Origin: Halichondria panicea | Taxonomy: Eukaryota > Porifera > Demospongiae > Suberitida > Halichondriidae | Length of the DNA: 64,000 bases | Direction of reading: 5' to 3' | Assembly (NCBI RefSeq): GCF_963675165.1 | Contig: NC_087380.1 | Span: forward strand, 760,303 to 824,302 | Shown here: positions 1 to 64,000 of the stretch, one piece after another | Position numbering within the stretch: position 1 is the first letter of the stretch | Layout of the letters: every line of letters begins with the position of its first letter | Position numbers and translations under genes: made by a program | Notes under the pieces: generated by a model | Databases searched by the model: none | What the model saw: only the letters and a program-made list of their open reading frames with translations | Told to the model about the DNA's origin: nothing

Positions 1-2331
1 CTGAGGGTACTGCCCCTGGCTTGTGGACCCTGAGAGCCTTGACCACCTGGAACACATCCACCACTCCCTCTGTCTTGCAACGGTCAATGGTAGTAGCTAC
101 ACAGAGAAAAAAGATGTGCTAATTTAGCACGGAAAACCGTGCTAAACGAATGTCTCCAGTTTTAGCACGTTTGCACATGTGCTAAACAACCTGATGTGCT
201 AAACTGGCACATGTGCTGAAACAGCTGTGCTGAAACAGCTGTGCTGATTGTATTGTGCTAAATCAATTTCAAACATTAAACAACAATAAAAACAACAATA
301 CATCAATACAGTATTGATGAGGATATACAAAAAAAGGTTTTTTAAACATAGTTAGTTAACCATAGCAAGTCTGCACTCAGTTCACTGCAATTGTAAGATA
401 CTGCCTTTGACTTCTCAGCATCACCTGCATGCGTGAAGTAGAAAAATATGTCACATAAAGCCATAACCAAGTATAAGAATAATTAAAGTGCGTATAGATT
501 AGGTACATACCATCAGTCATAGCATGCATGAACAAAGTATGCTAATGAAACTTATAATTATTATAGGGCGAAATAAGAAAAGCCTTTGCTGTGATCCATG
601 ACAAATGCCGAGTGCATGAAAAGTACATGAACCAAAAGCAAAGAATTGTAGCTACAGAAAAAGTCCTATAACACAAATAAGACCAAGAGGAAGGGTACGC
701 TACTCGAATAGACTGTACACAGGAGGCAAACTCACTATTGCATGTAACCACAGCCACTTGAGATACAACAATAACAATAACAATGCTGATAAGGAAAAGC
801 AATGAATAAAATTAGTAGTAACCTCACTAACGTATTCATCCATCATCGCTAAGATTTTACAGTTTATACAACAGCATGTGATTGTGACGTAGGTTAGACA
901 GAATGCTTACTACGGTTAGTGGAGTTGCGTACTCTTCCTAATGAACTCTTAGTAAGACATTATAGTCGTTTTTACGCACAATTAAGTTTGCGAGACTATG
1001 ATAATGCAAATGAGTTCTTGTTGTGCTATTATAGAGCAGCATCAATATTCGGGCCCATCAATTCATCTCGTACAGAAAGCAGATTGAGAAGTTGTCTTCC
1101 ACTGACAATACTCGTTGTAAGGGCTAAACAACAAATATAATCCACTACAAGCCTTCTCTTAATTGTCAGAAAAGAGCTGCATATAAAGCTTAATCCGAAA
1201 CGATATAAAAGTTTAATTAAACTGCGTTGTCCTATAAATTATTATATCAATAGAACTGTTAGCTTAAGAGGAACAGCTACAGCTGCAAGGCCGGGCAGAC
1301 AATATGCTACAGGTGGCAGTATAGATTTGCATTAATTAGGAGGGTGTGTGGCAATCAAAAATCGTTTTGCGCACAAGGAAATTTGGGATTTCCGTAGCAG
1401 CAATTTTTATCAATTATGAACTTACAAAGTGGTAAACGTTTACATAGTACGTGCATAATATACACTGATACAGCGCAAATTAAACGCTAAAAAGGACGCT
1501 CAAGATAAGAGCTTTTTTCTGTTGTTAAAATTACTTTGGTCACCCCCATGCAGCTATAGTTATCATGAAATTTTGCAGCTTGCTAGCTTTGTATTATAGC
1601 TACATGTAAGATAGCTATAGCAATTATGCTAAGATCAAAATAGTGCGGTGAATGGTGCGTTATATTTCTTTGTTAGATCTATGTAGAACTATAGGCTTAT
1701 AGCAAAGCAAAATTTAGCTAGATATTATGTTACTAGAGGATTGTCGCTTTGTATTCAAAAACACAGCACACCGCATTTGTAAAGTGCAATGGTATATAGC
1801 AACGGTACAGTAAAATACGCTTTTAATACAGTACTTATCAAAATGGAAACACTTTAAACGTACTACGCAAACGGAATGGGATATTGACCGCTGTATACGT
1901 ATATAGACAGATAACTAAGTCAGATAAGTATGGTATACTGTTGCAATTGTTTTTTGGGTGAAGCTACTATACCTAAAACATTGTGGCAATACAGCAGCAT
2001 AATAATACATACCTCCAATTGTGTCGATACTTTACAGTGGTCTGGTCATACAAGGGTGTCCAGTATAATGCTCTCTCCAACACGTGTCACTTTCAACATC
2101 ATCCTGCAATACGGTTTTTCACATCAATTCTTACAACAATAATTAATTATATAGTACCTTCAAAAAAGTACGACCACCATTTTGAAAGAACTTTAGACGT
2201 GAGAGGGAATTAGGCGTATTTTTGCGAATGGCGTGGTTAATTGGATAATTTATTTTGTGAATTTGGCCCTTCAATTAGAGTGGCGCTGTAATTATGCCTC
2301 GCGGTGCGCATGCGCAAGCGAGGTATACGGT

Positions 2332-2401
<70 letters not shown>

Positions 2402-5400
2402 CTATTTCAGCTGCTCAAGGAAGTGCAGGTAAGAGTTTCTATAGGCTTCTAGTCATGTTTTCTTGGCTTAATTGCTATTTGTGGATTTGCTAAATAAAGC
2501 TTCGTTCTCGAGTTATGCCTGGTTTTGCTTACTTGGAATACCATTGCAGCCTTTTCAGAAGAGTCTGTAGCAAAACTCGTTCACCGAGTGTTGCTACTCT
2601 ACTTAGTAGTTAGTTCTGCACTAGAACACTAGCTGCAAGAGTGAGAAGAGAGCTGCAAGGTTCTGCTGACTTGCAGCCATTAATTTTAGACTTGAACTTT
2701 AATTAGGCATCAATTGTTTTTAACAACAATCATGGGTCGATCACTACGAGTTTCCCTGTGATTGCAATAATAATTATCATCAATCAATGTGTGTATAAAA
2801 GCTAGCTATTAGTAGTTTTATGTTATGTAGCTTTGGCACCTCCACCGAGGCCGCGGTGCTTTCATTAGAAGTAAATAACTCACTTATTGTGCTATGAAAC
2901 TTGGGCAATATAGGCTTCAATTGGTCTCCACTTTGTTGAGCCCCATTCAACCTGCTTGTCCTTTCTGCATAATTATTATATTGTAGAGTTATTACAGGGT
3001 GTCATACAGGATTTTAAAGTAGAGAGGGGAAATATAAGGCATTCTTAAAAAAAAAGTCAACTGCATGTTATTTCAATACCCTGGTTAGTAGCTATACAGG
3101 CTATGGATACTCAGTCATACAACATTGCTAATACCTGAATGCAAATTTTAGGGGGGGGGGGGGGGGTTGGAGCCAGGGGGGGATACTCCCCCTGTGTACT
3201 GTATGACACCTGGCACAATACAATAGCTGTGCAATTACATTGTACAGATGCTCCCCTGTGTACTGTACAACACCTGGTACAATACAATAGCTGTGCAATT
3301 ACATTGTACAGATGCTCCCTTGTGTACTGTACGACACCTGGTACAATACAATAGCTGTGCAATTACATTGTACAGATGCTCCCCTGTGTACTGTATGACA
3401 CCTGGTACAATACAATAGCTGTGCAATTACATTGTACAGATGCTCCCTTGTGTACTGTATGACACCTGGTACAATACAATAGCTGTGCAATTACATTGTA
3501 CAGATGCTCCCCTGTGTACTGTATGACACCTGGTACAATACAATAGCTGTGCAATTACATTGTACAGATGCTCCCTTGTGTACTGTATGACACCTGGTAC
3601 AATACAATAGCTGTGCAATTACATTGTACAGATGCTCCCCCTGTGTACTGTACAACACCTGGTACAATACAATAGCTGTGCAATTACATTGTACAGCATT
3701 GTTCAGCATGTTGAGGGAAACTTACCTAGTTCCACAGTTTTGTCAAACAGCTCTCAAACCATGTCTAAACTCAACTTCTTTTCTTCTTTGCAAATAAAAA
3801 AAAATTTTTTGTTGCTATGCAGCTGCAGCTGCACATCTGTTGTACTGCATGCCCTTATTTGGTACTGAAAACAGCACACTGTGCTGAATTAGCATGTTTA
3901 CCTGTTTCAGCACACCCATTACATTTAGCACAGTCCATTTAGCACATTAATCGAACATCAAAATCACAAGCCATGAAAAAGCACACCAATACAACACGTA
4001 GGCTGTGCTATATGCCTACAAAACAGCACATGTAGTGTGCTGAATCACTGTTTAGCACACCACAGTGCTAATATAGCACACGCTCAGGGTCTAAAACAGC
4101 ACACCTCTTTTCTCTGTGTACAGAGCAGTACATACCAGAGCGGGTCGCAGTGTCACTGGAAACAATACAATATAATTAGGAACTTATTATAACAGATCCT
4201 CACCTGCAGTGGACCACAATCGCCTTGTTTCCAGTCCTCCTTTAAACCTTTATAACCTCCTCATTCATGTCAGTTACAGCCTTGAGGTTTGCACATGCAC
4301 CAGTCGACTTCCAATCGAGAATTTGGATTTGAATTATTTGCTGAGTTTGCTTAGTCTGGAGGAAAAAATAGGAACGATAAAGAAGCAACCACAGTGATAT
4401 ACAAGTACACACCTTTTTGTTAAGCACGCTCAGTTGCCTCATAACGAACCCAGTGTTGGTTTCCTCCCCCAAGTTATCGATGGTGAACTCACCGAAGGAG
4501 GTGACATTGCCACTCTCTGGCCAGTACTGGGAGCATGCCTCCTACACACACACACACACACACTCAACAGGGAGGACCTCTAATGGAGACCATCTCTTAC
4601 CTGCCCATTCTCACTGAGTGGAGTCAACATCACAACAGCCGCACACTTCCTATCATAGATCATCTTCCAGAAGTTACGCACAGTTGAGTCCAGTGGATTC
4701 TGGGCAATGATGTATGCCTTCTGGTGCTTGTAGCCCTGGAGGGAGAGAGGGGGAACACTGAACAATGTGCTCCAAATGATAGTACGTGCTACAATAATTA
4801 TGGTGTGCTTAGATTAGTGATGTGTTTCGGGTGAAAATTTTCCATTTTTTGAAGTGAGTGTTTTTTTCTAAATCAAGTCTGTTTCCCGGAACTATCTTTC
4901 GTTGTTCATAACTTGGGTAGCAAACGTCCAATTAAAAAAATAATGCTGTAGCTCTTTGAGTGCCTTACGAACTCAAACTTACATTGACAAAGACGGCATT
5001 GATGTAGTCACGACCTGGGTCCTCTCCTTTCAGGAACACACGGTGATTCTCAACTGTGGAGTTGGTAAAGGGGCGTTTACATATAATCAGGTAAAGGTCG
5101 TTTAATCTAAAATCTAAAACCTTAGTAAATACTTACTTGGTAGGTACTGTATTCCCCTGTTCAGGTTCTTGTGTCTCAATGCACTACTGCAGTTGACCTC
5201 ATTCGGATTTGGAGATACTTGTTCCAGAATTTGGAACTGGTATTGGAAATCTGAGAGGGTTTTTCCCGGGGCCACTGATGACATCTTCTGTATCTGTCTG
5301 CGCAGATCTCCAGCACTGATCTGAGTGTCTCCACACGTCACTGACTCCAGGATTGCATCGTGGATGAATACATATTGGTCCTATAGGGACAGGGCAATGA

Positions 5401-8400
5401 GCATGCTCAGTAGAATCAATTCAAAATGGCAGTGTGTGAGCTGTTTCACTGTTAATGTCATTAGACTACCGGTAGTAGATAAGATCTACATGGGAAGTAC
5501 ATGGGAAAAGTTCCTCAGAGCAGGTATACTATGAGACTTAGTATACCTTCAAATTTACTTAGTATACCTAGTATTCCGTTGTCAAGTAATTGTATTGTAG
5601 TCAAGCAGTTTGCTAACTATTATTTACTAATAGATGGTAGTGCTATTAGTTGGGTCGAAAACAGCAAAAAGCCCCGGCCCCTCTGGATCTCAGATAGAGT
5701 TATTTTGACTTTATATATCTGTTGCCCATATCATTTGTGTGACAAATGTGAACTGAATTGAACATTATATGAAAAAGTATAAAAACAGCAATTTAAACTA
5801 CAAACTTTTGTCATTCTTCCCCTGATCAGTTTCTTCCGTGAGATAATCTAGAGAACTGCAGCTCCACAGCACAAACTAGACACATATTACTATCCTCTGT
5901 TGTCTTGGATACGTCCCTAACTAATCGCTTTCCCTCAAAGTTAAGTCAAATTTGCTAGGGTGGAAGCTTTTTATTTTTTTTTCATTATTTTCTTACCGAG
6001 TATGCTCAAACATAGCTAATTGCCCACACACCTCTTACCGTAGTGTTTTGTACTGTCGATTCTTACCTCTCCAGTTCCGGAGATAGTCTAGTCGATAAGC
6101 TGCTTTAGGTTAATATGATGACTGCTCTTATTCTGAGCTGCTTATGCCTTATTATAGATCTAATAATCACTGCATGCATATAATCATACGTGAACTAGAT
6201 TTACTACTAGTACAAAAACTTCATGGTTGACAGATGCACAAAAAAAAACTGGAACAGTGTCAGCTAATGCAGCTGAAACAAGTTGTTGTTCTTATAATGG
6301 TGGCAATGCATAGACTGCAGATATTCGATCTATAGCTAACGTACCTACAAATTGGGGAAAAAGTGTACAAATAAGTGCAAATAACATTTTGTGAAAAAAT
6401 GGGGGAGGTAGGGTTGGTATAATAATTTATTGGTTATTTTATGGTTGATATTGGCTTGGTTGGAGCACTACTTCTCCTTTTTAACTATCATTACTTTTGC
6501 GTTCAGGTTTTCTACTGGCGTTTCATGATGAAGAGGGTAAAAAAAACTAGCCTTATTAATAATAATTATATCATAAATTATTACAACTATAGACCCTCAT
6601 GCAGCTGTTGACATGAATATATAGAACCAGAGGAGTGTTCAGTTATACAATCACTGCAATGGGTCTAACAAACTACTTTTAGTAGACTGGTAAAGGATCA
6701 CATCAGCTGAAAATAATTATCGTGATTAAATGCCCATGGTAAAAGCTGTCTTTGTCAATAAACTCCATGTCAATAAACGCCCATCTCAAACAAAGCCAAT
6801 ATCAACCATAAAATAACCAACACCAAACCATATCTTGTTTACGTCCTTTTTGGTGTTTGAACGGCTCAGCCAACCCTACTTCCCTCCTATTTTTTCACAA
6901 AATGTTTTTTGCGCTAGTTATATATATATACTGTGGGTACTTAAACTGGACAGATTACACGTTGTTATCCTGTATTAGCTGGTATCTGGCTAATGGTTAG
7001 CTCATACGCAAGCAGTCGATACCAGGCCCACTCTCAGAGGAAGTGGGCGTGAGGACGAGGCTAGGCACATACCCATTAAGCTTTATAATGGCCATTTTAT
7101 TTTTTATTATAATGTGTACAAATGATACCCACTTTCCCTGACTACATGTAATCCTCTACACATTCTTATCAGTTAGACTCAAAGGAGGTCCGACATGCGT
7201 GCACGAATCACTATAAGTGCCAGTATATTGGGCTGGACCTTATCACGTGACCGCAATGACATCAATGCACTGAACTTGTAGTGATTTGTGCACGCATGTC
7301 GGACCTCCTCTGAGGCAGATTGAATTATATACATGTAGTTACTTGTTTCTGTGTCTATATAGTACTTACCTGGGTCTGGACCATTTTCATTCTCTGATTG
7401 CGAGCTCTGACAATGGTGCCGGAAATATCGACCATACCCTCGGCTGCGATCTGATCGAGAACATTATCAAGGGCAATGTAAGTGCCTGTGCGTCCCACAC
7501 CAGCACTGCAGTGGACCAGGAGGGGACCTCTGGATGGCTTGTGTAGGGACTGGACCCGACGATGGAACCCAAGAATGGGCGTGGCATAGTCAGGCACACC
7601 GTGATCAGGCCACGTCGTAAAGTGAAACTGAGTGGTCTTAAAAGGTTTCCCACTTTCCCCTTTGATCTGTGACAAAGAAACATCTCACGATAAACTACAA
7701 TAACAAATCCAAAGTGAAAAGTTGTTAGTTGAGGAAACACGTGGAAACAAGAATCTGGCGAGAGCATAACTCCAATCCATTACAATAAAGACAAACATTT
7801 CACAATAACAAAAGAAAATGTGTGCATGAAAGTAAACTTCCAAAAAACACAATGCTAATAATGTCAACATGTGCCACTATTATGCTATTGGGGTGCTTAC
7901 TGTAAGTAGTAGGTTTCTGACAGTGTAGTCAGCCAGGACCTGCTGGTCTGTGATGGTGACTGTGAAGGGGCCATAGTTCACACTGCCACTGTCTGGCCAG
8001 TACTGTTGACACTTGATCTTGTTGTTCTCCATGACGTTGGTGAGCATGACTATTATGGGTGGTCTCTCTTGCCACATGAGACGCCAGAAGTCCACCAGGG
8101 TATTGGGTAGTGGTCCTTTGTGTGTGGAGGAGGGATAGACATATTGAAAACAAGCAATGAAGCATTTAACAATAGTTATGATTGTAAAAGCAAGCACACA
8201 GCAATTGTGCAGGCTGTGTGTACAGAAACAATATATATAAACTGATACCTTGAGAAGCAATGAACTTCTTTGGCTTGTCAAAACCCTACAGTAGAGAGGG
8301 TGAAACCATGGTAAACATAAACATGATAATTGCACGCTATAGTAAGGTTGGGTCGAAAATAGCAAAAGGCCCCCCTCTGGATCTCACCCAAGACAATTTT

Positions 8401-11400
8401 CGCTATTTGGCTCCAGAGCCACCAATAGCTTAATTTGCATGTGAAATGCCAGTGTGTGGGAGTTTATCCCCGTTTTAATTTTCGCGTTAACTGCTCTTCC
8501 CTCGAAAAACGAGAAATTTTTCACCTCCCGAAAATTTCCCGCTATACAGTATATTATAATTATTATTATTGATTGCAATTGTTGACAATAAACCCACACA
8601 GTCAGTATAGAAGAGAGCTTGATGGCTTGATGATGAATAATCTTCAAGGATAGAAGATATCAAGAGTATATAGACAAGAGTAAGAGTGTTGAACTGCTGT
8701 AGTAAACGTTCAGACAATTGTCATCCACACTGTTGCAGGCTGTGAGTCTGTGTTAGCATAGCAGGCTACGGGGTAGCTATCAGAATGCTATCAGACGGGC
8801 CTTCAATCGAACTTTCAATCCACTTCTGTTTGTGTGACATCATTGTTTTACTGAGCATATATACACGTTGTTATCCTGTGTTAGCTGGTATCTGGCTAAT
8901 GGTTAGCTCATAAGCAGTCGATCCCAGACCCACTCTCAGAGGAAGTGCGGCCTGGTATCGAGGCTAGTTTTTAGATAGCTATAGTGCTGTTCTATAGCCG
9001 CACACTGTCCTATTAAACTTAGCTAGCTTGCATGCTGCTCATGCCCGTTTTAATTATTCCGGACATCTCACGTGCGCTATAAAGATCCGTTCAAATTATA
9101 CCCGGACAATTTCTAAATGTTTGCTGTCCGATAAATTAGAAAGATATACGGTACATTGTTATTCATGGAAGAGACAGCCCTATAATCATTAACTATATTT
9201 CCAAACATCCTAAATTCCTGACCCTTTAGTCATAACACACACACACACACACACTCACGTCTACATAGGAGGCATTGATGTAGTCACTCTGACAGTCCTC
9301 TTGTCCAGGGATGGGGTCTAGGATAATGAGGTTGCCATCATCTGCAGAACAAAAGGGCAAAGATTGTCAGTCGCACACCCACCCAATCTTGCGAAAAGCT
9401 TAATTTCATTTATTTACGATGGTTGGAATCCAACCTTTACTACTAGCAGATGATTTTCAGCGGCTATATCCAACTAGTTAATGGAATCCTACGTACATGT
9501 GTCTAGGTTATCTTACATAGTCAATCACAGTGTCTTGATTATTTATTTTGATTGGGCATCAAAAAGGCAAAACGCTCTTCAGCTAGGTATTTAATAGCTA
9601 GGGAACTATAAATAGTAAACCAGAAACAAAAAACAAAAGAGCAGACAACACAAAACCATACAGGAAATACTGAATAGAAAAAGCAAGCTGATAACGATGC
9701 ACCAACCCTCCCCATTCATCTGTTGCATTCAGAGACACATACAACTAGTACACTGAATATAAGCTACTCACATGCATTGGGGCCATGCTAACTGCAAGCT
9801 ACTCACATCGAGGTCATGCTGGCATAAATTATAGGACATATCTTGGACTTGATATTAATTGGTTGCTGTATCACTGTATGCTTGGCTGTACTAGTAGACA
9901 TGTTGTGTGTGTTAGAGGCTCACACTAACTGGGAGGCCTAATTATACAGCTCAATACAAAACTGTACTGTCTGGGCCAGGTTGTGTGGTTAGTAGCTGAT
10001 AAATGGGTTGGTCTATGTGGTTGATCTTCTATGGAAATGCAAAACAAAAAGATAAATCTCTTAGGGTTAGTTCTAGGCTTTAGTCAAAATAAATAGATAT
10101 CAATGTGCGTGCTGTACCACATGAGTCCAAAATAAATCCCCTCTAACAAAGTACTGATTCTACCTCAGGAACTTACACACAAGAATGTTTCCAAATCTGT
10201 TTTCATCTTTGTGCTGTTTGGCAATTGCTGTTGAGTGTTCACCTTCCTTACCACCGAGACCCTGTGCAGTGTGTGGGTGTGGGTGTGCTGGAGTGAACAT
10301 CATAACAATAACAAGGCAAGTCTATTGGTGAGGTAATAAGTACAGCACAATCACTGTACATGTACATGTAATTACTGTACATGTATTAAACCCACCGAAT
10401 AGTTGTTGGCAAACTTCTTGTTTCCATTAGCATGCTGCTCAGTGACATATGCTCCAAACCCATCCACTGGTATAGGAGTGAGGTCCACCTCATCTGCCAC
10501 CTCTGCTTCCCCTCCCTCTGGTACTACTATCAACTGGAGCTCTTTCTCAGCTGTGCCAGAGGGTCCACTGGCCACCAGCTTATAGACACCTGCACACACA
10601 CACACACAAGGAAATGGTTACCATATCACAAGTGGTGTGTCTAACCCACACACATACACACACACACACACACTCTGCATATTGATATATGATATTATGA
10701 TAGTTGACATTTTGGGACTAATGAGACGTGTGTTTGTTAAACTGAAGTGCATTTTCAATATGAAACTTTACAATAAAGAGTTGTACCAGCTGTAGTCACT
10801 TTACACTAACAAGACCTTGTGTGTAACCTGTACTCTCACCAGCATGTTTCATTTCCACACTAGGGAAGGATAATCCACCGTCCTGGTCCAGTTCTGTGGC
10901 ATAGTCTGCAGTCACCTTCCTACCATCGTGGTACCAGGTGAGACTGGGTGGAGGGTAACCTCCCACCTTGGGCTTAATGACTACCTCCTCCCCTTCATTA
11001 CCTCTGCTCTCACTGGGGAAGCCAGTGATGGTAGGCTCTGTACATATTAACACATACACAGGTCTTAAGTGGTGAAATTCATTACACTAATCATAGATAG
11101 AGTAGAAGAGGGATTGGAAACGGAAGTACCCTCGAAGTACCATCCGTGTATCTCCGCGGTTTTAATTGAGGCTTACTTTTTAACACGAGGGCTAAACATG
11201 AATAATTCATGAGAATTGTTTTGCTCTCTGTAAGAAGTCCACGAGCAGTTCTGCTGCTAAACATCAACTTTCTCTAATACTTGAGGCCATTTGGGACACA
11301 GGACACTATTTAGTTACAAAGCCTTAGCTATATCAAAGGTACTATAGGAACACAAGCATGAAAAAGCGCTCTGTGTACCTCTAGCTACTTCACGACAATC

Positions 11401-14400
11401 GAGATTATATTTTCTTTGTTTCCAATTGATACCTACTATCAGGGGGCATGTGATCAGTAATGGGGGGTAGCTCTGAGATGTATGCTTTGGACACAATAAG
11501 TTTCCCGGGCTTTTGCGGGAGTTATGAGGAGATACACGGATGGTCCCAGAGCCACTACGTAGACTTCATTGTAAAACATCACGTGAATCACTTCCGTTTC
11601 CAATCCCTCTCTACTCTATCTATGCACTAATCAACAGCACTGACCTTGATCCTTTGATATGGTGGCCACCCCGTCAGTATCGCTGTGTTTGGTGTATACA
11701 GTAGAGAAACCAGAGTTTTTAGCAGCAGGTTCATACTGCTTCTTCCGTGAGCGTCTGTAGAAATAATAATAACAGTTGTGTTGTCATACTTCAGTGTCTA
11801 TATAAGCTATTCTGGTGCTGGATACACGATGAACAGGCTGTTGGAGGCTAGCTAGATCCACAATGAAAGTATATAATTATATATATACACACTGCCTGGT
11901 GGTACCATCTGCATGGCTTACCTCAGGAACAGTACTAGGAATATGATGAGCAGGATCACCAGAATCACCACCACTATAGCACCGACTGCCCCACCAATAG
12001 CAGCAGCAGGGAAAGGGTTAGAGACTAGGGGAATTGAACAGTTGTGAGTTAGTCTGTGCTTGCATAATTCAACCTCACTCACCAGTCACCATGACACAAT
12101 GTGTAGTGCTTGTCCCACTCTCCCTGGGCACTTGACAACAGTAGGTACCAGCTACTTCACTGGAGCCCTCAGCATAGTTCAGACTAATGGAGCTCATACC
12201 TCGTGACACATAGAATCCATCCATGCTTGATTCAGGAATGTTTCCGCCTGGTCCTCTCCACCCTCCCAGAGCAGTGCTGCCATTGTTGTCCTCTCCTCTG
12301 CAGCAGGTGATGAGCTCAGTGCGACAGGTGAGGGCAGAGGATCCAATGTCTGCCAGTGATAAGGCAGAGTTGTTGGTAATAACACTCGATCCACTGCTCA
12401 AAGGAATCACTGAAAACAGAAACAGAAAGTCAAAGCACATGTATGCATATATAATGATAAATACGTTTGTGTGTTAACTACTCTTACAGTTGCACACTGG
12501 AGCTTCTCTTGACCACACTCCACTTGTTCCACTTGCTCCACAAGTTCTGGTCTCACTACCAACAATGTTGTATCCAGTGTTACAGGTGTAGGTAGCAGTC
12601 ATCATGAAGGTGGTTCCAGAGGGTGTACTGACTTGTCCATTGGCAGTGTTATTTAGGGGACCGCAGTCAACAGCTAATAAAACATACACAAGAAAGTAAG
12701 TTAGCTGTAGTGTACATTTTATTTAAAGCACTCACGATCACAGGTAGGTGCTGTTAGGCTCCAGGTTCCATTAGCTTGACAGGTTCTGTTAGCTGCTCCA
12801 TTGAGATTGTGCCCATCATCACAGGTGTAGGTGGCTGTGTTCATGAAGGTGGTTCCAGAGGATGTGTTGACTTGTCCGTTAGGAACAGTGAGGGAACCAC
12901 AGTCAACAGCTGTGGAATATAAACACAGTGGATACAGTGTACACAGTCAGTCATTACTCACGTGCACAGGTGGGGGCATCTGGAGTCCACTGTGTATCAG
13001 CCCCACAAGTCCTAGTTGCAGATCCAACAATGTTGTATCCAGTGTTACAGGTGTAGGTAGCAGTCATCATGAAGGTGGTTCCAGAGGATATGTTCACTGC
13101 TCCATTGGAGGGGTCAGGGAGGGAGCCACATTCAACAGCTGTATAAGGATATCATTGCATAAACCAAATTAAAACATGTGTTAGCTCAACTAACGATTGC
13201 AAACAGGTAGAGATGCACTCCATCCACTGACAGCCACACAATTCCTTGTGCTAGCACCACTCAGTTCATAGCCAGTGTCACAAGAGTAAGTGGCCACTGC
13301 TCCAGGTGGTGGAGGATCATCAGAAGGTAAGTAGGTCACCATTCCATTGGAGAGGGGATCACGAGGACACAGAGCTGTGTGTGAGGATATAAGATAATTA
13401 TGGGGAATCATACTTTAATTATCTCACCATCACAAGTTGGTGCAGCTCCACTCCAGATTCTATCAGCCTGACATGTTCTAGTCGTAGATCCCCCCACCCG
13501 ATTGTAACTAGGGTTACAGGTGTAGGTAGCAGTGCTCCCAAAGGTGGTTCCAGAGGTTGTACTGACTTGTCCATTATTAATAGTCAGAGTTCCACAGTCA
13601 ACAGCTAAACAACAAACATGGTTGTAAGTTATGTTAATGGTTAGACAGTGTACTCACGATTACACACAGGTTCTGACCCACTCCAGTCTCCACCAGCCAG
13701 ACAAATCCTGGTCTGATCTCCACTACGTGTGTAGCCATTGTCACAGGTGTAGGTAGCAGCGCTTGAGAGGGTGGTCCCTGTTGTCACGACTCCTCCATTG
13801 GTAGGAGCACTCAATGATCCACAATCAACTGTAAGGAACAATCTTCCATGAACACTGTACTTATATGAACATGACATGTTCTAACCTATACAAGTTGGAG
13901 TACCACCACCACCTAGTGCACTCCACCCACTGGCAGTACACATCCTTGTTTGTGTCCCAAAAATTGCATAGCCAGTGACACAGCTGTAGGTGGCCGTGGC
14001 ACCAACAAGTCTGGGTATGGGGTTACTGTACATAACCACTCCATTGGTCGGTAGTTGGAGGTCTGGACAATTCACTGAATAGAAATAGCAGTTAGTTACA
14101 CTCATAAAGTTGTCAGTTTGAGTACATACGTGTACAAGTGAGGGATGTTCCACTCCATGATCTGTCAGACTGGCAGGTCCTAGTGCCTCCACCAGTAGAT
14201 ACTCTATACCCTCCATCACAGCTCTGTGTAGCTGTGGTTCCCTCAAGGTGTGGTGAGGTACTAGAGCCGTAGCTGATCACTCCATTGAACAATGTAGGGA
14301 GGTCATCACAGGTGGCTGTGGGAAATAGTCTGATACAATACCTTCAGTGTTGTGTCTTACCTCTACACACTGGTGCTGTACTCCAGCTCCCACTAGACTG

Positions 14401-15775
14401 ACAAGTTATCGTGGCTGATCCTGACCTTTGGTACCCAGTGTTGCAGGAGTAGGTGGCCATTGCTCCGAATGTTGTACCAGTAGAGCTGGTCATCACTCCA
14501 TTGGTAACAGATGGAGTGGGGGCACAGGACACAACTGAATGGGAAGGCTATCAATCCATAATTATTGGAAACATTAGTCACTTACTGTTACAAGTGAGGG
14601 ATGATCCAGTCCATTGCATACTAGTCTGACAGGTCCTAGTACTGGCAGTGGAGGGTAGGTGCCCCTCATTACAGCTCTGTGTAGCTATGGCTCCCACTAG
14701 TCTGGGGCTGGAGGATGGATTGTAGAGGATCATTCCATTGACCAGAGTAGGAAGCTCAGGACAGATAGCTGTGGGGGAACAATTGACATCAGTTCAACAA
14801 CACACCCCCCCTCGTAAGGAACAACATTACATGTGTACAATGTGCCTATTAAACTTCTAACCTGTACAAGTTGGACTACCACCATCAGTCCACCCAGTGA
14901 CACTACAGGTCCTTGGCATACCTCCACTGAATTCATACCCAGAGACACAGCTGTAGGTAACCGTGGTACCAATAGGTCTGGGAATGGTGAGGTCGCTGTA
15001 GGTCACCACTCCATTGGGCGGTAGTTGGACGTTGGGGCAAATCACTGAATAGAAATAGCATTTAGTTATATAACTCATAAAGTCGTCAGTTTGAGTACAT
15101 ACGTGTACAAGTGAGGGGTGATCCACTCCATGATCTATCAGACTGACAGGTCCTAGTACTGGCAGTGGAGGGTAGGTGCCCCTCATTACAGCTCTGTGTA
15201 GCTATGGCTCCCACTAGTCTGGGGCTGGAGGATGGATTGTAGAGGATCATTCCATTGACCAGAGTAGGAAGCTCAGGACAGATAGCTGTGGGGGAACAAT
15301 TGACATCAGTTCAACAACACACCCCCCTCGTAAGGAACAACATTACATGTGTACAATGTGCCTATTAAACTTCTAACCTGTACAAGTTGGACTACCACCA
15401 TGACTCCACCCACTGACAGTACAGGTCCTTGGTACACCTCCACTGAATTCATACCCAGAGACACAGCTGTAGGTAACCGTGGAACCCACAGCTCTGGGAA
15501 TGGTGGGGTCGCTGTAGGTCACCACTCCATTGGGCGGTAGTTGGACGTTGGGGCAAATCACTGAATAGAAATAGCATTTAGTTATATAACTCATAAAGTC
15601 GTCAGTTTGAGTACATACGTGTACAAGTGAGGGGTGTTCCACTCCATGATCTATCAGACTGACATTAATTATTACATGCACTATAACTAGTTGCACTGAA
15701 TATCAACTCACCCTGTCCATACACAAGAGAAACACTTCCCAGCAGACAGCAGAGAAATAGAGTTACAGTAGCCAT
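1..15775 (-). CDS. Receptor-type protein tyrosine phosphatase with sushi ectodomain (3' end outside window)
   Basis: The signal exon (15,713-15,775) encodes MATVTLFLCCLLGSVSLVYG. Thirteen full CCP exons follow between about 15,570 and 12,490, then an Ig-like exon with a YCCQ strand (12,411-12,080), a membrane segment (about 12,020-11,937; IVVVILVILLIIFLVLFLR) and a basic stop-transfer (RRSRKK, 11,757-11,643). After the membrane comes an I-set Ig domain (11,043-10,840 plus 10,590-10,390). PTP D1 runs from about 10,500 to 5,320, with ENRF, DYINAS, WPDHGVPD (near 7,600), HCSAGVGRTG (near 7,510) and a Q-loop QTQ-DQY. D2 exons lie at 5,325-5,150, 5,055-4,984, 4,738-4,605, 4,540-4,411 and 4,360-4,130, ending at 100-1. 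D1 should be an active phosphatase acting on membrane-proximal phosphotyrosines; D2 is damaged (separate entries). Start chosen at the only ATG before a clear signal peptide. The family is certain; one-to-one orthology to a named vertebrate RPTP is not claimed. Confidence 0.88.
2332..2800. repeat. (GT)n plus dispersed repeat, second copy at 31,040-31,690
   Basis: A GT run (about 2,332-2,398) leads into a segment of about 370 bases that is clearly homologous to 31,070-31,690. Both contain CTGCTCAAGG, AAGAGTTTCT, GGCTTCTAGTCATGTTTTCT, TTTTGCTTACTTGGAAT and GAGAAGAGAGCTGCAAGG in order. The second copy is split by a small MITE (31,193-31,440). Nested in the 4-kb element here and in receptor B there. 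Confidence 0.7.
2995..3215. mobile_element. Small MITE copy, CAGGGTGTCA family
   Basis: Starts TTA-CAGGGTGTCATACAGGATTT, contains a G16 run at 3,151-3,166, and ends near 3,213 in TGTATGACACCTGG. The family is recognised by the better-preserved copy at 52,877-53,050, which has matching inverted ends. The right end here merges into the 64-base tandem array. Confidence 0.55.
3186..3698. repeat. Tandem array, 64-base unit, about 8 copies
   Basis: Unit contains CTCCCCTGTGTACTGTATGA, CACCTGGTACAATACAATAG and CTGTGCAATTACATTGTACA. Successive copies are exactly 64 bases apart and differ by one or two bases (CCCC/CCTT, TGTATG/TGTACA). Open frames here are repeat artefacts. Confidence 0.92.
4130..4362 (-). 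pseudogene. PTP D2 exons with in-frame stop and altered signature
   Basis: The exon after acceptor TTTCCTCCAG reads QQIIQIQILDWKSTG, where an active domain would have a WPD loop, so the general acid is missing. It runs on to EEVIKV and then meets TAA at 4,242-4,244. The same frame continues past the stop as RRTGNKAIVVHC-S, joined across a 46-base intron to DTATRSGMYCSV. The signature is therefore HCSDTATRSG: the CX5R spacing is kept but the AGVG loop is replaced. Inactive D2 domains are common in RPTPs. The stop and the transposon downstream suggest this D2 is also losing its coding integrity. A sequencing error at the stop cannot be excluded. Confidence 0.7.
5400..7354. repeat. RPTP intron with two palindromic elements
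   Basis: About 6,375-6,910 is a long imperfect palindrome: CATTTTGTGAAAAAATGGGG, GGTAGGGTTGG and TTATTTTATGGTTGATATTG on the left, their inverses on the right. 7,181-7,310 is a second palindrome with arms GGAGGTCCGACATGCGTGCA; a relative lies at 36,862-37,012. A unit at about 6,958-7,070 (GTTGTTATCCTGT... GCAGTCGAT) recurs at about 8,868-8,970. No coding sequence seen. Confidence 0.65.
8340..10170. other. RPTP intron stretches
   Basis: Apart from the short PTP D1 exon at about 9,258-9,342 (DYINASYVD) I see no coding sequence. 8,345-8,395 shares a unit with 5,650-5,690 (GGGTCGAAAA then CCTCTGGATCTCA). 8,868-8,970 repeats the unit at 6,958-7,070. 9,400-10,170 holds nothing I recognise. Confidence 0.5.
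11092..11624. mobile_element. TIR element in RPTP intron
   Basis: Left arm ATAGATAGAGTAGAAGAGGG then ATTGGAAACGGAAGT; right arm is the inverse, ACTTCCGTTTCCAATCCCTC ending TCTATCTAT. An inner inverted pair (CCATCCGTGTATCTCC / GGAGATACACGGATGG) extends the symmetry. No transposase. Probably a MITE of about 530 bases. Confidence 0.7.
14745..15575 (-). repeat. 516-base tandem duplication of two CCP exons
   Basis: The stretch from about 14,750 to 15,055 recurs near-identically 516 bases further on, including both exons and the intron between them (GGGGGAACAATTGACATCAG, CATGTGTACAATGTGCCTAT). Corresponding open frames are offset by exactly 516. The exons have equal phase, so the duplication adds two CCPs without changing the frame. 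A recent unequal exchange is inferred. Confidence 0.88.
15600..15670 (-). pseudogene. Remnant of a CCP exon in the first RPTP intron
   Basis: The sequence keeps the last third of a CCP exon (SDRSWSG-type end followed by TGTACACGTATG) but the upstream two thirds are replaced by ATTAATTATTACATGC. Splicing at TGTCAG would meet a stop in the phase set by the signal exon, so the remnant is probably skipped. An open alternative frame exists, so inclusion cannot be excluded. Confidence 0.6.
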
Positions 15776-15918
15776 TGATTCTTCTATACTAAGCTAGCTA
15801 GCTATAGCTATTAGCTCAATCGGTAGGTACAGGTGGAACTTTACTTCAGCACCCCATCTACCGATCAATTAGTGACGAGTGGGCGTCAACGATGCCACAT
15901 GCATCCTCATCAGATCAG

Positions 15919-16335
15919 AGAGGCTGGAACCACTTGACCTTAGCTAATTAAGGTCACTAATTGGATTTATCCAAACTTTTCTTGCAGACTACTTCAAGCC
16001 TAGTTTTTAGTGTCTATCAGTTTAAAACGTTATTTTTTAGGGGGGTCAAATTTTATTTTGCTCAGAAGCAGAGATACAAGTCTCAAAGCCAGCTATGCAG
16101 TAGCCTCGAGAACAAGCCGCTCATGATATCGAGGCTAGTGCAAGAGCAAGACTTTTGATTGTATCTCTGCTTCTGAGCAAAATTGGCAAAAATAAAATTT
16201 GACCCCCCCCTGACAAATAACTGATACACTAAAAACTAGGCTTGAAGTAGTCTGCAAGAGAAGTTTGGATAAATCCAATTAGACTAGTGACCTTAATTAG
16301 CTAAGTAAGGTCAAGTGGTTCCAGCCTCCTCTGCA
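15919..16335. mobile_element. Large palindrome between RPTP and receptor A
   Basis: Left arm from 15,919 (GAGGCTGGAACCACTTGACC, ATTGGATTTATCCAAACTTT, GCAGACTACTTCAAGCCTAG, TCAGAAGCAGAGATACAA) is repeated in inverse order to 16,335, around a centre of about 70 bases. The arms are about 160 bases. Probably a foldback/MITE just upstream of the RPTP start, in its promoter region. A shorter TAGCCTCGATTCC-type palindrome follows at 16,370-16,436. Confidence 0.75.
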
Positions 16336-16557
16336 TCCTCATAATAATAATGATGATCTTTGCCTTCAAGCCTCGATTCCAGGCCGCTCTCAGTTGAGAA
16401 AGACGCTCTAGTGAGAGGGGCTGGGATCGAGGCTATGCCTTCAGTAGACAATATTCTAAGATAATAACCTGAAACACAATAATTAAAAACAACTTGCTAA
16501 ATTACATGAAAAACAGCGACACATACATTGACAAACTAGACTGTGTTGTTATAGTGT

Positions 16558-19500
16558 CTACTTGTTCTCTGTGTTGCAGTCAGTGGATGCATAAGCTGCA
16601 CAGGCTGAGAGCTGGTAGTCTGCAGGAGGAGGGGGGCGTGGCTGGTCCACCACCTCATAGGTAGCCTCCTCCTGTAGTTTGCTCAACCCCTCGTAATCAT
16701 GGGAGGGGAGATGACTCATCACCACTGGGGGTAATCTGCACGAAATAGAATTATATATGGAATACATTAACTCACATGTACATAATTATTCTAGTATAAG
16801 GGCAGAAGGTCTCTATACAACCACACTGGTATATGTACAGCTACTTCATTCACAGACCATGCACACTAACACTCACTGTGTTGGTTGGCTGCCTGTCCTC
16901 TTATCACTCATGTCCTTGGATCCAGACCTCCGTTGCCTCAACATAACCAGCACAAGCAATATGATCAGTACTAGCACAGCAATGGCCAAGACTCCAGCAA
17001 CCACCCAACCAGCCACTGTACCAACATTGACCACTACACTCTCTGTGGGTGTGGTAGTAGCCATGAAAGAAGTTGGAGTAGCCATAGAGGAAGTTGGAGT
17101 AGCCATCTGCGTCCGATTAGTGATGTCCTCAGGGCACTCTGGACTATTGAGGTTAGCAATGACAATCGGACAACTGTTAGTCACACTGAGGCCTGCACTC
17201 TGCACCACAACGATTGGATCATTCTCAACCCACTGTTCCATTAGCCTAGCCAGTTGTATGGTGGATACACTCTCTGTTCCAGTCAGCACAGCTCGGTAGG
17301 TCACATGACTAGAGGACCCTTCGAAACAATTGATAAACTCGTCAGTGAGAAGGGAGGGGCTGAACCCACAAGCACACAATCCTTCAACACCTTGAGATAG
17401 TCTGGTAGTGATGCCACTGGCTTTGGCACTTCTTCCTGACTCAATGTACACCTCACAGTTTGTTATTCCATCCAGACGAAGTTGAATGTTGAGTGCTATA
17501 AAACAAAAATAAACAGTTACGAAAAAATGATGTGAATCTGTATGAACACACTATAGTTACACACGATCTTTAGTGTAAGGTTTTACTTTCATGTATGCTT
17601 TACATATTTTCAGTGGAATTGTAAAGGTTTTCCAACTTACTCATGAACTCAATGGTGTAGTGAGCAGCTACAGTGTGTTCCCCCTCAAGCTGACTGGAGG
17701 TGAGGATGACCTGACAGTTGTACTGACCAGCGTCTGACAAGTAGAGAGTGTCAAAGTTGAGAGTTGCTGTACTGGTCATGAGTAACCCTCCCTCCCTCGT
17801 CCACTGGTAGGAGAGGGTGGGTTGTAGAGAGGCCCCTCCACTCAGGGAACAAGTGAAGGAGAAACTCTGACCAGCCATTGGACCACCACTAGAGGTGATC
17901 ACAGCTATGAGCTCTGTGAACATCATAAGAATGTAGTTTCAGTTTAAACTTGAGTAAACACATCTAATGGGATGACAGATGACAACAGGCGGACCACATC
18001 AACAGACTGAATTATAGACAGCTAATATAAACATAATTGTGATGTTGCTAATAACTTGCGTACGTAAACAGGTTGGAGCATCTGGAGTCCACTGTCCATC
18101 ACCACCACAAGTCCGAGTGTTTGCTCCAATGAGAGTGTATCCAGTGTTACAGGTGTAGGTAGCAGTCATCATGAAGGTGGTTCCAGAGGATGTGTCCACT
18201 GCTCCATTGGAGGGGTCAGTGAGGTCACCACAGTTAACAGCTGTATAAAGAATTCATAAACAATTAGAACGTGTGTTAGTTCAACTAACGATTGCAAACA
18301 GGTAGAGATGTACTCCACCCACTGACAGCCACACAATTCCTCGTACTAGCACCACTCAGTTCATAGCTAGTGTTACAAGAGTAAGTGGCCACTGCTCCAG
18401 GTGGTGGAGGATCATCAGAAGGTGAGTAGGTCACCATTCCATTGGAGAGGGGCTCACGAGGACACAGGGCTGTGTGTGGGGGAGATACAGTATGCTGGTT
18501 ATTTTCGTATGGTAGTTCGTAGTTGGAGCATTAATCTGAAAATTAAAATCGTGCAATTATTCTAAGCTGTATGAATACAATTGGGTAGTTCAAAGAAAAT
18601 ATGAAACCAGTAAAAATTACCCGCTATACATGTAGTACTTTAATCATCTCACCATCACAAGTTGGTGCATCTCCCCTCCACACTGTATCAGCCTGACATG
18701 TTCTGGTGGATGGTCCATTTTGAGTGTATCCAGTGTTACAGGTGTAGGTAGCTATGCTCCCAAAGGTGGTTCCAGGGGATGTACTGACTTGTCCATTATT
18801 AATAGTCAGAGGAGGTCCACAGTCAACAGCTAAAAAACAAATCGTGGTTGATGGTTATGGTTAGACAGTGTATACACTCACGATTACAAGCAGGTTCTGA
18901 CCCACTCCACTCTCCACTAGCCTGACAAACCCTGGTCTGATCTCCACTCCGTGTGTAGCCAGGGTTACAGCTGTAGGTAGCAAATCTTTGGTAGATGGTA
19001 CCCCCTGTTGTCATGACCCTTCCATTGGTAGGATCACTCAATGAGCCACAATCAACCACTGAAAGAACAATATTTTATTTACACTGTACCCGGGCTATTG
19101 AGAAACTTAAATTTCTAACCTGTACAGGTAGGAGTACCACCAATTACAGTTCATTTAGTCTAGAGAGTAGATTACCACAAATGTGTGAGTAGTTGAACTT
19201 AAATGTAAATATCTTTTGATTGGAGCATTTCTAAGAAATGGTGTTGATACCCGTGTGTAGATGAATGACTGAACTAAAACATATCCAAAAATGTTTCCAT
19301 GGAAACATAAGATGGTGGGTTTGTGGTGATTAATAGAACAACAGCAAATTGTTATAGTGGGTAATCGGTTAGAGTAATAAAACACTAACTTTAAACAGCT
19401 AAGGTCTTAGACTTTTATCACGCAATAGTTTAATGGTTTAGGTATCCTGACCATCCCTTTATGGGTCTTACATATGCTCACAGTGTCTATAATTCACGAT

Positions 19501-22500
19501 TTACCGGTTTTTAGGTACACTTTTGGTTAGAGTAATATCTTCTGAAAATTTTATAGCTTAGCTTTAAAAGTTCTCTGGTAAGTTTACAAATAAATGGACT
19601 ACATTTTGATACCAAGAACATCCTATATGCTTATTCCATTGCTGAGATAACACTGAAAAGCTACATAATTTACTATTTTCTACTGTTTTGATGACATCAG
19701 CAGCTGCAAACCACAAACCAATGATGCTTTAATCAACCACAAACGTAATTAAAAGTGGGCGTACAGTTATTGTACGCCCACTTACGTGGTTAATTTGAGC
19801 ATAGATGATACAGTACTGACGTGGATGTGAAACGTTTCCGGATTCCGGTATTCTGCTTGAAGCTATCATAGTAACGGGCATATCCGAGGTAATTTACTAG
19901 TTTCCGTAAATTAGGCAATTTGTTCCAAATAAACGCCGAGGAAATTATCGAGGTTATACCAAGCAGCTGTGTAAGTGAGTTGGCAGAACTGGCCAGAGAC
20001 AGTAAAAGAGAATCTATGTATTAACAGAAAGGATATTGATGCTGCAAGTGTATTAAGCGAAGACAGTAGTAGTGACTGTGAGGAGGTAGAATGAGTAGAG
20101 GAAGTACAGTCCAGTGCAAGATGATATTAACTATTCTATAATTAGTCTAGTAAATAGTCTATAATTATTATTTTATAGTAGATCTACCCCTGTACCCATG
20201 TAATTATATCCAAAAAGCAAGTCACTCAATGTTGATAGCATGCATGTAGATCAAAAGAAGTGTGGCTGACTCATAACACTAGCATGAGATAAGCAAACGG
20301 GTGAAATTGTTGATGATCTGTACGTGTACGTGTACATGCTAATAATTATTATAATAGTCTTGAGAGTATTAATTTATAGTACACGATAAACTGTTTCTTG
20401 ATCGTTTACAAAGTGGCTGTGAGAGAGACACATTCCAACTTGCCGGTTCGAAATTCCTATACAAGTGTAGATACACGGCACTTGAAAAGAGGTTGGACGT
20501 TAATTGCTGTCTTCACCGATGGTGTTGCCTAGAGAAGTAGCACTCGAGTAGGTTCTGGGATAAATTTCACTTGATAGTATAATTAGCTAACATTTGGCAA
20601 TTGATATCTTAGCTCAGCGAAAGACAACACTGCAATTTGGAAAGTTAATGACATGTACATGTACGTGTGAACTTATTGATAGAAATCATAATAGTAGTTA
20701 GTTGTAATAAGAATGTAGGATTAATTTTTGTTTAACATGTACATGGATTTTACATATTTTTCTTGAGGCTGTATTTTTCCAATAACTTTACTGTATGCTT
20801 AGTTAATAGATTCTCCTGCTGCATCAATACACGAAGGTTTTCATCAGCTAAATATGCAAAAAGTAGGCTCACAGGTTTAGAAATAATCTCACGCAAAAAG
20901 TGCAACTAACTCATGCTTTAGCCCTTTCTATAGCACTTAAACTTTCATAACAGTTGTCAAACATAGATTCTCCTCGTAGTTTACAGTGTACTTCAAGTAT
21001 TACTACTGAATGGTAACCTGAATATTTACTGTCCAAGCCAAAAATCTCACACAAAGTATTTTTACAGAAAAATTTATGCTAAAATATGATATTCTCCCAT
21101 GAGCTTAGAGAAACTAGTCTTACCTACAAGCCCACTGCAAGTATCAATGTGTGCCAGTCATTTTCACCAGTTTTCAGACACGGAACACTGTTTACTACGC
21201 TCTGGTTGCTATATAAACATGACAGTTACAGGGTTTCTAACATAATCTGCTCGTTACGATGATAGCTTCAGACAATTCCCGTGGACCCCTCCGGATACTA
21301 GGCCGTTTCACATCCACGTCAGTACTGTATCATCTATGATTTGAGTGTCGTCGATTTGTGGTTAGCAGCTTGTGATGTCATCAAACAGTAGAAATAGTAG
21401 AATATGTAGTTTTTCAGTGATATCTCAACAATGGAATAAGCATAGAGGATGTTCTTGGTATCAAAATGTAGCCCATTTATCTGTAAACTTACTACAGAAA
21501 TTTGAAAGCTAGGCTATTAATTTTTCAAAAGTTATTACTCTAACCAAAAGTGTACCTGAAAACCAGTAAATCATGAATTATAAACACTGTGAACATTTGT
21601 AACACCCATAAAGGGATGGCCAGGATACTTAAACCATTGAACAATTATGTGATGAAGTCTAGGACCTTAGCTGTACAAGATTACTGTTTTATTACTCTAA
21701 CCGATTACCCACTATAACAATTTGCTGTTGTTCTATTAATCACCACAAACCCACCACCTTATGTTTCCATGGAAACATTTTTGGATATGTTGTGGTTCAG
21801 TCATTCATCTACACACGGGTATCAACACCATTTCTTAGAAATACTTCAATCAAAAGATATTTACATTTAAGTACAACTACTCACACATTTGTGGTAATCT
21901 ACTCTCTAGACTAAATGAACTGTAGTGCACTCCACCCAGTGGTAGTACAAGTCCTTGATAGTGTCCCACTGAAGTCATACCCAGTCACACAGCTGTAGGT
22001 GGCAGTGGAGTCAATAGCTCTGGGGATGGTGGGATGACTGTACACAAGTGGTGCTCCATTGGTTGGTACAAGGAGGTCTGGACAAGTCACTGAATAGACA
22101 CAGTTAGTTACTCATAAAGTCGTCAGTTTGAGTACATACGTGTACAAGTGAGGGATGATCCACTCCACATTCTGTTGAACAGGCAGGTCCTAGTGCCTCC
22201 ACCAGTATACCCCTCATTACAGCTGTGTGTAGCCATGGCTCCCTCTAGTCTGGGGAAGGAGGTTGGATTGTAGCTGATCCCTCCATTAACCAGGGTGAGC
22301 TGCTCAAGACATACGGCTGTGGGGTACATACTTGACATCAGTTCAACAACACATCCCCCTCACCAGTACAGACAGGGTCATCTCCAGTGCTCCATCCACT
22401 AGCAGTACACGTCCTCACCATCAGTCCAGTCATCTGGTAGCCAGGGTTACAGGAGTAGGTAGCTGTGCTCTCAAAGGTGGTAGTGGGTGTATCAACCATG

Positions 22501-23879
22501 CCATTGGTGGGGTCAGTGAGGGGGCCACAGTCAACAACTACAGTGTATAAGAATGGGCTCATAAAACAAGCAAATAGAGCCTTATAATTTAACGTACTAT
22601 CACAAGTTGGATCACTGCCACTCCAGTCTCCATTAGCCCCACAAGTCCTAGTGGTGTCTCCATTCAGATTGTGGCCACTGTTACAAGAGTAGGTAGCAGT
22701 GCTCCCAAACGTGGTAGTGGATAAAGTAATCATTCCATTGGTGGGGTCAGTGAGGGGGCCACAGTCAACAACTGCAGTGTATAATAATAAGCTTTAAAAA
22801 CAAGAGAATGTGAGTAACTTACGAGTACATGTTGGATTAGTCCCACTCCACACTCCACCAGCCCCACAAGTCCTGGTCATATCACCAGTCACAGTGTATC
22901 TAGTGTTACATGTGAAGGTGGCCACGGTGTTCACTGGTCTAGTATTCATGGTCTCCGCATTATAGCCAATCATTCCATTGGTTGGAGCAGGCAAGTCAGA
23001 GCAGGTAGTGGTGCTGACTGCACACAATATAATGAAAGCAATTTTACACTCTTGGTCGGTACAGATGGCCAGGATAAAATTTAATGACAATGCTAGAAAA
23101 ATATTGATAATAGTTACTCTTACGTTCACAAGTGGGTCTCACAGTGCTACTCCACTGCATTGTGACATCATTACAGGTGATGGATGAGATGGTCGCCACA
23201 GCGTACCCAGGGTTACAGGTGTAGGTGGCCATGTTGGTGGTTGCATCGTATGAGATCATTCCATTAGACAGTGGACTCAGTGTGGGGCAGGGAGCTGTGG
23301 GGGTGGGGGTTAGTATTGGACATAGACAATATAGTCAGCACTCACTGAAGGTGACACATATCCTCTCATTGGTGGCAGTCCTCACACAGCAGTGTTCTCC
23401 ATCAGGACTGAAGTGTGTGGGACCACGCTGCAGAGAAACGCCAAAATTAGGAATATCTCTGCTGAACAATTCATCCTGAACTGCCAACGATCTACTTTCA
23501 AGTTGCAATGCACTCCCATCGGGGAACATCCACAATACACTACCAGTGTCTTCGGTGTAGCAAACCCAGGGGCGTGGATTACCACTAGCTCCTGATCCAA
23601 CAGCAGAGAATGAGATGATCTCTCCAGTGTGGTCAGTGACATCGGGCTCATTGGATGCTGCCATTCGAGCTGAGTAGTGCATGTGTGTTTATCCTAATAC
23701 TAGTTCACCAACTCAATATTGTCAAGAGACTGACGACATGCAGGATCTCTAGAGTAATGTACAAGTAGTCTAGCTACAGAAACTACACACAATAACTCAC
23801 ACAGTGTTTGTGCATGTACCCATCCAACAGACACCGTCAGTCCTAGTAGTAGGCTTAGAGCAAGTCTTGAGAAGGCCAT
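16558..23879 (-). CDS. Receptor A: sushi/Ig receptor with ITAM-like tail (exon interrupted by element)
   Basis: Signal exon 23,800-23,879 (MAFSRLALSLLLGLTVSVGW). Exon 2 (about 23,682-23,345) is an Ig-like module with VLWMFPDG and EHCCVRT. Ten CCP exons lie between 23,300 and 18,065; the sixth is split by the element at 19,147-21,922. Then come an Ig domain (17,930-17,640; FTCSLSGG ... YQW ... DAGQYNCQV), one exon (about 17,500-16,873) with a Cys-containing module (SSHVTYRAVLTGTESVS, VVQSAGLSV, CPIVIANLNSPEC), a Thr/Pro stalk with a short duplication (MATPTSSMATPTSF) and a membrane segment, and a last exon (16,740-16,558) with HDYEGLSKLQEEATYEVVDQ and PRPPPP. The tail resembles an ITAM; ligand unknown. 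The membrane-proximal module has no family I can name. A type I surface receptor; function as recognition receptor is inferred. Confidence 0.8.
19147..21922. mobile_element. 2.8-kb foldback element inserted at TA in a CCP exon
   Basis: Ends CAGTTCATTTAGTCTAGAGA at 19,147 and its inverse ending at 21,922, with TA at 19,145-19,146 and 21,923-21,924. The inverted arms are long, about 660-730 bases (19,147 to about 19,880; about 21,250 to 21,922), with a further small palindrome (AAGTGGGCGTAC) only in the left arm. The CAGT end and TA target suggest a Tc1/mariner-type origin. The inner 1.4 kb has no recognisable transposase. Taking out the element plus one TA restores GWSALIGGTPTCT in frame, the normal CCP C-terminus. 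Confidence 0.88.
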
Positions 23880-23941
23880 ACCTAGCTAGCTAGCTAACAA
23901 TTATAGCTGGCCTTTCCTAGACTTGCAAGCCGTCACTGTTG

Positions 23942-24153
23942 CGGTCAAACTCCGTGTTGAGACTCGTGTTGCACAGTCAGCATATCAGAAAATATTTTAA
24001 GTGGCTGCGGTTTTCGTGACGTCAGTATACTGCATGTGAACGTAGAGTTTTCTAGTGAAACGTCACTATCGTTGATCTTGTGGTAACCGCATGCGGTTAG
24101 TTGCCACAAATATCGTGGCAAACGTTACACAAGTCTCAACACGGAGTTTGACC
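23942..24153. repeat. Inverted-repeat element upstream of receptor A
   Basis: GGTCAAACTCCGTGTTGAGA at 23,943 and its inverse at about 24,134-24,153 flank about 150 bases. It lies 60-270 bases upstream of the receptor A start codon. A TAGCCTCG-type palindrome (CCAGGCCGATTTTT) follows at 24,167-24,225; a relative is at 60,673-60,742. Confidence 0.6.
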
Positions 24154-24495
24154 AGTCTACTGTTTGCCTAGCCTCGGTCCCAGGCCGATTTTTTTTTAAT
24201 AGAACGAAGTTGAAAAATACGGCTGGTATTGATTGTATCTGGGCGTGGCAGGAACCGGAAACAAAAGCAATGGCGTTTAAACGTATTGGTTAAACGGAGT
24301 TAATCAGGGAGACTCCTCATACCCCAAAGATTTCCACATAATCATGCGCATGCGTACCGCTGCGTAATAATGGCCACAGGCATAATTTTAGTGCGCAGGC
24401 GCGGTTACCGGGGTGACAACATTACTTTCGCATTCGCTGCAACTCAAGCAAGCTCTGAGAGACGCTTCTGCTATCTGAATTCAATTCAAAGTCAA

Positions 24496-25905
24496 ATGAT
24501 GGCTGAAGGCTCAACTCCTGCAATTCTAGGCACGCTCAACTCACTCTTTGCCATTCCACAAGTGCAGGAGCACCTCAACAGTTCTGGCTCAGTTAGTACT
24601 CCCAACAGTTTGGGACCAGCTACCAGCACTACCAGCAGTACTGCCGTCTCAACAGTTGCTGTTGCAGCTGGTACAGCTAACCCCACTCAACCTTCTCTCC
24701 CTTCCACCTTAGGAACGGCTGTTTCCTTGGAAGGTGAGAAAAAATCAATTGTTTTGGTGTTTGTTTTTGGCAAGTGTCAAAAGTTGTGTGCGTACTATAA
24801 GTGTTGCTATATATGTGCTTGGCTGAGTGTTGCAAATCGAGCTTCTTCTTTTGCACCATTCAGCTCAGTCACTAGCATGGGAGCAAAAAAGCAAGCCCAG
24901 CAGGGACAATCCAGCAAACACCACTGCAGGTGTAGGGTGTTGCAAAAAGAGCTTAGTATTGCACAGCTCAGCTCCAGCCACTAGCAAGTGAGCAAAAAGC
25001 AAAAAAACCCAGCATGGGAAAGTCAGCAAAAACACCACTGCAGGTGCAGGGTGTTGCAAAAAGAGCTTAGTATTGCACAGCTCATGCAGTTTCAGTCACT
25101 AGCAAGTGAGCAAAAAAGCAAACCCAGCTTGGGAAATTCAGCAAAAACACCACTGCAGGTGCAGGGTGTTGCAAATAGTATTGCACAGCTCAGTTTCAGT
25201 CACTAGCAAGTGAGCAAAAAAGCAAACCCAGCTTGGGAAATTCAGCAAAAAAACACCACTGCAGGTGCAGGGTGTTGCAAAAAGAGCTTAGTATTGCACA
25301 GCTCAGCTCCAGTCACTAGCAAGTGAGCAAAAAGCAAACACAGCTTGGGAAATTCAGCAAAAACACCATTGCAGGTGTAGGGTGTTGCAAAAGAGCTTAG
25401 TATTGCACAGCTCAGCTCCAGTCACTAGCAAGTGAGCCAAACAGAATGCATTATAATTATTACTGGGCAATTCAGCAAAACACCTCTACATGCAGAGGTG
25501 TAGGGTGTTACAAAAAGAGCTTAGTATTGCACACATGCAGCTCAGCAGTCATGCATGCACTATATATAGCAAGTGAGCAAATAGTAGCAGTGAGTGTTTC
25601 TGGCATTTTCAGCAAAAAGGCGATCAGAGTATTTGTATACTTCGGCAGTGCAAATAATATACAGCTATAGCTGCATAGGTGGAATCGCAAATGCATGGAG
25701 GACATTGGCACTGCAGTCCGCTTCATGTATTAATTCCATTGCAGGCACGATTGCGGGACTAGGGGTGCTACCCCCTTTGCACACAGTCGCATCATTGCTG
25801 CCATCCGGTGCCGGGACACAAGGCATGTGCATCCAACCGTCAGTCCCACTCATATCTCAACCAGCTTCAGCAATACCCAATACATCAATGAATACAAAGC
25901 AGTGA
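24496..25905 (+). CDS. Unrecognised two-exon gene, Ser/Thr/Ala-rich
   Basis: Exon 1 (24,496-24,735) starts MMAEGSTPAILGTLNSLFAI and ends SLEG at a GTGAGA donor. Exon 2 starts after ATTCCATTGCAG (25,744-25,905) and reads TIAGLGVLPPLHTVASLLPS to a TGA. The phases agree (1/1), giving about 134 residues. The composition is low-complexity (STPNS, TSTTSSTA) with a hydrophobic C-terminal half and no domain I know. An in-frame ATG at 24,370 would extend it by 42 residues. The intron is almost entirely a tandem repeat. The splice fit is good, but without homologs or RNA this could be a chance gene or the 5' part of a longer transcript. Confidence 0.4.
24880..25460. repeat. Tandem array, unit about 110 bases, about 5-6 copies
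   Basis: Units share CAAGTGAGCAAAAAAGCAAA, CACCACTGCAGGTG, AGGGTGTTGCAAAAAGAGCT and TAGTATTGCACAGCTCAG. Copies differ by small indels, and a degraded copy extends to about 25,620. The array fills the intron of the small gene at 24,496-25,905. Confidence 0.85.
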
Positions 25906-26030
25906 TTCTTTACATTTTGTTTCCTGCTTTTTTTCTGTAATACTAAAGGTGTACGTAGAGGCATTTTACTCCCGTAAAAGTTACAGTAATTTAGCTCCGT
26001 GTCATGTTCTCAATTTATAGCTAGCTAGCT

Positions 26031-26462
26031 ATGGCATGCAACTCGTTGTCTTGTTTGAAGCAAGATGGCCTCACTCTCATGGCAGAACAGGCCCAGGCTC
26101 TCAAGCTCCTGTTTGAGGGAAGGGACGTGTTTATCTGGTTCCCAACGGGGTATGGCAAGTCTCTCTGCTATATCAGTTGCTACCCTTTTTAATGGACTAC
26201 AAGCTAGGTAGGACCAAGGCTCCTCCTGTTGACAAAAGTGTTGTTCTTGTTAATTGTCTCTCCCCTTGTATCTCTCATCATGAGACTCATGATTGACCAG
26301 ATCAGGAGTCTAAACAATAGAGGTGTTTCTGCTGCCATCCTCAGTAGCAATAAAGGAATCGACAAAGATTTGGTTGCCACTGCCAAAGAAGTGTCTTCTG
26401 GGAAGTATTTCCTGCTGTATACTGCCCCAGAGGCTGTTGTTGAAGACCACTGTTGGAGGATT
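26031..26462 (+). pseudogene. RecQ-like helicase fragment with frameshifts
   Basis: From 26,031 the sequence reads QAQALKLLFEGRDVFIWFPT then GYGKSLCY, a RecQ/DEAD-type Walker A (PTGYGKS). A shift of two bases after CTATAT changes frame; in the next frame MDYKLGRTKAPPVDKSVVLV follows, then another shift leads to SPLVSLI, DQIRSLNNRGVSAAILSS and YLLYTAPEA-like FLLYTAPEAVVEDHCWR. At least two frameshifts and no C-terminal half (DEAH/HELICc) are visible. Sponges carry many RecQ-like copies linked to mobile DNA; this looks like a dead fragment cut off by repeats at about 26,465. Confidence 0.72.
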
Positions 26463-26611
26463 CATTTTTTGTTGTACCACGAGTCAATTTGTTTTACAAT
26501 TAAAAAACCACGCCCAGATCACGCCCAAATACAATCAATACCAGGCCTAGTAGGCGACCTAGCGTTCAATTGGAGACGGATCGGCCGGGGGTTAAGGCTA
26601 CTGTTCGCCTA

Positions 26612-27368
26612 GACTCGCAAGCCACTCCCTTTTCTCTGATTGGACGGGGGCGGGAGAAAAGGGACTGGTGACTCTGGGACACATTTTGTGTGTCTACCAG
26701 AATTTGGGTAGAGATTATTCATTGATTTTTCCACGTGATCCAAAAATTGCGTGAGGTTAAGTAGAATTGCGTAGCCTGCAAAAGTGATCGCGGGCTTCTT
26801 AGCTACAGTTTAAGAATGGATGCTAGTGCTAGAAAAGAGAAGATGATGGAGTAATAACATCATCAGGCATTCAGCTAGGATATAGTCATCTAAGACACCA
26901 GCAGAGATTAGCTTGTTTTAGTTTTACGTGATGAGAACTGGCAGCCGAAAGTCATTGGTTGCCTAAAGCTTTTAATAACCTGTACAATACAAGACAGATA
27001 ATGGCAGACGGCAGCAGTTGAATTGAGAGTAGTCAGATTTGTACAAGCTGTCTTAAATCGCTGCCACTCCTCGGTTCAAAGAAGGACTGCCAAGATTTCT
27101 ACGTTCATCAGCTGTTCCATGCTAATCCACAAGTTGTGGCACAACAGACACTGGTACAAGGATCTATAAAATCAAAAGGCTGGCTAGATAGATCTGTATA
27201 CTTGTCTTCTGTGTCTTTAGCTTTTAACGCATCAGAATAAATTGGATAATTTGCACATGACATTAATATTTAATAGCATTCCTGATTTACACAAGCTGTA
27301 GCCCAGAGTCACCAGTCCCTTTTCTCCCGCCCCCGTCCAATCAGAGAAAAGGGAGTGGCTTGCGAGTC
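26612..27368. mobile_element. 757-base TIR element with TA target
   Basis: Near-perfect arms of about 66 bases, GACTCGCAAGCCACTCCCTT ... GGACTGGTGACTCTGGG at 26,612-26,677 and the inverse at 27,302-27,368. TA lies on both sides (26,610-26,611; 27,369-27,370). The interior holds no recognisable transposase. Confidence 0.85.
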
Positions 27369-27429
27369 TACTGTTCGCCTGCAACAGTGACGGCTTGCGA
27401 GTCTAGGCCTTTCCCGAGGGCCTTTCCTA

Positions 27430-27819
27430 GCCTCGATTCCCGGCCGCTTGAACAAGCGGCCGGGAATCGAGGCTAGCCTTTCCTAGCTAATACCGTATAG
27501 CGGGTATATTTCGAGGGTATAAATTTTCGCGGATGGACAAAGGATTTCGCGGATTTTATTTTCGTGATCTGAGTTCCCAGCCTTTTGGCGCATGCGCACA
27601 TCAACATGCAGCTATACCACCACACCGTTAGCCTCGAATCCAGGCCTAGCCTATAACGGTGAGGCACCTCTTATTGTCGATAGGTGTGGTCAATAATACT
27701 GAACACGCCTACTATTCAATAAAGATATAAATTTTCGTGGGTATAAATTTTCGCGGTTTAGGCTCAATCCGCGAAAACCGCGAACATTTATACCCTCGAA
27801 ATATACCCGCTATACGGTA
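27430..27819. mobile_element. Short palindrome plus CCGTATAGCGGG element
   Basis: 27,430-27,478 is a perfect-looking hairpin, GCCTCGATTCCCGGCCGCTT with its inverse. Beside it, 27,493-27,817 is a TIR element with arms CCGTATAGCGGGTATATTTC then GAGGGTATAAATTTTCGCGG and TA on both sides (27,491-27,492; 27,818-27,819). Fragments of this family occur at 8,540-8,555, 31,721-31,745 and 44,933-44,950. From 27,820 to 28,327 I see nothing else. Confidence 0.7.
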
Positions 27820-28327
27820 GCTTCTTTGCAATAATGGGCGTGGCTGGCAGGAGGACAGTGACTAGGCCTATTATAATTAGCGCTTTTTACTTTGGCAACC
27901 CTCACCTAAATATTGTCAAAACAATAAAGTGGCAATAAGGCCACCTCAATTAAGTCATTATTGCTGATGTGTCAGCCATTATTTGAGGTAAAAGTCCTTT
28001 TTTTGGCTGACATTGCATTATTTCACCATGTGCCATGTTGCAAGTTGCATTGTGCACCAAAAAGCCAGTGTGTAAAAAAAATTAAACTATTTTTATGTAA
28101 TTATTGTTCAGACTCCGTCCTTTTGTATATTTTCGTCACTTAAAAAAACAGGATATGACATCATCAAATAATGGAATAATGGGTAATGAAGACCTCCCTC
28201 CCTCATCGGGTCGAGCTAGTATTCTCATCTGAAACAAGTATGCAACTAACAGTGGCCTAAAACTACAATACGACTACATGAAACAGTGACACATACATTG
28301 ACAAACAAGACTGTGTTGTTATAGTGT

Positions 28328-31300
28328 CTACTTGTTCTCTGTGTTGCAGTCAGTGGATGCATATATAAGCTGCACAGGCTGAGAGCTGGTATAGACAGCA
28401 GGAGGAGGGGGGCGTGGCTGGTCCACCACCTCATAGGTAGCCTCCTCCTGTAGTTTGCTCAACCCCTCGTAATCAGGGGAGGGGAGATGACTCATCACCA
28501 CTGGGGGTAGTCTGTACAAAATAAAAGAATAAATTAAATCCGGAGCGTTAGCATGTAGAAAATGTGTACAAAACTATATGTAGCGGCTATGGGTAGATTA
28601 CAACACAATGCCCTCACTCTGTTGTTGTGATGCTGGTTTTGTTGTCAATGTCCTTTGACCCATACCTCCGCTGTCTCCATACCAACAGCACCACTGCTAT
28701 GACCACTAACACTGCAATAGTCACAACCACAACTCCAGCAACCACTCCCCCAGCTACAGCACCAATGTTCACAGCTTCACTTGAGGAGGTTGTCCGATTA
28801 GTGATGTCCTCAGGGCATTCTGGACTATTGAGGTTAGCAATGACAATCGAACAACTGTTAGTCACACTGAGGCCTGCACTCTGCACCACAACGATTGGAT
28901 CATTCTCAACCCACTGTTCCATTAGCCTAGCCAGTTGTATGGTGGACACACTCTCTGTTCCAGTGAGCACAGCTCGATAGGTCACATGACTAGGGGAGGC
29001 ATCGGAACAAACAATGTCAAAATGAGGGAAGAGTTGAATCCACAGGCACACTGGCTTTCAATGCCTTGTGTCAGACTATTGGTGATGTCATCTGTTTTCA
29101 TATCAGCGTTCTAGTTCAGTGTACACTCTGCAGTTTGTTATTCCCTCCAGACCAAGTTGAATGTGCAGGCCTGTGGAATGTGGAGTGGTTGGCATAAGCA
29201 AATAACAGACTGATGCTAATAGAGCTGTACAAACAATGTAGCCGTGGGTACATGTACATTCATGTGAAATTGATCACTTAACAACTTACTCATGAACTCA
29301 ATGGTGTAGTGAGCAGCTACAGTGTGTTCCCCCTCAAGCTGACTGGAGGTGAGGATGACCTGACAGCTGTACTGACCAGCGTCTGACAAGTAGAGAGTGT
29401 CAAAGTTGAGGGTTGCTGTGCTGGTCATGAGTGACCCTCCCTCCCTCGTCCACTGGTAGGAGAGGGTGGGTTGTAGAGAGGCCCCTCCACTCAGGGAACA
29501 AGTGAGGGAGAAACTCTGACCAGCCATTGGAAGACCACTGGAGGTGATCACCTGTATGGCTGGATGGAAGAGAGTGGGTGTTTGCTATATAAGTGATCAC
29601 AGCTAGGAATTCTGTGAAGATTACAAATGTAATAAGAATGCAGTTTCAGTTTAGTACCTGAGTAAATATCTACTGACAACAGGTGGCTACAATAACAAAT
29701 ATGAATTAATTACTTGATCCTGCAAATAACTTGCGTATGTTCACAAGTTGGCAGCATTTTAGAGTCCACTGTCCATCATCATAATTATTTGCGTATGCTT
29801 AAAATGATATCAGGAGTACTTTCATGCACTCTTGGTGATATGAATATATAACGGGCAATTTAGTGGATCAATTATGCCATATACAATCCCCCTCCATTAT
29901 TAGAATAGTTTGCGAATGAGCCAAATCAGCAGAAATATTCACAATTTGTAACTGTGTTCGTTAGGTACATGTGCATGTGATATTAAATTCGTGGGTATAA
30001 AGGTTCGCAGTAGATGCGAAAAACCACGAACATTTATACCCCAGAAAGTCAAAGCACATGTTTGTGTGTGTGTCAGCTAGTCTTACAGTTGCACACTGGA
30101 GCTTCTCCTGACCACACTCCACTTGTTCCATTTGCTCCACAAGTTCTGCTTTCACTACCAACAATGTCGTATCCAGTGTTACAGGTGTAGGTAGCAGTCA
30201 TCATGAAGGTGGTTCCAGAGGATGTACTGACTTGTCCATTGGCAGTGTTATTTAGGGGACCACAGTCAACAGCTAATAAAACATACACGAGAAATAAGTA
30301 AGTTAGCTGCAGTGTACATTTCATTTAAAACACTCACGATCACAGGTAGGTGCTGTTAGGCTCCAGGCTCCATTAGCTTGACAGGTTCTATCTGATGCTC
30401 CATTGAGATTGTGCCCATCATCACAGGTATAGGTGGCAGTGTTCATGAAGGTGGTTCCAGAGGATGTATTAACTTGCCCGTTAGGAACAGTGAGGGGACC
30501 ACAGTCAACAGCTGTGGAATATGAACACAGTGGATACAGTGTACACAGTCAGTCATGCTACTCACGTGCACAGGTGGGGGCATCTGGAGTCCACTGTGTA
30601 TCAGCCCCACAAGTTCGAGTGTCCGATCCAGCAATGTTGTATCCAGTGATACAGGTGTAGGTAGCAGTCATCATGAAGGTGGTTCCAGAGGATGTGTCCA
30701 CTGCTCCATTGGAGGGGGCGTCCAGGGAACCACAGTCAACAGCTGTATAAAAAAGTAAACAATCAGAGCATGTGTTAGTTCAACTAACGATTGCAAACTG
30801 GTAGAGATGTACTCCATCCACTGACAGCCACACAATTCCTCATACTAGCACCACTCAGTTCATAGCCAGTGTCACAAGAGAAAGTGGCCACTGCTCCAAC
30901 TGGTGGAGGGTCATCAGAAGGTGAGTAGGTCACCATTCCATTGGAGAGGGGCTCACGAGGACACGGGGCTGTGGAAACATGAGGTATCCTCTATACACTT
31001 GACTACTACACGAGGCATACCAGTACAGGTGGGTGCAGTTACAGTGTCTGTGTGTCTGTGTGTGTGTCTGTGTGTGTAGACTGCTACAGCTGCTCAAGGA
31101 TGAATCAAGTGCAAGTAAGAGTTTCTTTAGGCTTCTAGTCATGTTTTCTTGGATTTTAATTCGTGGATTTGCAAAATAATGCTTCGTTCAAGCAGGAGCC
31201 CATAAAGAAAAGGAGCGGCTAACTACGGGGATCACGTCTCGTAAGTGGTTATGACCGCATTTCCATATATGCAGGGTCACTTAAGTGGTTGAATCCCTAC

Positions 31301-32538
31301 ACGTGTTATACGCAATGCAGGAATGCGGTTTGCAAGCACTTAGTCGCTTCCATACAAGGAAGTGCGGTTTCACCGGCAATTACGAGATGTGATCCCGGTG
31401 TACGTTGAAGTTAGCCGCTCCTTCTCTTTATGGGCTCCTGGTTCAAGATATGCCTAGTTTTGCTTACTTGGAATGCCTTTTCAGAAGAGCACGTAGCCAA
31501 ACTTGTTTAATGAGTGTATTACTTAGTAGTTAGCTCTGCACTAGAACGCTAGCTATTGGTAGCTGCAAGAGTGAGAAGAGAGCTGCAAGGCTCTGCTGAC
31601 TTGCAGCCATTAATTTTAGACTTGAACTTTTGGCATCGATCGTTTTTAACACAATCATGGTCAATCATTACCCACTCTTTGAGTTTGCATGCAGTAAAAT
31701 ATTGCAATAATAAGCTATTACCGTATAGCGGGTAATTTTCGTGGGGTAAAATATTCGTTATTTATGCTTTCATTACTCTAGTCTTACTTGTACAAATGAC
31801 TGATGGGGGTGGAGACCAGGTACCAGCACTAGTACCATCACTCATACAAGTTATCGGAGTAGCTCCACTGATGGTGTACCCAGTGTCACAGGTGTAGGTG
31901 GCCATGTTGGTGGTTGCATCATATGAGATCCTTCCATTAGACACGGGAGTCAGTGTGGGGCAGGGAGCTGTGGGGGGTGGGGGTTAGTATTGGACATAGA
32001 CAATATAGTCAGCACTCACTGAAGGTGACACATATCCTCTGATTGGTGTTAGTCCTCACACAGCAGTGTTCTCCATCAGGACTGAAGTGTGTGGGACCAC
32101 GATACAGAGCAACGCCAAAATTAGGAACATCTCTGATGAACACTTCGTCCTGAACTGCCAACACTCTACTTTCAAGTTGCAATGCACTCCCATCGGGGAA
32201 CATCCACAATGTGCGGTGTAGCAAACCCAGGGGCGTGGTGGATCAGTGCCAGCTCCTGATCCAACATCAGAGAATGAGATGATCTCTCCAGTATGGTCAG
32301 TGCCATCGGGCTCACTGGATGCTGCCAGTCGAGCTGAGTAATGCATATGTGTTTATCCTAATACTAGTTCACCAACTCAATATTGTCAAGAGACTGATGA
32401 CATGCAGGATCTCTAGAGTAATGTACAAGTAGCTACAGAAACTACACACAATAACTCACACAGTGTTTGTGCATGTACCCATCCAACACACACCGTCAGT
32501 CCTAGTAGTAGGCTCAGAGCAAGTCTTGAGAAGGCCAT
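28328..32538 (-). pseudogene. Receptor B: broken sushi/Ig receptor paralog
   Basis: Same plan as A and C. The signal exon 32,459-32,538 is nearly identical to that of A. Exon 2 (32,346-32,010) has lost about 13 bases against A and C near 32,215, shifting the frame between the PRPWVCYT and WMFPDG parts. CCP exons remain at 31,960-31,790, 30,970-30,785, 30,745-30,565, 30,512-30,340 and 30,272-30,080. One CCP is cut off at about 31,020-31,040 by the dispersed repeat, and a decayed one lies at 29,740-29,790. The Ig exon (29,560-29,290) is open. The membrane-proximal exon has stops and frameshifts at 28,990-29,160, but the part from SHVTYRA through the membrane segment (28,985-28,620) and the tail exon (28,519-28,328) are open. 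I read it as a pseudogene; a short alternative product is possible. Confidence 0.75.
31193..31440. mobile_element. 248-base MITE with 7-base target duplication
   Basis: Arms CAGGAGCCCATAAAGAAAAG (31,193) and the inverse ending TTTATGGGCTCCTG (31,440), each about 31 bases. GTTCAAG is repeated on both sides (31,186-31,192; 31,441-31,447). The CAGG-type end and the length of the duplication suggest a hAT-like origin, although hAT usually duplicates 8 bases. It splits the dispersed repeat copy at 31,040-31,690. Confidence 0.87.
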
Positions 32539-32787
32539 ACCTAGCTAGCTAACAATTAATATAATAATTATAGCTGGCCTGTTTCCTAGATCCTATAAGT
32601 ACCTAGCGGTTGCATCGCGGCGTCATCCACCCACGCACTTGTTGATCAATCAGTGACAAGTGGGCGTCAATGAATAATAATCGATCTTTGCCTTCAGTAG
32701 ACAATATCTAAGATCAATAACAACTTGCTATAAACTACATAAACAGTGACACATACATTGACAAACTAGACTGTGTTGTTACAGTGT

Positions 32788-35700
32788 CTACTTGTTCTCT
32801 GTGTTGCAGTCAGTGGGTGCATAAGCTGCACAGGCTGAGAGCTGGTAGTCTGCAGGAGGAGGGGGGCGTGGCTGGTCCACCACCTCATAGGTAGCCTCCT
32901 CTTGTAGTTTGCTCAACCCCTCGTAATCATGGGAGGGGAGATGACTCATCACCACTGGGGGTAGTCTGCACGAAATAGAATAATATATGGAATACATTAA
33001 CTCACATGTACATAATTATAATTATTCTAGTATAAGGGCAGAAGCTCTCTATACAACCACACTGGTATGTACAGCTACTTCATTCACAGACCATGCACAC
33101 TAACACTCACTGTGTTGGTTGGCTGCCTGTCTTCTCATCACTCATGTCCTTGGATCCAGACCTCCGTAGCCTTAGTAACAACAGCATAACCAGCACAAGC
33201 AATACGATCAGTACTAGCACAGCAATGACCAAGACTCCAGCAACCACCCAACCAGCCACTGCACCAACATTGACCACTACACTCTCTGTGGGTGAGGTAG
33301 TAGCAGTTGTCCGATTAGTGATGTCCTCAGGGCACTCTGGACTATTTCTGTCAGTGATCACCATAGGGCAAGTGTTTGTCAAACCAAGTCGGGTACTTTG
33401 TACTATGATGCTTCGAGTGTCCTTGATCCATTGTTCAGTTAAAGAAATTAATTCCACAGCAGATACATTCTCTGTTCCAGTCAAAACAACTCTGTAGGTC
33501 ACATGACTAGAGGAGCCCTCGAAACAATCAATGAACTCGTCAGTGAGAAGGGAGGGGCTGAACCCACAAGCACACAATCCTTCAACACCTTGAGATAGTC
33601 TTGTAGTGATGTCACTGGCTTTGGCCGTTGTCTCTAAGTCAATGTACACCTCACAGTTTGTTATTCCATCCAGACGAAAAGTTGAATGTTGAGTGCTGAA
33701 AAAACAAATTAACGGTCACAACATGAGCACTAGCTATGCACAGTCCATAAATGATTTTACTTAAATGGATACAATGTCTAGACATAGTGGCACTTACTCC
33801 TGAACTCAATGGTGTAGTGAGCAGCTACAGTGTGTCCCCCCTCAAGCTGACTGGAGGTAAGGATGACCTGACAGCTGTACTGACCAGCGTCTGACAAGTA
33901 GAGAGTGTCAAAGTTGAGGGTTGCTGTGCTGGTCATGAGTGACCCTCCCTCCCTCGTCCACTGGTAGGAGAGGGTGGGTTGTAGAGAGGCCCCTCCACTC
34001 AGGGAACAAGTGAGGGAGAAACTCTGACCAGCCATTGGACCACCACTGGAGGTGATCACAGCTAGGAGCTCTGTGAACATCATAACAATGTAGTTTCAGT
34101 TTAAACCTGAGTAAACACATCTAATGGGACGACAGATGACAACAGGTGGACCACATGAATTATAGACAGCTAATGTAAACATACAATTGATGTTGCTAAT
34201 AACTTGCGTACGTAAACAGGTTGGAGCATCTGGAGTCCACTGTCCATCAATACCACAAGTCCGAGTGTTTGCTCCAATGAGAGTGTATCCAGTGTTACAG
34301 GTGTAGGTAGCAGTCATCATGAAGGTGGTTCCAGAGGATGTGTCCACTGCTCCATTAGAGAGGGCGTCCAGGGAACCACAGTCAACAGCTAAACAACAAA
34401 AATTAATTTGTATTTGATTATTGATGGTCATACTGTACTCACGATTACAGGAAGGTTCTGACCCAGTCCAGTCTCTATTAGCCTGACAAGTCCTGGTCAT
34501 ATCTCCACTACGTGTGTAGCCAGTGTCACAGGTGTAGGTAGCAATGCTTGAGAGGGTGGTCCCTGTTGTAGTGACTCTTCCATTGATAGGATCACTCAAT
34601 GATCCACAGCTAACTGTAAGGAACAACATTACATGTGTACAATGTGCCTATTTAACTTCTAACCTGTACAAGTTGGACTACCACCATCAGACCACCCACT
34701 GGCAGTACAGGTCCTTGGTACACCTCCACTGAATTCATACCCAGAGATACAGCTGTAGGTAACCGTGGAACCCACAGCTCTGGGAATGGTGGGGTCGCTG
34801 TAGGTCACCACTCCATTGGGCGGTAGTTGGACGTTGTAGCAAATCACTGAATAGAAATAGCATTTAGTTAAATATAACTCCTAAAGTCGTCAGTTTGAGT
34901 ACATACGTGTACAAGTGAGGGGTGTTCCACTCCATGATCTATCAGACTGACAGGTCCTAGTGCCTCCACCAGCTAACACGGTGTACCCAGTGACACAGCT
35001 CTGTGTAGCCATGGCTCCCTCTAGTACGGGGGATGAGGGTGGATCGTAGACGATGAATCCATTGGTGAGGGTGAGGAGAGGACAGATAGCTGTGGGGGAA
35101 CACTTGATATCAGTTCAACAACACATCCCCCTCACCAGTACAGACAGGGTCATCTCCAGTGCTCCATCCACTAGCAGTACACGTCCTCACCATCAGTCCA
35201 GTCATCTGGTAGCCAGGGTTACAGGTGTAGGTAGCTGTGCTCTCAAAGGTGGTACTGGGTGTATCAACCATACCATTGGAGGGGTCGGTGAGGGGGCCAC
35301 AGTCAACAACTGCAGTGTATAATAATAAGCTTTAAAAACAGGTGGCCACGGTGTTCACTGGTCTAGTATTCATGGTCTCTGCATTATAGCCAATCATTCC
35401 ATTGGTTGCAGCAGGCAAGTCAGAGCAGGTAGTGGTGCTGACTGCACACATTATAATGAAAGCAATTTTACACTCTTGGTGGGTACAGATGGCCAGGACA
35501 AAATTTAATGACAATGCTAGAAAAATCTTGATAATAGTTACTCTTACGTTCACAAGTGGGTCTCACAGTGCTACTCCACTGCATTGTGACATCATTACAG
35601 GTGATGGATGAGATGGTCGTCACAGCGTACCCAGGGTCACAGGTGTAGGTGGCCATGTTGGTGTCTGCATCGTATGAGATCGTTCCATTAGACAGGGGAC

Positions 35701-36329
35701 TCAGTGTGGGGCAGGGAGCTGTGGGGGGTGGGGGTTAGTATTGGACATAGACAATAATTATAGTCAGCACTCACTGAAGGTGACACATCTCCTCTCATTG
35801 GTGGCAGTCCTCACACAGCAATGTTCTCCATCAGGACTGAAGTGTGTGGGACCACGATACAGAGCAACGCCAAAATTAGGAATATCTCTGATGAACACTT
35901 CGTCCTGAACTGGTAATGATTCACTTTCAAATTGCAATTCACTCCCATCGGGGAACAGCCACAATACACTATCAGTATCTACGGTGAAGCAAAACCAGGG
36001 ACGTGGTAGACCACTATATCCTGATCCAACATCAGAGAATGAGATGATCTCTCCAGTGTGGTCAGTGCCATCACCGAATTCATTGGATGCTGCCAGTCCA
36101 GCTGTATGCCAAAATACAATAATTGATGCTCTGATACCAAACCTATAATACTTGTTTCATCTACTATCCAATAGCACAGGTTAGTATTAGCTTAGCCATA
36201 ATTATAGCTGACTGTATGATAGTATCTATGCATGATCTATATCAACTCACTCAGAGGCTGCTGTCCATACACAAGAGAAGCACTTCCCAGCAGACAGCAG
36301 AGAAATAACCTTGAGGGGAACATTCTCAT
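32788..36329 (-). CDS. Receptor C: sushi/Ig receptor with ITAM-like tail
   Basis: The signal exon 36,252-36,329 (MRMFPSRLFLCCLLGSASLV) matches the RPTP signal exon, not those of A and B. Exon 2 (about 36,100-35,775) has VLWLFPDG and EHCCVRT. CCP exons: 35,720-35,555, a truncated one at 35,440-35,340 (last half and donor deleted), 35,315-35,135, 35,090-34,900, 34,850-34,665 (Cys-Tyr for Cys-Pro at its start), 34,620-34,440 and 34,395-34,205. Then Ig (34,083-33,795), one exon with the Cys-containing module, stalk and membrane segment (about 33,690-33,107), and the tail exon (32,970-32,788) with HDYEGL, TYEVV and PRPPPP. It ends in ENK-stop like A and B. All CCP exons appear to have the same phase, so skipping the truncated one would keep the frame. 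A probably functional surface receptor; ligand unknown. Confidence 0.78.
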
Positions 36330-36547
36330 TATTCTTGTAGCCAAGAGTTCATTATTCATCCTATATTAAACTCTTGCTAGGTTAGCTGATATATATTGCT
36401 CAAAATTAATTAATTGCATTCTTGAGAATCTGATTGGATTCATACTGAAAGCACACACTATACAAAGTCATGATAAGGAAGTGTGCACATTAAATTGCAG
36501 TTCTATAGAATAACACTGTTCAGTGGTCCCAGTTAGTGTGTGTAGTG
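36330..36547. other. Gap between receptor C and UHRF1
   Basis: AT-rich, no repeat family or coding sequence recognised. It contains the presumed promoter of receptor C and the 3' end of UHRF1. Confidence 0.4.
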
Positions 36548-39500
36548 TCATCTCCCTCCATTGTATCCAGGGAACAGGTCCAATAGTACTGCCTGTAGGG
36601 ACTTGTTGACTGTCATGGCATAGTCCTTGCCCAGGTCATGACGACAGTTGGGGCAGCTGTACACGTCCACCTTGAAGGAACGACTCAGACACGTCTAGTG
36701 TGTGGGTGTGTATGTGTGTGTGTGGGGGGGGGAAGTGAGGGACGCAGTGGGGGTAGTGTACACTTGCATAAGATACTCATTGAAAACAAAACCATGATGG
36801 ATGCAAAATAGCAATTGTAAACGGTAGATCTATGTAAAATAAAGATATAGATCTATAAAATCAGAGGAGGTCCGACACGCGTGCCTCGATTAGGCTAATT
36901 GCCTCTGCAATAACCTTGAGCGTCGGCGTAACCACGCCTCGATTATACGCCCACACTCAAGGTTATTGCAGAGGCAATTAGCCTAATCGAGGCACGCCTC
37001 CTCTGATATAAAATCTTATCAATCTTGAGCTGCCGCTCATTAGCTATGTTATGAAGCCACACTACAAAGCCACAGTACATTAGTGATCTCTAGTGGTCAG
37101 TGGTTTCTCCCCACCTTACAGATGTTGTGACTGCAGGTGGTAGTGACGGGCTGGTAGACCACCTCCTGACACACGATGCAGTTGAATGTCTCCTGGATAC
37201 GACTCAGCAGACCAGCCTTAGGGAGAGAACAATGCAAATGAATATACACTACAGTACACTACAATGCAATAGAGTAGGTACAGTACACTACAGTAACAGT
37301 ACAGCATACACATACAGTAGGTACAGTATACATAGGGTGTACTCTAAACCCAATGATAACAAACAAAGCTGCTTCGTGTTTTCTCAATAAAGTAATAACA
37401 CATATAATAACATAGTCATAGTACCAGGTAAGTACTGCATGCCAGTACATGTCCCTATAAGCTATAAGGATTACTATACAGAGTCATACAGTGCTTCCAG
37501 GCAGCTAGTGACTCACTGAGCCCTCATCTTTGGACGAGGCTAGTAGCTCCTCCCACACTTTGCTGTTGACTGTGTCAGCCTTGATGAGTGACCTCTGACC
37601 TTTGCTCAGCTCGTACCGAGGTTGCTTACTCTTCTTGGCAGGGGAACCAGGAGCCTTGGAGTCTGCACGAAATTAAAAGCAATAGCTAAATCAATAATAG
37701 CTAAAGCGACAATCACAGACTAAAGTATATCAGATACACATACCAGGAGCCTTTCTCTTCCGTCCCCTCTTCCCCTTGTTGTCTGCCTCCTCCTCTGACC
37801 CCGCCCCATCATCAGCCTCCGCTTCTTTGCTCTGTTTCTTGGCAGCCTGAGCCTCGAGGTAGCCATCAGGATACTCCATGGTGAGGCCTAACTTCTTAAT
37901 GGCCTTCTTGCCCTCACGAGTCCAGGGAGCATGAGACTGTCAGAGAGAGGAGGAGAGAGGGAGAAGGGTAACTGGTGACACTAGTATTATATTATAGCAT
38001 AAAATAGAGGCTCTTGATTGCAGTACATATACATATCATGCCTTTAGTACGACTGCCAACACTGGTACAGTAACTACCTCCTACGAGCGTACCTCACGCA
38101 CCTATACTAATTAACACACAGGGTATAAATCAAGGGTATAATGTTTGCTGATTAAGTAACATTCATACTCAATATTAAAATTACAGTAGACTCTCGCTAT
38201 TCCGGCTCTCTGAAATGCGGCCACCTCGATATACCGGCCATTTGGTTTGGCACGGAATGCTAGCTATATGTTTACTGCACAAAACTCGACCTGAAGTACG
38301 GCCACTCGCTATTCCGTTTACCGGCCAGTGCTGACTGTCCCAAATAACGTTTTCAATGTAATTTTATATGTGTATTACGGCCGGATATGATGTTTTGGGT
38401 GTGGTTTAATAAATAAAATTGGATTACACTTAAATAGAGAGCAGAATGATTCATTATCTTTCATTATCCTCGAGACAAGAACTGCAAATCAGTGATTAGA
38501 TTCGAGGTAAGGTCGTTTTTAAGCCGCGGCTAATTATCTGAAGTACAGCCACCTCGCTATTCCGGCCAAGCTGCATGGTCCCAAGGGTGACCGGATTAAC
38601 GAGAGTCTACTGTATATTAAATGCAAAAAGGCTGCTATTCGGCGAAAACTAATCTGCAAAAACGTTTCTAATGGTCTTTCCTTGAAGTGTACCTACCTCA
38701 TCATCTCTCCTGAATAGGTACTTCCAGACAATGAATCCATTCTTGTTCTTCTCTGGCCAGTACTTGACCACCTTGTAGATCCCATCGTACCTGTTCCCCT
38801 CCTCGGGGGCGTACTCTGAACTCTTCCGTCCCTTGTAGTTCCGCACCACTCTCACTGGTTTGCTGTTTGTCCACTTCCGAGCACTACCACCTGTCTTGTC
38901 ATTGAGGGGGCAGTCACACGTACGAGCAAGCGCCCTGTGGGGGGTAGGGGGGGTATGGGGTGGTTGAAACAGTGCTCTATAAAATATTGAAAATTGTCAA
39001 CAATTGATCTATGAGCATGCCATCTGAAAGGGCTCAATCTAAGCTTTCAAAAAATAGTAAAATAACTGAAATTGAATTTTAGTTACGGCCATTGATTCGA
39101 TCCAATGATGAGTGTACCTGTTCATGGCTGTGAGCTTCTGGTCCATCGACTGTTTGGCCGTTCTCTTGTTGCCCGAGAGGTCACGACCTCCACTCCCAGA
39201 GTACGTGAACTCCTCACCGTTATCCTGGTCATCATCGTATCCACCTGACAACACGATGGAGTAGGCGCCGTCATCCTCGCGACCATGGATACCAGCAACG
39301 TGTGGACGGTGGACACCACTCTCACTCACCTACACAGGAAGACAGTTAGAGCACCATTATACCGTTGGTAGATTTTTAATCCGAAAATTTAAATTAGTAT
39401 GAGCAAAGCCAACAGGTTCTACATCACTATTCTGAGCTGTACGAATATTAAAATATACGTTATTTTCGTACGGTCAGAATTCTCATATTTTTCTGAAAAT

Positions 39501-41082
39501 TTAAATTATTAATGTGCAACTTGCAACTCAACAATGAGCTGCACGAATATTAGAATTAAAGTTGGTGGTTAGAGTGTAGTTACCTGAACTCTGAACTTCC
39601 ACATGGATCCAATTGGTACTCCAGGGATGGGTCCGAAATGGTTGGAGGGTACAATAGTACATACCTTGGTGCGACCCACACATGCCATGCCCTGAGGGAG
39701 AGGGGGACAAGAGATTGTCATAGCTAATATAAGCAAAGATTATACACGTACTTTACATTATTACGTACTTTACAGGCTTTTTACTTCTAAACATGCCATT
39801 GATTAAACGAAGGGGAGGAGGATTGTAGCTGAATATCTTTCAACAGCCATAACTTTAGTACCGTTGATCCAATGTAAAAAACGTTATGGTTTAAAATCAA
39901 ATAATGTAAATCCAACAGTCTATACGGCCACCCTCTACCGCACAGTGTGGTTCACCTTTCCCCAGTCTCTGCTACTCTCTCTCTTGTTGGAGACCATGTT
40001 TGCCTTCTTCTTACTCATTTTCATCTTCTCCCCTGCACCAATCACTTCAGACTTGTCTGTCTTACAATCAGGACAATACCTACAGGGGAGAGGGGGGGTG
40101 AATGCATAACCATAGCTACAGTGGGCCCAGGACCAGGGCCTAGTGGCAGCCATAGCTACAGTGGGCCCAGGACCAGGGCCTAGTGGCAGCCACAGCTACA
40201 GTGGCCCAGGACCAGGGCCTAGTGGCAGCCACAGCTACAGTGGGCAGGACCAGGGCCTAGTGGCAGCCATAGCTACAGTGGGCCCAGGACCAAGGCCTAG
40301 TGGCAGCCACAGCTACAGTGGGCCCAGGACCAGGGCCTAGCGAGGTCTCACCATTCATCCTCCTCGGGCACAGTCTGGAGTGGTGTACTGAGGCACCAGA
40401 GATGGTAGGCCTGATCACACTCATCACAGAGGATCTGCTTGTCAGGATCGTTCTTACCACCGCATACACTGCATGCACATGACTTGCACTTCCGTCGAGG
40501 ATTGTCCTTACAAACGTTACAGTCTGGCTTCTTGGTACGGGACTCCCCCTCATCACCGTTAGTCTCCGCCCCCTCACAACCATCAATACGAAACAGCTCA
40601 TCTGTAAAATGTAGTTTCACCTCCTCAGAAGCGTCAGCATTGCTCCTTTAAATAGAGAGAAATATTATAATTATTGTAATGTCAGTGAGATGATACCGTA
40701 CTTACCCTAGTATTAGTTTGCAATATATTTCTTTCTTTTTATCAACTTTTCGTGTAATTTCAGCATCGTACCAAAAACCCCTCTCCTTGGGGGCATCCGG
40801 GTTGTAGTTCACCATGGCAACAGTGCCCACTGACACCTACAGCACAGGGGAACAAAATGAACAAGTTACACAATAATAAAAAAAACCGAATACATACAAG
40901 TATAGTAAACAAGTTATAAAAATGGCTGACAAGCTTCACTGTGTGTGTGTGTGTGTGCGTGTGTGTACCTGTTCCCACTGTAGTCTGTATCTGGCCCTTG
41001 TCCTTACGTCCTCCCTGGTCACCACAGTAGGATCATCATCACTGTAGCTACAGGGAGAGGGGAGTACACACCCACACACACA

Positions 41083-41125
<43 letters not shown>

Positions 41126-42828
41126 ACACACACACACACAGGTAGACCCTCCAGCATTGACCATGATCTCACAGTGCTAAACATTCAAGACTGTGGTTTA
41201 CAAAACTAATTAAATGCTCAAACAAACTCTAACCTCGATTAGTTTCAACCAGTTAATGGTTCAGTTTCAACCCAGCAACTTACTCATCAAACTTGACATG
41301 ATATTGTGTTGTAGTCTCGCTATCAGGCTCTTCACTACTGGAGGAGGGGGCGGGATCTGTCGTTACCTTGACAACCAGGGCCTCAAACCATGCTCCCATT
41401 CGCCGATCCTTTGCATCAACTTTATCTCCAACCTGCAGCAGAATGGAGTCAATCGAAGTTACCCCAGACACTGGAAATGTTATCAAATGTTATACCTTGT
41501 ACTGTCCAGCAGTGCCTGCCTCACCATTGCCCTCAGGAGCATGTCCATTGGCCTCACCATTTGCATCCCCATTGGTGGAATCAGCTTTACCATTTGCTTT
41601 ACCGTTTGTTCCACCATTGGTAGCTTTACCATTGCTAGTAGCTTCAGTCTGGATGGAGGATGAACAGACATTATCATTACCATAAATCATTATTAGCAGA
41701 GCACAACTGCACTTGTTTGATGGCTTATAATCAGTGTAAGGTGGTGGTGTTTCCTAGGGAACAGCTAACAAGATTAGACACAGTGGACCACAGATAGGAA
41801 CCAAAGCAAGGAACTCAACAACCAATGCATGCCCACACTGGGCATAAACACACACACACATGCACACATGAGAGTTCAAAGGTAGACAGCCATTCTACAA
41901 ATGTACATCACATACCCACACACACACAGCCCCCACCCACACACACAGCTCTCACACGCACACATCCCACACGCCCCCACCCACACACACAGCTCTCACA
42001 CGCACACATCCCACACGCCCCTACCCACACACACAGCTCTCACACGCACACAGCTCCCACCCACACACACAGCTCACAGTGTCCATATCATCTCCGCCAG
42101 CTCCCACTTCGTTTTCAGCCTTGCTCTCATCTGATTGGTCGCTGGCTGTCACCTTACTCTCGACTGGTATATTCCTTATCAGAAGCTGCACAATCTCATT
42201 CAGTCCAACATCATAGTCAAACAGTGTGTGACCATCCTCCAACTGTGTGTGGTGTGGGCGTGTGTGTGTGTGTGGGGTGTGTGTGTTTGTGTGGGGTGTG
42301 TGTGTGGGGTGTGTGTGTGTGTGTGTGTGTGTTATTGGCAATACTTAGGTAACACCTGCTGCGGTAGTCAACCAAGACTAATGGAGTGTTTACAGGCACT
42401 TGTGAGGTTTCCTGAAACACCCCTAACTTGTGTGATTTAGAAGTAATTAAGCATTAAGCCAGCACTAGTACACTCCAACACAATCAGCACTCCACGTGTA
42501 ACATACATCACCAGCCATACCATCACTACAACACCAACATGTCAGTATGTAACTCGGCAACACGCTTATGATTGTGAAACACTGTATCCCATATGCCCCC
42601 GTGCACTATAGATCTACAGGCGACACGCTCGAACCATGTCCCACAGTGCACACAGATGGACCCATTCTCCCTCACTTGTTTTCCCCTGTAGAAGAGTCGC
42701 TGTTTCTCCACCTCGGCTTCGAAGGGCTCTACCAACATCTCTCTCAGCTCCTCTATCTTGGTGAGTTTGCTCAGGTCGTCGATACGGACATTTTTGCGCC
42801 CGTCCATTGTCCGCACTTGTATCCACAT
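36548..42828 (-). CDS. UHRF1: UHRF1-type E3 ubiquitin ligase
   Basis: Fifteen exons give about 798 residues, against 793 in human. Order: ubiquitin-like domain (42,828-42,676 and 42,242-42,078; [30 protein letters not shown]); acidic Asn/Gly linker; tandem tudor (41,432-40,706; [26 protein letters not shown]); PHD finger with a basic pre-PHD Cys cluster (40,645-39,956; [25 protein letters not shown]); SRA (39,691-38,697; [68 protein letters not shown]); Lys-rich linker; RING (37,216-36,548; [23 protein letters not shown]). The vertebrate protein reads hemimethylated CpG by the SRA, reads H3 by tudor/PHD, and ubiquitylates H3 to recruit DNMT1 in the nucleus. Its presence suggests maintained CpG methylation in this organism (inference). 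Confidence 0.96.
36862..37012. mobile_element. Palindromic MITE in UHRF1 intron
   Basis: Arms TCAGAGGAGGTCCGACACGC / GCCTCCTCTGA, then GCCTCGATTAGGCTAATTGC and CTCTGCAATAACCTTGAG with inverses. It shares GGAGGTCCGACAYGCGTGC with 7,181-7,310. Confidence 0.78.
38184..38612. mobile_element. pogo-like MITE in UHRF1 intron
   Basis: Ends CAGTAGACTCTCGCTATTCC (38,184) and GGATTAACGAGAGTCTACTG (to 38,612), with TA on both sides. The CAGTAGA-CTCG-TCCGG style of end resembles pogo/Tigger elements and the copy at 62,391-62,711. No transposase inside. Confidence 0.78.
40105..40345. repeat. Tandem array, about 40-base unit, 6 copies
   Basis: Unit CATAGCTACAGTGGGCCCAG then GACCAGGGCCTAGTGGCAGC, in the UHRF1 intron between the PHD exons. 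The Gly/Pro/Ser-rich open frames across it are artefacts. Confidence 0.9.
41060..42340. repeat. CA/GT microsatellites in UHRF1 introns
   Basis: CA-rich runs at 41,068-41,140, 41,850-42,075 (interspersed CCCACC and GCTCTCACACG units) and GT-rich at 42,243-42,331. His/Thr or Cys/Val-rich open frames here are not genes. Confidence 0.85.
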
Positions 42829-43003
42829 CTTGGCCCTCAGTACGGTGCAGTGATACTTGTTTGGTGATAAGAGGTCTTCTTGGTGAGAGAACTACCTGTT
42901 TACTATCGTTGAATCTCTAAGTCCACGCGGCCCCTACTGCGCATGCGCAAACATTGACAACAATGCGGTACACTTTCATATAACTTCATATAACACTGAG
43001 CTA

Positions 43004-48363
<5,360 letters not shown>

Positions 48364-48682
48364 GGTGCCGCTGCTGTAGTACTGAAGCTGTGAGACCTCC
48401 TGTACATGTACAATTCCATGTACTCTTGGCAACAGCTTGCACATGCGCAGTAGACAGACCACGTGTGTTTCGTGGACTTTTCCCAGGAGAATTGCTACCA
48501 CATGCACACAGTGTGTATTTTCATGGTATTTTCAGCTGTAAGTTCAGTTCTGGCTATAGTGTCTACAGTAGTTAATACATCTCTGTATCTCAAACAAGTA
48601 AGTGCTTTACTCTCTCTAGGTTGATGCCACCAACCACTGCATTGCTGAGTCACTGTGTTGCATAAGCCATAGCAAGATAAGC
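48364..48682. promoter_or_regulatory. Divergent promoter region, MSH5 / raver
   Basis: 319 bases separate the MSH5 start codon (minus) and the raver start codon (plus). No TATA box stands out. Both transcription starts must lie here or their leaders overlap. Confidence 0.5.
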
Positions 48683-51086
48683 ATGTCTGAGAGGAGCTGC
48701 ACTGCTGCTGGAGGCCTCCAGAGGGAGAGGAAATCACGGAGCTGTGAGAATCTCCTGCAGGGCAATCATCACAAGAGCTACCACAGAAGCAAACATTTAT
48801 ACGAGGTAAACGATTGTATTTTGAGCCAGGCTGCACACCAACTTACTAAGGCCAGCCACTATAATAATGATACTGACTAGCTATAGCTGCTTAAAGTAAT
48901 ATTTGCATCTTGCAAGTAACTACTAAAGTTGAATGGAAAATTAACAACCATGTGTTTTGTTTACATAACTTTGTACGACACGTACAAGTTCATTTCATTC
49001 TATAATGGTATTCATGCCTGCTCTTACCCCATCATGGCAGGAGGGCCCCCCACAAGACACGTTCTGGAGAGATGGTCACAACAGAGGCCACTCCCACTTT
49101 GAGTGTCCGGTGGAGGTACAGACGAGTAAGCCTCTACCATTGGACGAGGTACGATACGTGATTGAAGAAATGGAGAGCGAATTCCTCTCTCGCAGGAAAC
49201 TCATCATCACTGGCCTCCCTCCTAACTGCACCACCATCACTGATATAGTAATTTGATAATAATTAAGCTGGAAAATAAATACTTATTTTTCTCCCTGCAG
49301 TGTTTAACTAAATTCCTTAAGAAGATCTCAGGCACTGCAGTGGCACTGAAGGCTAAGGACAGCGCTGTACGCGTTGTCTTCCCCTCTGCTTGCAAAGCTA
49401 GGGACAGTCTATCGATCATCAACTCGACACTGCTCAGCTCACACAAGCTAACAGCATCGTACGGACATCCTGATTCTCTACTCTTTGCTGGCAATCTCCC
49501 TTACACGTATACACAAGAAGATTTGGTGAAACTTTTCGAGAGCTGTGGTGATATTCTGCGCTGTTTTATCGTTCATAGCCCTGTGTCTGGATTGAGCAAA
49601 GGATATGGATTTGTCGAATTTGCCAAACGTGATGAAGCCATACTTGCCAAGCAACAAAACGCCACTAAAGTTATCGGACTTCGCAGTTTAAGAGTTGACT
49701 TCTCGGACAATGGCATGCAAACGTGTGAGGATCTCCACTCACAGACACTGTTTGTGGACAGACTACCTAAGGGCTTTGTCGAGGATGGCTCTCTGAAAGA
49801 ATGCTTCTCCCAATACGGACGAGTCAACTTTTGTCAGGTGAGCATTTCATTCAATAGTCGTAATTTTAGTTCTTGACAGCATGTATGATCAGCCGTACAT
49901 AGATCTTTAGATTTTAATGATTTTCTAAAAGCTTGATGCATCCCATTAAAATCTATTGTACCTGCAGGTAGCTGTTGCCGTGCACACTGGGGTCAGTAGA
50001 GGATTCGCTTTTGTGGATATGAGCTCATCCCAAGAAGCTGAGCATGCTCAATTGGCGTGTAATGGCGGAACATTTCGGGGTCATGAAATCCGAGTGTCCT
50101 TTGGCATGCCTTGCAGACATGGAGCTTGTATACTTCAACACAAAAGTAACAGCAACGTAAGTATCTTGAGTCATGCACTGTTATTGAATATCTAACTTCA
50201 CCAATCTCTTATCCTAGACTGCAAAGGTGTGTGGTGGTGGACTGCCCCTCCCTGGCTATGGCTACCCTAGACCAGAGGTTCCCTGTAACCCTCCCTACAG
50301 AGCTTATCAACCATTCCATGAGATTGCTAATGGCCAGGCATTCAATTACATTGTTCAAAGATCTCTACTTCGATCATCCTCCATGTCCAAACTAACACAC
50401 ACGGTATGAGCAGGGATCATCATTATTGTATCCTCCATGTCTAAACTAACACACACGGTACGAGCAGGGGTCATCATTATTGTATCCTCCATGTCTAAAC
50501 TAACACACACGGTACGAGCAGGGGTCATCATTATTGTATCCTCCATGTCTAAACTAACACACACGGTACGAGCAGGGGTCATCATTATTGTATCCTCCAT
50601 GTCTAAACTAACACACACGGTACGAGCAGGGGTCATCATTATTGTATCCTCCATGTCTAAACTAACACACACGGTACGAGCAGGGGTCATCATTATTGTA
50701 TCGTTTCATATAACAGTCTATCTTTAATCTGTGTGATACGAATACATCGCCTGTTTAATCATAATTACATGGCAAGCTTGTCTGTTAATTTTTATTAACA
50801 TTTTTTTTTATTATAGGACTCTACTTCTGAAACTGAGTCGTGGGGTATACCCAAGAGTCACAGTGCTCCCAGCGTACTACCACTGTCCCCTTCATCACCT
50901 CCACACCCTCACACCTCACGCCCCCGCAATCACGAGAACGAAAGCCCTAAACCAAGAAAGAGATCCGCTCCGGGTCCCATCGAATACATCATCGACAGCG
51001 TGTATGATCAGCCGTATATTGGCCAACACCAGCAAGGCATACCATTTCTACATCCTCTGAAAAGAATGAAAACTAATATTCTCTGA
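48683..51086 (+). CDS. RAVER: Raver-type RNA-binding protein, three RRMs
   Basis: Six exons, all in phase 0, encode 503 residues: 48,683-48,805, 49,041-49,247, 49,301-49,837, 49,968-50,156, 50,218-50,403, 50,817-51,086. RRM1 begins KLIITGLPPNCTTITD. RRM2 has LLFAGNLPYTYTQEDLVKLF and SKGYGFVEFAKRDEA. RRM3 has QTLFVDRLPKGFVEDGSLKE and SRGFAFVDMSSSQEAEHAQL. This closely spaced triple-RRM plan and the RRM2/3 spacing fit vertebrate ribonucleoprotein PTB-binding 1/2 (raver), a nuclear-cytoplasmic protein that works with PTB in splicing. The Pro/Ser-rich C-terminus (SHSAPSVLPLSPSSPPHPHT) ends FLHPLKRMKTNIL. I see no classic vertebrate PTB-binding SLLGEPP motif. Family placement is good; which paralog is not decidable. 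Confidence 0.85.
50378..50702 (+). repeat. 54-base tandem repeat carrying a splice donor
   Basis: Unit CCTCCATGTCTAAACTAACA then CACACGGTACGAGCAGGGGT and CATCATTATTGTAT, about six copies. The first copy holds the real end of raver exon 5 (ACACACG/GTATGAG at 50,403/50,404). The following copies repeat the exon end and intron start with GTACGAG in place of GTATGAG. Confidence 0.93.
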
Positions 51087-51961
51087 AGTAAATGACTGGC
51101 TGGCTGCATATAATTATGTGTGTACATGTACTCAACTGTATAGGTCTAGTTAAGTGTATCTGTGCAAGTAGCTCTCATTTTAAACCATCACTTGTTTCAT
51201 TGCATTACATACTGTTACTGCAATTCACATATTGTTGTTGAGCAAACTAAATAGTACGTGCAAACAAATAACAGTTAATGCGAACACTAAGTTAGTTGAT
51301 TTTATTTAGATTCCATTTGTCACTGTTATGTTCTGGTGATGACTCTGCGGCTGATACATGAGGCTAGCTTAGAAAGGGCGGCTGATTTATGAGACACAGT
51401 TCATCAGATTCAGTGCCCACTTTATACAAACCACTTCCGGTGACCCAAAGTAGCGTTGTGGTTATTCATGGGGCTCCGGTCAGAGCGCTACTTTATCCGG
51501 AGTTCTGTAACTCACAGTATGCACTGCTAGGTGTAGTGTACTTTATGCTGCCCTCGAAAGCAGTACTTATGCTACCTTAAAAAGTAGTACTTATGCTGCC
51601 CTCAAAAGCAGTACTTACTTATGCTACCGTTAAAAGTAGTACTTATGCTACCTTAAAAAGTAGTACTTATGCTGCCTTCGAAAAGCAGTACTTATGCTAC
51701 CCTAAAAAGTAGTACCTTACCCCCTAAGCAGTTTCTGTCTGGCCAGACCGCTTTTTTTTTTAACGTTGGCACTGAGCTGAATTGGGCTCAGTACATCATA
51801 TATAGGTTTTATGATCTGCTTGCCATTGTTTTGAGAGTGACAAAAATTAATGTGGTATTGGATTATGTATACATAAGCATAAGCACATGTACACATAAGC
51901 ATAAGCCATGTGTACATGTATATACATAAGCATATTATAAGCACATGTATACAAGCAGCGT
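51087..51961. repeat. Raver 3' flank with short hairpin repeats
   Basis: 51,548-51,718 is a tandem array of short units alternating TTATGCTACCTTAAAAAGTA and TTATGCTGCCCTCGAAAGCA with GTACTTA, each able to form a small hairpin. 51,880-51,955 is rich in CATAAGCACATGTA units. No gene recognised. Confidence 0.75.
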
Positions 51962-52256
51962 ATGCATCGAATACATCATCGACAGCGTGTATGATCAGCC
52001 GTACATTGGCCAACACCAGCAAAACATACCATTTCTACATCCTCTGAAAAGAATGAAAACTAATATTCTCTGAAGTAATTGACTGTCTGGCTGCATACAA
52101 ACTTAATAATTATGTGTGTACATGTACTCAACTGTATAGGTCTAGTTAAGTGTATCTGTGCAAGTAGCTCTCATTTTAAACCATCACTTGTTTCATTGCA
52201 TTACATACTGTTACTGCAATTCACATATTGTTGTTGAGCAAACCATTAACACATGA
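51962..52256 (+). pseudogene. Duplicate of the raver terminal exon and 3' UTR
   Basis: From TCGAATACATCATCGACAGC through ATTCTCTGAAGTAA and about 170 bases beyond, this repeats about 50,978-51,245 with few changes. It encodes again IEYIIDSVYDQPYIGQHQQ- type end and a stop, but has no upstream exon of its own. An AATAAA follows at 52,277-52,282. It may serve as an alternative last exon or only as a distal 3' UTR. Confidence 0.8.
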
Positions 52257-52298
52257 CATCAGAGAATGCATGGGAAAATAAATAATAGAGATTTATTC

Positions 52299-54890
52299 TC
52301 AGGTTCTCTTAGCTAGGTAGTGTTTGTAGAATGGTGACTTGGTGGAGAGTAGGATGAATGAAGGAGTGCCACACTTGACCACCAACCTGTGTGTGGTATG
52401 TGTGTGTGGTGTGTGTGTGGTGTGTGGGTGTGGAGTTAGGGGTAGCTATATACAGTAGCAAACATACACCACAGAGGATATGGTTTTAATTTAAATTACA
52501 TAATCAGCCTAAGCACAATGCAACACACAAAGAGCTCACCCTTTCATAGTCAATAGCTCTCCCAGTGGTAGCTCCACCTTCACCTCCTTTATAGCCTCCG
52601 TTATGGCCTGCTCGTAGTATACCTGTAGAGGGGGAGGTCATTACAGGGTAGTCATAGCAACACGGAAAGTCCTACCTTGATATGAGTGGGCGTGTACACC
52701 CCCTCTCTGTCCCACGGCACACGCTCAGCTCCAAACATCATCTCAAGATGGTCGCACAGCCTGGTAGGGGACTAGAATGACTTACACACACACCACACAC
52801 ACCCACCCACCCACACACACACACACACACATACACCCACCCACACACACAACACACAAATTTGCCTCTTATAGTACAGGGTGTCACACAGGGGGGGAAA
52901 GGGGGGATATCCCCCCCCTAGCTCCAATTTCCCCCCCCTTTCAATTATGACTGAGTGTCCATGAAATAACAGTTGACCTTTTTTTAGCAACATTTTCTGG
53001 TTACTTTTCTCATTTCCCCCCTCTACTTCAAAATCCTGTATGACACCCTGTAGTACCACCAGTGTGTGCACATCCCTGCACGCTAACTCTCTGGGGGGAG
53101 GGTTACCTGTCTGTCTCTGGCATTGCCTCGATGTAGTCACTCTGACCATACTCAGGATACAGGAAGAGGACTGGCCACACTAGTCGACCGTCACTGTTCA
53201 AGTGGACCCGCCCACCAGATGGAGTAGATCCCTCCAGCGAGTCACCTGACCTACCATCCAGACACACCCCTCTAGCCTGCATGGAGCCGGGACACATTGA
53301 CACTATAAGTATATTTTGGGCCTGTTTTGACAAAATACCATGGGCTATAGGGAAATCATGGCCTGTTCCAAATTTAGATTTGAGCATACCATGCATCTGA
53401 ACAGGCTGGGCTCCTTCTAAGCTATCAGAAAATCATAGAACCTTTTCAGAGCCAGCAACATTTCATCATTATATTGTTCCTCAAGCAATAGCTTGCAGTT
53501 CCCTGCTAAAAACACGTAATACCTTTATGGTGGACAGTAGCTTTTCCTGCTGTTTCTTTTGCTCCTTTTCTCTGATGGATTGTTTTCTCTTGTCTCGATC
53601 TTGCTGCTTCTTGTTTTTTGTTGCCTTCACTCGTAACTCTCGTAGCTTCTGGTTCTCTGGTTCGACCTTTAACCCTTCATCACACCATTCTATGGCCTCC
53701 CCGAAACGACCTAGCTGTACACAACTTAGGGCACCTGGAGGTTAAAGGTCACATATCTCACTTAAGTGGGTTAATATTACCTCTTATTATAGCTTTGACA
53801 TGATCAGGTTTGACTGTCCTGGCCTGAGTGGAGTCGTTGAGGGCAGAGCGATAGTTGCCTGTGTGTGTGGGGGGGGTGGAGGTGTAGCTTTTGCAATTGC
53901 TAGATTTCGAGACCAATCACAGAACTTCTATTTAGCTAATAAGCACAAGGTAATCTGAGAGCTACAGGAACTTACACATGTGTAACTGAAAGAAAACACA
54001 AAATTAATTACGGGCTGCTGAACATAGCTATCCAACTGGCTGAAATTATGCTGTTGTCCTCACCTAGATGGAATTGTGCAGCGGCTCTGTTGGTGAGCAG
54101 TACAGCATTGAGCAATGGGTCCTCTGCACACTCCTTCAGTCCAGCACTGTACTCCTTCAGAGACTCACGATAGCGACGCTTTCGGAACATCTCGTTACCT
54201 GTGTTTATGTGTGAGCAGAGGACATTACAGTACAGTAGAGTACAATCATGGTATGTACAGCAATGGTGATAAGTTTTACACACACAAAAAAGTACATAGT
54301 GGAGAGCAATGGTCAACCTTCTACAGCTAGGGATTGCATGAGCTTAAACACTATACATGAGTACGCTACAAAAGCTACCTTCCTCCTTGTAAGCGTTTGC
54401 TCGCCCATGTGGTGTACTGGTCTCGTACTTGAGTGCCTGTAAGGCGGCCAGGGCGGGGGACTTGGCCACGTCCACCTCCCCAGGACTCCGGGTCATAAAC
54501 AGGGGAATAGACTCCAGCTCCTAGCACAGTGGAGGGGAGGTGGAGATATTAGCAGGTTAATTATGTTATGTAGGGTACACCTGAAAATGTGTTGCGAGAG
54601 GTCAATATTGTATCGTTTATTATTATATCTATGGTTGAATAAACCACCACTTTAATACCTTGCAGCGCTATCACATGCACACACACACACTGCTAGTATC
54701 GACTCTGAATAGGAACAAATCAGGGCTGGGTGCGAGACTAGTACCCTCCTCCTGTACAACTAGAACATGCAGGAGTGATAACCTGCTCCCAGTTATCCTC
54801 TGACAGTCCATCAGTGTACGTGGCAGGGCCTTTAGTAGCGAGGATCTCATCTATCAGCTTGTCCACATCAAGTACCTTTGGCTCAGCCAT
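52299..54890 (-). CDS. TTC4: Tetratricopeptide repeat protein 4
   Basis: Nine exons (54,890-54,783, 54,520-54,379, 54,198-54,064, 53,858-53,781, 53,734-53,523, 53,276-53,107, 52,760-52,676, 52,622-52,540, 52,386-52,299) encode 366 residues; human TTC4 has 387. The N-terminus reads MAEPKVLDVDKLIDEIL. Three TPR units follow: GNEMFRKRRYRESLKEYSAG, LLTNRAAAQFHLGNYRSAL, ALSCVQLGRFGEAIEWCDEG. Then come a charged coiled coil (KKQQDRDKRQSIREKEQKKQ) and the C-terminal wheel domain (RLVWPVLFLYPEYGQSDYIE ... GTPSFILLSTKSPFYKHYLA). TTC4/Cns1 is an HSP90/HSP70 co-chaperone. An AATAAA on the minus strand (52,292-52,297) lies immediately after the stop. Confidence 0.93.
52877..53050. mobile_element. 174-base MITE in TTC4 intron
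   Basis: Ends CAGGGTGTCACACAGGG and ATCCTGTATGACACCCTG, TA on both sides (52,875-52,876; 53,051-53,052). A relative is at 2,995-3,215. Confidence 0.82.
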
Positions 54891-56357
54891 ATTGGGTAAA
54901 GATCATTAACCGAATAGTTGATAATTTAGAGAGGCTGTTTAAGTGACTGGACAAAATATCCAACACACCTGGTTTCTCCAACTTTCTTACACAAGTATGA
55001 CAATGGAGATGCGTGTTCATGATTGTATTGCTACCAACAAAACCGTATTAATAATTTCTCCAGATGTTGTATTTTTCTTCTGCAGCTTTCACGTATACAC
55101 ACAAATACATTCACTATAACTGGAGCAAGTGTTGACATTGGATCAACGGTACTAATTAAAGTTAATAGCTGTTGAAAGATATTCAACTACTCAATGATTT
55201 AACGATTCTTTCAGCTGCCATAACTTGAATTCCGTGGATCCAATGTCAAATTTTTCAGGATTTCCTGAAAGCTTAGAAAAAAAGAGATCAAATGGTGTCA
55301 TCAAAAATCATATTTGAGAGATAAAAGCAAATTTGCCAATTTGGCGATACCATGGATAGCCCATGGTCCAAGGCGGAAAAATGTCAAATTAGGGCCCTGA
55401 CAAAATTTTGGATTGAAACATATCATTTGAAAGGTCTGTTTCTAAACTTTCAGAAAGTCATAAAAATTTTTACATTGGATCAATGGTACTGAAGTTAATA
55501 GCTGTTGAAAAATATTCAACTACTCAATGGTTTAACGATTCTTTCCGCTGCCATAACTTGAATTCCGTGGATCCAATGTCAAATTTTTCAGGAATTTCTG
55601 AAAGCACAGAAAAAAAGAGATCAAATGGTGTCATCAAAAATCGTATTTGAGAGATAAAAGCATTTGCCAAGCCCATGGTCCAAGGCGGAAAAATGTCAAA
55701 TTAGGGCCCTGACAAAATTTTGGATTGAAACATATCATTTGAAAGGTCTGTTTCTAAACTTTCAGGAAAATCATAAAAATGTTTACATTGGATCAACGGT
55801 ACTGAAGTTAATAGCTGTTGAAAGATATAACTTGAATTCCGTGGATCCAATGTAAAATTTTTCAGGAATTTCTGAAAGCACAGAAAAAAAGAGATCAAAT
55901 GGTGTCATCAAAAAATCATATTTGAGAGATAAAAGCAAATGCCAATTTGACGATACCATGGATTTTGGATTGAAACATATCATTTGAAAGGTCTGATTCT
56001 ATATAAACTTTCAGAAAAGCATAAAATGTTTGACATTGGATCAAAGGTACTAAATTAAAGTTAATAGCTGTTGAAAAATATTCAACTACACGTACGGCTA
56101 AAAGTAGTATTTTACAGCTTGTAAACTATGTTTGTACTTGCGAGTGTACATCATAGTTTACAATGTTGTGGAATTATTGTAGTTCATCTAGCTACAATAG
56201 TTTCCTTTATGGTTTACAAAGAAAGTTGATAGTGTACAACATTGAATACTATACTGTAAATGAACTCTTCGGCCATGCATGTGTTCGGTCCACTGTCATA
56301 CATGTTCATGTCAAATAGTAACAAAACAACATGCAGGGCACACAATACAAATACATA
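54891..56357. repeat. Cluster of palindromic dispersed repeats between TTC4 and TRAPPC13
   Basis: From about 54,995 to 56,080 three to four partial or complete units of the ATAACTTGAATTCC family follow each other (GTGGATCCAATGTCAAATTT, AGAGATCAAATGGTGTCATC, GCCCATGGTCCAAGG, TGAAACATATCATTTGAAAG, TTAATAGCTGTTGAAA). Each is a diverged palindrome. 56,080-56,357 has nothing I recognise. Confidence 0.82.
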
Positions 56358-58903
56358 CTAAATAGTGACAGTTGAGGATTGTTCTACAAACAGCTGTCCA
56401 AGGCTTGGAAACTGATACTTCTTTTGTGACGAGAGCAGATCAAGAAACGAGACTGGACCAATCACCTGTCAAGTACATAACCATCGTTACCACACTCCAT
56501 GCACAATAATTACTGCTCTTACTTGAAGACCTGGGGTAATGGGTATCAAGGTCAACTTCAACTCCATAGAGCCGTTGCTAGGCAACTCGCTGTGGACCTG
56601 TATCAACAAAAACAATCCCACAATATATATTTAATATAATAATAATCAAGATTACCTTTCCAGTATTTCCACTGAATAAAATCCCAGATCCAGGAGGCCT
56701 CTCCAACTGCGACAGCAATCTCATTGGTCGATTGCTATTATTATATATAGGAGGGAAATTAGAGACTCATTGCAACTATAGGTACTTACGTATTATTTGT
56801 AATCTGACAGGTGACCTTTACCGGCTGCTCTAGGCGGGCAATACCCGGGGACTCCACCAACACACACGCCAGCTCAGGCAATGGAGGTACCTACACACAC
56901 ACACACAGTAGTCATGTCACGCTGTGTAAGAGTGGGTGTGGCTTACAGTCGCCTTCAGTTGCCCTGTTTGTATACGACCCCTGTCTCCAAACTTTGACCT
57001 CCACACAATATCCATCTTTCCCACACTCACGTTAGCACGCTACAGGGAGGTCAAGGTACAGCAGTCATGTGAGCACAAGCTAGGGGTCGATAGATTATGA
57101 CATTTTTCTCATTTGCTATTCTTTTATGCTCAATGTACATGTACATGCAGTGTCTGTATACATCAATGGAGATGCCTCTACAATAATTATAGACAAAGTA
57201 CATACAGTACATAATGGAGTAGCTTTAATTATTATAGTAGAGCCACCTTGCCTGGAGTCTGCACGCTAGAGAGTGGTGAGATTCGGTAGAGGTACTGACG
57301 AGTGTTGCGAGGGACCAGGTAGTTCTCACACCCAAACACCGACTCTTCAGATCTGAGCAGGGAATAAACGGTCACGTACAGATACTCAAAATCCATCAAA
57401 CTAGACAAGAGAACATAACTTTTTCTATCTCTAGGTTATCACTGATTTAAACACACCATTAGATAGACATTACAAAGGGCTACAAAACACATTTATAATT
57501 GCGCTGGTACTCTATCGAAACTCAAGTTATGACTACTCAAACTTAGTAATAAAACAGGACGAATTCCTACGATTTGGTTGGGCCATGGCTTTTCTTAGAG
57601 AATAAATAAAGGCTAATGCCTGGTTAAATTTAATGAGGCTTTTTGGCAACTATGCCTAAATGTAAATGTACATTCAGTGCTTCTAAGGTATTCACATAAT
57701 TATAAGTCCTTATCGTAGCACGGATCTAAACATTCATTGCTGACCTACTGGACGCTTACTCTGTCTCCTTGTTGATGATGATGTTGAGATCCTTGGCTTG
57801 GAAGTTGGAGGTTGGGTCAAAGCTGACCAGTTCCAGGAACATGGGGGAGGGAGTGATGTTCTGCAGCTGGACCTCCAACAAGACCTCGTCCTCACTGCTA
57901 CAGTGGAACTTGGTCTTCACATCTAAAGGCTTGTGGACCTGAGTGGGGGTGGGGGGGGGGGGCTATTTATTGTGTGGACACTATTAGTTTGAAAACTTAA
58001 TTAGAAATTGTTCTATTCAGTTAAAGCTAGGTTTCATATTTAGTTGTGAAATAGGACAATCCTTACTCAATTATGAGCAGTCAAAACAAACGAGAAAACA
58101 CTTTTTCTGTGGTGTAATACAAACACACCATCTTGTAGCTCATCAAAGAGCTAATAATTTAGAGCTTACAGCTTCACAAAAGATAGTAATACGTTATCTA
58201 AAATACGGGCACACTACATAGACTAAACCTCACGTTGAACTTGAAGAACTTTCTGAGATATAGCTCCTCCCCTGATGTTGTAACAGTGTAGTTGGCCGAG
58301 CATACGAGTGAGTGTTCCCCTAGTTCCTTCACCTCGTGAGTGATGATCCTCTCCTCACACGCACCTCCGTCAATCTGTCCGATAGTGGGTGTGGTCAATA
58401 GATTCAGACGCTGTGACGGGGTCATGAGTTCAACCTGCAGGAGGAGTAAATATATATATATATAATTATATAGGATACTTGTTCAAACGATGTATAATTT
58501 AAATTATAGATAGTACAAAATAAGTGTACGTATAAGTAACGAAATGCAAACAGTCAAGACAGCCACTAATAAAGACACTTTATTCTTGAGGGCGGCTAAT
58601 TATAGAGGACCCACCCTAAGCACCACCTCCTTGACCAATTCCTGACTATCGTTGTGTGCAGTCACGAAGCCACTGAACGTTTCTCCGAGGAATATCATCC
58701 TATGAGGGAGAGGGTATGAACATCATAACTCTGGTGGTTGGTTTGTTCTCACCCAAAGCTTTGTGGCAATGCTAACACTTCCCCTGTGGAGAAGTTGGGC
58801 GTGGCCGCAGGAGTTCGGAGGTCAGATATGAACTGTGTCTCCAAGGACTTGCCTGAAGCGTGCGTGTGTGGTGTAGGTGTGTGTGTGTGTGTGTGGTGTA
58901 GGT

Positions 58904-58937
<34 letters not shown>

Positions 58938-59143
58938 TGTAGGTGGGTGTGTGTGTGTGTGTGTGTGCGGTAATTTCAAGCGTACCTAACATGTCCCATT
59001 TCTCCCCCAGCACAGGCACTGTGGTGGCCAGTGAGGGTTTGGTCAGCCTCATCACTGTGTGGAGGGAATCACCATATAACAAAGAATACGTGTGTGGAGG
59101 GCCTAGGAAATCGTAACAAAGTACGTGTGAGTGTACGTACATG

Positions 59144-59175
<32 letters not shown>

Positions 59176-59301
59176 GAGGCAGTAGGATTCTAGCTGAGCT
59201 AGCTAGTTATGGTAAGGACAAGCACACAAGGTAGGGCGTAGTAAGGTAGCTATAGGGTTCTAACCTTTGAGGCCCAGAAGGTGTGCAGTGGTAGATTCCA
59301 T
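56358..59301 (-). CDS. TRAPPC13: TRAPP complex subunit 13
   Basis: Twelve exons give about 412 residues; human is about 417. The start exon is short (59,301-59,265, MESTTAHLLGLK). Characteristic parts: MRLTKPSLATTVPVL, MIFLGETFSGFVTAHNDSQ, QRLNLLTTPTIGQI with HEVKELGEHSLVCSANYTV and LYLRKFFKFNV (58,434-58,229), VHKPLDVKTKFHCSSEDEVL, NTRQYLYRISP, KMDIVWRSKFGDRGRIQTGQ, PVKVTCQITNNT, and ending QLFVEQSSTVTI. It is built of Ig-like beta-sandwich domains without catalytic residues. TRAPPC13 belongs to the metazoan TRAPPIII complex that acts on Rab1 at the Golgi and in autophagy. My exon sum is off by one base somewhere, so one border is slightly wrong. Confidence 0.92.
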
Positions 59302-59383
59302 TTTGTTTCCAACAATCAGCCCCGCCCCCTAAAATAATCAACGTCAAGGTCAAAGTTCAAAAGGTTAAAAGTTCATCAACACA
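59302..59383. promoter_or_regulatory. 82-base divergent promoter, TRAPPC13 / OXCT1
   Basis: Only 82 bases lie between the two start codons, including CAGCCCCGCCCCC, a GC-box-like motif near 59,319-59,331. Leaders must be very short or overlapping. Confidence 0.6.
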
Positions 59384-63339
<3,956 letters not shown>

Positions 63340-63711
63340 CCCCACCCACAACAGAGTGTAGCCCCGCCTTCCACAATAAACTGTCCGTTTTAATGTCATT
63401 TCTTGTTATCACTACCCACTCATTTTGTATTGATAAATTTCGTGTATAAATTGAAAATGTGCCAATGAGAATGAGTGTATAGCATAAGTATGGTGTGCTG
63501 AGTATACATGCATGTGTAATAGTTCAAGTTCTCTGTACTTGAAACTTGAGCACCTGTATTGGGAGGGAAGGGGGTCAGGAAAATATCACTTACACTCAAT
63601 TTCCATAAATCTTATGTACACAGTAAAAATGGAATTGTTTTAGCACATATCAATTTGTGTAGCAAGTGAGCCACATAATAATAGCATAGTTATAAGTTAA
63701 AGAGTGCTCAC
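63340..63711. other. OXCT1 3' UTR and intergenic stretch
   Basis: Holds the OXCT1 poly(A) signal at 63,375-63,380; otherwise AT-rich without recognised repeats or coding sequence. Confidence 0.5.
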
Positions 63712-63803
63712 CTCATTTCCCCAAGAGGTCCAGCCTGGTAGCAGGTTCCTGGCAAACAATTCCAGTCTCCCCCCACCATTGGGAGCGTACCTATCCAGCA
63801 CAT
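63712..63803 (-). CDS. METTL4: MT-A70 methyltransferase exon, probably METTL4 (partial)
   Basis: One exon between CTCCCTCCTAG and GTGAGC encodes VLDRYAPNGGGRLELFARNL then LPGWTSWGNE. The LELFAR-N/H-L-x-PGWTSWGNE block is the C-terminal part of the MT-A70 fold as found in METTL4; METTL3 and METTL14 differ in the PGW(D/L)T segment. METTL4 methylates adenine N6 (m6Am in U2 snRNA; DNA 6mA is debated). The rest of the gene is not in the window: upstream exons lie to the right, and no downstream exon was identified to the left before OXCT1, so the remaining C-terminus may be encoded in 63,340-63,711 or be short. Confidence 0.75.
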
Positions 63804-64000
63804 CTAGGAGGGAGGACACAGTGAAAGACATTACCGACAAACATTTTTTGGAGCGGGTAATTTTCGGGTCTTAAATTTTCACAAAATAATAGGCAATTTT
63901 TAGGAATTTCACGTACGTATACTATTTTCAATAGCAGTTTTTTTTAGCAGACTTGTATATTGAACAGGCAATGCATTTTCATGGCTTGGTGAAATGCACG

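Follow-up and report, generated by a model that had tools for sequence, protein, structure and literature searches.

Among vertebrate paired receptors, the KIR, LILR, SIRP and FcR-like families are clustered, carry near-identical ectodomains on opposite signalling halves and evolve rapidly, and in this the locus described here resembles them. In those families the inhibitory members use ITIMs to recruit SHP phosphatases, whereas in the present locus the phosphatase is itself a receptor. Two invertebrate systems also differ from it in their outer parts: the ectodomain of Drosophila Draper is of EGF type, and Hydractinia Alr proteins have, to our knowledge, Ig-type ectodomains without CCP arrays and without a phosphatase member.

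The mechanisms of invertebrate allorecognition have been called a complete mystery, and the candidates from sponges, cnidarians and ascidians are described as not conserved (PMC12065747). In the account given there, the Botryllus fester family/FcoR genes of the fuhc locus form large polygenic sets with Ig and Sushi ectodomains, a recognition role and tails bearing tyrosine motifs (ITIM, hemITAM and YxxI/L/V), a combination like that of the present locus with its putative recognition role; they differ in using an ITIM as the opposing signal, and RPTPs are named in that account only as expressed signalling molecules and not as sharing an ectodomain (PMC12065747). The Hydractinia Alr genes cited in the same paper are, as proposed here, invertebrate recognition genes, and have ITAM and ITIM motifs (PMC12065747). 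CD45 and CD148 are receptor phosphatases that control ITAM phosphorylation at contacts and are comparable in this to the role proposed for the phosphatase class of our locus, but the mode of action reviewed is size exclusion, and ectodomain sharing with an ITAM receptor is not among the features that the review describes (PMC10815196). The Draper-Src42A-Shark pathway provides an invertebrate ITAM read by Shark, similar to the system we propose; it consists, however, of one gene with splice forms, and the phosphatase Corkscrew is recruited by the ITIM-bearing form, Draper-II (PMC4503800). Oyster CgIgIT2, which binds microbes, is an invertebrate Ig receptor with an ITAM, comparable to our tail receptors with their ITAM-like motif, but has five Ig domains, and its description includes no phosphatase partner (PMC11999971).

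We analysed a window of 64,000 nucleotides from the sponge Halichondria panicea that contains four neighbouring genes of this kind. In our view the window is probably part of a large locus of paired recognition receptors, among which a phosphatase is one of the partners. Clustered, polygenic, diversifying and signalling through tyrosines, the locus is a concrete candidate for a sponge self/non-self receptor system and offers a kind of receptor pairing with a phosphatase as the partner. If this is true, kinase and phosphatase would oppose each other on one ligand, more directly than by the ITIM/SHP route.

The receptor phosphatase gene

As the earlier note had claimed, one of the four genes ends in a PTP domain (WPDHG, HCSAGVGRTG) and the other three in a YEGL-x8-YEVV tail. 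The receptor phosphatase (RPTP), on the minus strand throughout, reads as a signal peptide, 13 CCPs, an Ig, a transmembrane segment (TM), a cytoplasmic Ig, an active-type PTP D1 and a D2. The signal-peptide exon MATVTLFLCCLLGSVSLVYGQ (15712..15775), which is similar to that of gene C, has a phase 1 splice site that fits the first CCP. It is followed by the 13 CCP (Sushi) exons (12488..15560), each flanked by compatible phase 1-1 splice sites; a single exon checked against Pfam matched Sushi with an E value of 1.2e-9. The membrane-proximal Ig-like exon (12083..12409; LTC...TYCCQV) was read from the sequence and gave nothing above the cut-off in Pfam. The TM exon (11922..12024) encodes a stretch that differs by at most one residue across the five RPTPs compared. 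The region 10396..11754 comprises the juxtamembrane exon (11754-11645) and a cytoplasmic I-set Ig (E 8.8e-12), the two exons of which (11037-10840 and 10589-10396) are in frame from TM through Ig to D1. The first of these Ig exons has 37 copies in the genome at 68% identity or more.

D1 is complete (7370..10261; ENRFGNIL, WPDHG and HCSAGVGRTG) and matches positions 1-234 of Pfam Y_phosphatase (E 1.5e-77). The end of D1 and D2 occupy 4100..5380, where an in-frame TAA (4244-4242) directly precedes HC(S)DTATRSG; D2, which was read in the window copy alone, is therefore not intact there. A single PTP domain occurs in some RPTPs, so this stop leaves the membership of the gene in the class standing, and the window copy has a signal peptide, a single TM and a PTP domain with HCX5R and WPD. 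We also considered whether the RPTP might lack a start of its own and serve gene A as a second 3' end, but this is ruled out by its own in-phase signal exon, and countered further by the N-terminal Ig (N-Ig) that accompanies nine of nine RPTPs in an array at 1.27-1.38 Mb.

CD45 and CD148 also have an activating role, and a receptor phosphatase brought to the same contact by a shared ectodomain might activate the tail receptors in a CD45-like manner, by taking the phosphate off the inhibitory tyrosine of Src-type kinases, instead of restraining them. The best solved-structure matches of D1, which are the receptor phosphatases S (sigma), LAR, alpha and epsilon, CD45 ranking lower, are in line with this, as is the influence of CD45 and CD148 on ITAM signalling, which a review describes as restraint (PMC10815196). 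The sequence is silent on the sign of the RPTP effect, however, and we consider the activating version rather unlikely.

Receptors A, B and C

The three tail receptors, also on the minus strand, share a common plan of signal, N-Ig, CCPs, Ig, stalk, TM and YEGL-x8-YEVV tail. Receptor A (16558..23879) has its signal and N-Ig (23673-23341) ahead of CCPs at 23294-18064, followed by the Ig (~17913-17640), the stalk/TM exon (~17492-16874) and the tail exon (16735-16558); an inverted-repeat element (19145-21924) lies within one of its CCP exons. Receptor C (32788..36323) has a signal, an N-Ig (36111-35770), CCPs (35718-34185) of which one exon is cut, an Ig, a stalk/TM exon (33679-33110) and a tail. 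Receptor B (28328..32538) follows the same plan and its tail is open, but as assembled it has a 13-nt gap in the N-Ig exon and frame changes of 1 nt and 7 nt in the stalk exon, from which we read it as probably a pseudogene or a secreted form. The earlier note had taken B as its main example; its sequence sharing with the RPTP stands, while its status as an intact gene does not.

CCP exons were recovered from the RPTP (13), A (nine), B (five) and C (six), all with fitting phase 1-1 splice sites; the scan was limited to this phase and says nothing on the absence of others. Damaged CCP exons near 22060-21924 in A and near 35450 in C fall outside the recovered set.

Each of the four genes thus carries a lesion, and it might be argued that they are mostly relics of a system that lives elsewhere in the genome. 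B is broken in two exons, an exon of A is interrupted, one of C is cut and D2 of the RPTP has a stop. Against this, the N-Ig, stalk/TM and tail exons are open in A and C, D1 is complete, and skipping the damaged CCP exons would leave the frame unchanged. We regard a window composed mainly of relics as not very likely.

Ectodomain sharing and phylogeny

Near-identical CCP exons and introns among the four genes, as asserted in the earlier note, are borne out by self-BLAST. The RPTP (12465-13379) and gene B (30064-30973) share 91.4% identity over 920 bp, introns included, in a block of four minus-strand CCPs; 35/46, 51/52 and 58/62 aligned bases are identical in its three introns, and the block stops within an intron. 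The CCP pair 12673-12488 and 30272-30087, which had been said to differ at a handful of residues, shows about seven substitutions in 61 codons. The RPTP also matches A at 88.8% over 427 bp and C at 96.7% over 337 bp. The four CCPs recur at 86% in an RPTP at C4:1.36 Mb. On this account we dropped the idea that the window RPTP was the recipient in a one-way donation, as the transfer may have run from the RPTP to B.

Superimposed on these blocks, the phylogenies indicate no ancient separation of RPTP CCPs from those of A-C, the outcome that the earlier note had named as counting against it. A tree of 109 of the 132 CCP exons extracted (39 RPTP and 70 tail-receptor exons, after removal of 13 whose gene was uncertain and of 10 from a tail-less gene fragment, the latter split from the RPTP at 721 kb by coordinate) required 25 class changes, and a single RPTP clade was rejected (AU p 4e-44). 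The mean after shuffling was 32.2, with 1/500 as low, so the CCPs do cluster slightly by class and are best described as nearly intermixed. The N-Ig tree, into which the broken copy of gene B, the gene fragment and a distant copy were not entered, comprises 14 RPTP and 25 tail rows, the class of four rows from the 1.74-1.81 Mb cluster being set by location alone. It gave 12 changes (shuffled 11.7, 343/500 as low) and likewise rejected one RPTP clade (AU p 2e-56), and the N-Ig is intermixed between the classes; the RPTP R1345 and the tail gene T756, for example, have N-Igs close to each other. Trees and shared blocks together indicate that classes with different signalling halves have homologous ectodomains. 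The notion of a recognition locus with kinase-recruiting and phosphatase receptors is thus partly supported: the exon sharing and the lack of an ancient CCP split favour it, and its main example, gene B, is frame-broken.

N-Ig sharing, to which the earlier note did not refer, is freer still than that of the CCPs.

Genome-wide arrays and selection

Both classes are clustered together in two places. At C4:530-800 kb, 26 tail exons (some partial) and eight RPTPs are interleaved on one strand, and at 1.27-1.42 Mb nine RPTPs adjoin five tail exons. The N-Ig of A-C is absent from the window RPTP but lies upstream of 14 of the 17 RPTPs in these clusters, an assignment made by gene order in all but L086 and L087, where the sequence was followed continuously between N-Ig and cytoplasmic Ig; a clear N-Ig is lacking in the window RPTP and in two further RPTPs of the 530-800 kb cluster. 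At 18 RPTP copies in C4:332-481 kb no N-Ig match was seen, and in 16 of these a stop interrupts the matched stretch. The N-Ig cluster at C4:959-1009 kb was considered as a third signalling class and rejected, the two stalks read there being frame-broken, each with the next gene starting directly after it.

The N-Ig shows diversifying selection, with an omega of 1.60 by pairs (5-95% 1.18-2.16) and 2.43 by a codon model in which omega = 1 is worse by about 18 log units, and evolves fast as the vertebrate families do. CCP values by pairs are 0.70 and 0.82. At the same dS, TM, juxtamembrane and cytoplasmic Ig of the RPTPs give 0.27, indicating constraint. The N-Ig is presumably the ligand-facing domain.

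These results bear on the view that the genes share ectodomains simply because they lie in tandem, unequal crossing-over and gene conversion homogenising the exons of neighbours, with no functional pairing and separate adhesion roles. A shared block that ends in an intron, symmetric CCP exons in the recovered set and the many lesions in the arrays, typical of birth and death, would all be expected of such a process. The N-Ig is, however, diversifying and not homogenised (omega 1.6-2.4), the inner half of the RPTP is constrained, and across two clusters the classes are distinct inside and mixed outside. We judge sharing without pairing to be unlikely.

Under the paired-receptor interpretation, each gene would join ectodomain exons from a common pool, namely a fast-evolving N-Ig and symmetric CCP exons in series, to either of two signalling halves, stalk-TM-double-tyrosine tail (YEGL-x8-YEVV) or TM-cytoplasmic Ig-PTP-PTP. 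Unequal crossing-over or gene conversion within these tandem arrays may move exons between classes, and we propose that through this exchange both classes keep the same class of ligand. A broader reading, which we advance tentatively and rate a little short of even, is that an early-branching animal has a recognition complex on the scale of a megabase, directed at self/non-self or at microbes, with the RPTP as the inhibitory or gating half. By continually swapping diversifying N-Ig/CCP ectodomains, RPTPs and ITAM-like receptors would keep the kinase arm and the phosphatase arm on shared ligands, with no need for ITIM and SHP recruitment.

Tail motif and candidate kinase

A strict ITAM consists of YxxL/I-x6-12-YxxL/I in the tail, and an ITIM of [SIVL]xYxx[ILV]. 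We scanned 31 tails, comprising the best 30 of 51 matches and that of B. The pattern Yxx[LIV]-x8-Yxx[LIVM] is present in 30 of these 31; the first tyrosine is lost in one and a stop occurs in three. The second motif, YEVV, has valine at Y+3 and so lies outside strict YxxL/I. The ITIM pattern fitted none of the 31 tails or that of C, and in place of an ITIM-bearing inhibitory member there is a receptor class with PTP domains at its end. In the distant receptor group at 1.9-2.2 Mb, those read keep the two-tyrosine module as YEEV-x10-YEII, and all three C5 receptors read have lost the second tyrosine. In the recent cluster no purifying selection was detectable on the whole tail exon, an omega of 0.8-1.0 fitting the grid best (by pairs 0.61, 5-95% 0.35-1.03).

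That the tyrosines are instead YxxPhi endocytic sorting signals (the AP-2 motif) or independent SH2/PTB docking sites on scavengers or adhesion proteins accords with the terminal valine and the varying number of tyrosines (L030, C5 receptors), but is quite improbable given that groups whose stalks are about 30% alike retain the YE start of both motifs and an interval of 8 or 10 between them, and that the genome encodes an ITAM-reading type of kinase.

This kinase gene, at C9:5255.3-5259.2 kb, is of Shark type (SH2-ANK-SH2-TK). The ankyrin repeats between its SH2 domains rule out Syk, and no Syk without such repeats was identified among the kinase matches listed. Fly Draper, the ITAM of which is read by Shark, provides the precedent (PMC4503800). 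In the paired system that we favour, Src-type kinases would phosphorylate the tail receptors once these meet a ligand, be it a microbe or a cell, kin or non-kin, and the receptors would then dock a tandem-SH2 kinase, here putatively the Shark-type enzyme on the YEGL-x8-YEVV tail. Phosphatase receptors, presumably co-expressed and recruited to the same ligand, would remove the tail phosphates and set the threshold. The genome also contains, by position, an SH2-SH2-PTP arrangement.

Gene structure

The window (G000:C4:760303-824302, in a genome of 131 Mb) contains four minus-strand genes which, in transcription order, are receptors C (36.3-32.8 kb), B (32.5-28.3 kb) and A (23.9-16.6 kb) and the receptor-type phosphatase (RPTP; 15.8-4.1 kb). 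Read from its splice sites, the RPTP consists of a signal exon (15775-15712, minus strand), 13 CCP (Sushi) exons, an Ig-like domain, a transmembrane segment (TM), a juxtamembrane region, an I-set Ig domain and two phosphatase domains, D1 and D2. Exon phases, checked by hand, fit at the junction of the signal exon with the first CCP, and again all the way from the last CCP to the I-set domain (Pfam I-set, E 8.8e-12), which places the latter in the cytoplasm between the TM and D1. The phosphatase domain covers the whole Pfam Y_phosphatase profile (E 1.5e-77), with WPDHG and HCSAGVGRTG in D1; an in-frame TAA (4244-4242) lies ahead of the D2 signature, for which an unseen splice may account. Receptors A, B and C each comprise a signal exon, an N-terminal Ig-like domain (N-Ig), CCPs, an Ig domain, a cysteine-containing stalk sharing one exon with the TM, and a last exon carrying the tail YEGL-x8-YEVV. 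Their N-Ig returned nothing above the cut-off in a Pfam search and nothing below E 0.2 in a PDB search. Lesions are present in all four genes, and receptor B, the main example of the earlier note, proved to be frame-broken in the N-Ig and stalk as assembled.

An element with inverted ends of about 590 bp (90.5% alike) lies at 19145-21924, inside a CCP exon of gene A. Palindromic, repeated short elements of MITE-like appearance occur at 15916-16333, 55132-56081, 62043-62379 and 45433-45722, one of them in the gap that separates gene A from the start of the RPTP, and units of about 64 bp repeat in tandem with 96-98% identity downstream of the RPTP (3189-3696). Open stretches between genes A and B (26025-26612, plus strand) resemble helicase fragments, presumably RecQ-type, and RING-finger and YDG/SRA-like stretches adjoining receptor C (37097-39330) are what we take to be UHRF1-like.

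Ectodomain sharing between classes

The near-identity of CCP exons and introns between the RPTP and receptors A-C, as pointed out in the earlier note, is real and far above chance. RPTP 12465-13379 and receptor B 30064-30973 are 91.4% identical, introns included, with dS 0.12 and dN 0.05 over four CCPs; the RPTP has 427 bp in common with A (88.8%) and 337 bp with C (96.7%). The homology with B breaks off inside the intron that follows the last CCP, which is what recombination between symmetric exons would be expected to leave.

The CCP-exon phylogeny that the earlier note had proposed as a check mixes the two classes, RPTP and tail receptor. The tree of 109 exons (39 from four RPTPs, three of them partial, and 70 from tail receptors) contains 25 class changes, at least 21 of which are forced by well-supported branches, and a single RPTP clade is rejected (p-AU 4e-44). 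There is slight clustering by class: the shuffled mean is 32.2, and one of 500 shuffles was as low. For the N-Ig (39 exons, 14 RPTP and 25 tail) there are 12 class changes, at least six of them forced, with a shuffled mean of 11.7 and 343 of 500 shuffles as low (p-AU 2e-56 against a single RPTP clade). Since this matches the shuffled level, the N-Ig holds no trace of the attached inner half.

Genome-wide arrays

A genome search with the tail exon gave 51 matches, corresponding to 47 exons (four matches were counted as second halves of exons). The stretch C4:538-793 kb (C4 is the contig of the window) has 26 of them, C4:1.385-1.417 Mb five and C4:1.739-1.806 Mb 12, with two more on contig C8 and one each on C10 and C12. 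The first exon of the RPTP cytoplasmic Ig domain (window 11037-10396 for the whole domain) is present in 37 copies with at least 68% identity. Eight (C4:533-771 kb) are interleaved with the tail genes on the same strand, nine (C4:1.273-1.377 Mb) directly precede the second tail group, 18 lie at C4:332-481 kb, 16 of these with a stop within the matched stretch, and two are on C1; eight weaker matches (27-32%) were judged to be other Ig domains.

The window RPTP has no N-Ig, and neither has the RPTP at C4:674 kb. By gene order, the cytoplasmic Ig exon is preceded by an N-Ig in all nine RPTPs of the C4:1.27-1.38 Mb array and in five of eight in the C4:530-800 kb cluster, a count that on our own judgement leaves out the RPTP at 721 kb, where the N-Ig assigned by script is doubtful, a tail-less fragment gene intervening. 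No N-Ig matches were listed at C4:332-481 kb. Two RPTP loci were read directly: L086 (C4:1.3584-1.3630 Mb) has on one strand an N-Ig, CCPs including the four-CCP block of the window RPTP, a matching Ig, TM, juxtamembrane region and cytoplasmic Ig, and L087 (C4:533-536 kb) could be followed from its N-Ig through CCPs, Ig and TM into the beginning of the cytoplasmic Ig.

A second large group, of more distant receptors (C4:1.88-2.19 Mb and C4:122-234 kb), matches a tail with the module YEEV-x10-YEII or YEEV-x10-YEMV in the four members read, and PTP matches without a cytoplasmic-Ig match occur at C4:2.10-2.33 Mb. Three receptors read on contig C5 (L072-L074), with stalks 45-47% alike, have lost the second tyrosine and keep the first as YDYI, YEYI or YDFI. 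At C4:959-1009 kb there are eleven N-Ig exons and no tail-exon matches; both stalks read there are frame-broken, with the next signal exon immediately after.

Selection

Over 278 non-independent pairs at dS of about 0.08, the N-Ig has a dN/dS of 1.60 (5-95% range 1.18-2.16). At the same dS the TM, juxtamembrane region and cytoplasmic Ig of five RPTPs (three incomplete in one of the pieces) give 0.27. A codon model of 24 N-Ig rows gives omega 2.43, and fixing omega at 1, with kappa taken from a coarse grid, costs about 18 log units; gene conversion may bias this tree-based value, the pairwise one being tree-independent. CCP pairs of at least 85% identity give 0.82 (32 RPTP-tail pairs) and 0.70 (110 tail-tail pairs), and for one CCP type the codon-model grid favours omega 0.6-0.8. 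The codon model cannot tell the tail exon in the recent cluster from neutral, whereas by pairs the two-tyrosine module has a dN/dS of 0.35 against 0.86 for the rest of that exon (26 sequences). Among 31 tails (the best 30 of 51 matches, and B) the module is kept in 30 and a stop is present in three.

Relation to known systems

The nearest known system, Botryllus FF/FcoR, likewise combines Ig with Sushi domains in its receptors, which are encoded by polygenic haplotypes and bear ITIM/hemITAM tails; it differs in that the text consulted mentions CD45-like RPTPs only as part of the signalling proteins expressed (PMC12065747). The earlier note's remark that it knew of no described system with the phosphatase as the paired member agrees with the open-access literature searched, subscription papers lying largely outside it: none was found among the papers listed, the terms sushi, complement control and paired are absent from the searched text of a review of RPTP ectodomains (PMC10815196), and the searched text of the papers cited here and of PMC6208332, PMC11999971 and PMC12018476 describes no RPTP as an ectodomain-sharing paired member. 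Phrases for a cytoplasmic Ig domain are likewise absent from the eight open-access papers searched for them.

Proposed mechanism and signalling partners

In our view, the most likely interpretation of these sequences is that a common diversifying ectodomain directs two alternative inner halves, a phosphorylatable tail and a phosphatase, to one ligand. Exons would pass between the classes inside the arrays, the N-Ig/CCP ectodomains would recruit both outputs to the same ligand, and the response would be set by the balance of tail and phosphatase. We have chosen restraint of tail signalling as the sign of the phosphatase effect; the rival reading, that it enables such signalling in the manner of CD45, seems to us somewhat less likely.

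Candidate partners for the proposed tail-phosphatase balance are encoded in the genome, where searches gave 71 SH2 and at least 156 tyrosine-kinase (TK) matches. At C9:5255.3-5259.2 kb two SH2 domains and a TK lie together, and we take this gene to be Shark-type because ankyrin repeats separate the SH2s. In flies, Shark is the kinase recruited to the Draper ITAM (PMC4503800). Among the TK matches listed no Syk without ankyrins was identified, and match positions alone give an SH2-SH2-PTP arrangement at C3:8404.6-8406.3 kb. The contig of the receptor arrays also has an array of TK matches (C4:2.52-2.76 Mb) and, adjoining the 1.74-1.81 Mb tail cluster, an SH2 domain (C4:1812617-1812823) which presumably resembles that of PI3K p85.
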